Positions 1-64,000 of a DNA stretch of 64,000 nucleotides are shown here, piece after piece. Both the position numbers and the translations under genes were made by a program. Location: positions 24,654,761 to 24,718,760 of the forward strand of contig CP137679.1 in NCBI GenBank assembly GCA_037976565.1, given 5' to 3'. The first letter of the stretch is position 1. Each line of letters begins with the position of its first letter. The DNA is from Mesocentrotus franciscanus. Its lineage: Eukaryota; Echinodermata; Echinoidea; Camarodonta; Strongylocentrotidae. The notes under the pieces were generated by a model. It was not told the origin of the DNA. It ran no database searches and saw only the letters and a program-made list of their open reading frames with translations.

Positions 1-322
1 CCATTCCTGTGATTTTCTTCTTAATTGTGTCGTGGAACCCCTTCGGCAACTTTCTTTCGTACTCGTTCATCTGATCAGTTCCAATCTTGATTGCATCATC
101 GGCATTTACTGCTGGATCATCCACAACCTGTCCAGTGTAGATGTTCACCAGGCTTGAAGGAGGGTGATTCTCACTGTCAAATACATCTATACAAGTCGAT
201 AGCGCCTCACGAATTCCCTTTCTGTCAGCCGCATCTGATTGGATTCTTTTAAGACTCTCTTCTTTGTTACAAGTGACAACTTTTTGATCTTCCCCTTCTT
301 GCATGGCTTCGATCCAAGTCAT
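1..322 (-). CDS. Partial coding fragment, unrecognised family, runs off left edge
   Basis: Reading the minus strand from an ATG at 322, the frame stays open for 107 codons to the window edge. It encodes a hydrophilic, acidic/basic mixed protein beginning MTWIEAMQEGED and containing the stretch LVNIYTGQVVDDPAVNADD, then a Lys-rich end (KKKITGM). Base use is more GC-rich and codon-like than the surrounding DNA. An in-frame TGA lies just upstream of the ATG. A second frame overlaps its start (see 267-413), so the true gene may be frameshifted or spliced here. From memory the stretch resembles a family of repetitive, uncharacterised invertebrate ORFs that also have a NIxTG motif, but I cannot name it. 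It may therefore belong to a mobile or multicopy gene, not a single-copy host gene. Confidence 0.55.
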   Translation of the reverse strand, partial: MTWIEAMQEGEDQKVVTCNKEESLKRIQSDAADRKGIREALSTCIDVFDSENHPPSSLVNIYTGQVVDDPAVNADDAIKIGTDQMNEYERKLPKGFHDTIKKKITGM

Positions 323-413
323 TCTTCAGTTGTCCAAAGAGGCTGAGAGACAAAGCCCAGATAGCAAGAGTAGACTCATTCAAAGTGGATCCCCTGATGC
401 CAGAAGCTTTCAT
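267..413 (-). pseudogene. Overlapping upstream frame of the left-edge fragment
   Basis: A minus-strand frame from ATG at 413 to a TAA at 267 encodes MKASGIRGSTLNESTLAIWA followed by a hydrophobic SLSLFGQL segment, and overlaps the neighbouring frame by about 55 bases. The hydrophobic stretch reads like the natural N-terminal continuation of the downstream fragment. The simplest explanations are a one-base frameshift near 300-325 or an unrecognised splice junction; a pyrimidine tract ending in CAG on the minus strand near 340 could act as an acceptor. Low certainty. Confidence 0.35.
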
Positions 414-780
414 CTTACCTGTTGTACATATCAATTACATGTGGTAACCAGTTAACCATGGGTCTAGTTCTCAGTTCCTTGTTTCCATGGTGAATATGAA
501 GCACATGGCACTAGTCATGTGACAAGTCAGCTGGCTCCAACTAGAATGAGAAGTTATAAATTTGTGTTTGTGTCATGCATTATAAAAATGTGGCATTGTA
601 CTTAATGTGATTTATGTGATGTTGTGGTAGATGTTTGTGTGTGTGTGTGTGAGGGGTGAGGTGGTGTGGGTGTGTGTCAAGGTGCGTCTGTGTAGGGTGT
701 ATGTGTGTGTGTTTGTTTATTTGTTTGCGGGTGGTAACTTCACGTTTAAGAAATAACCCTCCGAGGTCTTAAACAGAGCT
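414..780. repeat. GT-rich simple repeat in non-coding DNA
   Basis: No coding signal. A degenerate TG/GGTG/GTTT microsatellite occupies about 620-725. Confidence 0.6.
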
Positions 781-814
781 CATAAATGGTTTTAAGGCGT
801 AATTAATTTTATTT

Positions 815-1250
815 GGCGGCCATATTGGAGTTTGTTCGCATTTTGTGAGAAATGCTCAAGGTTTCACGTGTGGCACTCATCGGATTCGGAATCAGCACCT
901 TTGATTTAACAAAAAAACCATCAATTAACCTGATGAATGGCCATAGAATAAATGTTTTCATAAATTGGCGGCCATCTTGGCGGCCATTTTGAATTTTCGC
1001 ATTTTACGAAAAATGCTCAAGGTTTCACGTGTGGCACTCATCGGATTCGGAATCAGCACTCTCGAATTGACAAAAAAACATCAAATAACCTGATAAATGG
1101 CAATAGAATAAATGTTTCCATAAATTGGCGGCCATCTTGGCGGCCATTTTGAATTTTCGCATTTTACGGAAAATGCTCAAGGTTTCGCGTCTGGCACTCA
1201 TCGGATTTGGAATCAGTACTCTCGAATTGACAAGAATCCATCAAAAAACA
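815..1250. repeat. Tandem repeat, about 160-bp unit, nearly 3 copies
   Basis: The phrase ATGCTCAAGGTTTC recurs at about 851, 1012 and 1172, giving periods of 161 and 160 bp. Each unit holds GGCGGCCAT, a CATTTT segment, then CACTCATCGGATT and AATCAG. GCGGCCATCTTGGCGGCCAT contains two GGCGGCCAT blocks resembling YY1-type sites, which is only a resemblance. The third copy decays after about 1250. Confidence 0.8.
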
Positions 1251-2080
1251 TTGTATATACCAAAAAACAAGGTTCGGGTCTTTTCCTATGGGGCCTAGCC
1301 TGGACTATTACTTCACCATACAAATAGCTGTACGTACGAGACTAGCCCTTGACACTAGCGATCAATAAGCCTGCGACCAATACGTTGGAAGCCCACAATG
1401 TTAGAGTTCAATGAGGAAGCCAGCCACCAAACGGGTAGTAGTGTCTCCAAATCGTCTAATCGAAAAGGAAAAAAAATGCCGGTTTGAGCCCTTATTTCAA
1501 TCTGAAACGGAAAAACCCGGACAAAAACTGTCGGCATGTGACACATGACTTGTATGACAGTAAAGAACAACGTTACAGCTTTTACATGTTGTGGATCAAT
1601 ATGTAACTGAAATGTTATACGATAGTTTTAAAAGACTTCAAACTTAAAGTCGAAGTGTTGCCATTATTGTATGTAGTGTGTGGATAAGCCCTTGATATGC
1701 TGGTTTGAGCCCTAACTTCAATCTGCAAAAGAAAACCCAGAAGAAAAAAATTGGCATGTGACAAACATAGGAGTCCTAATTAGGAGTTGTCAAAAACATT
1801 TAATTTGATAAGCTCTGTATCCTTTTGAAACAATATACAATACGTTATATGGCCTTTAGAGCTAAATACTGTGCTGTTAATTTGAGTTATACTTTTATTA
1901 AACGTTATGCGTTAATGGTCGATTCCCATCTGAAGCTCTAATATAATTTTGCAACTGTGAAAACCTGCAAATAACTTGAAACTCAAGTATTTCACATTTT
2001 GTTTAGTTCAATCTAGTTATTTAGCTATAGTCTGAAAATGCTTAAAATTACCTACATCTATTTGTTTAATTTTCTAAACT
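1251..2080. other. Non-coding, one degenerate duplication
   Basis: No convincing gene. Segments near 1478-1550 and 1698-1770 are diverged copies sharing GGTTTGAGCCC, TTCAATCTG, a run of A and GGCATGTGACA, about 220 bp apart. Confidence 0.45.
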
Positions 2081-2215
2081 CAATAGAATTGCATGTTCCT
2101 ATAAAAAAGGCGTATTATAATCTCAACTTGAAATTGAAATGTCAAAATTCAATAGAAATGCGTGTTCCTAAAACTAAAAGGGCATATTATAATCTCAAAT
2201 TGAAAAATGAAATTG
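2080..2215. repeat. Imperfect 66-bp tandem duplication
   Basis: Two adjacent units begin CAATAGAA and share GCGT/GCATGTTCCTA and TATTATAATCTCAA. They create a short spurious reading frame. Confidence 0.6.
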
Positions 2216-2254
2216 CAGGGCTCGAGATATTCCAGCTAGTTTATTAAATATTTG

Positions 2255-2780
2255 TTCGGGGTCTGCTCGCTATTCATAACGCGTAACCTCCTATATTTGA
2301 AGGACCGCTATTCATAAAACGGAAGGGGGGGCACTATATTATATATTCATAAAGAAATAAGGATTGTTATTCATTAGGGCCGCTATTCATAATTCACCGC
2401 TCATAAGGACCACTTTTCATAATACTAAGTCGGGGTTGCTATTCATAAAAATGAAGAAGGGGCGCTATTCATAATTTACATTGGGGGTCACTACTCATAA
2501 GGACCGCTATTCATAATACGAAATGATCGCGGGTCTCTATTCATAAAACGAGAAGATGGTCGCTATTCATAATACAAAATGAGGGTCGCTATTCATAGTA
2601 CGAAATCAGGGTCGCTTTTCATAATAGGAGAAGAGGGTCGCTATTCATAATAGGAGAAGAGGGCCGCTATTCATTATACGACGAGAGCTAGGGTCGCTAT
2701 TCATAATACGGAAAGGGGGTTGCTATTCATTATACGAAATGAGGGGTCGCTATTACTACGGAATGAGGGTCGCAATTGTG
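2255..2780. repeat. Minisatellite with CGCTATTCATAA core
   Basis: About 18-20 imperfect copies of a 25-30 bp unit, GGGTCGCTATTCATAATACG with A/G-rich variable ends. Copies are most regular between 2510 and 2750 and degenerate at both edges. Confidence 0.85.
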
Positions 2781-3194
2781 GAAAATAAATGAAATATTAA
2801 ATATTAATTCATACACATTAAATAAGCAATAAACAAAATCCTTTCGCACATCACATGATTACGCTTCGTCAAATGCTCTGCGGTTTAAACATTGAAACTG
2901 TTAATATATACAATAAAAGTTGAGTTATGAATTAGATCATATTCTCACTGTCATAGGCAGACAATATTTAATGAATACAAAATATTATAATACAATTTAA
3001 AAATAATTTTCCCACATCACCTGTTACATTTTTTGTTCACCTTAAAAGTTTCTAGGAATAGTAAGTAATGATATGAGCCTCTTTAAGACATGCAATAAAT
3101 GCACTTGCATTTCACAGCTTTCAGGAACGTTATTAAATATATTTTTAGACAATGATATCATCATAATGTAAACAAAAAACATCTTGTTCCTTTA
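2781..3194. other. AT-rich non-coding DNA
   Basis: No open frame, repeat or RNA signal that I can support. Confidence 0.4.
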
Positions 3195-3640
3195 GATGGG
3201 ACACGAAAGTTAAAAAAATCGGCCAATAGACACTTTTCGCCAGTCGCTAGCAGACTCATATCGCCGATCGGCCAGTGGACACCATTCGCCAATCGCAGAC
3301 TCATCTCGCCGATCTAGGAGACACATCTCGCCGGCGAGATGCGTCTATACAGACGTGATTTCGCTAAGACACATCTCGCCACGACACCGGCCTACGTGGG
3401 GGTATTAAACAGTAGTGTATTGAATCAAAGAGATAACACAACATGTGATATCTCTTTGATTGAATGGATGTCACGAACAATACACGGGATAACGCTTCCC
3501 TTTTCACCTTTGACATTGTTCCTTTGAGCATTCAAAGTTGACTTTGCCCTACCCCGCCGGCCTACATGGGGGTATTAAACAGTAGTGTATTGAATGGATG
3601 TCACGAACAACACACGGGATAATGCTTCCCCTTTGTTCCT
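3195..3640. repeat. CATCTCGCC repeats, 18-bp palindrome and a diverged duplication
   Basis: CATCTCGCC or close variants recur from 3200 to 3380 (3302, 3324, 3369 exact), with a perfect palindrome CATCTCGCCGGCGAGATG at 3324-3341. Two copies of a segment beginning CCGGCCTAC and containing TTAAACAGTAGTGTATTGAA lie at about 3387 and 3556; a relative with AGTAGTGTATTGAATGGA occurs at 13262. The pattern looks like a dispersed repeat terminus. Confidence 0.6.
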
Positions 3641-3910
3641 CGACCCCACGTACCCCACCCATTTCCCCTCTCTATTAAACTAATAAACTCGCCTTTCACG
3701 CTATGGCTACTTTGCGTTCACATAATATGCGCCATAAATTATTATGTTAGTGATTGTGATAGATTTTAAGCGAAAGAATCGAAATTAGGTAACAAAAAGT
3801 GTTAAACAGGGAAAAAAGAACAACAAAATCATATTGCTTGTTTAAAGTTTAAGTTCAAATAAATGCAAGTGAAGAAAGATGGGTATCATAATATTTAGAG
3901 TTCAGAAATA
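3641..3910. other. AT-rich non-coding DNA
   Basis: Nothing recognisable apart from flanking repeats. Confidence 0.35.
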
Positions 3911-5015
3911 AACAATATGAAATAATAATAATAATAATAACAATATTTATAAAGCGCAACATATCCATCTCTAGAGATGCTCAAGGCGCATACAAAAAAA
4001 AAATTTATATTAGGAATTGAACATACTTAAGATCAAAGAAATATTAAATATTAACTTACATGTAAATTCATCATGGCATCGACATGGTATATACAATGTG
4101 GCACAGGGTGATTATTTGTTTGGCATGCATTGTATAAAGAAAACATTGAAATTTAACAATATGCATTAAGCATCAGGTAAGTTTTAAGCCCAATTTTAAA
4201 AGTAGAAAGAGTGTTGGCCGTCTGAATACAGAAAGGTAACTTATTCCCGAAGGAGCGACTGATGCAAATGTTCGATCCCCCCAATTTCTTTTGGTACGTA
4301 TTTCTTTAAGCCTAACATTATTATGTGATGAACGTAAACCAGAACGATCGACCTGTGGAGTGGGGCGGTAGAAGGGATGAAATACATTCTGGAGCTAGAT
4401 CATTTAGTGCACGATATATAGGTTAAGAGAAGAATTTTATAGATCACACGCTGTTGAACAGGGAGCGGCCAGTGAAGAGATTTCAAGATAGGAGTGATAT
4501 GTGATGATCTTCTAGAGTTTGTTACAAGGCGAGCAGCAGCATTCTGAACTTTTTGCAATCGGTTAATTTGGTTGGCGGGTAGTCGAAAAAGTAATGAATT
4601 GCAATTGTCCAGGTGCGAAGAGACAAAAGCATGTATTAACTGTTGGATAGATTGAGGTGTGAGATATATTGCCTAATTGCTCGGATATTACGCAGATTAC
4701 AATTGGCCAGTTTAACACAATTTGAAACATGGGTTTCAAGTGACATAGCAGAATCAAATATTACACCAAGATTCCTAGCTTGATGAACAGGAGATACAGG
4801 GGCAGAACCAACTTGAACATGAGATACCTTAATTTTTCTGAGCTGTCTACTGTTGCCAAGCAAAATGAATTCTGTTTTCGCATCATTTAGTTTTAAGCGA
4901 CTCTCAATCATCCAGTTCCTTACATCAGCTATACAATTTTCCTTTTTTTTCCACATTTTCATCTATTTCTTTCCGGACCGGTCTGCAAATAAAATAAAGC
5001 TGTAAGTCATCCGCA
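3911..5015 (-). pseudogene. CR1/L2-type retrotransposon: C-terminal RT region and 3' end
   Basis: On the minus strand the sequence encodes the end of a non-LTR reverse transcriptase. ADDLQLYF lies at the upstream edge (completing the YADD box), then LKLNDAKTEFILLG, RNLGVIFDS, IRAIRQYIS, and after a frameshift near 4662 QKVQNAAARLV and LKSLHWPLPVQQR. A further frame change near 4340 gives GLRSSHNN and a SVAPSGISYL-type segment. The 3' UTR ends with a GCGCCTTGAGCATCTCTAGA segment and an (ATT)n tail at 3918-3940, the usual 3' end style of CR1/L2 elements. The RT is inactivated by frameshifts and by the hAT-like element that interrupts it upstream. Confidence 0.85.
5008..5015. other. Target-site duplication CATCCGCA (left copy)
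   Basis: Eight-base direct repeat flanking the hAT-like element; the right copy is 6622-6629. On the minus strand it is TGCGGATG, part of the codons for the A-D of YADD. Confidence 0.9.
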
Positions 5016-6621
5016 CAGGCGCGGATCCGGGGCCGAGCGGGCCCCCCCAAAAAAGAGAGAGAGAAAGAGAGAAGGAAAAGAAGGAAAGAAAGAAGAGGAA
5101 TAAGACAAGAAAAGGGGGAAAGAAGGAGATCGGGGGCTGAAAGGGCCTTGTCTCCCAGGCTGTTGCCCCCACCCCCCATCAAAAATACGAGAGAATTGGG
5201 AAGGAAAGGGAAAATAAAAAGGAAAAGAGGAGATAAAGGGAAGGAAATAAGAGGAAGAAGAAAAGACAAATTGTGGATCGGGGCCAAAAGGCCTTGCCTC
5301 TCCCGCCCCCGCCAAAAAAAAAGTGAGAAGGGAGAGAAAGAGAAATAGGAGAGCTAAAAGGGAACAAAATAGAGGAAGAAGAAATATGCTTATTTAGAGG
5401 CCTTCATGTTAGGGCCCGTGGAACGGCGGGGCTTGGGGGCCTCGAGCTCCCCACACTTTTTTGAAAAAGTATATTAAAAGAAATAGAAAGAAAGAGAGAA
5501 AGAAAGAAAAATAGTGACCTGTCAGTGTCACAAAATAATGAGGTGTCAATATATGCTCATCTGACCGTGATTAAATGCCTAAAACCCCTGAGCTTCCGGG
5601 GGCACTGCCCCCTGGATTCCCTAGGCCCTAAGGCGGGCCCCTGGATGCTCATTTGACGGTAATTTAATTCCTAAAACCCCTGCGCTACTGGGGCTCCGCC
5701 CTGGGCCTCGCGCCAATTAGTGTCCTGCCAGTGTCACAAAAAATAAGGTATAAAAAAATGCTCATCTGACCGTAATTAAACGCCTAAAACCCGTGAGCTT
5801 CAGGAGGCTTCGCCCTGGACCCCACGCCAATTAGTGTCCTGGCAGTGTCACAAATAAAGTATCAAAATATGTTCATCTGACCGTTATAAAATGCCTAAAA
5901 CCCTGAGATTCTGGGGCTCCACCCCTGGACCCCACGAAAATTATTATCCTGCCAGTGTCACAAATAAGGTATCAAAATATGCTCATCTGACGGTAATTAA
6001 ACGCCTAAAACCCTGAGCTTCCGGGGCTCAGCCCTGAAACCAACCAAAGGCCCTAAGGCGGGCCCCTAGATGCTCATCTGACCGTAATTTATTGCCTAAA
6101 ACCCCTGAGCTTCCGGGGGCTTCGCCCCCTGGACCCCACCTAGAGCCCTAAAGTGGGCTCCTAGATTCTCATTTGACGGTAATTTAATGCCTAAAGCCCC
6201 TTGAGCTTCTGGGGGCTCAACCCCCTGGACCCCACGCCAATTAGTATCCTGCCAGTGTCACAAAATAAGGTATCAAAATATGCACATCTGACCGTAATTA
6301 AATGCCTATAAACCCCTGAGCTACCGAGGGCTCCGCCTCTAGACCCCCGCCGGGGCTTTGCCCCTAGACCCCACGCCAATTTATTCTACGCTCTACCTGA
6401 TCGTAAATACTTTAGCCTCCCCCCACCCACTTTGAAAAAAGTTCATAGGGGCCTGCATGTAAAAGTGGGGTGATGCGGATTTTTTTTCTGCTTCCCCCCC
6501 AAAAAAAAACAACAACATTTTTGCTCTTTACGTCACTTTTGGTCATCATTACGTACCAATATTTGGCTCGCCTAATTTCAAATTTGCCCCCCCCCCCTAA
6601 GAAATCCTGGATCCGCGCCTG
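5016..6621. mobile_element. Non-autonomous hAT-like DNA transposon, 1606 bp
   Basis: The ends are perfect 13-bp terminal inverted repeats, CAGGCGCGGATCC at 5016 and its complement at 6609-6621. They are bounded by an 8-bp direct repeat CATCCGCA on each side. An 8-bp duplication and CAG-starting ends are the hallmark of the hAT superfamily. No transposase frame is visible; the interior is GA-rich (5050-5500) and then a minisatellite (5515-6400). Long open frames at 4925-5370 are low-complexity artefacts of the purine tract. It sits inside the RT gene of a CR1/L2 remnant, so it is younger than that insertion. Confidence 0.93.
5515..6400. repeat. Internal minisatellite of the hAT-like element, 83-126 bp units
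   Basis: About eight copies of a unit holding GTGTCACAAAATAAGGTATC, ATGCTCATCTGACCGTAATT, GCCTAAAACCCCTGAGCTTC, then a GGGGGC...GCCCC hairpin and GGACCCCACGCCAATTAG. The CCTAAAACCC box recurs near 5578, 5661, 5787, 5893, 6005, 6095 and 6305. Copies vary in length by deletion of the second half. Confidence 0.85.
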
Positions 6622-6817
6622 CATCCGCATACATATGATAATTGATACTGTGTTTCTGAACAATATGCTGTATGGGTAGAGTATAAACATTAAACAATTG
6701 CGGACCGAGAACAGATCCTTGGGGGACAGAAAAATGAAACAATAGGGTGATCAAGAAGGAGGAAAAGAGAGAGGAAGGAGATGAATTAAGACAAAAATAA
6801 TAAACCACTAAACACAA
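6622..6817 (-). pseudogene. CR1/L2-type RT, upstream part (PQGSVLGP to YAD)
   Basis: The minus strand encodes SVPQGSVLGPQLFNVYTLP and, about 20 residues on, NYHMYAD. These are the conserved box before the catalytic site and the first three residues of the YADD box of a non-LTR RT. The frame then enters the hAT-like element; the missing D and LQLYF continue at 5007 on the far side. Sequence upstream of PQGS (a Ser/Leu-rich stretch) does not fit RT and is degenerate. Together with 3911-5015 it is one broken retrotransposon. Confidence 0.88.
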
Positions 6818-7850
6818 ATACTTTTCTGTAACATGTTATACATTTTAAATTCTAATTTGATCATTTGTTACCCAAGAAACCAATACAAAAAAATTTCCCC
6901 AAGATTATAAACATACAACCAACTGTAGACTTATAGAACGTGCAAACTCGAGAGCCGATCAAAACATACTTTAGCAAAAATATGTAAACATGATAAAAAT
7001 GAACTAAAGAAGAATCCAGGGCGGGGGCTCGGTAATAGGAGAGACAAATAGCATAATAATAAATACAGTACAGACTATATAATGTCTAATGACTTTTTCT
7101 CTCTCCCTTTCTGTCTGTCTGTCTCTCTCGCTCTCTTTAAAGACCGTTTTCTATCTTCTACTCTCATACTGTTTTCTGTTCCGCAATTTTTAATGAGAGC
7201 ACGTTTCGACATAGATCTAGGCCTACTCCTTAATAAAAATCGTTAATCACGTAACGCAGAACCAGATTTTGCCCTATCTGAAATATTCATTCAAAGATAT
7301 CACAATCATGGAAAGATAAAGGAATAAACAAGAAGATGTGATTCAGTAAAATGTCACAGACGAAAAGATGATAGGAGAACTAAGTGCTCTCTCAACGCCG
7401 TTTTCCATCTCCATCTCTCGTTCTGCTTTCCGTTCCACTATTTTTTTTTATTCCAAAATTATTCCTTTCGATTTTGAGAAAAATTATTATACCATAACTT
7501 TGATATGAATAAGGAAAAAACGGAACGAACGGCTGATATCGAAATGAGAAGTATATTACTGTACAAACTAAGTACAGACTACGTCAATGGTTCTTGCTCC
7601 CTCCTCTCTATCTCACTCTCTTTCTCTCTCTGTCTATCTGTCAATGTCGTTTTCCATCTTCATCTTTCATATTGTTTTCTAATCCGCCATTTGCTTGTAT
7701 GCCAGCATCATTCCTTCTTTGAGATAAATTATTATAACATATCCCTGATGATGAACACATATACCTTATATATTATAAGGAACGAAAATAGAAAACGCGC
7801 GGCTGATATGTCGAATGAGAAGAATATTACTGTTAAAAAAATATAGAAAA
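6818..7850. other. Non-coding DNA with degenerate CT-rich repeats
   Basis: Three diverged, roughly 250-300 bp spaced blocks (near 7090, 7380 and 7590) each carry a TCTCTCTC tract followed by CGTTTTCCATC or similar and a TTTTCT/GTTCCGC segment. The frame at 7505-7846 spans these repeats and shows no domain, so I do not call it a gene. Confidence 0.45.
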
Positions 7851-10044
7851 CTAGAAATGTAATTCGTCATGAGGACGAATTAGGTGGTCTGTTATGTAAT
7901 CTGAATAACTGATCTTGTAGAAAGTTGTCTTAGCTACAACATATCAAAATTTGGAAGAAAATCGATCCATATTTACAGAGATACAATCAATTTTCCATAA
8001 ATATGCTGACGTCATAATATGCAAATTCGTATTTTGAGTTCCAAGGCCAAAGGGCAAAGGGCAGAGCTATAGAAAATTTAGGAACATTACAAGACATAAT
8101 AAAAGGAGAACGAGAACCAGAGGCGGGAGAGGTAGAGGGTGAGAGAGAAGAAAAGAGAAGGGCAGAGGCAGAGGGAGACAGAGCAAGAGAATAAGAGGGA
8201 GGCAAGGCAAGAGGTCGAGAGAGAGGAGGCAGAGAGAGAGAGAGGAGAGGCTAAAAGAGTAGAGAGATATATATGCAGAGACAGAGCAAGAGAAGGAGAG
8301 GGGCAAAATAAGAGAGGAGAAGGGAAACAGAGCAAGAGAGAGGAGAAAGAGAGAGATGCAATGGAGAACGATGCATTCAATATATCCAGCATAAATAGAA
8401 TTTAATATAGAGAAAGAGAGAAGTATAGACAAGTAAACAATTCTATGTCCACGGGAGAGACGTAAACATGCATATACCTGGGCTGAATAATTGGAAAAAG
8501 TAAAAACGTCTGGGAAGGAGACTAGCAAGGTGATTTGATATTGTTACAGAGTTGGGAGATAAACCCTATATTAGGTTTAATACACGACAAGGAACCAGAT
8601 TTCCCATAGGGTTGTACTCAAACGATTGACATTCTTCTCCCATAGATATAACACGCAAAATTAGGCATTTTATTACATTGTTTGTGATTGTATATGATAA
8701 TATGTTATAATAGTCGAAGAAGATCATAAAATCAAATTTAAAACGACGGCAAAAAAAAAAAAAATGACCCACCAGGAATCGAACTTGGGTCGCCGGAATG
8801 GGAGGCAAGTGCTATGACCACTATACCAAAATAATCCACATAGACATTACACGTGAACGGAAAATGGAATTCTCAAATCCCACTTTGCAAGTGAAATATG
8901 AGCATGATCCCGGCATCTGATCGAAAAATAAAGGGCACACTTGTGATAGCTTATTGTCTCAGCTACAACATACTCGAAGCTCAGCGAAAACAAAGCTAAA
9001 ACGACGGAGATATTGCTCGCGAAAGACGGTAATGTAGAATCCAGTTTTGAGAAAAGTCATGTCCCATAGAGAATACACGCAAAATGTGAAAAATTGACAT
9101 GCCTCCTTTAATCGCAAAAATACGCCATGATGCCTTTGTCAAAATGAAAAATCGTGGAACCTGCATTTGTAGAGAATTGTCTCAGCTAGAACAAATCAAA
9201 ATTTGGAAGAAAATCGATCAATATTTACAGAGAGACAATCAATTTTCCAAAAATATGCTGACGTCATAATATGCAAATTGAAATTTTGAGTTTGGAGGCC
9301 ATTATGATGACGTCATGAGTTAATTGAGGGTCAAATGAGACATGAAATCATATTTCCGACTCATAATCTATCCAAATATGAAAAAAATTTGGGAGTTCTC
9401 ATCCATTCTGAAGAGTTACAATGAATTTTGTATAGGCATGTTTTTGCCCATATATGCTATGTATTACAAGAGCTCGCGCGCACGGACATGTTTCTTGAAC
9501 GGACGCTCATCTTGTTATTAATGGTCATAAAGAGAAAACATGGTATCAAATTGTTCAAAAAAATGGAAATATCATGGAAGAAAAAAAAAAGGCGATTCTA
9601 TGTTGTGTAATGGTGTTACGCGCGAAAACGCACGCGCATGTGCGTGTGCGCGATTTTAAAAAAAAATGCTTAAAATGGCCAGAAACGTATGCAAAATGAA
9701 TTTGAGACGATTTTGATCATTTTTAAATTTTGCGCGCGCGCTAACACGCGGACGTACACATGTGCGCGCGTTTTTGACCTGAAATTGACCGGACGGATAT
9801 TGACCTTGATCATGATAAATATGAATGAGAAACGAATTTCCGTTATGAAGATATGATCATGAGTAGATTTTCAGAAAATTTTACAAAATGGCGCCTAGAT
9901 GACGTCATCAGTCAAGGTCAAGGTTGAAAACGTTATTTTGCTTTGTCCATATGCCTATACATATGTGTGCCAAATTTCAAGGCATTTGATTGAGCCATTT
10001 TCAAATTATCTTGCTAACAATAAAGTGGGTGGAAATAAGAAAAA
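7851..10044 (-). mobile_element. Helentron-like unit H1, family I 3' end
   Basis: Read on the minus strand, it starts immediately after the CTAG of H2 with TTTTTCTTATTTCCACCCAC. It carries a TGACGTCA-rich body, the tRNA-like module (8765-8837), a CT-rich tract (GA on plus, 8100-8400), then ACAGACCACCTAA. A hairpin AATTCGTC-loop-GACGAATT follows, then ATTTCTAG at 7851. This is the Helitron/Helentron type of 3' end: hairpin about 10 bases before CTAG. No protein-coding frame is conserved. Confidence 0.8.
8765..8837 (-). pseudogene. tRNA-Gly(CCC)-like module in H1
   Basis: Same 73-base module as the plus-strand copies: A-box-like TGGTATAGTGGTCA, anticodon-loop-like CTCCCAT, B box GTTCGATTCC and a 3' GGGTCA, followed by a T run on the minus strand. 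Confidence 0.75.
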
Positions 10045-10523
10045 CTAGACATGTTATACTTGTTTGGAACAAGTATAGGTGGGCTGTTCCAACTAAAATC
10101 TGAGACAAAATAAAGCAAAAATAAGCGAGATACTGCTATAAAAACAATGACATGTAGATTCAGGATGATGTGAACGAAATTCACCTTTCATAGGAATAAA
10201 ACGCAATTTAAGAAATTTTTGACATGTGGCCTTTAAGCGAAATTTTTATTATGATGACGTCATCAAAATGAAAAACGGTGGCCACTGAGCTTGTAGAGAG
10301 TTGTCTTGGCTATAACATATCGAAATTTGGAAGAAAACCGATCAATATTTACAGAGATACAATCAATTTTCCATAAATATGCTGACTTCATAATATTCAA
10401 ATTCGTATTTTGAGTTCCAATGCAATTATGATGACGTCAGAATATTTTTAATGGCCAAATGAGACATGAAATCATATCTCCGACTCATATACTCTATCAA
10501 AATATGAAAAAATTGGGAGTCCA

Positions 10524-10967
10524 GGGCCCGTATTCAATTCAATACTTACAAAATTTTAGCTGTTTACTTAGTATTTGTCGTCGATAAAATACTTAGCCAA
10601 TTTTGGTATTCAATTCAAACTTTTGGTTAAGTATTTTACCCTAAATTTTAGACGGCTCCCTACCAGACTTTAGCCAATCATTTGGAGGCCTTGATTGGCG
10701 CTTGTCAAGCATATGGTTTTATTACGCAGTATCATAACCTGCCCACAATTATCTTGCGCGCATTTATTGCGACGCGATAATTACGCATTACTTTTGATTG
10801 ACGGTGTGATGTCAAAATGCTATTCAGTAATTATTTTACCTAGATTTTGTCTCAGGTAAGTAATAGTCTAAAATGCGATTTGAATACGAGATAAGTAAAC
10901 TTCTTAGCTAAGCCATTTACATAGTAATTTTCTTACTTATTCTAAGTATTTAATTGAATACCGGCCC
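10524..10967. mobile_element. TIR element (MITE-like), 444 bp, inside H2
   Basis: Terminal inverted repeats of about 25 bp: the left starts GGGCCCGTATTCAATTCAAT, and the complement of the right starts GGGCCGGTATTCAATTAAAT; both continue ACTTA, about 22 of 25 bases matching. Internal sequence repeats AAATACTTA/TAAGTA motifs in both directions. GGGCC ends recall PIF/Harbinger-like or related families, but the target duplication is unclear (possibly CCA), so the superfamily is left open. Non-coding. Confidence 0.8.
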
Positions 10968-12499
10968 AGGTGCATCCCAAAGAGCTATAATGGATTTTGT
11001 ATAGGCATGTTTTTGCCCATATATGCTATGTATTACAAGAACTCGCGCGCACGGACATTTATCTTGAACGGACGTTCATTCCGTTATTAATAATCATAAG
11101 GATATTACCATGGTATCAAATTGTTCGAAAAAATGGGTAATATATCATGAAAGAAAAAAGAATGGCGATTATATGTTGTGTAATGGCGTACGTTACGCAC
11201 GAACCGCGCGCTCAAAATGGCCTAAAACTCACTCTTATTTGATTAAAAAGTGATTTTGAGGATTGTTTTTATTTTGACGCGCGTACGTGAGCGTCATGGT
11301 GCGCCTTCGGATTTTGATGACATGTTATACTGATCCTTGACCTTAAATTCAAGTGTTTCAAATATGGTTTAATTTTGATGACTCGTTTTGGCATGGTCGC
11401 AATTTCAACATTCAATTGAAAATTTCGACATGATCTCAACATCTGATCAAAAACCAAAAGCACAGTTTCTATAGCCCATGGTCTCAGCTATAACATACCA
11501 AAATTTGGGAGAACATAGAGCACAAATAAGCTAGATAGAGCTCAAAGGATAATGTCATGTAGACACATCATGTGAACGAAATTCACCTTCCATAGACATA
11601 ACGCGCAAATGAAGAAATTGTGACATGTGGCCTTTGATTGAATTTTTGACTATGATGACGTCATTAAAATGAAAATTAGTGTGTACCAATCTTGTAGACA
11701 ATTACCTCAACTACAACATATCCACATTTGGGAGAAAAATGATCAATATTTACAGAGATACACTCAATTTTCCAAAAATATGCTGACGTCATAATATGCA
11801 AATTCGTATTTTGAGTTTCAAGGCCATTATGATGACGTCCCGATCTACTTGATGGCCAAATGAGACATGAAATCATATTTCCGACCCATACTCTATCCAA
11901 ATATGGAAAAATTTTGAGGGTTCCGGTGCATCCAAAAGAGCTATAATGGATTGTTTATAGGCATGTTTTTGCCCATATATGCTATGTATTACAAGAGCTC
12001 GCGCGCACGGACATTTAACTTGAATGGACGCTCATTCCCTTATTAATGGTCATAAAGAGATAAGCATGGTATCAAATTGTTCGAAAAAAAATGAGGAATA
12101 TCGTGTCAAAAAAATCTAGGAGGAATTATTTTGCGTTCGGCCGTGACGAACGAAAACGCGCGCGCATGCGCGTGTGCGCGACTTTATGAAATGCTAACGC
12201 TAATAATGGCGTACGCGCGCGTTTTTGACCTGGAATTGACCGGACGGATATTGACCTTGATCATGATAAATATGAATGGGAAATGACTTTCCGTTATGAA
12301 GATATGATCGTGAGTTGATTTTCACAAAATGGCGCCTAGATGACGTCATCAGTCATGGTCAAGGTTGAAAACCTTATTTTGCTTTGTCCTTATGCCTATA
12401 CATATGTGTGCCAAATTTCAAGGCATTTGATTGAGCCATTTTTAAGTTATCGTGCTAACAAAAAAGTGCTTGGAAATAAGAAAAATATTCTAACGAAAA

Positions 12500-12780
12500 C
12501 ATAAGGTGGTCTGTATTATATACAGCCCACCTAATAAAGAATAAATAAATAAATAAATAAGAAAGGCAATTCTAACGAAAACATAAGGTGGTTTGTATTA
12601 TATACAGCCCACCTAATAAATAAAGAATAAATAAATAAATAATAAAGGCAATTCTAACGAAAATATAAGGTGGTCTGTATTATATACAGCCTACCTAATA
12701 AAGAATAAATAAATAAATAAATAATAAAGGCAATTCTAACGAAAACATAAGGTGGTCTGTATTATAAACAGCCCACCTAA
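12500..12780 (-). repeat. Four tandem copies of the Helentron 5' palindrome
   Basis: Near-palindromes beginning GGTGGTCTGTATTATA and ending CAGCCCACC at about 12506, 12590, 12672 and 12750. They are separated by (AAAT)n and GGCAATTCTAACGAAAA; period 79-84 bp. This mirrors the plus-strand array at 17592-17875. Confidence 0.88.
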
Positions 12781-13290
12781 TAATTTTTTGATTTTTATTG
12801 TAAAGCTCTGTTGCATCAAATGAAAATGATACGTTCATTATATGCTATTGACGGAAATAATATACATCGGACATTATACCCAAAAGGGTTATCTAGAAGA
12901 AGGTGGACAACATTATACGAGAAAGAATGAGACTTTCTATTTCTCCACGGGAAACCCGAAGGAACGGGTAAAACATTACTCAAACAAATCTTTAAAAATC
13001 TGAGTGATGTATAATCACTCAAGTGTTTAAAGCTTGAGCTGATCATGAGCTATAAACATGTTATTCGTGTTTATATAAGTGAGCATATAATGTACGATAC
13101 ACCTCATCCAAGAAGATATGTTTTAAGAGTTTATATGCCTCATCTATAATTAAACATTTTGATCGGCTTATAGTGAACTTAATAAAAGAGGTAACAATGG
13201 CATTCCCGGATATTCAATGTTGCCTTTGCCCAACCCCGCCGACCTATGGGCGCATATTCTAAGAGTAGTGTATTGAATGGAAGTACCGAA
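12781..13290. other. Non-coding spacer
   Basis: No gene seen. 13237-13290 resembles the dispersed segment at 3387 and 3556 (AGTAGTGTATTGAATGGA) and leads into the satellite. Confidence 0.4.
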
Positions 13291-14830
13291 CAATAAAATA
13301 TGAATTTTCCGCCCCCTAAGTTTCAAATCAATTTTGCGCCAATTCAATAAAATATAAATTTTCCGCCCCCTAAGTTTCAGATCAAATTTGCACCCCCTCA
13401 ATAAAATATAAATGTTCCGCCCCCCCTTAGTTTTAGATCAATTTTTTGCCCCCTCAATAAAATATAAATTTTCCGTCCCCCCTTAGTTTCAGATTAATTT
13501 TCACCCCTAAGTTTCAGATCAATTTTGCGCCCTCAATAAAATATTCATTTTCCGCCCCTAAGTTTCAGATCAATTTTGCGCCCTCAATATAATATAAATT
13601 TCCGCCCCTAAGTTTCAGATCAATTTTGAGCCCCTCAATAAAATATAAATGTTCCGCCCCTAAGTTTCAGATCAATTTTGCCCCCTCAATAAAATATAAA
13701 TTTTCCGTCCCCCCTTAATTTCAGATTAATTTTCGCCCCCTAAGTTTCAGATCAATTTTGCGCCCCTCAATTAAATATACATTTTCCGCCCCTAAGTTTC
13801 AGATCAATTTTGCGCCCCCTCAATAAAATATAAATGTTCCGCCCCTAAGTTTCAGATCAATTTTGCGCCCCTCAATAAAATATAAATTTTCCGTCCCCTT
13901 AGTTTCAGATTAATTTTCGCCCCTAAGTTTCAGATCAATTTTGAGCCCCTCAATTAAATATATATTTTCCGCCCCTAAGTTTCAGATCAATTTTGCGCCC
14001 CTCAATAAAATATAAATGTTCCGCCCCTAAGTTTCAGATCAATTTTGAGCCCCCTCAATAAAATATAAATGTTCCGCCCCTAAGTTTCAGATCAATTTTG
14101 CGCCCCTCAATTAAATATACATTTTCCGCCCCTAAGTTTCAGATCAATTGTGCGCCCCTCAATAAAATATAAATGTTCCGCCCCTAAGTTTCAGATCAAT
14201 TTTGCGCCCCTCAATAAAATATAAATTTTCCGTCCCCCCTTAGTTTCAGATTAATTTTCGCCCCCTAAGTTTCAGATCAATTTTGAGCCCCTCAATTAAA
14301 TATAAATGTTCCGCCCCTAAGTTTCAGATCAATTTTGAGCCCCTCAATAAAATATAAATGTTCCGCCCCTAAGTTTCAGATCAATTTTGAGCCCCTCAAT
14401 AAAATATAAATGTTCCGCCCCTAAGTTTCAGATCAATTTTGCGCCCCTCAATTAAATATACATTTTCCGCCCCTAAGTTTCAGATCAATTGTGCGCCCCT
14501 CAATAAAATATAAATGTTCCGCCCCTAAGTTTCAGATCAATTTTGCGCCCCCTCAATAAAATATAAATTTTCCGTCCCCCCTTAGTTTCAGATTAATTTT
14601 CGCCCCCTAAGTTTCAGATCAATTTTGCGCCCCCTCAATAAAATATAAATGTTCCACACCCTAAGTTTCAGATCAATTTTGCGCCCCCTCAATAAAATAT
14701 ACATTTTCCCCCCCCTAAGTTTCAGATTGTGTCCTCTTGATAAATTATGAATTTTCCGCCCCCTCAATAAAATATAAATTTTCCGCCCCTAAGTTTCAGA
14801 TCAATTTTGTGCCCCCTCAATAAAATATCA
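13290..14830. repeat. 52-bp satellite array with higher-order organisation
   Basis: About 29 units of a roughly 52-bp monomer containing TTCCGCCCCTAAGTTTCAGA, TCAATTTTGCGCCCCTCAAT and AAAATATAAATG. Variant monomers with CCGTCCCCCCTTAG and AGATTAATTTTCGCC recur near 13471, 13708, 13892, 14231 and 14572; the last two intervals are about 340 bp, a higher-order repeat. Edge monomers are the most diverged, as expected for unequal exchange. Pyrimidine-rich on plus; frames inside it are artefacts. Confidence 0.93.
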
Positions 14831-15039
14831 TACAATCGGATTGGTTTATGAAATCTCTAAAACCTCTAAAATGACAATTGCGATTTCGAAACCCTTCTCC
14901 GTATTACTCATATTTGTTTGGAACAAATGCGATCATCGCCATAATTCTTATCAATTGATATAAAGTTCTTAAGGAAATTTCGCCTAGAAAGCTAAAAACA
15001 TGATAAATGGGATCGCTGATATAATGGTAATCATTGCAA
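14831..15039. other. Non-coding spacer
   Basis: No supported feature. Confidence 0.3.
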
Positions 15040-15425
15040 CTCGCAGATGCTTATTAAAATGCAATATATGCCTGTGCCGACTGCGTGCGGAGCGCAATAT
15101 TAGGATTTTTAAAGACCCATGCGGTAAGCTACACATGCTCGGTGCGTGCAGCATGCTCAGACTTTCTTGCGTACGCAGGCGGCATGGGGTAATCAGTTGA
15201 TTGAGTGAAGCAAGCCGGGTGCAGGCGCACGGGGATAATCTTCAGCGCTAAGCTACGCATGCTCGGTGCGTGCAGCATGCTCAGACTGTCTTGCGTACGC
15301 AGGCGGCATGGGGTAATCAGTTGATAGAGTGAAGCTAGCCGGATGCGTGCGGCATGAAAGATTAAGGCATGCCATTGGCGTGCGACCCATGCTCCGGGCG
15401 TGCAGCATGCTAAGACATTTTTGAC
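15040..15425. repeat. GC-rich 124-bp tandem duplication with GCATGC motifs
   Basis: Segments starting AAGCTACACATGCTCGGTGC (15127) and AAGCTACGCATGCTCGGTGC (15249) are near-identical for about 90 bp, including CAGCATGCTCAGACT, TTGCGTACGCAGGCGGCATG and GGGTAATCAGTTGAT. A third, partial copy follows at about 15350-15420. Rich in CATGC/GCATG palindromic words. Confidence 0.75.
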
Positions 15426-16561
15426 GCCACGCCTAAGACATCAAGCTACATAGAACTATGATCGACAAACATGATATTGTCTTGAAAACAGTCAGAAAAT
15501 GGTTGACCCATTTGTATGTGCTTGTGTTCAAGCGATTCAACCAATTGTTTCTGAAAATAGTGCTTGTGAACTGTTAGCAGCAGCGTGTCTACAAACGCTT
15601 ACTTATCTTGACCAATTTCACAACGGAAAAACCATTCAATATCTAACAGTAAGAGACCAAACTGTTTGCTAACAAGCGGATAAACTGATTGTTTTAACAA
15701 TAAGTGCTAATTTACTTGCGTTTTAAGTGTTTGAATACTAACAACTAAACATGTATGCTTTTGGATTTTGGGGACAAAAACATGTTAGTAAACAAACGCT
15801 AAAAATGTTACAGTGTACCTAGTTCATTTGATATAATTTGATCAGCTGTAAAACGTTATTATGAAATGGAAAATATATATACCAAACAAGTCTCAGAGAG
15901 AACAAATTGTGAAAGAAATGGTTTCACTTTAAAAAATATTTTGAGAGTGTTGGAAATGTGCCAACACGAACATGATCATGTATTTATGTTTGCTATTATA
16001 TCATATGTTTAAAATACTAATTTTGTCATTAAGTTTTCTATTATGTATGGAAATTATTTCTTTAATTATTTGTATATAATTTATGGATATACTGTATATG
16101 ATGGAATTTGTTTTGAAATAAAGAACCCTGTGGAAGGGGAAAGAAAAAAAAACCTTGTTATTATTTGGAAGAGCCTACTAACTTCTTGTCTCATATGTAA
16201 GTTCTCTCTACTCACTTGTCCACTGCACCATTCACATGCGTAAGGAGCATAGGGTGTTTATCTCGAAACCCAAATGCAAGAAAGAACACATATGATGATA
16301 AGTATCAATGAAATTGACAGTGGACTTTCATTAAAAAAAGATAATAACAAACTTTATCCATTTTGTATCACTCAATGAGAAGGGTTACCTCAAACAAGAG
16401 ATGCGAATGAAGTCAAGATTGTTAACATTATAACGAAGATAATATCATACATTTTGCTTGTAATAAGCATTTCCTTGTGTTTGAGTTGATATCAACACTA
16501 TTTCTTTTCAACTGCCTAATAGTCAATGTAAATGTTTGAGCGATTGTGTCTGGAATGAGAT
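15426..16561. other. AT-rich non-coding DNA
   Basis: Nothing recognisable. ATAGAACTATGATCGACAAA at 15451 and nearby bases match, in inverse orientation, 25450-25485 within a dispersed repeat (ATAGTTCTATG context). The frame at 16043-16243 has no domain. Confidence 0.4.
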
Positions 16562-17591
16562 AACACAACATTTATTTATTTATTTATTTATTTATTTCTG
16601 ATATTTATACAGGGTGGCACATATCACCAATTTGGTGGTCTTCCATGAGGCCCTGTTTGGTAATAATAAAACAAATAACAACATCAAAAACAAAATAGAT
16701 AAATACACAAGCATATAAACAGGTAAAATACACATTAATTGGTATCCCCATTAAATAACTGATCATTCAAGGACCATCCTTGATCATTTACAAGAAATAG
16801 GTGAATGTAATTTTCAAATGAAATAAAAAATTTACAAACGTTCATTTAATAATCTGATATAGCTTAACGCACGGGATACCAAAATTGTTATATACATATT
16901 TACATTCAATTGCTCTTTAACTAATACACTTAGGTTGTTTACAAGATTGCTGAAAATGGATACATTACATGTATGAATACATGATATAACGATAATCATG
17001 TCAACCAAATTTCATAATTTTGCAAATAGGAAAAAAATGGTTAGCTTCGCACGAAACCCCCAAAAGTTCACTTACACGTCTTCTACAGATAACAGGGCTT
17101 TTAGAGCGTGTTTAAAACTGTTCAAAGTAGGTGACATTTTGACAGAACTTTTAAGTTGGTTCCATACTCTAATTTCAGAAATTAGAGGACTATTTTTATA
17201 AGTGTCCGTCCTAAATTTTGGTACACACAATGCATCCCTTACAGCATGTCTTGTGTTGTGATCATGTAGTGAACTAACATGATGTAAATCTTGTTTTAAG
17301 TATGTTGGTGCCATGTCATGCATTGATTTATACATCATCACTGCACGTCCAAACTGGAAACGTGTCTGAATAGGCATCCATCCTAAGCGACTAAACATAT
17401 CATTTGAAGATACTTCAAATCCTTCTCCCAGCACTACACGTGCAGCTCGTTTTGAACCTTTTGTAATTTAATCGTTTGTCTTTGAAATCGCTCAGACCAC
17501 ACCGAGGAACAATAATCAAAATGAGGAAGTACGATGGCATTACACAGAAGTTTTAGAGATCTTGTTGGAACATAACTTTTGGCTCGCTTAA
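16562..17591 (-). pseudogene. CR1-type retrotransposon, C-terminal ORF2 and 3' end
   Basis: On the minus strand an upstream stretch encodes LCNAIVLPHFDYCSSVW. After a frame change, 17434-17072 encodes an uninterrupted 120 residues with LGWMPIQTRFQFGRAVMMYK, MAPTYL, NTRHA, VPKFRT, VWNQL and FKHALKALL, the typical C-terminal region of CR1-group RTs. The 3' UTR ends with CACCCTGTATAAATATCAG and an (AAATA/AAAT)n tail at about 16570-16597. The 5' portion is cut off where the Helentron 5' end TTAGGTGGG begins at 17592. Confidence 0.87.
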
Positions 17592-17875
17592 TTAGGTGGG
17601 CTGTATATAATACAGACCACCTTATGTTTTCGTTAGAATTGCCTTTATTATTTATTTATCAGGTGGCTGTATATAATACAGACCACCTTATGTTTTTGTT
17701 AAAATTGCCTTTATTTATTATTTATTTATTTATTAGGTGGGCTGTATATAATACAGACCACCTTATGTTTTCGTTAGAATTGCCTTTATTATTTATTTAT
17801 TATTCTTTATTAGGTGGGCTGTATATAATACAGACCACCTTATGTTTTCGTTAGAATTGCCTTTATTATTATTTA
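17592..17875 (+). repeat. Four tandem Helentron 5' palindrome units
   Basis: AGGTGGGCTGTATATAATAC plus AGACCACCTTATG at about 17594, 17665, 17735 and 17813, each followed by TTTTCGTTAGAATTGCC and (TTTA)n. They look like 5' ends left without bodies. A hydrophobic frame through them (17579-17854) is an artefact. Confidence 0.88.
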
Positions 17876-19153
17876 TTAGGTGGTCTGTCGGCATCGACAG
17901 ATCACCTATTGTTTTTGTCAGAATTTTCTTTCTTTATTATTATTATTCTTTATTTTTATTTATTTCTACCCCTTTTTTTGTTCCGAGGATAACTCAAGAT
18001 CGGTTTTGTCAATTTCTTTCAATTTTGGCACAGTCATGGGTCATAGTCATGAGACGTGACAGGAACATTTTCAAGGTCATCAGGTCTTCATGACGTCATC
18101 CAGGCGCCATTTTGTGTTTTTTTGTACTTTCAACTCATGATCATATCTTCATAACGGAAAGTCATTTCTCATTCATATTTATCATGATCAAGGTCAATAT
18201 CCGTCCGGTCAATTTCAGGTCAAAAACGCGCGCGCATGCGTACGTCCGCGCGTCAGCGCGCGCAAAATTTCAAAATGCTCCAAATCGTCTCAAATTCATT
18301 TTGATACGTTTCAGGCCATTTTAAGCATTTCGCAAAAACTCGCACACGCACATGCGCGTGCGTTTTCGCGCGTAACACCATTACACAACATAAAATCGCC
18401 ATTTTTTTCTTTCATGATATTTCCCATATTTTTTCAAACAATTTGATACCATGTTTATCTCTTATTGACCATTAATAACAAAATGAGCGTCCATTCAATA
18501 TAAATGTCCGTGCGCGCGAGCTCTTGTAATACATAGCATATATGGGCAAAAACATGCCTATACAAAATTCATTGTAACTCTTCAGAATGGATGGGAACTC
18601 CCAATTTTTTTCATATTTGGATAGATTATGAGTCGGAGATATGATTTCATGTCTCATTTGACCCTCAATTAACTCATGACGTCATCATAATGGCCTCCGA
18701 ACTCAAAATTTCAATTTGCATATTATGACGTCAGCATATTTTTGGAAAATTGATTGTATCTCTGTAAATATTGATCGATTTTCTTCCAAATTTTGATATG
18801 TTCTAGCTGAGACAATTCTCTACAAATGCAGTCACCACGATTTTTCATTTTGACAAAGGCATCATGGCGTATTTTTGCGATTAAAGGAGGCATGTCAATT
18901 TTTCACATTTTGCGTGTATTCTCTATGGGACATGACTTTTCTCAAAACTGGATTCTACATTCCGTCTTTCGCGAGCAATATCTCCGTCGTTTTAGTTTTG
19001 TTTTTGCTGAGCTTTGAGTATGTTGTAGCTGAGACAATAAGCTATCACAAGTGTGCCCTTTATTTTTCGATCAGATGCCGGGATCATGCTCATATTTCAC
19101 TTGCAAAGTGGGATTTGAGAATTCCATTTTCCGTTCACGTGTAATGTCTATGT

Positions 19154-19226
19154 GGATTATTTTGGTATAGTGGTCATAGCACTTGCCTCCCATTCCGGCG
19201 ACCCAAGTTCGATTCCTGGTGGGTCA
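19154..19226 (+). pseudogene. tRNA-Gly(CCC)-like module in H3
   Basis: A-box-like TGGTATAGTGGTCA, a CTCCCAT loop, GCGACCCAAGTTCGATTCC (B box and T arm) and GGTGGGTCA, then 16 T. The T-arm half matches tRNA-Gly(CCC) well; the acceptor 5' strand and anticodon stem do not pair, so it is not a working tRNA. Confidence 0.78.
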
Positions 19227-19966
19227 TTTTTTTTTTTTTTTTTTGCCGTCGTTTTAAATTTGATTTTATGATCTTCTTCGACTATTATAACATATTATCA
19301 TATACAATCACAAACAATGTAATAAAATGCCTAATTTTGCGTGTTATATCTATGGGAGAAGAATGTCAATCGTTTGAGTACAACCCTATGGGAAATCTGG
19401 TATTAAACCTAATATAGGGTGTATCTCCCAACTCTGCTACAATATCAAATCACCTTGCTAGTCTCCTTCCCAGACGTTTTTACTTTTCCAGTTATTCAGC
19501 CCAAGGTATATGCATGTTTACGTCTCTCCCGTGGACATAGAATTGTTTACTTGTCTATACTTCTCTCTTCTCTATATTAAATTCTATTTATGCTGGATAT
19601 ATTGAATGCATCGTTCTCCATTGCATCTCTCTCTCTCCTCTCTCTTGCTCTGTTTCCTTCTCCTCTCTTATTTTGCCCCTCTACCTCTCCCGCCTGCTCT
19701 GGTTCTCGTTTTCCTTCTATTATGTCTTGTAATGTTCCTTAATTTTCTACAGCTCTGCCCTTTGCCCTTTGGCCTTGGAACTCAAAATACGAATTTGCAT
19801 ATTATGACGTCAGCATATTTATGGAAAATTGATTGTATCTGTAAATATGGATCGATTTACTCCCAAATTTTGCTATGTTGTAGCTAAGACAATTTTCTAA
19901 AAGATCAGTTATTCAGATTACATAACAGACCACCTAATTCGTCCTCATGACGAATTACATTTCTAG

Positions 19967-21779
19967 TTTATTTATTATTCTTTATTTATTTTTCTTATTT
20001 CCACCTACTTTATTGTTAGCAAGATAATTTGAAAATGGCTCAATCAAAAGCCTTGAAATTTGGCACACATATGTATAGGCATATGGACAAAGCAAAAAAA
20101 CGTTTTCAACCTTGACCTTGACTGATGACGTCATCTAGGCGCCATTTTGTAAAATTTTCTGAAAATCTACTCATGATCATATCTTCATAACGGAAATTCG
20201 TTTCTCATTCATATTTATCATGATCAAGGTCAATATCCGTCCGGTCAATTTCAGGTTAAAAAACGCGCGCACATGCATACGTCCGCGCGTTAGCGCGCGC
20301 AAAATTTCAAAATGCTCAAAATCGTCTCAAATTCATTTTGCATACGTTTCAGGCCATTTTAAGCATTTTATAAAAATCGCGCACACGCACATGCGCGTGC
20401 GTTTTCGCGCGTAACACCATTACACAACATAGAATCGCCTTTTTTTTTCTTCATGATGTTTCCCATTTTTTTGAACAATTTGATACCATGTTTATCTCTT
20501 TATGACCATTAATAACAAGATGAGCGTCCGTTCAAGAAACATGTCCGTGCGCGCAAGCTCTTGTATTACATAGCATATATGGGCAAAACATGCTTATAGA
20601 AAATTCATTGTAACTCTTCAGAATAGATGGAAACTCCCAATTTTTTCATATTTGAATAGATTATGAGTCGGAGATATGATTTCATGTCTCATTTGACCCT
20701 CAATTAACTCATGACGTCATCATAATGGCCTCCGAACTCAAAATTTCAATTTGCATATTATGACGTCAGCATATTTTTGGAAAATTGATTGTATCTCTGT
20801 AAATATTGATCGATTTTCTTCCAAATTTTGATATGTTCTAGCTGAGACAATTTTCTACAAATGCAGTCACCACAATTTTTCATTTTGACAAAGGCATCAT
20901 GGCGTATTTTGGCGATTAAAGGAGGCATGTCAATTTTTCACATTTTGCGTGTATTCTCTACGGGACATGACTTTTTTTTCAAAACTGGATTCTACATTCC
21001 GTCTTTCGCGAGCAATATCTCCGTCGTTTTAGTTTTGTTTTTACTGAGCTTTGAGTATGTTGTAGCTGAGACAATAAGCTATCACAAATGTGCCCTTTAT
21101 TTTTCGATCAGATGCCGGGATCATGCTCATATTTCACTTGCAAAGTGGGATTTGAGAATTCCATTTTCCGTTCACGTGTAATGTCTATGGGGATTATTTT
21201 GGTATAATGGTCATAGCACTTGCCTCCCATTCCGGCGACCCAAGTTCGATTCCTGGTGGGTCAATTTTTTAAATTTTTTTTTTTGCCGTTGTTTTGAATT
21301 TGATTTTATGATCTTCTTCGACTATTATAACATATTATCATATACTATCACAAACAATGTAATAAAATGCCTAATTTTGCGTTTTATATCTATGGGAGAA
21401 ATATGTCAATCGTTTGAGTACAACCTTATGGGAAATCTGAGTACTTGTCGTGTATTAATTTTTTATTCATAGTTGGATAGAGTATGAGCCGGAGATATGA
21501 TTTCTTATAAAAACAAAATCTAGAAAATGCATATTTCATTTTGATATTTAGATTTGAGGGTCAAAGGTCAAATATACTGTACATGGTTTCTCTAAAACCA
21601 TGCATCGTATAGACTAGAAATTTGGCACACTAAAAGACCTGAATAAGAGGATTATTTCAACAAAAAAAAGGTCAAATCATGCCAATGTTTTCTTAACTAC
21701 TTAGTATGTCATTAAACATGTGTGGCATGTACTTGAACAGCCCACCTATACTTGTTATTAACAAGTATTATATGTCTAG
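19967..21779 (+). mobile_element. Helentron-like unit H4, family II
   Basis: Starts with TTTATTTATT and TTTTTCTTATTTCCACC directly after the CTAG of H3. It has the complete shared body and tRNA-like module and ends GAACAGCCCACC, hairpin ATACTTGTT-ATT-AACAAGTAT, TATATGTCTAG. The 5' palindrome is absent. Confidence 0.85.
21191..21263 (+). pseudogene. tRNA-Gly-like module in H4
   Basis: 73-base module; A-box region has GGTATAATGG (one change from the others). B box GTTCGATTCC intact. Confidence 0.76.
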
Positions 21780-23564
21780 TTTATTTTTCTTATTTCCACC
21801 CACTTTATTGTTAGCAAGATAACTTGAAAATGGCTAATCAAATGCCTTGAAATTTGGCATACATATGTATAGGCATATGGAAAAATCAAAATAAGGTTTT
21901 CAACCTTGACCTTGACTGATGACGTCATCTAGGCGCCATTTTGTAAAATTTTCTGAAAATCTACTCATGATCATATCTTCATAACGAAAAGTCGTTTTCA
22001 TTCATATTTATCATGATCAAGGTCAATATCCGTCCGGTCAATTTCAGGTAAAAACGCGCGCGCATGCGTACGTCCGTGCGTTAACGCGCGCGCAAAATTT
22101 CAAAATGTTTTTAATCGTCTAAAATTTATTTTGCATACGTTTTAGGCCATTTTAAGCATTTTATAAAAATCGCGCACACGCACATGCGCGCGTTTTCGCG
22201 CGTTACACCATTACACAACATAGAATCGCCATTTTTTTTTCATGATATTTCCCATATTTTTTCGAACAATTTGATACCATGTTTATCTCTTTATGACCAT
22301 TAATAACAAGATGAGCGTCCATTCAAGAAAATGTCCGTGCGCGCGAGCTCTTGTAATACATAGCATATATGGGCAAAAACATGCCTATACAAAATTCATT
22401 GTAACTCTTCAGAATGGATGGGAACTCCCAATTTTTTTCATATTTGGATAGATTATAAGTCGGAGATATGATTTAATGTCTCATTTGACCCTCAATTAAC
22501 TCATGACGTCATCATAATGGCCTCCGAACTCAAAATTTCAATTTGCATATTATGACGTCAGCATATTTTTGGAAAATTGATTGTATCTCTGTAAATATTG
22601 ATCGATTTTCTTCCAAATTTTGATATGTTTTAGCTGAGACAATTTTCTACAAATGCAGTTCCACGATTTTTCATTTTGACAAAGGCATCATGGCGTATTT
22701 TTGCGATTAAAGGAGGCATGTCAATTTTCCAATTTTGCGTGTATTCTCTATGGGACATGACTTTTTCTGAAATCTTCATTCTACATTCCAGTCTTGTTTG
22801 AGCAATATCTCCGTCGTTTTACTTTTGTTTTTGCTGAGCTTCGAGTATGTTGTAGCTGAGACAATAAGCTATCACAAGTGTGCCCTTTATTTTCGATCAG
22901 ATGCCGGGATCATGCTCATATTTCACTTGCAAAGTGGGATTTGAGAATTACATTTTCCGTTCACGTGTAATGTCTATGGGGATTATTTTGGTATAGTGGT
23001 CATAGCACTTGCCTCCCATTCCGGCGACCCAAGTTCGATTCCTGGTGGGTCAACTTTTTTTTTTTTTTGCCGTCGTTTTGAATTTGATTTTATGATCTTC
23101 TTCGACTATTATAACATATTATCATATACTATCACAAACAATGTAATAAAATGCCTAATTTTGCGTGTTATATCTATGGGAGAAATATGTCAATCGTTTG
23201 AGTACAACCTTACGGGAAATCTGAGTCCTTGTCGTGTATTAATTTTTTATTCATAGTTGGATAGAGTATGAGTCGGAGATATGATTTCTTATAATAAACA
23301 AAATCTAGAAAATGCATATTTCATTTTGATATTTAGATTTGAGGGTCAAAGGTCAAATATACTGTACATGGTTTCTCTAAAACCATGCATCGTATAGACT
23401 AGAAATTTGGCACACTAATAGACCTGAATAAGAGGATTATTTCAAAAAAATAAGGTCAAATCATGCCAATGTTTTCTTAACTACTTAGTATGTCACTAAA
23501 CATGTGTGGCATGTACTTGGAACAGCCCACCTATACTTGTTATTAACAAGTATTATATGTCTAG
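21780..23564 (+). mobile_element. Helentron-like unit H5, family II
   Basis: Same architecture as H4, abutting it without spacer. Ends with the ATACTTGTT/AACAAGTAT hairpin and CTAG at 23561-23564. Confidence 0.85.
22980..23052 (+). pseudogene. tRNA-Gly-like module in H5
   Basis: 73-base module with A- and B-box sequences intact; followed by AAC and a run of 12 T. Confidence 0.77.
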
Positions 23565-24857
23565 TTTTTCTTATTTCCACCCACTTTTTTGTTAGCAAGA
23601 AAACTTAACAATGGCTCAATCAAATACCTTGAAATTTGGCACACATATGTAAAGGCATATGGACAAAGCAAAATAAGGTTTTCAACCTTGACCTTGACTG
23701 ATGACGTCATCTAGGCGCCATTTTGTGAAATTTTTGAAAATCTACTCATGATCATATCTTCATAACGAAAAGTTGTTTCTCATTCATATTTATCATGATC
23801 AAGGTCAATATCCGTCCGGTCAATTTCAGGTCAATAAATGCGCGCGTACGCGTACGTCCGCGCGTCAGTGCGCGCGCAAAATTTCAAAATGCTCCAAATC
23901 GTCTCAAATTCATTTTGCATTGGTTTTAGGCCATTTTAAGCATTTGTCAAAATCGCGCACACGCGCATGCGCGCGCGTTTTCGTGCGTAACGCCATCACA
24001 CAACATAGAATCGCCATTTTTTTCTTTCATGATATTTCTTATTTTTTCCAAACAATTTGATACCATGTTTATCTCTTTATGACCATTAATAACGGAATGA
24101 GCGTTCATTCAAGATAATGTCCGTGCGCGCGAGCTGTTGTAATACATAGCATATATGGGCAAAAACATGCCTATAAAAATTCCATTATAGCTCTTTGGGA
24201 TGCATGGGATCCCCAACTTTTCCATATTTGGATAGAGTATGAGTCGGAGATATGATTTCATGTCTCATTTGGCCATTAAGTATATCGTGACATCATCATA
24301 ATGGCCTTGAAACTCAAAATACGAATTTGCATATTATGACGTCAGCATATTTATGGAACATTGATTGTATCTCTGTAAATATTGATTGATTTTCTTCCAA
24401 ATTTTGATATGTTCTAGCTGAGACAATTTTCTACAAATTTTTCACCACGATCTTTCATTTTGACAAAGGCATCATGGCGTATTTTTGCGATTAAAGGAGG
24501 CATGTCAATTTTTCACATTTTGCGTGTATTCTCTATGGGACATGACTTTTTTCAAAACTGGATTCTACATTCCCGTCTTTCGCGAGCAATATCTCCGTCG
24601 TTTTAGTTTCGTTTTCACTGAGCTTCGAGTATGTTGTAGCTGAGACAATAAGCTATCACAAATGTGCCCTTTATTTTTCGATCAGATGCCGGGATCATGC
24701 TCATATTTCACTTGCAAAGTGGGATTTGAGAATTCCATTTTCCGTTCACGTGTAATGTCTATGTGGATTATTTTGGTATAGTGGTCATAGCACTTGCCTC
24801 CCATTTCGGCGACCCACGTTCGATTCCTGGTGGGTCAATGACCCTGGTGGGTCAATT
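23565..24857 (+). mobile_element. Helentron-like unit H6, 5' part
   Basis: Begins TTTTTCTTATTTCCACCC after H5. Complete up to the tRNA-like module (24765-24837), after which GACCCTGGTGGGTCAA is partly duplicated and a different repeat begins (24858-26226). Its 3' part resumes at 26227. Confidence 0.8.
24765..24837 (+). pseudogene. tRNA-Gly-like module in H6
   Basis: Same module with CCCACGTTCGATTCC; its last 13 bases are repeated immediately downstream. Confidence 0.76.
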
Positions 24858-26226
24858 TTTTTTTATCAATAATTTATAGGAATATGTAATGTGTATGTGT
24901 ATGCCTCAATCATTGACAATATAACCACTTTATATCGCTGAAATGATTCTTTTCCTACCCCTTCTTCTTCATTTACTTCTTCATAGAAGTAGTGGAAGTA
25001 GTAGTAGAAGTAGTAGTGGTAGTAATATCAGCAGTATCATAATAATCATTATGATTATAATTTTTATATTTATTATTATAGTAAATATCGTAATTATAAT
25101 CATTATTATAGTGATTATTTGATATTGTTATTATTCTTATAGTTATTTGTATGCTTCTTCTTCTTAACATAATTATCGTATACACAGTACGTCATGTGCC
25201 AAGAATTTATTGCTATGATACATCCAAGATGTCTACCAAAACTGTCAATTCGTTGCTGAAATATTAGCAAGCCAAAAGAAGAAACATTAGAATTTCTATT
25301 TTAAATTGAAATAAATTATATAGGAGAAATAAGTAGAGAATACAATCATGATTTTGGTACTAGGGGACTAACATGGACATAATGCACTTGTTTACATGAC
25401 CACATTATCTCTTATTTATTCTACCTGCAATGTTTTCTGACTGTTTTCAAAACAATATCATGTTTGTCGATCATAGTTCTATGTAGCTTGATGTCTCATG
25501 TTAATTTTTAGTGGAAAAGCAATCTAAGCAACAATTTCTGAATTTTAGCAACAATTGTTCGCTATTGCTGCTCCTTAATACTACTATGACGTGCAGTAAC
25601 AAATTAAAATTTCAGAACTCATGATAAATTCGTTTAACAGTTGATTCCACTTGGTTGATTCTATTGTTCGGATTATTTTGCAGAACGACATAGAAATTGA
25701 CATTCTCATGGCTTACGACTTTGCATTAGAGTTCATCGTCTCTACAATGCTATATTTGAACAATATTTGGTGACAAAAGACGGCATTTCTTGGTATCGTC
25801 AAAAGCCGTCAAATAACAAAAACATGGCAGATAAAAAGATCCTCAGTACTGGGTCTAATAATTTAAAGAAAACTTAATTTGAACCCGGCCATATTCTGTC
25901 GCTCTCTCTCTCGTTTGTCATTGCCTTCATTTTCCTCTCGCTTACTTCATTGTTACCACGGAATATGCAATGCCTGTATACCTCATGTCAATTAGAGTCA
26001 AAGGTATAACTGGTTGTTGTCCAGGGTCAATGGTCAAATTGTCTCAATCTATCTTCCATACATCCATAATGATCAAGGCTAAACAGTAGAAACTTGACAT
26101 ATGGATAGATCATAATGGTAGAAGCATTTTATATAACAATATGAAATCGTGAAAATGCATTCTTCATTATGTAAATCATTAGCATACGTATCACCTAATT
26201 CGTCAAAGTGACAAATTCAAGTCTAG
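24858..26226 (+). mobile_element. Second repeat (R2), Helentron-like 3' end, family III
   Basis: Unlike its neighbours it has no tRNA-like module. Blocks in order: TATGTAATGTGTATGTGTAT with a GAAGTAGT/ATT microsatellite (24888-25180), CATCCAAGATGT (25222), TTCGTTGCTGAAATATTAGC to a CTCTCTCTC tract (25250-25915), then ATCACCTAATTCGTCA and a hairpin with TGACAAATT ending CTAG at 26223-26226. The last 45 bases have the same layout as the family I and II ends. Related DNA lies at 45030-45856 and 50780-50960. Confidence 0.7.
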
Positions 26227-26545
26227 TTCATAATTGGATAGAGTATGAGTGGGAGATATGATTTCTTATAAAAACAAAATCTAGAAAATGCATACCGGTA
26301 TTTCATTTTGATATTTAGATTTGAGGGTCAAAGGTCAAATATACTGTATATGGTTTCTCTAAAACCATGCATTGTATAGACTTGAAATTTGGCACAGTAA
26401 TAGACCTGAATAAGAGGATTATTTCAAAAAATAAAGTCAAATCAGGCCAATGTTATATTAACTACTTAGTATGTCACTAAACATTTGTGGCATGCACTTG
26501 GAACAGCCCACCTATACTTGTTATTAACAAGTATTACATGTCTAG
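26227..26545 (+). mobile_element. Helentron-like unit H6, 3' part
   Basis: Resumes with TTCATAATTGGATAGAGTAT, the segment that in H5 follows the region after the tRNA-like module. Runs to GGAACAGCCCACC, the 3' hairpin and CTAG at 26542-26545. Confidence 0.78.
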
Positions 26546-28553
26546 TTAGGTGGGCTGTATATAATACAGACCACCTTATGTTTTCGTTAGAATTGCCTTT
26601 ATTTATTTATTCTTTATCAGGTGGGCTGTATATAATACAGACCACCTTATGTTTTCGTTAGAATTGCCTTTATTTATTATTTATTAGGTGGGCTGTATAT
26701 AATACAGACCACCTTATGTTTTCGTTAGAATTGCCTTTATTATTATTTATTTATTTATTCTTTATTTATTTTTCTTATTTCCACCCACTTTTTTGTTAGC
26801 AAGATAATTTGAAAATGGCTCAATCAAATGCCTTTAAATTTGGCACACATATGTATAGGCATATGGAAAAATCAAAATAACGTTTTCAACCTTGACCTTA
26901 ACTGATGGCGTCATCTAGGCGCCATTTTGTAAAATTTTCTGAAAATCTACTCATGATCATATCTTCATAACGAAAAGTCGTTTCTCATTCATATTTATCA
27001 TGATCAAGGTCAATATCTGTCCGGTCAATTTCAGCTCAAAAACGCGCGCGCATGCGACGTCCGCGCGTTAGCGCGCGCAAAATTTCAAAATGCTCCAAAT
27101 CGTCTCAAATTCATTTTGGATACGTTTTAGGCCATTTTAAGCATTTCACAAAAAACGCGCACACGCGCATGCGCGCGCGTTTTCGCGCGTACTGGCATCT
27201 TGCAACATAGAATCGCCGAATTTTTTCTGTCATCATATTTGGCACATTTTTCCAAGCATTTTGATACCTTGTTCACCTTCTTCTGACCAGTAATAACGCA
27301 ATGAGCGTCCGTTCAAGAAACATGTCCGTGCGCGCGAGCTCTTGTAATACATAGCATATATGGGCAAAAACATGCCTATACAAAATTCATTGTAACTCTT
27401 CAGAATGGATGGGAACTCCCAATTTTTTTTCATATTTGGATAGATTATGAGTCGGAGATATGATTTCATGTCTCATTTGACCCTCAATTAACTCATGACG
27501 TCATCATAATGGCCTCCAAACTCAAAATTTCAATTTGCATATTATGACGTCAGCATATTTTTGGAAAATTGATTGTATCTCTGTAAATATTGATCGATTT
27601 TCTTCTAAATTTTGATATGTTCTAGCTGAGACATTTTTCTACAAATTCAACATCCACGATTTTTCATTTTGACATAAGCATCATGGCGTATTTTTGCGAT
27701 TAAAGGAGGCATGTCAATTTTTCACATTTTGCGTGTATTCTGTAAGGGACATGACTTTTTTTCAAAACAGGATTCTACATTCCCATCTTTCGCGAGCAAT
27801 ATCTCCGTCGTTTTAGTTTTGTTTTCGCTGAGCTTCGAGTATGTTGTAGCTGAGACAAGCTATCACCAGTGTGCCCTTTATTTTTCGATCAGATGCCGGG
27901 ATCATGCTCATATTTCACTTGCAAAGTGGGATTTGAGAATTCCATTTTCCGTTCACGTGTAATGTCTATGTGGATTATTTTGGTATAGTGGTCATAGCAC
28001 TTGCCTCCCATTCCGGCGACCCACGTTCGATTCCTGGTGGGTCAATTTTTGTTTCTTTTTGCCGTCGTTTTGAATTTGATTTTATGATCTTCTTCGACTA
28101 TTATAACATATTATCATATACTATCACAAACAATGTAATAAAATGCCTAATTTTGCGTGTTATATCTATGGGAGAAATATGTCAATCGTTTGAGTACAAC
28201 CTTATGGGAAATCTGAGTCCTTGTCGTGTATTAATTTTTATTCATAGTTGGATAGAGTATGAGTCGGAGATATGATTTCTTATAAAAACAAAATCTAGAA
28301 AATGCATATTTCATTTTGATATTTAGATTTGAGGGTCAAAGGTCAAATATACTGTACATGGTTTCTCTAAAACCATGCATTGTATTGACTTGAAATTTGG
28401 CACACTAATAGACCTGAATAAGAGGATTATTTCAAAAAATAAGGTCAAATCATGCCAATGTTATCTTAACTACTTAATATGTCACTAAACATGTGTGGTA
28501 TGCACTTGGAACAGCCCACCTATACTTGTTATTAACAAGTATTACATGTCTAG
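26546..28553 (+). mobile_element. Helentron-like unit H7, family II, both ends present
   Basis: The 5' end TTAGGTGGGCTGT starts at 26546, the base after CTAG of H6. Three 5' palindrome copies (26548, 26620, 26686) follow, then the full body and tRNA-like module. Ends GGAACAGCCCACC, hairpin, ACATGTCTAG at 28553. A complete example showing 5' end, asymmetric inverted repeat and 3' hairpin. Confidence 0.88.
27972..28044 (+). pseudogene. tRNA-Gly-like module in H7
   Basis: 73-base module with CCCACGTTCGATTCC B-box region; followed by AATTTTTG, a weaker T run than in H3. Confidence 0.76.
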
Positions 28554-30159
28554 TTTATTCTTTATTTTTCTTATTTCCACCCACTTTTTGTTAGCAAGAT
28601 AACTTGAAAATGGCTAAATCAAATGCCTTGAAATTTGTCACACATATGTATAGGCATATGGACAAAGCAAAATAAGGTTTTCAACCCTGACCTTGACTGA
28701 TGACGTCATCTAGGCGCCATTTTGTAAAAGTTTCTGAAAATCTACTCATGATCATATCTTCATAACGAAAACTTGATTCTCATTCATATTTATCATGATC
28801 GAGGTCAATATCCGTCCGGTCAATTTCAGGTAAAAAAACGCGTGCGCATGCGTACGTCCGCGCGTCAGCGCGCGCGCAAAATTTCAAAATGTTCCAAATC
28901 GTCTCAAATTCATTTTTGATACGTTTTAGGCCATTTTAAGCATTTTATAGAAAAATCGCGCACACGCACATGCGCGCGTTTTCGCGCGTAACACGATTAT
29001 ACAACATAGAATCGCCATTTTTTTTCTTTCATGATATTTCCCATATTTTTCGAACAATTTGATACCATGTTTATTTCTTAATGACCATTAATAACAAGAT
29101 GAGCGTCCATTCAAGATAAATGTCCGTGCGCGCGAGCTCTTGTAATACATAGCATATATGGGCAAAAACATGCCTATACAAAATTCATTGTAACTCTTCA
29201 GAATGGATGGGAACTCCCAATTTTTTTTCATATTTGGATAGATTATGAGTCGGAGATATGATTTCATGTCTCATTTGATCCTCATTTAACTTATGACGTC
29301 ATAATAATGGCCTCAGAACTCAAAATTTCAATTTGCATATTATGACGTCAGCATATTTTTGGAAAATTGATTGTATCTCTGTAAATATTGATTGATTTTC
29401 TTTCTAATTTTGATATGTTCTAGCTGAGACAATTTCCTACAAATGCAGTTGTCACGATTTTCATTTTGACAAAGGCATCATGGCGTATTTTTGCGATTAA
29501 AGGAGGCATGTCAATTTTTCACATTTTGTGTGTATTCTCTATGGGACATGACTTTTTTTCAAAACTGGATTCTACATTCCCGTCTTTCGCGAGCAATATC
29601 TCCGTCGTTTTAGTTTAGTTTTCGCCGAGCTTCGAGTATGTTGTAGCTGAGACAATAAGCTATCACCAATGTGCACTTTATTTTTCGATCAGATGCCGGG
29701 ATCATGCTCATATTTCACTTGCAAAGTGGGATTTGAGAATTCCATTTTCTGTTCACCTGTAATGTCTATGTGGATTATTTTGGTATATTGGTCGCAATTG
29801 ACTTGAAACGTTGCATGTTGTTAGGTAAGACAAAATATTTCATATAAAAACACAAAATCGAGAATATGCATATTTCATTATGTTATTTAGATTTTAAGGT
29901 TAAAGGTCAAATATACTGTACATGGTTTCTCTAAAACAATGCTTTTTATAGACATGAAATTTGGCACACTAATAGACCTGAATAAGAGGATTATTTCAAA
30001 ATTTAGGTCACATCATGCCAATGGTTTCTTAACTACTTAGTATGTAAATTAGATCAAAGGTCAAACATTTCACCGATCACTATCTCACTAACCATGTGTG
30101 GGATGCACTAATTGAACAGCCCACCTATACTTGTTCCGAAACAAGTATTACATGTCTAG
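28554..30159 (+). mobile_element. Helentron-like unit H8, family II, module truncated
   Basis: Abuts H7. The body is complete, but the tRNA-like module stops after its A-box half (29772-29795) and continues into TGACTTGAAACGTTGCATG. Ends with hairpin ACTTGTTCCGAAACAAGT and CTAG at 30156-30159. Confidence 0.83.
29772..29795 (+). pseudogene. 5' half of a tRNA-like module (truncated)
   Basis: GGATTATTTTGGTATATTGG then unrelated sequence; the B box is missing. A similar fragment lies at 31795-31820. Confidence 0.6.
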
Positions 30160-31963
30160 TTTATTTTTCTTATTTCCACCCACTTTTTGTTAGCAAGATA
30201 ATTTGAAAATGGCTCAATCAAATGCCTTGAAATTTGGCACACATATGTATAGGCATATGGAAAATCAAAATAACGTTTTCAACCTTGACCTTGACTGATG
30301 ACGTCATCTAGGCGCCATTTTGTAAAATTTTCTGAAAATCTACTCATGATCATATCTTCATAACGAAAAGTCGTTTCTCATTCATATTTATCATGATCAA
30401 GGTCAATATCTGTCCGGTCAATTTCAGGTCAAAAAAACGCGCGCGCATGCGTAAATCCGCGTGTTAGCGCGCGTGCAAAATTTCAAAATGCTCCAAATCG
30501 TCTCAAATTCATTTTGGATACGTTTCAGGCCATTTTAAGCATTTCGCAAAAAACGCGCACACGCGCGTGCGCGCGCGTTTTCACGTGTATTGGCATTTTT
30601 CAACATAGAATCGCCGAATTTTCTTTGTCATCATATTTGGCACATTTTTCCAAGCATTTTGATACCTTGTTCACCTTCTTCTGACCAGTAATAACGCAAT
30701 GAGCGTCCGTTCATGAAACATGTCCGTGCGCGCGAGCTCTTGTAATACATAGCATATATGGGCAAAAACATGCCTATACAAAATTCATTGTAACTCTTCA
30801 GAATGGATGGGAACTCCCAATTTGTTTTCATATTTTGATAGATTATGAGTCGGAGATATGATTTCATGTCTCATTTGACCCTCAATTAACTCATGACGTC
30901 ATAATAATGGCCTCCGAACTCAAAATTTCAATTTGCATATTATGACGTCAGCATATTTTTGGAAAATTGATTGTATCTCTGTAAATATTGATCGATTTTC
31001 TTCCAAATGTTGATATGTTCTAGCTGAGACAATTTTCTACAAATGCAGTCACCACGATTTTTCATTTTGACAAAGGTATCATGGCGTATTTTTGCGATTA
31101 AAGGAGCCATGTCAATTTTTCACATTTTGCGTGTATTCTCTATGGGACATGACTTTTTCAAAACAGGATTCTACATTCCTGTCTTTGTGAGCAATATCTC
31201 CGTCATTTTAGTTTTGTTTTCACTGAGCTTCGAGTATGTTTTAGCTGAGACAATAAGCTATCACTGATGTGCCCTTTATTTTTCGATCAGATGCCAGGAT
31301 CATGCTCATATTTCACTTGCAAAGTGGGATTTGAGAATTTCATTTTCCGTTCACGTGTAATGTCTATGGGGATTATTTTGGTATAGTGGTCATAGCACTT
31401 GCCTCCCATTCCGGCGACCCACGTTCGATTCGTGGGTCATTGTTTTTGCTTTTTTGTTTTGCCGTCGTTTAAAATTTGATTTTATGATCTGCTTCGACTA
31501 TTATAACATATTATCACATACAATCACAAACAATGTAATAAAATGCCAAATTTTACGTGTATTCTCTATGGGAGGTGACTTTTTCTGAAATCTTCATTCT
31601 GCATTCCAGTCTTGTTTGAGCAATATCTCGATTATTTTTGCTCGATTTTCTGCCAGCTTCGGATATGTTGTAGCTGGGACAATTTCACACAGGATGTCAT
31701 ATTTTTTTAAATCAGATAATGAGATCATGGTGATATTTTAACTACAAAATGTGATTTGAAAATTCCATATTCCGTATACGTGTAATGTCTATGTGGAGTA
31801 TTTTGGTATATTGGTCGCAATTGACTTGAAATGTTGCATGTTGATATAAAATTTAAAAAATGTCATTATGTTATTTAGATTTTAAGGTTAAAGGTCAAAT
31901 ATACTGTACATGGTTTCTCTAAAACATTGCTTTGTATAGACATGAAATTTGGCACACTAATAG
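30160..31963 (+). mobile_element. Helentron-like unit H9, 3' truncated
   Basis: Normal start and body with a tRNA-like module (31370-31439) and a second, truncated module fragment at 31795-31820. It stops at GGCACACTAATAG without the AACAGCCCACC block, hairpin or CTAG, and the next unit starts at once. Confidence 0.8.
31370..31439 (+). pseudogene. tRNA-Gly-like module in H9 with 3-base deletion
   Basis: 70 bases; three bases of the T arm/B box are deleted (GTTCGATTCGTGGGTCA), which should abolish a normal T stem. Confidence 0.72.
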
Positions 31964-32670
31964 TTTATTTTTCTTATTTCCAATCACTTTTTTGTTAGCA
32001 AGATAATTTGAAAATGGCTAAATCAAATCCCTTGAAAAATGTATAGGCACATGGAAAATCTAAATAACGTTTTCAACCTTGACCTTGACTGATGACGTAA
32101 TCTAGGTGCCATTTTGTAAAAATTTTTGAAATCTACTCTTGATCATATCTTCATAACGAAAGTCGCTTCTCATTCATATTTATCATGATCAAGGTCAATA
32201 TCCGTCCGGTCAATTCCAGGTCAAAAACGCGCACGTACGCCATTATTAGCATTAGCATTTCATAAAGTCGCGCACACGCGCATGCGCAAGTAGCGTTTTC
32301 GTTCGTCACGGCCGAACGCAAAATAATTCCTCCTAGATTTTTTGACACGATATTCTATTTTTTTTCGAACAATTTGATACCATGCTTATCTCTTTATGAC
32401 CATTAATAAGGGAATGAGCGTCCATTTAAGTTAAATGTCCGTGCGCGAGCTCTTTAATACATAGCATATATGGGCAAAAACATGCCTATAAACAATCCAT
32501 TGTAGCTTTGATGCACTGAACCTCAAACCTTTTCCATATTTGGATAGAGTATGGGTCGGAGATATGATTTCATGTCTCATTTGGCCATCAAGTGATCTGG
32601 ACGTCATCATAATGGCCTTGAAACTCAAAAATATGAATTCGCATATTATGACGTCAGCATATTTTGGCAA
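31964..32670 (+). mobile_element. Helentron-like unit H10, truncated
   Basis: Starts TTTATTTTTCTTATTTCCAA. About 700 bp of a diverged body, closest to H2 (both carry AACGCAAAATAATTCCTCCT in one orientation). It ends after TTATGACGTCAGCATATTTT at about 32666. Confidence 0.75.
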
Positions 32671-33890
32671 TTGAGGCTCTCCAAAATGAAAATAAATGAA
32701 GCAATCAATACAAGGAAACATTAGAATATATCTTGAAAAAATAAGATAGGAAAAGAACTAAGTAGAGAAAAACAATCATGACAATAGACAATATGTCATA
32801 AATTAATGTATTTAAAGATACTATGTCCCATTTGCAGGCCAAAATGAAAGGGTTAAATTCCAACGGTATTTGAAAGATAATACTAATTTAGAACTTCCCT
32901 AAAAAAAAAGGGGGCTTGAAAATGTCTTTAAGTGGGAAAATAACGACTATTAGTTGTCGAATCGATTTAAGTGCTACCAAGACAGTAAGTAATAATCTGA
33001 TTTTCAGACCATTGTACAGAATGGTCGTACGTTTTGTGCTGCGCAAAGATTCAATTAGTTTAATTTTGACAATTACAAGAAGGGTTATTGATGTAGACAA
33101 ATGCTCATGTACTCTTTACAGCTCATTATATGTATGTTATTACCAAAGAAGAAAAAAAGCCAGTCAGTCACTTAATAGTGTCTGACAGTGAAGTCTAGCA
33201 AGTAAACGGGTTTCCTTGCATAATTTGAATATTAGACACTGCTAAGGTTTAAATTTCACAGATAGGACACATGACATATTCATAATTCCTGCAAAGTTCT
33301 ACGGAATTTGATGTTGGCTGCAAAAGGACATAGTATTTTTAAAGCTCATATTCTAGGACAATAAATGTCCATTAATTTGGTACCTACGGCACGCCTTTGT
33401 TATTTCGAAGTTGTTCATTTTCATTGCATATCACAAAAATCTTCTAGCTACTGGATATCCTCAATTGAAATGTCGAAAAATAGCCTCCTCTCTCTTTGCT
33501 CAGAAAGTCACGGAGCTGGTCCACTATTGTGACGTCACGCCCGGGACGAGTATATTCACGTACCCGGATGTTCCATAGGAAAACATGGGCAGCCAGATAC
33601 GAATTTCTGCTATTTAGTTTCAAAGTTTAGTTTCATAACTCATGTAGAATTCTTCACCTTCCCTAATATTTATAGTACTAATATCAATTCCTTTTCAGAA
33701 TTATGACATAAACAAGCCAACGATGCGATACGTCGATATTTTCACCATGTTATTTTGTTCGAGTGTGTTGAATTTGGTGAGATTGTTTTCGTGTGCTCGG
33801 TAAAAAGCGATCCGGTCGTTGGGCTTCGTCGAGTCTTCTCGCGTTCGGTCTAGCTCTCGCTTAATTTATACATATACTTTCGATTCACGT
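32671..33890. other. Mostly unrecognised AT-rich DNA
   Basis: 32710-32785 is a short diverged relative of repeat R2 (GAAACATTAGAAT, AAGTAGAGAA, ACAATCATGA). A TGACGTCA palindrome occurs at about 33529 next to CGCCCGGGACGAG. No gene or RNA supported; opposing short frames at 32888-33185 lack domain signal. Confidence 0.4.
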
Positions 33891-33923
33891 GCGGTACATA
33901 TTATATAATTATATCAATTGATA

Positions 33924-34168
33924 ATGGCTGGAGAGTTTGACCAGAACGATCTTTTTATGGATTTTGAAGAGTTTATGGAGAAAGATGATGAAAGTAATAA
34001 AGGAGGAGGATCATGAGAGCGTGCAGACGAGGATGATGATGGAAGTTTGTAGACGCAAGTACTGAGGGGGAAGACGATAGAGAAGTCGGAAAGCATGTCG
34101 ACGTTCCTGCAGCCGGGGCCGGGGAGTAGCGGCAGTCTAGACCGAAGATTTCTGCCTCTGGCTCTGAT
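33924..34168 (+). pseudogene. Short acidic frame with in-frame stops, possible broken exon
   Basis: ATG at 33924 opens a 30-residue frame, MAGEFDQNDLFMDFEEFMEK then DDESNKGGGS, ending TGA. The same frame continues past TGA with ERADEDDDGSL, a TAG, then a further stretch containing KSESMSTFLQPGPGSSGS to a stop at about 34168. The composition (acidic, then Ser/Gly/Pro) looks protein-like and differs from surrounding AT-rich DNA. It could be a decayed first exon or retrocopy; I do not recognise the family. Confidence 0.3.
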
Positions 34169-35511
34169 TTAGTAGGGTCGGCTCCTCTTTAGAGACAGAA
34201 GCTGACCATAGCGACTGCATTGCAAACTACTGCTCGCGTCCGAGCAGTAAACTTATGCCCAAAATACACTACATTTTACCCGATGCATATCCGATCCATT
34301 TTTATTGTAAATTAGGCCTAGGCTAAACCATCGGTTCCACTTACCAGATTGACTGTATGATGCGTTTAAGGGTCTTTTTCTGATTTTCATCGCCGAATTG
34401 ACATGTTGAAGCTTAGAGTCAGAGTTTAAACTGTTACTGCGCATGGAGGAAGATGACGTCATCCATTGACAGTAACAGTTTAAAATACGGCTGCAAGAAT
34501 TTCAAACATGGAGCTCAATGACAATTTCGGCGATGTACGTTCAACAAGCCGCCTAGAGCAGAGGCCTGGTCTTTACCTGCCGATTCCGCCAGCTCGCTTC
34601 ACGAACGTTCGTGCGAGAGCCGTATCACTCGCGGATGAATATCGTTCATAGACGTCGTCCGCTAAATAGAGGAAGCTTGATCTCGTTCAAGTGTGATATA
34701 TATTTAAAACAAATATCTAACTGGTTCTGTATCCTTTTGAGGCAGTCAAACACATCCATGATGATTACAGTCAAAGTTCTAGGCCTATTCGTTTCACAAA
34801 ACTGCTCCTGTACCCTTATCTGATGACAAGATAATGTATATGTACTCCCGCCTATTCATACCTGCATATGATTTAACCATATTTTCCAAGCAGTAAACCT
34901 GTCTTAAAACTCTACCAAAAAGGATAATGTGAGGATATAAAAGAAATCAACGACTGGAAAGTTGCTTAGTTATTCTTCATTCAAATAAAAACAGAAAATC
35001 TATCACAAACACTCATTAACAAGAAAAATTCAAAGCTCTAACAGGATATAGCATTTACGTAGGCATATCATTGGCATTCACTCTCACTCAGCCCATGATC
35101 CCCGGTCGTGACGTCAAGAATAGAGGACCCGGCAATTCCGTGCATTTCCGGCCGGGTTTCCGACTTCGAGATGTTTGCGGAGTTTACCCGCATAAATTAA
35201 CTATTCTGAACTTGTTTTGTCGGTTTAACGCCATTTAAGCGTTATTCTGGGGTTATAAGATTTCTATTGATGTAATTATCTCAATATTTGGGATTATCCT
35301 AGAATTTCACCTTAGTTAACCTTTATTTGAAGGGCTTAATCCATTCCGGTTAATTTCGAGAAAATCATTGTTTTTTAATTTCACACATTTGTCTCTGTTT
35401 ATTAATCAAATCTATACTACAGGTCGAAGAACTACCACTATAGGTCATACAAATGCAAGTTAGAAAAATTGCGTACAGCATGTATTTTATATAATTTTTC
35501 ATATTTCATTT
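34169..35511. other. Unrecognised DNA with one perfect inverted repeat
   Basis: Holds the 34424-34484 inverted repeat (separate entry). TGACGTCA also occurs near 35109 beside a GC-rich CCGGCCGGGT segment. No coding feature supported. Confidence 0.4.
34424..34484. repeat. 15-bp perfect inverted repeat around a TGACGTCA palindrome
   Basis: TTTAAACTGTTACTG and its exact complement CAGTAACAGTTTAAA enclose about 30 bases containing GATGACGTCATC. Transcribed, it would form a stem-loop; as DNA it could be a cruciform or a paired-site element. Confidence 0.75.
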
Positions 35512-36011
35512 NNNNNNNNNNNNNNNNNNNNNNNNNNNNNNNNNNNNNNNNNNNNNNNNNNNNNNNNNNNNNNNNNNNNNNNNNNNNNNNNNNNNNNNNN
35601 NNNNNNNNNNNNNNNNNNNNNNNNNNNNNNNNNNNNNNNNNNNNNNNNNNNNNNNNNNNNNNNNNNNNNNNNNNNNNNNNNNNNNNNNNNNNNNNNNNNN
35701 NNNNNNNNNNNNNNNNNNNNNNNNNNNNNNNNNNNNNNNNNNNNNNNNNNNNNNNNNNNNNNNNNNNNNNNNNNNNNNNNNNNNNNNNNNNNNNNNNNNN
35801 NNNNNNNNNNNNNNNNNNNNNNNNNNNNNNNNNNNNNNNNNNNNNNNNNNNNNNNNNNNNNNNNNNNNNNNNNNNNNNNNNNNNNNNNNNNNNNNNNNNN
35901 NNNNNNNNNNNNNNNNNNNNNNNNNNNNNNNNNNNNNNNNNNNNNNNNNNNNNNNNNNNNNNNNNNNNNNNNNNNNNNNNNNNNNNNNNNNNNNNNNNNN
36001 NNNNNNNNNNN
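35512..36011. other. Assembly gap of 500 N
   Basis: Exactly 500 unknown bases, a conventional scaffold gap size, so the true length is unknown. It falls next to the Helentron array and is probably caused by it. Confidence 0.98.
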
Positions 36012-36335
36012 CACTGTACCATCTCCTTTGAATATTATAACACGAATCGCAAATAATGTATTAAACAACCATATTTAGTTTATTATTACCCTTTATCACT
36101 TGATCCATTACTTTTGCGTGTAATCCCTATTGGAGATGACTTTTTCTCAAATCTGGATTCTACATTCCTGTCTTTTGCGAGCAATATCGCCGTTATTCCT
36201 GCTTGGTTTCTGTTGATTTTTGAGTATGTTGTAGCTGAGACAATAAGCTATCTCAAATGTGCCCTTGATTTTGTCTTAAATTTTAGTTGGACCAGCCCAC
36301 CTATACTTGTTCTAAACAAGTATTACAAAATCTAG
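36012..36335 (+). mobile_element. Helentron-like unit H11, 3' fragment
   Basis: Contains the TGCGTGTAATCCCTATTGGA segment, GAGCAATATCGCCGT, then GGACCAGCCCACC, hairpin ATACTTGTTCTAAACAAGTAT and CTAG at 36332-36335. The rest is in the gap. Confidence 0.78.
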
Positions 36336-37888
36336 TTATTTATTTATTTTTCTTATTTCCAATCACTTTTTGTTAGCAAGATAACTTGAAAATGGCTAGA
36401 TCAAATGCCTTGAAATTTGGCATACATATGTATAGGCATATGAAAAATCAAAATAACGTTTTCAACCTTGACCTTGACTGATGACGTCATCTAGGCGCCA
36501 TTTTGTAAAATTTTCTGAAAATCTACTCATGATCATATCTTCATAACGAAAGTCATTTTTCATTCATATTTATCATGATCAAGGTCAATATTCGTCCGGT
36601 CAATTTCAGGTCAAAAAACGCGCGCGCATGCGTACGTCCGTGCGTTAACGCGCGCGCAAAATTTTAAAATGTTCTTAATCGTCTCAAATTCATTTTGCAT
36701 ACGTTTTAGGCCATTTTAAGCATTTTATAAAAAATCGCGCACACGCACATGCGCGCGCGTTTTCGCGCGTTACACCATTACACAACATAGAATCGCCATT
36801 TTTTTTCCTTCATGATATTTCCCTATTTTTTCGAACAATTTGATACCATGTTTATCTCTTTATGACCATTAATAAGAAGATGAGCGTCCATTCAAGATAA
36901 ATGTAGTGCGCGCGAGCTCTTGTAATACATAGCATATATGGGCAAAAACATGCCTATACAAAATTCATTGTAACTCTTCAGAATGGATGGGAACTCCCAA
37001 TTTTTTTCATATTTGGATAGATTATGAGTCGGAGATATGATTTCATGTCTCATTTGACCTCAATTAACTCATGACGTCATCATAATGGCCTCCAAACTCA
37101 AAATTTCAATTTGCATATTATGACGTCAGCATATTTTGGAAAATTGATTGTATCTCTGTAAATATTGATTGATTTTCTTCCAAATTTTGATATGTTCTAG
37201 CTGAGACAATTCTCCACAAATGCAGTCGTCACGATTTTTCATTTTGACAAAGGCATCATGGCGTATTTTTGCGATTAAAGGAGGCATGTAAATTTTCCTA
37301 ATTTTACGTGTATTCTCTATGGGAGGTGACTTTGTCTGAAATCTTCATTCTACATTCCAGTCTTGTTTGAGCAATATCTCCGTCGTTTTACTTTTGTTTT
37401 TGCTGAGCTTCGAGTATGTTGTAGCTGAGACAATAAGCTATCACAAGTGTGCCCTTTATTTTTCGATCAGATGCCGGGATCATGCTCATATTTCACTTGC
37501 AAAGTGGGATTTGAGAATTCCATTTTCCGTTCACGTGTAATGTCTATGGGATTATTTTGGTATAGTGGTCATAGCACTTGCCTCCCATTCCGGCGACCCA
37601 AGTTCGATTCCTGGGGGGTCAATTTTTTAATTTTTTTTTGCCGTCGTTTTGAATTTGATTTTATGATCTTCTTCGACTATTATAACATATTATCATATAC
37701 TATCACAAACAATGTAATAAAATGCCTAATTTGGCGTGTTATATCTATGGGAGAAATATGTCAATCGTTTGAGTACAACCTTATGGGAAATCTGAGTCCT
37801 TGTCGTGTATTCATTTTTTATTCATAGTTGGATAGAGTTTGAGTCGGAGATATGATTTCTTATAAAAAAAAATCTAGAAAATGCATAT
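36336..37888 (+). mobile_element. Helentron-like unit H12, left part (host of nested H13)
   Basis: Follows CTAG of H11. Complete body with tRNA-like module, interrupted at a TTT run in GCATATTT (37888-37890) by H13. Resumes at 39750. Confidence 0.87.
37549..37621 (+). pseudogene. tRNA-Gly-like module in H12
   Basis: 73 bases; one T-arm change (CCTGGGGGGTCA). Confidence 0.76.
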
Positions 37889-39749
37889 TTAGGTGGGCTG
37901 TATATAATACAGACCACCTTATGTTTTCGTTAGAATTGCCTTTATTTATTTATTTATTTATTCTTTATTTATTTTTCTTATTTCCACCCACTTTATTGTT
38001 AGCAAGATAATTTGAAAATGGCTCAATCAAATGCCTTGAAATTTGGCACACATATGTATAGGCATATGGACAAAGCAAAATAACGTTTTCAACCTTGACC
38101 TTGACTGATGACGTCATCTAGGCGCCATTTTGTGAAATTTTCTGAAAATCTACTCATGATCATATCTTCATAACGGAAAGTCATTTCTCATTCATATTTA
38201 TCATGATCAAGGTCAATATCCGTCCGGTCAATTTCAGGTCAAAAACGCGCGCGCATGGGTACGTCCGCGCGTCAGGGCGCGCGCAAAAATTCAAATTGCT
38301 CCAAATCGTCTCAAATTCATTTTGAATACGTTTCAGGCCATTTTAAGCATTTCAAAAAAAGCGCACACGCGCATGAGCGCGCGTTTTCGCGCGTATTTGA
38401 TTTTGCAAATAGAATCGCCAAATTTTCTCTGTCATCATATTTGGCACATTTTTCCAAGCATTTTGATACCTTGTTCACCTTTTTCTGACCAGTAATAACG
38501 CAATGAGCGTCCGTTCAAGATACATGTCCGCGCGCGAGCTCTTGTAATACATAGCATATATGGGCAAAAACATGCCTATACAAAATTCATTGTAACTCTT
38601 CAGAATGGATGAGAACTCCCAATTTTTTTCATATTTGGATAGATTATGAGTCGGAGATATGATTTCATGTCTCATTTGACCCTCAATTAACTCATGACGT
38701 CATCATAATGGCCTCCGAACTCAAAATTTCAATTTGCATATTATGACGTCAGCATATTTTTGGAAAATTGATTGTATCTCTGTAAATATTGATCGATTTT
38801 CTTTCAAATTTTGATATGTTCTAGCTGAGACAATTTTCTACAAATGCAGTTACAACAATTTTTCATTTTGACAAAGGCATCATGGCGTATTTTTGCGATT
38901 AAAGGAGGCATGTCAATTTTTCACATTTTGCGTGTATTCTCTATCGGACATGACTTTTTCAGAACTGGATTCTACATTCCGTCTTTCGCGAGCAATATCT
39001 CCGTCGTTTTAGTTTTGTTTTCGCTGAGCTTCGAGTATGTTGTAGCTGAGACAATAAGCTATCACAAGTGTGCCCTTTATTTTTCGATCAGATGCCGGGA
39101 TCATGCTCATATTTCACTTGCAAAGTGGGATTTGAGAATTCCATTTTCCGTTCACGTGTAATGTCTATGGGGATTATTTTGGTATAGTGGTCATAGCACT
39201 TGCCTCCCATTCCGGCGACCCAAGTTCGATTCCTGGTGGGTCATTTTTTTTTTTTTTTGCCGTCGTTTTGAATTTGATTTTATGATCTTCTTCGACTATT
39301 ATAACATATCATATACTATCACAAACAATGTAATAAAATGCCTAATTTTGCGTGTTATATCTATGGGAGAAATATGTCAATCGTTTGAGTACAACCTTAT
39401 GGGAAATCTGAGTCCTTGTCGTGTATTAATTTTGTATTCATGGTGGATAGAGTATGAGTCAGAGATATGATTTCTTATAAAAAACAAAATCGAGAAAATG
39501 CATATTTCATTTTGATATTTAGATTTGAGGGTCAAAGGTCAAATATACTGTACATGGTTTCTCTAAAACCATGCATTGTATAGACTTGAAATTTGGCACA
39601 CTAATAGACCTGAATAAGAGGATTATTTCAAAAAATAAGGTCAAATCATGCCAATGTTATCTTAACTACTTAGTATGTCACTAAACATGTGTGGCATGCA
39701 CTTGGAACAGCCCACCTATACTTGTTATTAACAAGTATTACATGTCTAG
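37889..39749 (+). mobile_element. Helentron-like unit H13, complete and nested in H12
   Basis: Begins TTAGGTGGGCTGTATATAAT, has one 5' palindrome, full body, tRNA-like module and family II 3' end, finishing CTAG at 39746-39749. Removing it joins GCATAT to TTTCATTTTGATATT, exactly the sequence in the other copies. This gives precise element limits (1861 bp), insertion in a T run and no target-site duplication, as described for Helentron-type rolling-circle elements. Confidence 0.92.
39171..39243 (+). pseudogene. tRNA-Gly-like module in H13
   Basis: Intact 73-base module followed by 15 T, a strong RNA polymerase III terminator in principle. Confidence 0.78.
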
Positions 39750-39991
39750 TTCATTTTGATATTTAGATTTGAGGGTCAAAGGTCAAATATAGTGTACATG
39801 GTTTCTCTAAAACCATGCATCGTATAGACTAGAAATTTGGCACACTAATAGACCTGAATAAGAGGATTATTAAAAAAAAATAAGGTCAAATCATGCTAAT
39901 GTTTTCTTAACTACTTAGTATGTCACTAAACATGTGTGGCATGAACTTGGAACAGCCCACCTATACTTATTAACAAGTATTATATGTCTAG
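39750..39991 (+). mobile_element. Helentron-like unit H12, right part
   Basis: TTCATTTTGATATTTAGATT through GGAACAGCCCACC, a shortened hairpin (TACTTATTAACAAGTA) and CTAG at 39988-39991. Confidence 0.86.
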
Positions 39992-40872
39992 TTTATTTTT
40001 CTTATTTCGACCCACTTTTTTGTTAGCAAGATAACTTGAAAATGGTTAAATCAAATACCTTGAAATTTGGCACACATATGTATTGGCATATAAACAAAGC
40101 ACAATAAGGTTTTCAACCTTGACCTTGACTGATGACGTCATCTAGGCGCCATTTTGTAAAATTTTCTGAAAATCTACTCATGATCATATCTTCATAACGA
40201 AAAGTCGTTTTCATTCATATTTATCATGATCAAGGTCAATATCCGTCCGGTCAATTTCAGGTAAAAAACGCGCGCATGCGTACGTCCGTGCGTCAGCGCG
40301 CAAAATTTCAAAATGTTCCAAATCGTCTCAAATTCATTTTGATACGTTTCAGGCCATTTTAAGCATTTTATAAAAATCGCGCACACGCACATGCGCGCGT
40401 TCGCGCGTAACACGATTATACAACATAAAATCGCCATTTTTTTCTTTCATGATATTTCCCATATTTTTCAAACAATTTGATACCATCTTTATCTCTTATT
40501 GACCATTAATAACAAGATGAGCGTCCATTCAATATAAATGTCCGTGCGCGCGAGCTCTTGTAATACATAGCATATATGGGCAAAAACATGCCTATACAAA
40601 ATTCATTGTAACTCTTCAGAACGGATGGGAACTCCCAATTTTTTTTCATATTTCGATAGATTATGAGTCGGAGATATGATTTCATGTCTCATTTGACCCT
40701 CAATTAACTCATGACGTCATTATAATGGCCTCCAAACTCAAAATTCCAATTTGCATATTATGACGTCAGCATATTTTTGGAAAATTGATTGTATCTCTGT
40801 AAATATTGATCGATTTTCTTCCAAATTTTGATATGTTCTAGCTGAGACAATTTTCTACAAATGCAGTTACAA
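39992..40872 (+). mobile_element. Helentron-like unit H14, 3' truncated
   Basis: Normal start and first 880 bp; stops at CTACAAATGCAGTTACAAC, where an unrelated inverted-repeat element begins. Confidence 0.82.
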
Positions 40873-41560
40873 CAAAAGTTCGTAAGCGAACTGCGACGTA
40901 TGCGTTCATTTTTATGCAGGGTTGACGAGGCACGTTGACTGTTGTTCGTTACCTTTTCGATTTTACACAACTACGACGCTCGCTTAGTGAGCGCGAAATT
41001 CGATCGAATAGCTAAAGATCCAACACCAAATTCGGTGCATGGACTGTTCTCAAAAATTATGCTGCAACAGATTAGCGATGCATAAATAAAATGTGTTCAT
41101 TTTATGAATTATTCTGCTTAGTGAGCACGAAATTCGATCGAAAAGCTAAAGATCCAACACACCAAATTCGGTGCATGGGACTGATCTCGAAAATTATGCT
41201 GCAACAGATTGGCGATGCATAAATAAAATGTGTTCATTTTATGAATTATTCTGCAACAATTTTAATTTAAGGGAAATTACAGACACGAAAATGTGTTAAT
41301 TTAAGAGAATTCACGCTTCCACCACTCTCCGGTTCTAGAATTAGGTCAATTGGGTCCATTTTGTGACTTCGATGTGATGTTTTGTGACTACAAAGATTGC
41401 TTACGAACATGTACCGTCACAGTTTGCGAACGACGGCAAAACAAGGGCGAACGCGTTCGAGAATTCTGCTACGAACGATGAGCTCGTCGATGCGCATGCG
41501 CACTGCTTCAATAGTTACCGCATACGTCGCAGTCCACTAGTGAACGTGCAAATCGAAAAG
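40873..41560. mobile_element. Candidate inverted-repeat element with internal duplication
   Basis: Contains CTGCGACGTATGCG (near 40892) and its exact complement CGCATACGTCGCAG (near 41520), plus GTTCGTAAGC (40878) and GCTTACGAAC (near 41399). Inside, a segment starting GCTTAGTGAGC occurs twice (40980 and 41116, about 135 bp period), including AAGCTAAAGATCCAACAC and ATGTGTTCATTTTATGAATT. It replaces the 3' half of H14. No transposase; ends not fixed. Confidence 0.55.
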
Positions 41561-41640
41561 TCCCTAATATCATTGCAATTTATGCATGATCTCCATGGAA
41601 TTCTTTGTAGATCTAATAAGAAGTCATTCACAACGAGATT

Positions 41641-42399
41641 TTAAATGAACGAAATTTAGTAGATTTGCCCTTAGCGGATTTTTGGTTGTTATTGAAACCT
41701 CTCACAGTATAAACTAAGTAATGGTCACTAATGCTAGTCTTAAAGACGCCAGTCTCAGAGTACAACTCTGGATCAGTGACAAAAACCAAGTCAATAATTG
41801 AGCATGTATTTTGAGTGATACGAGTAGGTAGGTTAACCAATTGCTTAAGACCATATAACTCGAATAGGAAGTGTAATTTATCTGCATTTGTATCTCTTTA
41901 TCACTCATGAAGTTACAGTTAAAGTCTCCAAAATAGCACAGCTGATGTTTTCAGACATTGATTTTGCAAGGCATATATCAAGCTTCTCAAAATAGTCTGA
42001 TGTCGAATTCGGTGGTCTATAAATTGAACCTAACAAAATAGGAGGTTTGTGAGGATGACAGAGCTCCAGCCACAAACATTCCAAATCATTACAATTCAAA
42101 TCATGTCTTTGCTTGAAATCATACTTATTGGATATATACATAGCGACGCCTCCACCGCGTCTGTTTCGGTCTTTACGAAGCAATACAAAGTCATCTATGT
42201 TTAGTTCAGAGTCAGGTATTGATGAGTCACACAACGTCTCATTCAAACAAATGATATCAAAAGGCTCATTTCTAAGTAAGATTTTCAGCTCATCAATTTT
42301 ATATATCAAGCTGTGAATGTTTAAGTGACAAAACTTAATGCCTCTTTGGTTTATTGTGGGGATGCATCCATTTACTAAGTCATGTAGTCTGTCAGTCAT
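41641..42399 (-). pseudogene. Non-LTR retrotransposon endonuclease domain, frameshifted, no RT
   Basis: On the minus strand, 42399-41905 encodes an apurinic-type endonuclease of the jockey/CR1 kind: KFCHLNIHSLIYKIDELK, FDIICLNETLCDSSI, a GYxxxRxDR equivalent (FVLLRKDRNRRGGGVAMYIS), LECLWLEL and GSIYRPPN. A frameshift near 41925 breaks the GDFN box. The rest continues at 41840-41630 with LVNLPTRIT, IIDLVFVTD and SISDHYLVY (the catalytic SDH). The element then ends; no RT follows, so this is a 5' remnant instead of the usual 5'-truncated 3' end. Confidence 0.88.
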
Positions 42400-42412
42400 T
42401 GACTTATCCTTT

Positions 42413-43385
42413 TCAACATAATGGCTTTTGATTCACATTCACTGCTTCAGCCCAAACTTGGTACAAGAGCATTTTGACAATACTTTTTGAAAAGCCTGCT
42501 GCTCAGAATTATGAATATAGTATCATTTGACAGGATATGTATTAGTTACCCTTTACCATATATGATTCAAGGTCACCAGGTTATAACCTTATAATTAGAA
42601 GTTACCAAAGTTGTGTACCCTTTTTTAATACGCACTGTATAGCGTTGCGGATTCTAAACTTGTTAAATTTTAGCACTGCATCTTATTCATGAATATATTA
42701 CAGCTATATACAGCCATGTAGAACCTCCATGATCAAGTGATCATAATGTCCTCTGTCATTTTCTTGCTGTGTTTATGTTTCATACACATAATGTATCTAC
42801 GTTGTTCATTATTATTTTCAAGCATACTTCGTCTGTGTTTGTATTGTACCCTGTCATCAACTGATAATCATTGTATATATATGAACCAATGGAAAATGAA
42901 ATGAGGAATACCCCCAAATGTTGAAAATAAAAAGTTGATCAACAATTTTACAACACGATATAGGTCTGCTTTACATGCAATCCTAAAACGGGGGGAAACA
43001 ATCAGGTCTCTCACATAGTCCACTTCTTTTCTACAAATCGTCTGTTATCATAACCAATGATATGGCACGATATGAAATTAAGCAATATGTCTATTAAAAT
43101 AGCTTACCCGGTTCTGAAGAAACTCCTATGATAATCACCATAAAGAGAGCTTTCCAATTGCGAATATCCATTAGTCGTTAAGCACTTGTTGATGAAACAA
43201 AAATTTAGTTGATAATAAACTCCAACTGGATATATACGACGAAAGACTTGACTGTATGATGTTATCCAATCAGAACGCAGGAAACTTAGCAACCATACAA
43301 GTTGATACAACTAAACATCCACCGAATGGATGAACGATTTTAACCAAATCAGGACTTACCGCTGGGAGATAAGCACCGGAGGGGG
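42413..43385. other. Non-coding AT-rich DNA
   Basis: No gene, RNA or repeat that I can support. Confidence 0.4.
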
Positions 43386-43389
43386 AGTG

Positions 43390-43592
43390 TTACACCCACA
43401 AATGTAATAACGCCCACAAATGTAATAACACTTTACCCACAAATGTAATAACACCCACAAATGTAATAACACTTTACCCACAAATGTAATAAATTTCACC
43501 CACAAATGTAATAACCACTTTACCCACAAATGTAATAATTTTGAATCACCCACAAATGTAATAATGACTTTACCCACAAATGTAATAAATTT
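43390..43592. repeat. Minisatellite CCCACAAATGTAATAA
   Basis: About nine copies of a 17-27 bp unit, CCCACAAATGTAATAA with variable CACTTTA, TTTCA or TTTTGAAT spacers. The minus-strand frame over it is repetitive (HLWVK) and not a gene. Confidence 0.9.
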
Positions 43593-43599
43593 GAAGGGA

Positions 43600-44505
43600 T
43601 ATTTTGTCGAATTTGTTCAAAACTAAAACCCTGTAATAAAGCATGGGTATAGCGCGCAGTCTTTACTCCAGACCCGGTTATTTCAAAATTTAAAAATCTT
43701 CAAAACTAAGACCCCATAATCCTTTTCCTGTGGAATAACATGAGAATCGAGCGTAGTCTTTCCTCCAGACCCGGTCATTTCAAAAATAAAAACAATAAAA
43801 AACAAAACAAAAAATTCAAATCTAAGACCCAACAATCCTCCAAACTAAGACCCTGTAATAAAGCATGGGTTTAGAGCGTTGTCTTTACTCCACACCCGGT
43901 TATTTCAAAATAAAATAAAACAAAACAAAACAAAACATTAACTTTAAAACTAAGGCTCCACCATCTTCCAAACTATAAGACCCTGTGATAAAGCATGGGT
44001 TTAGAGGGAAGTCTTTACTCCAGTCCCGTTTAATTAAAAAAAAATATTCAAAACTAAGACCCCATCATCTTAATTATTCCTGTGGAATAACACGAGTATT
44101 GAGCGAGTCTTTCCTCCAGACCCGGTTATTCAAAAGTAAAAAACAAACAAAAACTTTTAAACTAAGACCCACCATCTTCCAAACTAAGACCCGGTAATAA
44201 AGCATGGGTTTAGAGCGTAGTTTTCTTCCAGACCCGGTTATTTCAAAAATAAAAACAATAAAAAACAAAACAAAAAATTCAAATCTAAGACCCAACAATC
44301 CTCCAAACTAAGATCCTGTAATAAAGCATGGGTTTAGAGCGTTGTCTTTACTCCACACCCGGTTATTTCAAAAATAAAACAAAACAAAACAAAACAAAAC
44401 AAAACATTAACTTTAAAACTAAGGCCCCACCATCTTCCAAACTATAAGACCCTGTGATAAAGCATGGGTTTAGAGCGTAGTCTTTACTCCAGACCCGTTT
44501 AATTT
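43600..44505. repeat. Tandem repeats with AAGCATGGGTTTAGAGCG core
   Basis: Five or six diverged units of about 120-240 bp, each with CAAACTAAGACCCTGTAATA, AAGCATGGGTTTAGAGCG, TCTTTACTCCAGACCCGGTT and an A-rich AAAACAAAAC tract. The last 270 bp form one arm of an inverted repeat with 44764-45030. Confidence 0.87.
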
Positions 44506-45030
44506 GATCAGTCATACTTCATTTCAACTCCGTCTACTCTTGAAGCATCTGAAAAGTATTACTGAAAAACTTTTGGAGTTGTACGTGTTAAGTAGTTTTA
44601 TATGGACGAATACTAAGTTACAGAAAGCCAGGTACATTTAGTATTTCGGCATCTTGTTCTCTTGTTTTTCCTAGCTTAGAAGAATTGTCACGTGTTAGGT
44701 TGTTTGCGTTTTATATCAAGTTCAGTTGATGTTATCAGGTTCAATATTGCCCAAATTATAACTGGTCTGGAGTAAAGACTACGCTCTAAACCCATGCTTC
44801 ATCACAGGGTCTTATAGTTTGGAAGATGGTGGAGCCTTAGTTTTAAAGTTAATGTTTTGTTTTGTTTTGTTTTATTTTATTTTGAAATAACCGGGTGTGG
44901 AGTAAAGACAACGCTCTAAACCCATGCTTTATTACAGGGTCTTAGTTTGGAGGATTGTTGGGTCTTAGATTTGAATTTTTTGTTTTGTTTTTTATTGTTT
45001 TCTATTTTTGCAATGACCGGGTCTGGAGGA
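44230..45030. repeat. Long inverted repeat, about 270-bp arms, 260-bp spacer
   Basis: 44230-44504 and the complement of 44764-45030 share in order AGACCCGGTTATT or its variants, the CAAAACAAAAC tract, the CATCTTCCAAACTATAAGAC segment and GGGTTTAGAGCGTAGTCTTT. The spacer 44505-44763 is single copy here, with no coding signal. Long hairpins like this suggest a foldback/MITE-type element or an inverted duplication of the minisatellite. Confidence 0.88.
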
Positions 45031-45856
45031 AACTGTCACTTCGTTGCTGAAATATCATCAAGACAAAAGAAGAAACATTAGAATTTCTATTTTAAATTGA
45101 AATAAAATATATAGAAGAAATAAGTAGAGAATACAATCATGATTTTGGTACTGAAGGATTAACATGGACAAGATGCACTTGTTTACATGACCACATTAAG
45201 CAATAATTTCTTAATTTTAGCGACAATCGTTCGCCATTGCTGCTCTTGAATACTACTATGACGTGCAGTAACAAATTGAAATTTGAGGACTCATGATATA
45301 TTCGTTTAACAGTTGATTCCACTTGGTTGATTCTATTGTTCGGATTGTATAGCAGAGTGAGATAGAAATTAACATTCTCATGGCAAACGACTTTACATTA
45401 TTTGTTCATCTCTAGTACAATGCTATTCGAACAATATTTGGTGACAAAAGACGGCACTCAGGTGCCATTTCTATGTAGCGTCAAAAGCCGTCAAATGACA
45501 ATCACATGGCAGATAAATGATCCTCATGCAGTACTGGGTCTAATAATTTAAACAAAACTGAATTTGAACCCGGCCATATTTTGTCTGTCTGTCTCTCTCT
45601 GTCTGTCTCTCTTTTGTCATTGCCTTCATTTTCCCTCGCTTACTTCATTCTTACCACGGAGTATGTAATGTGTATGTGTATGCCTCAATCATTGAGAATA
45701 TAATCACTAATATCGCTGAAATGATTCTTCTCCTACCCCTTCTTTTTCCTAGTAGTAGTAGTAGTTCTAGTAATAGCAGCAGTATCATAATAATCATTAT
45801 TATTATCATTGTAATATTTATTAGTATATTTAATATCGTAATTATTATCATTATTA
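45031..45856 (+). mobile_element. Repeat R2, second copy, blocks in permuted order
   Basis: ACTTCGTTGCTGAAATATC to the CTGTCTCTCTC tract (45043-45612) matches 25244-25915. It is followed directly by TATGTAATGTGTATGTGTAT and the AGTAGTAGT/ATT microsatellite, which in the other copy lies before this block. Units H15-H16 were inserted in the ATT microsatellite; the R2 continuation is at 50780. Confidence 0.75.
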
Positions 45857-47124
45857 TTAGGTGATCTGTCATTGACAGATCACCTATTGATTTCGTCAGA
45901 ATTTTCTTTCTTCTTTATTTATTTATTTTTATTTATTTCCGCCCCTTTTTTGTGTAGAGGATAACTCAAGATCGGTTCGGTCAATTTCTTTCAATTTTGA
46001 TACAGTCATAGGTCATAGTCATGAGACGTGACAGTAACATTTTCAAGGTCATCAAGTCTTCATGACGTCATCCAGGCGCCATTTTGTGTTTTTTGGTACT
46101 TTCAACTCATGATCATATCTTCATAACGGAAAGTCATTTTTCATTCATATTTATCATGATCAAGGTCAATATCCGTCCGGTCAATTTCAGGTCAAAAAAC
46201 GCGCGCGCATGCGTACGTCCGCGCGTCAGCGCGCGCGCAAATTTCAAAATGCTCCAAATCGTCTCAAATTCATTTTGGATACGTTTCAGGCCATTTTAAG
46301 CATTTTGCAAAAACGCGCGCGCATGCGCGCGCGTTTTCGCGCGTTTTGGCATTTTGCAACATAGAATCGCCAAATTTTCTCTGTCATCATATTTGGCATA
46401 TTTTTCCAAGCATTTTGATACCTTGTTCACCTTTTTCTGACCAGTAATAACGCAATGAGCGTCCGTCAAAGTATAACAGCACCCGCGGACCGCGCTATCT
46501 ATCCACAATACATGGGCAAAACATGCCTATACAAAATTCATTGTAACTCTTCAGAATGGATGGGAACTCCCAATTTTTTTCATATTTGGATAGATTATGA
46601 GTCGGAGATATGATTTCATGTCTCATTTGACCCTCAATTAACTCATGACGTCATCATAATGGCCTCCGAACTCAAAATTTCAATTTGCATATTATGACGT
46701 CAGCATATTTTTGGAAAATTGATTGTATCTCTGTAAATATTGATCGATTTTCTTCCAAATTTTGATATGTTCTAGCTGAGACAATTCTCTACAAATGCAG
46801 TCATCACGATTTTTCATTTTGACAAAGGCATCATGGCGTATTTTTGCGATTAAAGGAGGCATGTCAATTTTTCACATTTTGCGTGTATTCTCTATGGGAC
46901 ATGACTTTTTCTCAAAACTGGATTCTACATTCCCGTCTTTCGCGAGCAATATCTCCGTCGTTTTAGTTTTGTTTTTGCTGAGCTTTGAGTATGTTGTAGC
47001 TGAGACAATAAGCTATCACAAGTGTGCCCTTTATTTTTCGATCAGATGCCGGGATCATGCTCATATTTCACTTGCAAAGTGGGATTTGAGAATTCCATTT
47101 TCCGTTCACGTGTAATGTCTATGT

Positions 47125-47197
47125 GGATTATTTTGGTATAGTGGTCATAGCACTTGCCTCCCATTCCGGCGACCCAAGTTCGATTCCTGGTGGGTCA
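47125..47197 (+). pseudogene. tRNA-Gly-like module in H15
   Basis: Intact 73-base module followed by a T run. Confidence 0.78.
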
Positions 47198-48111
47198 TTT
47201 TTTTTTTTTTGCCGTCGTTTTAAATTTGATTTTATGATCTTCTTCGACTATTATAACATATTATCATATACAATCACAAACAATGTAATAAAATGCCTAA
47301 TTTTGCGTGTTATATCTATGGGAGAAGAATGTCAATCGTTTGAGTACAACCCTATGGGAAATCTGATTCCTTGTCGTGTATTAAACCTATAGGGTTAATC
47401 TCCCAAGTCTGTTGGAATATATCAAATCATCCCATTTTCATGATGTTTAGTCTCCTTCCCAGACGTTTATACTTTCCAGTTATTCAGCCCAGGTATATGC
47501 AATGTTTACGTCTCTCCCGTGGACATAGAATTGTTTACATGTCTATAACTTCTCTCTTTCTCTATAATATAGTAAATATTCAATTCTATTTATGCTGGAA
47601 ATATTAAATGCATCGTTCTCCATTGCATCTCTTTCTCTTGCTCTCTCTTGCTCTGTTTCCTTCCCCTCTCTTGATCTGCCCTCTATCCTTCTCTTGCTCT
47701 CTCATTGCATCTCTCTCTCTACTCTTTCACTCTCTCCCTATCTCTGTCTCCCTCTCTTGCTCTGCCTAGCTCCCTCTGTCTCTGCCTCTCATTGTATACT
47801 CTCTCACCCTCTCCCTTTCCCGGCCTCTGGTTCTCGTTCTCCCTCCGATATCTATTGTAATTTTCTTTAATTTCCTCTAGCTCTTCATTTTGCCCTTTGT
47901 ATTCTTATTTCACCCCTACCATGTCCTCTCTCTTCAAAGTGTATGCATTCTGATTCCTCTTTCTTCCCTCGGTCCAGCTCATGTATTTTTACATGTCAAT
48001 AACTCGTCTCCCTCTCTCCTTCTCTATATCTATATTTTCATTAAATTTCATTATGATCATGATTTTGATCATAATCTTTCTCAATATTTTGTTCATCAGT
48101 TAAGTTATCAC

Positions 48112-48245
48112 TTCAGTTCAGGTCACAGTTCAATCTATCAGTTCATTCATCAGTTCATCAGTTTAGCTCATCAATTCAGTTCATTTCACATCAGTTCAAT
48201 CTATCAGTTCATCAGTACTTCATTCATCAGTTCATATCTTAATAC
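48112..48245. repeat. TCAGTTCA microsatellite in H15
   Basis: Irregular TCAGTTCA/TCATCAGTTCAT repeats; the same array is at 50535-50668 in H16. Internal tandem repeats are common in non-autonomous Helentrons such as the Drosophila DINE-1 group. Confidence 0.8.
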
Positions 48246-48356
48246 ATCATTTTACATTAACATCATTAAATTGGATCATTGAATTGAAGATTAGCATGAT
48301 CATAAGAATTGAAGACAGATCACCTAATTCGTCCTGATGACGAATTACTTTTCTAG

Positions 48357-50779
48357 TTTTATTTCATCCGTACACTTTTTTGTGTAAACGTTTACTCGAA
48401 ATCGACATGGTCAATTTCCTTCAATTTCTGTCAGTCATCAGGCCCTATAATATCAAGTTCTAGTAACTTTCTCAAGGTCATGGGGTCATCGTGACGTCAT
48501 CCAGGCGCCATTTTGTAAACATCAGGTCATTATCTTATCTCGATAACGAGTCATCAAAAATCAACCATATTTGGTATACATCAATTTTAGGTCAAAGGTC
48601 AACAAAAATGTCGACAAAATCCGCGCGCACCTCGACGCGCGCGTACGCGCATCAAAATTTCAAAATGCTCTAATTCGTCCCAAATTTTGTTTGCACACGT
48701 TTCAGGCCATTTTAAGCATTTTCAAAATTTGCGCGCGCGCACTGATGCGCGCGTTTTCGCGCGTATTGGCATTTTGCAACATCAAATCACCAAATTTTTC
48801 TGCATCATATTTGGCACATTTTTCCAAGCATTTTGATACCTTGTTCACTTTTTCTGACCAGTAATAACGCAATGAGCGTCCGTCAAAGTATAACAGCACC
48901 CGCGGACCGCGCTATCTCTATCCACAATACATAGGCAAAAACATGCCTATACAAAACTCATTGTAACTCTTCAGAATGGATGGATACCCCAATTTTTTTC
49001 ATATTTGGATAGATTATGAGTCGGAGATATGATTTCATGTCTCATTTGACCCTCAATCAACTCATGACGTCATCATATGGCCTCCGAACTCAAAATTTCA
49101 ATTTGCATATTATGACGTCAGCATATTTTTGGAAAATTGATTGTATCTCTGTAAATATTGATCGATTTTCTTCCAAATTTTGATATGTTCTAGCTGAGAC
49201 AATTCTCTACAAATGCAGTCACCACGATTTTTCATTTTGACAAAGGCATCATGGCGTATTTTTGCGATTAAAGGAGGCATGTCAATTTTTCACATTTTGC
49301 GTGTATTCTCTATGGGACATGACTTTTTCCTAAACTGGATTCTACATTCCCGTCTTTCGCGAGCAATATCTCCGTCGTTTTAGCTTTGTTTTCGCTGAGC
49401 TTCGAGTATGTTGTAGCTGAGACAATAAGCTATCACAAGTGTGCCCTTTATTTTTCGATCAGATGCCGGGATCATGCTCATATTTCACTTGCAAAGTGGG
49501 ATTTGAGAATTCCATTTTCCGTTCACGTGTAATGTCTATGTGGATTATTTTGGTATAGTGGTCATAGCACTTGCCTCCCATTCCGGCGACCCAAGTTCGA
49601 TTCCTGGTGGGTCATTTTTTTTTTTTTTTTGCCGTCGTTTTAAATTTGATTTTATGATCTTCTTCGACTATTATAACATATTATCATATACAATCACAAA
49701 CAATGTAATAAAATGCCTAATTTTGCGTGTTATATCTATGGGAGAAGAATGTCAATCGTTTGAGTACAACCCTATGGGAAATCTGATTCCTTGTCGTGTA
49801 TTAAACCTATAGGGTTAATCTCCCAAGTCTGTTGGAATATATCAAATCATCCCATTTTCATGATGTTTAGTCTCCTTCCCAGACGTTTATACTTTCCAGT
49901 AATTCAGCCTAGGTATATGCAATCTTTACGTCTCTCCCGCGGACATAGAATTGTTTACATGTCTATAACTTCTCTCTTTCTCTATAATATAGTAAATATT
50001 CAATTCTATTTATGCTGGAAATATTAAAAGCATCGTTCTCCATTGCATCTCTTTCTCTTGCTCTCTCTTGCTCTGTTTCCCTTCCCCTCTCTTGATCTGC
50101 CCTCTATCCTTCTCTTGCTCTCTCATTGCATCTCTCTCTCTACTCTTTCACTCTCTCCCTATCTCTGTCTCCCTCTCTTGCTCTGCCTAGCTCCCTCTGT
50201 CTCTGCCTCTCATTGTATACTCTCTCACCCTCTCCCTTTCCCGGCCTCTGGTTCTCGTTCTCCCTCCGATATCTATTGTAATTTTCTTTAATTTCCTCTA
50301 GCTCTTCATTTTGCCCTTTGTATTCTTATTTCACCCCTACCATGTCCTCTCTCCTTCAAAGTGTATGCATTCTGATTCCTCTTTCTTCCCTCGGTCCAGC
50401 TCATGTATTTTTACATGTCAATAACTCGTCTCCCTCTCTCCTTCTCTATATCTATATTTTCATTAAATTTCATTATGATCATGATTTTGATCATAATCAT
50501 TTCTCAATATTTTGTTCATCAGTTAAGTTATCACTTCAGTTCAGGTCACAGTTCAATCTATCAGTTCATTCATCAGTTCATCAGTTTAGCTCATCAATTC
50601 AGTTCATTTCACATCAGTTCAATATATCAGTTCATCAGTACTTCATTCATCAGTTCATATCTTAATACATCATTTTACATTAACATCATTAAATTGGATC
50701 ATTGAATTGAAGATTAGCATGATCATAAGAATTGAAGACAGATCACCTAATTCGTCCTGATGACGAATTACTTTTCTAG
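48357..50779 (+). mobile_element. Helentron-like unit H16, family I, mosaic
   Basis: Starts after CTAG of H15 without a 5' palindrome. The first 520 bp (48357-48880) are strongly diverged from H15, but from about 48885 to the CTAG at 50776-50779 it is nearly identical to H15, including the CT tract, the TCAGTTCA repeats and the 3' hairpin. A marker segment CAAAGTATAACAGCACCCGC is shared only by H15 (46468) and H16 (48891). Confidence 0.88.
49542..49614 (+). pseudogene. tRNA-Gly-like module in H16
   Basis: Intact 73-base module followed by 16 T. Confidence 0.78.
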
Positions 50780-52311
50780 TTGTTATTATTATTGTTATTA
50801 TTAATTTTGTTATGATTCTTATCGTTATTTCTCTTCCTTCTTTTTTTGTTATCATAATTATATTTTTTAAATATACGTTATGTGCCCAGGATTTATTGCT
50901 AAAATACATCCAAGATGTTTACCAAAGTTCACAAGTACAAATTTTAATTGATAATATATTTGTATATCTTGTCCGTTTGATAATTATTTATGTTCTGTGC
51001 AGACTCCGGTACTATACGTACTGTTGTAAGTTTTTCTTTTCCTAGTCATGCACTTGTATGTTAATGTTAGGCCTATACCATTTTGGACTCATGTTCAATT
51101 GTGTGTTGTATCTAGAGTCCCTGATTTTGTATAAATTGATAGTATGTTAATTGATGTTATATATATTTGCAGAAACAGCTGGAAAGTGATTTTTATGCCA
51201 TGTTATTTTGTGCATGATTAATAAATTTGAATTCAATTGAATTTATGTCTTTTCTAATGTATTTCTTAGTTTTTCCTTCTTTCATCTTCTCTCTTCCCTA
51301 ATATATTGATTTGTTTTCCCCCTTTTTTCTCTTTCTATTCTTACTGTTGGATTGCCTTCTTTATCTATATTTCCTTTTGTATTTATTTAATTTTCTTTTC
51401 CTTTGAGCTTCTATTTTATTATTTCCGTTTAAAAAAAAATAATGAGCATGCGATATAGACTGTTGTTCATAAAGTCCTTGATGAAACTTATTCCTTGACA
51501 AAGTGCATATTTTCTCAAAACTTTAATGATCAATTTTCTCATAATGACAATCAAACCACAATTAATCTTTACAAACTGTGTATTATACTAAAAATTAGGG
51601 TACTGAATCAATAGAATGAAGGTTTATTTTTCTACAATTTTCTTCAACATTGGTCAGTGTAACGAAATTATTCCAACTTTATGGTATCAGTGTTTAAAAA
51701 TACGTTATATAATTTTTAATAAATGCATTCGTATTACTGTTAGGTTGTTGGCTTGTTTTATTCTGTACAACGCAAGTAAATGACAATGTTTGGAAAGGTT
51801 GTACTCAATTTGTTCAAGTCATAGTAATCTACATCATGAGACTATCTTCCTCATGCAAAAAACCGACTTAGCATTGGTTAATTCCTTTCGTTCTAAGTTT
51901 GTTTTCATCTTAAATTTTCCATTTTAATCATATTTTAAGCATGATTAGCAAAATTCTTTACAAAAGTCATAAAAAACAATCATAATTTGGTAATATTTAC
52001 CTCTCAGCCAACGCGTACGTGGCCTTGTCTTACCGTTCATTAGGAGGAATTCGCGGTTTCGAGGCATAGTTGTTTGCCCAGACCCTTAATAGAAACATCA
52101 CATAGAGACATGCACTAAAACATTTCCAAACAACCTTAAATATGGAAGCAAGCTTAATTGATATATTTTATTAGTGCTTAGTACATTTAATATTAATGAT
52201 TTCGAGTTTTTGGTTTAACTATTCGTATAGAAAGGGAGAGGGGGAAATCAATAGATGGTGCAACGGGTATGAATACATAATCCAGTCAGTGGTCGGGTCT
52301 TCCGAACCAGG
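50780..52311. other. R2 continuation, then non-coding AT-rich DNA
   Basis: 50780-50960 continues repeat R2 (ATT microsatellite, ACGTTATGTGCC, CATCCAAGATGT, compare 25190-25240). Beyond it no gene, RNA or repeat is recognised to 52311. Confidence 0.5.
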
Positions 52312-52426
52312 TAGGCAATGTTTTGGAACATGTAGTAGGCTGCGCATACACGTCACTACAGTCATGAAGGAAATGTCGACGCCCCCTAATGAATATGCAT
52401 TATGCCTTTGCCTGCACGGCGTGTAT

Positions 52427-52592
52427 GGCGCGCCGTTTGACCAATACATCAGATAAACACTGTTTATCGCCGAAAAAAGTGTTTATCTCCGATAAACAGT
52501 GTTTATCAAGAGAAACTGTGTTTATCAGTCGATAAACATAGTTTCTCTCGATAAACACTGTTTATCTGATTTATTGGGCAAATGGCGCGCAC
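52427..52592. repeat. 166-bp imperfect palindrome of GATAAACA/TGTTTATC words
   Basis: Outer arms GGCGCGCCGTTTGACCAATA and the complement of TATTGGGCAAATGGCGCGC enclose ATCAGATAAACA...TGTTTATCTGAT. Inside, GATAAACA or its complement occurs about nine times, with CTATGTTT/AGAAACT variants. It could extrude as a branched hairpin. Confidence 0.85.
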
Positions 52593-52639
52593 TCGTACTC
52601 CAGATCAGAGCCGTATGCACTACTCCACACGTTAGTCAG

Positions 52640-53350
52640 GTGGCTTGGTGAAATTACAATTTTTGGTACAGGGCTTCCTTAGGAACTACTGAACGATATT
52701 ATGCATGGTAGGCCTAGGAGTCCCCGGCAAGAATATTATATAGAGGTGTGGGGCGGGGGCGTCGCCTCGTAGCCCACAAATAATTAATAAGGTAATATAA
52801 CATTGAGTTTTTGTTGTACAAACGCCATTTTTGGTACAGGGCTTCATTAGGACCTGCTGAATGATGGTAGGAGAGAAGCATAACTAACTATGGCGTTTGT
52901 ACAACAAAAACTCAATGGTATATTACTTTTAAATTATTTGTGGACTACGCCCCACACCCTTATATGATATTCTTGCCGGGGGCTCCTACCCTCATATCGT
53001 TCAGTAGGTCCTAAGGAAGCCCTGTACCAAAAATGGCATTTGTACAAGAACAAATCAATTTTATAATACCTTATAAATTATTTGGGGGCTACGAGGCGAC
53101 GCCCCCGCCCGACACCCTTATATGATATTCTTGCCGGGGGCTCCTACCCCAATATCGTTCAGTAGGTCCTAAGGAAGCCCTGTACCTAAAATGGCATTTG
53201 TACAACAACAAATCAATGTTATGAAATTATTTGGGGCTCCATAAAGACGCCCCGCCCCACACCCTTAAATTGACATTTTTGCCGGGGGCTCTTAGCCTAA
53301 TATCGTTTAGTAGGTCTTAAGGAAGCCCTATGTACCAAATATGGTGCTTT
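52640..53350. repeat. Inverted and tandem repeats, 170-180 bp unit
   Basis: One plus-oriented copy (52650-52830: GGTACAGGGCTTCCTTAGGA, CCCCGGCAAGAATAT, GGGCGGGGGCGTCGCCTCGT) is followed by three copies in the opposite orientation (about 52895, 53075, 53245). The first inverted pair gives a hairpin with a roughly 60-bp centre. Confidence 0.85.
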
Positions 53351-53379
53351 TATCAGGCAATTAAGTAACGGTAATTTCT

Positions 53380-54610
53380 TAATGCAATTACTTAATTAAA
53401 GGGAGTGTATATAGTACGAGTGTGTATAGTCAAAACCATGTAATATATTCAAAGGATGGAAATTTTGGAACAGGTAAAATGCAGCTTGGAACAGGTCGAA
53501 TGCAATAACTTGATTGATGCAAGTGTGTAGGGAAAAACAATATAATCACCCAAAGATCGAAATTTTGGAACAGGTACAATGCAGCTTGGAACAGGTAGAA
53601 TGCAATTACTTAATTAAAGGGAGTGTATATAGTACGAGTGTGTATAGTCAAAACCATGTAATATATTCAAAGGATGGAAATTTTGGAACAGGTAAAATGC
53701 AGCTTGGAACAGGTAGAATGCAATAACTTGATTGATATACAAGTTTGTAGGGAAAAACAATATCACCCAAAGATCGAAATTTTGGAACAGGTACAATGCA
53801 GCTTGGAACAGGTAGAATGCAATTACTTAAGTAAAGGGAGTGTATATAGTACGAGTGTGTATAGTCAAAACCATGTACATGTAATATATACAAAGGATGG
53901 AAATTTTGGAACAGATACAATGCAGCTTGGAACAGGTAGAATGCAATAACTTGATTGATGCAAGTGTGTAGGGAAAAACAATATAATAACCCAAAGATCG
54001 AAATTTTGGAACAGGTACAATGCAGCTTGGAACAGGTAGAATGCAATTACTTAATTAAAGGGAGTGTATATAGTACGAGTGTGTATAGTCAAAACCATGT
54101 AATATATTCAAAGGATGGAAATTTTGGAACAGGTAAAATGCAGCTTGGAACAGGTAGAATGCAATAACTTGATTGATATACAAGTTTGTAGGGAAAAACA
54201 ATATCACCCAAAGATCGAAATTTTGGAACAGGTACAATGCAGCTTGGAACAGGTAAAATGCAATTACTTAATTGAAGGGAGTGTGTAGGGAAAAACAATA
54301 TAATCATGCACCCAAAGATCGAAATTTTGGAACAGGTACAATGCAGCTTGGAACAGGTAGAAAACAATTACTTAATTGATGGGAGTGTAGACTCTGTAGA
54401 GTATGTGTTTGTAGTCAAAACCATATACAAAGGATGGAAATTTTGGAACAGGTAAAATGCAGCTTGGAACAGGTACAATGCAATAACTTGATTGATGCAA
54501 TTAGTGTGTAGGCAAAACAATATAATCACCCAAAGATAGAAATTTTGGAACACGTACTAACGTAAAATGCAGCTTTAATTGGAAGAGGTAAAATGCAATT
54601 ACTTAATTGA
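53380..54610. repeat. Tandem array: 220-bp unit, 441-bp higher-order repeat
   Basis: Core GAAATTTTGGAACAGGTA, AATGCAGCTTGGAACAGGTA, GAATGCAATTACTTAATT recurs about every 100-120 bp. Two alternating flank types (GTGTATATAGTACGAGTGTG, and GTGTGTAGGGAAAAACAATA) make a 441-bp period: 53514-53796 is repeated almost exactly at 53955-54237. Frames inside are repeats, not genes. Confidence 0.92.
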
Positions 54611-54948
54611 TGCAAGTATAGGCCTATGTAGTCAAAAGTCAAAACAATACAATACAAATATAGAAAGGCAATAACTTATAATTGATGCAAGTATAGATGT
54701 AATGAATGTATTCAAAACAATACAAGTGTATAGTGAAATACATTTAGACCAGGCTAGATATAGCTAGAATCAGGCCTACTAGTTCAGACGTGCTGAAATA
54801 GCCTAGATAGTATAATACATTCACAGTACACACGCCGTGCAGGCAAAGGCATAATGCATATTCATTAGGGGGCGTCGACATTTCCTTCATGTAGTGACGT
54901 GCGCAGCCTACTACATGTTCCAAAACATTGCCTATACCTCCGAACCAC

Positions 54949-55254
54949 GGCCTTCCACCGAGAGTCAGAATGATTTAAAATTAAGAATGTTTCTAGCCGT
55001 CTTGCTTTGAATTATGACCGTAATAAAACTATCAAGACTAAAAAAAAGACTCACGACCTTCGTCATAGGCGCATGCACTAAACGAACAGTCTTACACTAG
55101 TCTTTTAATGATCTTCTTTAAAAAATGCCATGAGATTTAAAAAAGACCGTTTGTCCGCGACCAAAACTGTTTAAAGACATTTCAATGGAATTGAAGACAT
55201 TCGCAAGATCATTTTAAGTCATTTTGTCCGGCCTGTTCATAGTGGATCTAGGTG
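54949..55254. other. Non-coding spacer
   Basis: No supported feature. Confidence 0.35.
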
Positions 55255-55927
55255 GTAATTTTTCAAGATTATTATTTTGGTCTACTGTAAGACTTCTATG
55301 GAACGCTGGAGCACAATATTCTAAATTTGTCGTGTATATAACCTGCGTATATTGTCACTAAATCCTTCAAAGGTAAATTGAATTTCTTAAGTTTTCTCAA
55401 CATGTACAGTTTTCTATTGCACCTTTTGACTAAATCATTAACATGTAAATTCCATTTTAAATCAGATTGTATAATTAATGACTCCAAGAATTTTGATAGT
55501 TTGTACATTGCATATAGTAGAGTACGTCATTAATGGAAAGAACTTCAGGAGGAGCAGGATTTTTCATAAAAGTAACCTGCAGAGTAAAACACTTCGAGGG
55601 ATTGAGTGACATCATATTGTTTGATTGTGATCACCAGTATTGCACAGAGTTAAGTATGGGTTGTAATTGTGAAACGTCTGTTGATTTACGACATTGCACT
55701 AAATATAAATCATCGACATATTTGAAGTAATGTATAGGAATATTTCCACATAAATCATTAACCATAATTGACAAAAGAATTGGGCCAAGACGTGTCCCTT
55801 GGGGAATACCGGCATGACTAACTTTAATATCAGACAGAGTTCCATTATATAATGTACTTTGTTTACGACATTCTAAAAAACTTATGATCCAATTTATTAT
55901 CCAAGGTTTTATGAGCATATTAACCAT
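55255..55927 (-). pseudogene. Non-LTR reverse transcriptase fragment (YVDD)
   Basis: Minus strand: WIISFLECRKQSTLYNG, IPQGTRLGPILLSIMVNDL and the catalytic YVDDLYLV are in one frame (55927-55631). After a frame change, SDLKWNLHVNDLVKRCNRKL and LYMLRKLKKFNL follow, and after another near 55320 LEYCAPAFHRSLTVDQNN. These are the RT palm, thumb and post-RT boxes of a jockey/CR1-like element. It is truncated at both ends and carries at least two frameshifts. Confidence 0.85.
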
Positions 55928-56021
55928 TTTTTTTCATTTAGAATATTGTGATCTAAACATTTCAGACACCACTGTGTGACTGTACAAAACTCAACTGATT
56001 TCACTCAAAATCGGTACTTTA
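55928..56021. other. Short spacer ending in TTA target site
   Basis: Bases 56019-56021 (TTA) repeat at 57602-57604 as a possible 3-bp target duplication of the adjoining element. Confidence 0.5.
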
Positions 56022-57601
56022 TGCCTGGATTACATTTGCCCCGGGCGCCGTACGAAAAATTGGTCTACGATTTTCGTGCGATTTTGGGGGCATCGTAGGA
56101 GGCTAGGGGCTACGATGTTTGTGTCTACATTATCTACGAGCATCGTGCCATTTCTTGTATCGGCCCTCGGGGGCACGCCGGGGCAAATCCGTACAGAGGC
56201 GCTTGGAGATTTACGGAAATCGTGCAATTTCAGTGCAGTAGCCGTGCAGTCTCCGCAACCTCCGCACGGAAATCGTACGAAGCACGTGCAGCTTCCGTGC
56301 AGAGGTTGCGCGGAGAAGGCGCGGCGACCGTGCAGCCACCGTGCCGTTTTTGAGGGTCCCCCATGTTCACCGAAAAATCGTGCGTTTGCTGCCCGATCAG
56401 CGCGAGGCCTCCGCGCGATGCCCGTGGGGGAGGATTGTGCAATGCCACCTACGACATGTCTACGGGCTACGGGCTTACGATTTTCAAATTTGTATAACTT
56501 CTCGCGAAACAAAATCCTATTAGAGGGCGTGGATCCCGTGAATCCGTACGAATATCTCACGACCGCCTCCTGCCTCCGCACGGAGGCCGCACGGAAAAGG
56601 GGATACGGGCGGGATACGGGCTCCGTAGACTAATCGCAGGCCAAATGTACGGGAGACTCAGGTTAGTTGAGCCACTTTTTACTCAAGGTCACCTGGTGCC
56701 CTTGGGTAATGTTTTGTAAGGCTGTTTGGGGGTGGGATTGAAAGATCAGTATGTTAGGCATATTATTTCTGTATAATTATTATGAAAAAACGTTTTTGAT
56801 TTTAGAGCCAGGGGAGATTTAAAAAAAGTGGTCAAGTGGCTCAATTAACACCAACAGACAGGTTAGTTGAGCCAGGGTGTCAGGATAGTTGAGCCATTAT
56901 GTAGATCAGTGGCATGAATCCATGTTTGTGAACAAAATTAATGAGACACTCTTTTAATTTGTTTAAGTAATTTTGTTTTATTCCTCCAAAAGTGTAATAC
57001 AAACAAAAACATACAATTGAATAAAATAAATACACAAACACACAATTTCACACAAACCCACACACGCATACACAAACACACTTGCAAATACTGGATCAAC
57101 TAAGTAACTAACCACACACACATCGGCTCAACTAATACCTCACCCACCATTTTGAATTCATCGTGGTGAAAAGTGAAAGTCTTAATTACTAGACACAAAT
57201 CAAATAATAAGGTTAAAATGATATACAATGATAGTCAGTTAAATCTATAAGGTGTAGAAAATATGAGGACATGTCCACTTTTCACGGAATTCACTTTGAA
57301 CAGCAAAAATCAAATTTTGTAGATTTACATAAGCTTAATTTAACCCGTTGAATACTGCATTGTGAAAGTCTCATAAGCTTAATACAGGGACCACCAGGCT
57401 CCCGTAGGCAAAGGGTTAATTGTAGTCTGCATCCCTGTGTCAAATTTAGCACATGTGTTCCCTGTACCATAAGGTAATATCAGATGGCAGCATTTAATTT
57501 TAAAAATGGTCATGGTTTATTTTAGAGGGGGTGGCTCAACTAACCAACCGGCTCAACTAACCAACCGGCTCAACTAACCTAAGTCTCCCCTAATCCAGGC
57601 A
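56022..57601. mobile_element. TIR element, GC-rich, split by a nested TA-inserting element
   Basis: Left end TGCCTGGATTACATTTG (56022). If the inner element (56650-57590) and one TA are removed, the right end reads GGCCAAATGTAATCCAGGCA, the exact complement over 17 bases. Flanking TTA on both sides is compatible with PIF/Harbinger-type 3-bp duplications. The 620-bp body is strikingly GC-rich, full of CGTACGG/CCGTGCAG words, and opens frames of about 185 codons on both strands. I treat those as compositional artefacts, because no motif is recognisable in either. Confidence 0.82.
56650..57590. mobile_element. Nested TIR element, 941 bp, TA target
   Basis: Inverted ends of about 24 bp: left CGGGAGACTCAGGTTAGTTG, right complement GGGGAGACTTAGGTTAGTTG, both continuing AGCC, two mismatches. 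TA flanks both sides. GTTAGTTGAGCC recurs subterminally (56864, 56885 and inverted at 57123, 57533-57575), like repeated transposase-binding sites. TA duplication suggests a Tc1/mariner-like or other TA-specific MITE. Non-coding, with CACACAC repeats at 57040-57120. Confidence 0.87.
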
Positions 57602-57604
57602 TTA

Positions 57605-58119
57605 TTGACAATTGATGACACCTAAATGGCAGTAAAATATAATTTTTTTCAACTTACCGATGTTTCTTTGTTAGAAAGAATAATTTAAAAATTCAAATTG
57701 TGAGTCTACTGTCAAACTTTTTTTAATTTTTTTTATTGGGTACTCAAAAATAACATAAAAGCCAATGGCTATTTACAATTATGTACAGGAATGTGAAATG
57801 ACAAAAACATCATGTAGTCCACTACAACTCAAATATAATTTTTTTTTTTAAATGAAGGCTTAACTTGCCATGCTTGGCTGAAATTACATATTCAGATTTA
57901 GACTTAATTTTTTTCAAAGATATAAGACCATGAAAATTTGGTTTCTCTTTCTTAAATTTGCAGCAGTGTATGTAGAACCTGGTACACAATAGGAAGAAAT
58001 TTATACATATTGAATTTTGATAGTTCTTGGGACCAGGCGTGTACGCAGCGGGGGGGGGGTTGGGGTTAACCCCTCAAATTTGTGTTATGTGTGTGTTTCA
58101 GAGCAACTCCCTCAGTTTT
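57605..58119. other. AT-rich non-coding DNA; lone CAGGCGTGTACGCAG end
   Basis: At 58034 CAGGCGTGTACGCAGC followed by a G run resembles a hAT-type end, but I find no matching inverted partner nearby. Confidence 0.4.
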
Positions 58120-58860
58120 TTCAAGTGAAATAGGATGAACAAAATGACCTTACCCCCACTGAACAAAATATCTTAATGAACATATGATCTTTATCCTTTT
58201 GGGGGATTAGGGTTATCACACCTGTTCTTTGAGTCTGTGACATAATACCAGATGTAAAAGTATAATTATAAAAACCAATTAACATATCACATATTTCATT
58301 GAAAAATATGACATTAAATTCTTTTGGTAGACCGTCCAGACCAGGGCAACTATTTGAAGGCATAGATTTCAAGGAGTTAAAAATCTCATTTTTTGTAAAA
58401 GGCTGATTTAGTTTTCTCTTTTGTTCTTCAGAAAGTTGTGGAATTTCTAAATTGTCTACAAAAGCATCGGTGACATTACTTGAATTTTCAGTCCAGTTAG
58501 AAGAATATAAATTAGAGTAAAAGTAAAATAATTCTTTCATAATTTCACGAGTGCTGGTGAGTGCAATGGCGCACCATCATTAGTCTTCAATTTATAAATA
58601 CTTTTCTTTTGTGCCCTCCGTTTCTTTAGGTTACAGAAGTATTTATCGAGTTAGAAGAACCGCTATTATAATTATAAATTGGCCTCGATCCCCAATCAGC
58701 TTTCCACATTTTCAAATTTTCATCTATTGAGTGAGTTTCTTGTAAAAGAATTATATCGTCTTTCCTCTGATGTAGAAACCTAAATATTTGTTTTCTTTTG
58801 AATTTATCTTGCAACCCTCTACAATTAAAAGTACTATATAATTACGCCATTTTATATGAT
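58120..58860 (-). pseudogene. Tx1/L1-type retrotransposon ORF2 with internal deletion
   Basis: Minus strand from about 58850: NCRGLQDKFKRKQIFRFL and DDIILLQETHSIDEN (endonuclease N-terminus), then ADWGSRPIYNYNSGSSNS. The endonuclease stops near 58640 and jumps to an inter-domain linker (RRAQKKSIYKLKTNDGA). After a frame change, 58540-58121 encodes the RT start: FYSNLYSSN, LSEEQKRKLNQPFTKNEI, CPGLDGLPKEF, MSQTQRTGVITLIPQKDKD. It then ends before the catalytic boxes. Most of the endonuclease, including its catalytic C-terminal part, is missing. Confidence 0.87.
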
Positions 58861-59551
58861 AAAAGATACTGTATTTGCAGACCTGTAGGCCTACATAGGA
58901 AAAATATTCTCTACAAATATTTGAGTACCATGCAAAAACCAAAAAACATAAACCATTGAAAAAACAAAAAAACAAAAAACAAGCAAATAAAAAAATTTAT
59001 CAAACGGCAAAGGCGATCACCCAGAAGGAGTCTCAAGATATTTCACAGCTACAACCATGGGTGATTCTGAGTCAACAGCACCAGCAAAAGGCAGCAAGTA
59101 GCAAATAATTAATACGTACTTGGAGATTATTAACACGTCAGCCGAGAGCCAGGGGACTCGATCGGACCATGCCAACATAATTTATAACCCCTGAATTTTA
59201 CTTAGCATTAACAAAAATAACAAGAGTTTGAAGGGACATAAACATGCAAGGCACCTAATACCACCACCGGCTCCAGTTTTATAAAAAGGGAAGACGGACA
59301 GTAGTAAAATATTTGAACACTAAACAGAGTTATATGCATATATGCATGATAAGAAACAGTTCAAAACAATACGGCCTTAGTGAATATTTCACTTAAACTG
59401 AGCTGATTCAAAAACCTTTGAAAAGGGAAAGTTCATACCACTACTGCGTCTCGGCTTTCAAGAGTTATATCATAGTCAGAAGTCTGTAGTTACAAAGACA
59501 TTCGGATTTTAGTTTTTCGGCTACTGTTTTTTGTGTGTATGTTCAGCTAAG
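58861..59551. other. Non-coding DNA
   Basis: No supported gene. A short plus-strand frame MGDSESTAPAKGSK at 59058 is too short to call. Confidence 0.35.
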
Positions 59552-59760
59552 CTAATGAACTTGGCTTTGATCCATGATGCTCTCCGTCCCGAGGTCTTGG
59601 ATGCGGATTTCAGCTGGGTAGACAAGGTAAGCTCTTTTCCCTTCTTTGCGCAGGCGCTTTAACTCTGGGACCTTCTCCTTCCTGTCAAACTTACCGATCC
59701 GCCACGTATTCATTGTGTGCATTTCTGTGTATTCATGCAGGGAGGTCCCACCTCCCTGAG
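59552..59760 (-). pseudogene. Possible Tx1/L1 ORF1-like C-terminal fragment
   Basis: Minus-strand residues TWRIGKFDRKEKVPELKRLR and KEGKRAYLVYPAEIRIQ resemble the C-terminal domain of L1/Tx1 ORF1 proteins, where a basic helix is followed by a YPAKL-type motif. It lies near the Tx1/L1 ORF2 remnant on the same strand but on the expected 5' side, about 700 bp away, which fits one decayed element. The evidence is a short motif only. Confidence 0.35.
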
Positions 59761-59798
59761 GTGACTCTCTATGCTGTATATGCCAGAGTACTGGGTTC

Positions 59799-59829
59799 AA
59801 CCAGGGAGATGATAGGCATCTCCCTGGTT
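59799..59829. repeat. Perfect 13-bp stem, 5-base loop hairpin
   Basis: AACCAGGGAGATG-ATAGG-CATCTCCCTGGTT; flanking GTTC/GAAC-like bases extend it imperfectly. No T run follows, so it is not an obvious terminator. Confidence 0.8.
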
Positions 59830-62177
59830 CAACTAAACTAGACTATACATACACAGTGCAGTATATACTGCTCAGCTGGTAATCGAACGCTATCCAATCC
59901 AAGTTCCGACAGACAGATCGATCAAGTTGTTGGCTGTTGATTCTAGAATCTATGCCTCGCGTTTATTGAGGTAAATAGTGTCACTTTTTAATGCAGCTTT
60001 ATTAGTCTATCCTCTTCTAACGTTATATATACGTAAAAGTGCTTGGAAATAGGAATATAGAATAAACTTCCCCAGAATATTGACGTGGCCAGATTTGCCC
60101 TGACAATATTATATTATAACAACAACAATATGATAATGTACACAGATTGCTTATTGAACCAATTGTATGTGTGTGCAAATGCGCACCTAGAAAGGAGCGC
60201 CTATGAATATAATTATGTATGAAGGGCCAAGGCCTGCAAGGGGAGCCGTAGATCTATATCCTATGCTATGGCCAGTATGGGCTATGGCTATACAGTATAT
60301 GTCTGCGCACCTAACAATTCGCTAGAAAATGACCAAAAAATGTCTATTGTATTCCCCTTATGCTTGATCTCATCCTATTCCTTAATTTCGAGATTTTTTG
60401 TCAAAATTTTGTCTAAAATTTTGTCCAAATTCAGGCAAGAACAATAATATAATTTTCACAAGAAAAAGGCAGCTGTGTTATTTTGTTTTTTGAGTTTTAC
60501 CATGCATGCAAGAATAGCGGTTTTCTAAATGTGGACACATCCATTCATCCCTATTCCCTGCGTACTTCCCCGAACCCTTATTTTCCGCAAAATGTATGGT
60601 CATGTGACCATAGTTTGCTATCTCAAAAAATCTGTAAAATTTCGAAATTCTGATGCCACCAATAGAAAGATGAACCAATTAAAATAGCCAGAGACAAAAT
60701 TTTCTTTGGAATTGCATGGGTGTTAAATTATGAAAATATTGATTATTGACAAAAGATCAGCAAATTTTTCTGTCTTTTGCGTACGTTTCAAAAATTTGAA
60801 CTTACTGACAAGGGTCTAGGAATCTTCATATCGAGAAAAGATGCCATCAAAATTGTTAATAAAAAGTGATTAGATGAAATTTTGCCTCGCAGATGATGCC
60901 ATTATCTTATACATGTACTTGAAGTCTTGATGGATCACTATTTTTTGTAATACCCGGTAATTAAACTTATTAAATTTGGGAAAATCATGGGTCAAATATC
61001 ACATTTTTGTATGTAGTACATTTCCGCGAACTTTGGTCACCCCATCATACTCGCTTCTATGACATGTAATAGCTATCACTAATTGTTATGTTTTTCTCAA
61101 ATAAAATACACATAAACTTGCCTTCTTCTCCCCCAAGGCAAAGTCTAAAGACCTTATATGTTACAAGATTGACTACTCTACTGTGCTTCGGTGGTAGAAC
61201 CCCCAGGATGCGCAAACTATTGTACGAAAAAAATATCACGAAAGTTACGGGCCCCAATATTGAACAAGATAGACCACAGACAGTAAATTCAAACTCAAAA
61301 TCCTAGGGCGATTAGGTTTCAAGAGTTGAAGTGCAAGTTACACACACAGACCTAATATAGCCCAGAGTCATTTTAATTATAGAAATAAACCTCCTAAATT
61401 TGTGAAATTTACCTCATAAGTAATTATTTTACTCATAATCTTAAAATGGATGTTTAAAAGACATAGATCTACTTTTAATACACTGATTTGAGCAAGTATT
61501 TGCAATGAAGTTAATTGCTTTGGCAAACTCGGTCTCAATTTTTCGCCGACTCATGCCGAGTTATCTCGGATCCGTGAACAAATTTGAGGGGAGACTATGT
61601 TCAAGCGTTCCCAGGATAAATCAGAGTATTTGTAGTATGTAAGTTATTTTTTTGAAAATTTGCTGTTTATAATAAAATTGATGAGATTGGAAGAAAATTA
61701 ACGTGGTACCGTACTACAGTTCCAATAAGCAAGAACTGCCGCCAGACTCGCCGGCTGGTCAGGCTAGCGGTTTCCATGGCATTGTTTGTGCACTCTTTTT
61801 GTCATTTTTGACGTGAAAGATAGCATTTTCAAGGCTTGTGGATAAAAAGTACTAATGAGTCACTTCCTACTTTTTTGAGTGAATGTGTATGGCCGTAAGA
61901 CTGTAATAGATACAGATATTTTGTGTTGGTTTTATGTTTTGTTTTAATCTTTACTTTGCGCAGTTACGTGTATGCGCAGACAAGGGTGCTGTTCAGACAC
62001 GGACACTCTAGATATACACATCTGATGTGTGGAAGATCGGGGCCAGTGTGGAAGCCTGAAGACATTTACCATTAGGTCATTTGTAGACCAATATTTTTTA
62101 TCTTTCATTTTACCATGTGGGAAAAGTTAATTACCAGTATCTTAGTTCTTATACCATTTATGTTTTATCCATTTTAG
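59830..62177. other. Non-coding DNA, possibly intron upstream of the MLLE exon
   Basis: No coding or repeat feature supported. It ends in a pyrimidine-rich TTTTATCCATTTTAG that would serve as a 3' splice site for the next feature. Confidence 0.4.
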
Positions 62178-62407
62178 TTTTGATACCCATGATGCATCGG
62201 CCTGTGCAGTCAGGACGGCTTCTCGACACCAAGCAGGTCCTCGGAGAGCATCTGTTTGCCAAGGTGTCTGAATTGTATGATGGGAAGACTGATCGCATCA
62301 CGGGGATGCTTCTGGAAGCCGAGAATGATGATGTGATGAGGATGTTAGAGGATGCTACGTTTCTCAGAAGAAGGATAGAAGGCGCTCTTCGGGTGATACA
62401 AGAGTAG
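62178..62407 (+). CDS. Terminal exon encoding a MLLE (PABC) domain
   Basis: After a candidate splice acceptor TTTTAG at 62172-62177 the frame reads LIPMMHRPVQSGRLLDTK, then a domain of about 58 residues ending at TAG (62405-62407). QVLGEHLFAKV and especially RITGMLLEAENDDVMRMLED match the MLLE fold of the C-terminus of cytoplasmic poly(A)-binding protein and of UBR5; the KITGMLLE core binds PAM2 peptides. In PABP the domain also ends the protein. The rest (linker residues, EGALRVIQE) is divergent, so it may be a PABP paralogue or another MLLE protein. Upstream exons are not recognised. GC content and codon use contrast with the flanks. Confidence 0.72.
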
Positions 62408-62943
62408 GTATTGTGGTCTAGTTTGCTCTGTGTGTGATGTGATATTAGGGACTTTTATATTTGCATGACGAGAACGTGGATGCCTTAAAAGGATGTCACA
62501 TTGCCTTAAAAGGATGTCCACGTAGCAGTCCACGTTGTCGTCGTGCAAATCTAAAAGTCCCTGATGATTCATGTAGTAGAGCTAGCTTCAGCATAGAATG
62601 TCCTTTGCCAAATAGAATATGAAGAAAGAAAGACAGAAATAGATAAATAAATAGACCATAAATGAAAAAAATGAAAAAAAATGTATCTCTTGCTCCCTGC
62701 TTTTCTGTAAAAAGAAAATGGGGAGCCTTTTTTATGTTTGTTGTCAAAATGAACGCCTAAGACAATTTCCGAGATAACTGGTTAGGCTATTTTTTCAAGA
62801 ATCCCCCAGACTTGTGTAATTGGGCATTGGCAATACATTTTTGGCTTTTATGGGCTAGATGCCACAGAAAGTAAGGCCTAAATGCAGATGATCATTTTAT
62901 TTTTTCTATAAAATAAAGAGGATAAATGAAGCAGACAGCTTAA
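62408..62943 (+). other. Probable 3' UTR, then junction to retrotransposon
   Basis: AATAAA hexamers occur at 62646 and 62912. A near-duplicate TTAAAAGGATGTC(A/C)AC motif occurs at 62484 and 62503. No other feature; opposing minus frames here lack domain signal. Confidence 0.4.
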
Positions 62944-64000
62944 AAATTGTTGCAGAAACACAGAAGTAATCTTTCTAAATTATGGAAGATTATTAATGAT
63001 GTACTTGGCAAAAAAAGAAGAAAAGATATTACTAGTTACTTTATGAAAGATGATATTAAAATAACTGACGACCAAATCATCGTTGAGGAATTTAATTCAT
63101 TTTTTTCCAATATTGCTACTAAGATTAAATCTAATATTGTTAAAACTTCTACTGATCATTTTTCTTCTTATCTTTCAAACCATTGCCATAACTCCATATT
63201 TTTGAGCCCTACAAATGAAACTGAAATTATTAAAGTTGTTAAACAGCTAAAATCAAGTAAAAGTGCGGGATTTGATGGTATTAGCCAGTCAGTGATCAAA
63301 CAAGTTATACATTTTATTACTAAGCCTCTTGTACATATAATGAATCTTTCACTTTCTTCTGGTAAATTTCCTAAAGACATGAAAATTGGTAAGATTATTC
63401 CGGTATTTAAAAAAGGAGATCCTCATATATTTTCAAATTACAGACCAATAACATTACTCCCCTGTTTTTCTAAAGTCTTAGAAAAGTTGATGTACAACAG
63501 ACTTATAAGTCATATTAATAAAAATAATCTGTTAAATAATTCTCAATATGGATTTAGATCAAATTCCTCCTGTGATCATGCACTTATTGATCTTCATGAT
63601 CATGTCCTTAATAATATGAATAATAACTTACACTCACTTGGTATATTTCTAGACTTGAGTAAGGCGTTTGATGTAATTAATCACAATATTTTACTTTCTA
63701 AGTTAGCTGATTTTGGTATACGTGGTATTGCATTTAATTGGTTTAAGGATTATCTATCTGACCGTTTTCATTATACTGTTCATAATAATGTTATTTCTCA
63801 TCATGAGAGGGTCGGGTGTGGAGTCCCCCAGGGCTCAACACTGGGCCCGCTCCTTTTTTTAATTTATATAAATGATCTATGTCATGTTTCCTCATTTTTC
63901 CATTTTGTCCTCTTTGCAGACGACACTAATTTAGTTGCTTCTCATAATGATTTTGATATTCTTGTAAATAAGACAAATGAGGAATTAATTAAGATTATAA
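62944..64000 (+). CDS. Jockey/CR1-type non-LTR reverse transcriptase, open to right edge
   Basis: A frame starting after TAA at 62941 is uninterrupted for 352 codons to the window end. In order: LWKIINDVLGKK (post-endonuclease linker), SSKSAGFDGIS, PKDMKIGKIIPVFKKGD, NYRPITLLPCFSKVLEKLM, SQYGFRSNSS, FLDLSKAFDVINHNIL (motif A with catalytic D), GVPQGSTLGPLLFLIYIND, and FADDTNLV (motif C with the DD pair). All RT boxes present are intact. The 5' side, including the endonuclease, is missing, as is usual for 5'-truncated insertions, and it lies downstream of the MLLE exon in the same orientation. The family could be the one that left the endonuclease remnant at 41641-42399. Confidence 0.93.

Follow-up and report, generated by a model that had tools for sequence, protein, structure and literature searches.

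An array of complete and headless units in the window

The window, a stretch of 64,000 nucleotides from Mesocentrotus franciscanus, contains a repeat array whose components are listed in Table 1. Self-comparison places repeats on both strands at the positions claimed in an earlier sequence-only reading, with about 16 units having one common body. The array is real, and its main structure is not plain head-to-tail. Fourteen 3' ends with CTAG are present (7851 and 10045 on the minus strand; 19966, 21779, 23564, 26226, 26545, 28553, 30159, 36335, 39749, 39991, 48356 and 50779 on the plus strand), and TT follows directly at 14/14. A hairpin had been claimed to precede CTAG at these ends, and at 13 of the 14 we find a perfect stem of 6-10 bp; the stem at 26226 is an interrupted one. 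The A-type end pattern, which also fits 26226, has five matches in the window, and the head palindrome pattern has 22 (11 sites, each on both strands), with 0 matches to either in 100 shuffles.

Table 1. Units and unit parts of the array, in window coordinates.
Feature	Positions	Strand	Remarks
G1 outer unit m1, headless body, A-type 3' end	7851..10044	-	CTAG at 7851, then TT; starts CTAG^TTTTTCTTATTTCC
G1 inner unit m2, complete M-family copy	10045..12534	-	head, no microsatellite, ~2.5 kb, MITE-like insert; CTAG at 10045
Three more B heads	12535..12780	-	each cut within microsatellite
Four cut B heads (open brackets)	17592..17875	+	starts 17592, 17659, 17733, 17810
Complete A element	17876..19966	+	5' AGGTGGTCTG, 3' CAGACCACCT; sits in microsatellite of innermost cut head
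b1, headless body, B 3' end	19967..21779	+	
b2, headless body, B 3' end	21780..23564	+	
b3, headless body, interrupted	23565..26545	+	tail picks up at 26227, end 26545
Insert within b3, third 3'-end type	24840..26226	+	CTAG at 26226, weak hairpin; no recognised 5' end at left limit
Two cut B heads	26546..26683	+	immediately after b3 CTAG; starts 26546, 26617
b4, complete B element	26684..28553	+	head, uninterrupted microsatellite, body, 3' end
b5, headless body	28554..30159	+	
b6, headless body	30160..31963	+	no 3' hairpin or CTAG
b7, headless body, 3' truncated	31964..32674	+	closes outermost bracket opened at 17592
3' part of unit	36100..36335	+	left side in or beyond 500-N gap (35512-36011); left limit approximate
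b8, headless body, split by b9	36336..39991	+	tail picks up at 39750, end 39991
b9, complete B element in b8 tail	37889..39749	+	clean empty site
b10, headless body, 3' truncated	39992..40871	+	
A1, complete A-type element	45857..48356	+	5' AGGTGATCTG, 3' CAGATCACCT; inserted in repeat resuming at ~50780
A2, headless body	48357..50779	+	3' end as A1

Judged by eye, eight of the 14 ends adjoin a B-type body that has no head, one adjoins the A2 body and one adjoins a head directly; those at 26226 and 39749 lie within the tail of another unit, and two adjoin other DNA. The notion that each unit begins at the base after the preceding CTAG mistook the 5' end: the true element 5' end is T(T/C)AGGTGG..., and units that follow a CTAG lack this head and start inside its (TTTA)n microsatellite, with cut heads piled up upstream. 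Two further boundaries differ from the abutting arrangement described before, as that between b6 and b7 (31963/31964) has neither hairpin nor CTAG, and 37889-39749 is a complete copy within its neighbour's tail. The N gap masks the left part of the third run. A2 differs from A1 at 14 positions in the last 1700 aligned bases, and the first 450 are about 77-85% alike.

Ends and anatomy of the elements

By their sequence organization, the units are classified as rolling-circle-type elements of 1.8-2.5 kb, probably non-autonomous, with mixed Helentron and Helitron features. The 5' head is a T[T/C]AGGTGGGCTG palindrome, and the layout from 5' to 3' is T(T/C)-AGGTGGGCTGTAT-ATA-ATACAGACCACCT palindrome, a (TTTA)n tract in the B family about 50 bases from the 5' end, the body, a subterminal inverted repeat CAGCCCACCT, the hairpin and CTAG. 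The subterminal inverted repeats lie near both ends; within each of B, A and A1 the two 10-nt copies match exactly, and they co-vary between families. Folding of the 5' palindrome copy gives a hairpin at z -6.0 to -6.4, and the three 3' hairpins tested fold at z -2.8 to -5.6, with a weak z of -0.9 for the 26226 type. Unit bodies have no long reading frame, the longest stop-to-stop frame being 158 aa. A Pfam search of six ORFs gave one LINE endonuclease slightly under the cut-off and two chance-level lines. A body stretch at 21186-21266 presumably resembles tRNA boxes A and B; it was rejected as tRNA-like, with no Rfam tRNA match at E<=10 and none by ARAGORN.

Of 65 heads, 52 have A immediately ahead of T(C/T)AGG, 6 have T, 5 have G and 2 are unclear, in a tally that counts L022-L024 three times although they are one duplication. 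For the 28 heads that are neither behind another head nor directly behind a CTAG, the corresponding counts are A 22, T 5 and unclear 1. As read from the base before heads, the insertion target is mostly A^T; the b9 empty site is T^T, with no target duplication seen. Heads begin with TC in 29/65 and with TT in 34/65, and TT follows the 3' end in 44/50 ends in other loci and TC in 4/50.

A Helentron-type Rep motif occurs in 16 of 20 loci, in which the covered sequence stops short of those elements' ends. Comparison of the Rep-motif loci with head positions did not find an autonomous partner with matching ends, and no exact head was seen by eye within 20 kb of six Rep sites (C1, and C2 up to 33.58 Mb). 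Exact-pattern searches of viral and prokaryote contigs and blastn of phages gave no match.

Newer copies probably lie within the microsatellites of older ones

From the arrangement of heads and bodies we consider it likely that the array is mainly a nest rather than a concatemer, built up as newer copies entered the 5' microsatellite of their predecessors. Copies would insert mostly between A and T, frequently in A/T-rich tracts. B copies hold a tract of this kind some 50 bases in from the 5' end and would therefore often be hit by new copies. Each insertion would leave the older head upstream and place the older body directly behind the CTAG of the new copy, so that over repeated rounds heads would accumulate on the left side and bodies on the right side, and the innermost copy would be the youngest. 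The insertion may be performed by the Rep/helicase of an autonomous partner, with the (TTTA)n tract, and not some other part of the head, presumably being what is recognised. As a minor second mode, a new copy would enter precisely at the CTAG^T terminus of a copy already present.

Truncations on both sides fall within one tract. In 20 loci together with window positions 7001-13500 and 17001-51500, 26 cut heads keep a mean of 16.7 nt of the tract (26/26 ending in A), compared with 5.9 nt in 27 headless bodies and 24.8 nt in 11 uninterrupted heads; this common breakage tract of heads and bodies supports nesting. The stretch from 17592 to 32674 contains six cut heads and as many headless bodies, and their order forms balanced brackets, ((((Ie)e)e)e((Ie)e)), with 6 open and 6 closed and never negative; the chance of a balanced order with 6+6 is 1 in 7. 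When the lengths of the six head/body pairs in the window were matched, 24 of 720 pairings were as good (48/720 with hand-typed tract lengths). The joined flanks of b9 reproduce the sequence of three intact paralogues.

The arrangement recurs elsewhere. L010, L012 and L019 each contain a cut head, an M copy and a headless body, and since the G1 and L010 M copies do not group as sisters, at least these two are separate insertion events; for the same reason we rejected movement of m2 and m1 as one composite (96.3% identity over 4.8 kb, G1 versus L010). Genome-wide, the search proposed earlier for dispersed copies with the same ends returned 961 exact 3' ends; exact heads number 1161. Headless junctions number 366 versus these 961 ends (reversed-pattern controls 0), a count that may include junctions multiplied by later exchange. 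Solitary complete copies are present in 7 of 20 fetched loci, three of the seven being one segmental duplication, in a sample that leans to junctions as it was drawn with a junction-spanning query. The original assignment to rolling-circle-type elements with hairpin and CTAG ends is supported, as is the existence of dispersed copies with those ends. In fetched DNA, a body start follows other CTAG sites in 1/429.

Balance and relative age of the arrays

The bracket rule is often blurred. Ten arrays were judged, and five are balanced (window 17592-32674, L010, L012, L019 and L020), four are unbalanced (G1 with 3 open:1 closed, G5 0:1, L013 0:2, L014 0:1), and L021 has tract pieces without a matching head or body. 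Outside this judgement are L009, L011 and L025, which have an open surplus and are truncated at the locus edge; L015, L018 and L028, which have a closed surplus and begin near the edge with a 3' end; and G4, with 2 closed and its left side within the N gap. That only 5/10 judged arrays are balanced holds down our confidence in nesting; chimeric transposition or recombination at a later stage could account for the unbalanced ones.

Of 11 neighbour pairs, seven show fewer private changes in the inner copy, three show the opposite and one is a tie. Pairs b2/b3, b3/b7, b4/b5 and b6/b7 fit nesting (p 0.0005-0.03), as does A1/A2 (p 4e-10), but the latter is driven by the divergent front of A2; b9/b8 and b8/b10 have the fitting direction and are not significant. 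Opposed to nesting are b1/b2 and b5/b6, neither significantly, and m2/m1, with p=4e-20 by raw count and 5 of 520 when polarised, the raw-count excess being due to the divergent subfamily of m2. Terminal branches of M copies are shorter than those of the following bodies in 5/7 comparisons, and the opposite is seen in L010 and L020.

Alternative explanations

Rolling-circle read-through past a 3' terminator, proposed earlier as a source of the tandem copies, would give true head-to-tail concatemers with a full head at each junction, whereas the head is absent at 9/10 unit-to-unit junctions in the window, for which reason we rejected it as the main cause; overall we regard read-through as improbable. 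Ends do run straight into a head in 6/50 cases elsewhere and 1/12 in the window, but in 4/7 of these direct junctions the right unit is M and the left is not. Over the 600-1440 stretch, divergence between adjacent B units is 3.3-9.2% (17.5% for b6/b7), and only A1/A2 (1.3%) resemble fresh repeats. G5, with one head and two bodies whose tails are near-identical, may represent an end-bypass product. For bat and silkworm, a bypassed terminator is reported as the presumed origin of tandem arrays (PMC4067079).

Unequal crossing-over between bodies, in which the first junctions came from a small number of nested events and recombination then raised the number of units, would account for the mosaic identities between units, for the presence of headless bodies but no cut heads in L013, L014 and G5, and for the TTTA remainder common to 47 of 100 junctions listed (hand count). 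It seems equally improbable, as the other 53 listed junctions carry other remainders, exchange within bodies gives headless bodies without cut heads whereas fetched DNA has 26 cut heads and 27 headless bodies, and the G1 and L010 nests seem to have arisen separately. The earlier suggestion that new copies target existing 3' ends holds for a minority, with direct CTAG^T(C/T)AGG junctions at L009, L018, L020, L028 and window position 26545 and near variants (CTAT) at L013 and L025. Such insertions make up only 7/62 ends (6/50 in other loci and 1/12 counted in the window) and leave headless bodies and stacked heads unexplained, so that this targeting is very improbable as the main cause. Nesting within the microsatellite remains our preferred explanation.

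Discussion

As far as the published descriptions go, the units share with HINE and DINE-1-like non-autonomous Helentrons palindromic subterminal inverted repeats that lie 2 nt in from the 5' terminus and recur ahead of the 3' hairpin, a left-module microsatellite and a preference for T-rich targets (PMC4067079, PMC7492417, PMC2374699), but they have a long body with no satellite-like central array. HINE/Helentron insertion is described as between T and T (PMC4067079, PMC2374699), which is not matched by the A preceding most heads here. As in canonical Helitrons, defined in PMC4067079, there is 5' TC in part of the heads, a 3' CTAG (CTRR), a mostly A^T target and an 18-23 nt hairpin 9-12 nt from the end; unlike them, the units carry subterminal inverted repeats and frequently 5' TT. 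The designation Helentron-like is thus apt for the subterminal palindromes, but the target and the T(C/T)...CTAG ends are Helitron-like. By description rather than sequence, Proto-Helentron of Phytophthora infestans is similar in its 5' TT, 3' CTAG and A/T insertion, although it is ~14 kb and encodes a Rep/helicase protein (PMC4067079). FoHeli of Fusarium oxysporum has multiple stacked 5' termini and a single 3' terminus, for which its authors proposed self-insertion, and in Metarhizium three tandem Helitron copies possibly reflect two insertions into a 5' end (PMC5148889). In contrast to FoHeli as described there, the present case has a defined (TTTA)n tract as its landing site, preserves cut heads as well as headless bodies in countable form, and shows such junctions by the hundred in a single genome.

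The ingredients are known already; what is instructive is how clearly they appear here on the scale of a genome. Terminator bypass has been invoked for tandem Helitron arrays (PMC4067079), and the junction anatomy here tells nesting apart from read-through; the bracket rule yields a relative insertion order that can be checked against divergence. More tentatively, this rolling-circle family may carry its own landing pad, with the (TTTA)n beside the 5' palindrome a favoured target of the family itself, such that copies pile up inside copies, arrays log insertion order, and the transposase would accept a resident CTAG^T too. If true, a landing-pad family would be a good model for rolling-circle target choice and for the origin of stacked 5' ends.

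Units share one body and matched ends

The window (64 kb, 36% GC; C14:24654761-24718760) belongs to an assembly of 773 Mb in 21 contigs, and its self-comparison shows a single body repeated on both strands, as the sequence-only reading had held. The hairpin plus CTAG 3' ends that it described are also present: there are 14 in the window, all followed by TT, and 13 have a perfect 6-10 bp stem. BLAST located 14 heads, the palindromic 5' ends (10 plus, 4 minus), which read T(T/C)AGGTGGGCTGTATATAATACAGACCACCT or an A variant of it. In each family, the repeat that precedes the 3' hairpin is matched exactly, as its reverse complement, by the 10 bases that follow T(T/C), and because these repeats match family by family, heads and 3' ends are assigned to one element. 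B family heads carry a (TTTA)n tract between palindrome and body, often with a ATTCTTTA motif. The longest stop-to-stop frame within units is 158 aa.

Coordinates and terminal repeats of features in the window
Feature	Position	Strand	Details
Repeated body	7.8-50.8 kb	both
MITE-like insert in m2	10540-10960	-	inverted ends GGGCCGGTATTCAATT...AATTGAATACGGGCCC
Tandem arrays	13291-14828; 53381-54557		units 52 bp and ~218/441 bp
Array of A and b1-b7	17592-32674
tRNA-like stretch	21186-21266		followed by T run
Second repeat family	24879-25979; 45030-45857; 50785-50926
3' end with broken stem	26226
b6 3' limit	31963/31964		CACACTAATAG
N run	35512-36011		500 N
b9	37889-39749
LINE endonuclease fragment	41905-42432	-	87% identical protein on 29 kb public contig
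A1-A2	45857-50779
B family subterminal repeats			5' AGGTGGGCTG / 3' CAGCCCACCT
A family subterminal repeats			5' AGGTGGTCTG / 3' CAGACCACCT
A1 subterminal repeats			5' AGGTGATCTG / 3' CAGATCACCT

The tRNA-like stretch is conserved at the equivalent place in most units and presumably resembles box A/B; it has no tRNA match in Rfam. The MITE-like insert of m2 recurs in copies of the M family, which lacks the microsatellite, at three other loci (L016, L026, L010), and is thus a passenger of that family. The second repeat family has its left and right parts in opposite order at two places, and A1-A2 is inserted in the second of them (45030-45857 / 50785-50926).

Most units that follow CTAG begin within the 5' tract

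Units do follow CTAG directly, as expected of head-to-tail abutment, but most start headless, inside the (TTTA)n tract (for example, CTAG followed by TTTATTTTTCTTATTTCC). The query 10000-10300 matched the genome 43 times, at 40 scored places (2566 candidates), and the best 20 of the 40, other than the window itself, were analysed, a sample that leans towards junctions because the query spans one. Their 50 3' ends are followed by TT (44), TC (4), GT (1) or CA (1), and adjoin a headless body (22), other DNA (16), a head preceded by a tract remnant (6), or a head directly (6); the same criterion applied to 12 window ends gives 7, 4, 0 and 1, respectively. A regex version covering the 20 loci and the window (58 ends) gives 29 headless, 6 remnant plus head, 5 head and 18 other; 12 of the 20 loci have a junction of one of the first two kinds, and a body start follows 1 of 429 other CTAG sites. 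A complete copy stands alone at seven loci (L016, L017, L022, L023, L024, L026, L027), three of which (L022-L024) are one segmental duplication, a 10 kb segment found three times at C5:1.95-2.82 Mb with ~99% identity and one M copy each.

Dispersed copies with these ends occur throughout the genome, as predicted, with exact patterns matching 1161 heads and 961 B/M-type 3' ends. A 3' end, up to 28 nt and a body start occur together 366 times, so that about 38% of the exact 3' ends adjoin a headless body; reversed controls gave 0 for all three patterns. By hand count, the tract remainder is TTTA in 47 of 100 junctions listed, and differs in the others.

The proposal that new copies target existing 3' ends holds for a small class, seven cases in which a new head immediately follows a resident CTAG or CTAT, but most ends adjoin no head directly. 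Since an M copy follows a non-M unit in four of the seven, they resemble 3'-end insertions rather than concatemers. One copy's insertion into another is seen directly at b9, which lies in the tail of b8 with its insertion point between T and T: GCATAT and TTCATTTTG, joined across b9, match b1, b2 and b4. At L020 (7031) a complete copy apparently sits inside the 3' hairpin loop of another B unit, with CAGCCCACCTATACTTGTTA before its head. The b6 3' limit has no hairpin and adjoins a headless body, and is either an alternative end or a deletion.

Probable nesting order and bracket balance

The array of A and b1-b7 reads, 5' to 3', as four cut heads (broken inside the tract), a complete A copy, headless b1, b2 and b3, two further cut heads, complete b4, headless b5 and b6, and last b7. 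With cut heads as open brackets, headless bodies as closed ones and complete copies as I, the order is ((((Ie)e)e)e((Ie)e)); with six brackets of each kind, balance arises by chance in 1 of 7. Of 720 pairings, 24 make the six summed tract lengths as even as this order does when the lengths are read from the sequence; with hand-entered lengths 48 of 720 do. Stronger evidence than either is the break of both sides in one short tract: 26 cut heads keep a mean of 16.7 nt (26/26 ending in A) and 27 headless bodies 5.9 nt, against 24.8 nt in 11 uninterrupted heads.

L010, L012, L019 and L020 are also balanced. Unbalanced (open:closed) are the minus-strand array G1 (3:1), the A1-A2 array (0:1), L013 (0:2) and L014 (0:1), and at L021 orphan tract pieces separate three complete copies. 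The count leaves aside arrays reaching the locus edge (L009, 4:3; L011, 5:3; L025, 7:2), those whose first token is a 3' end at most 2.1 kb from it (L015, 0:3; L018, 0:3; L028, 0:1), and array G4, whose left side lies in the N gap. Where heads are stacked and bodies few, the explanation given in PMC5148889 is that transposition starts at an outer 5' end and stops at the nest's first 3' end. A headless surplus fits either transposition that starts at an inner 5' end and overruns the copy's own terminator or unequal exchange.

Relative age and independence

Under nesting, inner copies would be younger. Among 11 neighbour pairs in the window seven agree, one is a tie (A/b1) and three disagree. 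Agreement is significant for b2/b3, b3/b7, b4/b5 and b6/b7 (p 0.0005-0.03), not significant for b9/b8 and b8/b10, and strong for A1/A2, but there through the divergent front of A2. The disagreements of b1/b2 and b5/b6 are not significant, and that of m2/m1 appears in raw counts and stems from the divergent subfamily of which m2 is a member; private changes of m2 polarised with b7 are 5 in 520. Between A1 and A2 there are 14 differences in the last 1700 aligned bases, and the first 450 are ~77-85% alike, a contrast indicating a chimeric or converted copy. Terminal branches of the M copy and the next headless body agree with inner-younger in five of seven cases (G1, L013, L018, L019, L028) and disagree at L010 and L020.

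The plan of cut head, M copy and headless body is common to L010, L012, L019 and G1. A FastTree phylogeny of 15 M copies, L012 not among them, does not join the G1 and L010 copies as sisters. Most M copies lie 1.3-2.0% from their nearest neighbour, with 3.0-3.6% for L018, L020 and L028 and 0.1-0.3% within the L022-L024 duplication.

Rep genes, precedents and family assignment

Helitron_like_N has 128 matches in the genome, and a motif search of 20 of these loci found RGSPHxH, the Helentron-type Rep motif according to the accessible part of PMC4067079, in 16, RGLPHxH in three and neither in one. A multi-copy Helentron-type Rep family (L034-L042, L045, L046, L048; 94.2-99.7% alike to L037) has a repeated, coding-looking stretch upstream of Rep. 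No exact head lies within 20 kb of Rep at the six Rep sites on C1 and, up to 33.58 Mb, on C2.

Stacked 5' ends and self-insertion, as well as tandem Helitrons, are already in print, in the available portions of PMC5148889 and PMC4067079, respectively; in the open-access literature, so far as its text was available, we found no report of a family with its own 5' microsatellite as a main landing site.

The proposed Helentron affinity stands in part. Palindromic subterminal repeats and a left microsatellite are shared with HINEs as portrayed in the excerpts of PMC4067079 and PMC7492417, but an A precedes 52 of 65 heads (22 of 28 that are neither behind a head nor directly behind CTAG), and this A and the T(C/T)...CTAG ends are those given for Helitrons and the proto-Helentron in the available sections of PMC4067079. 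Because the repeats and microsatellite are HINE-like yet the target and ends are Helitron/proto-Helentron-like, no group is chosen, and from their sequence the units are filed as putative non-autonomous rolling-circle-type elements with mixed termini.
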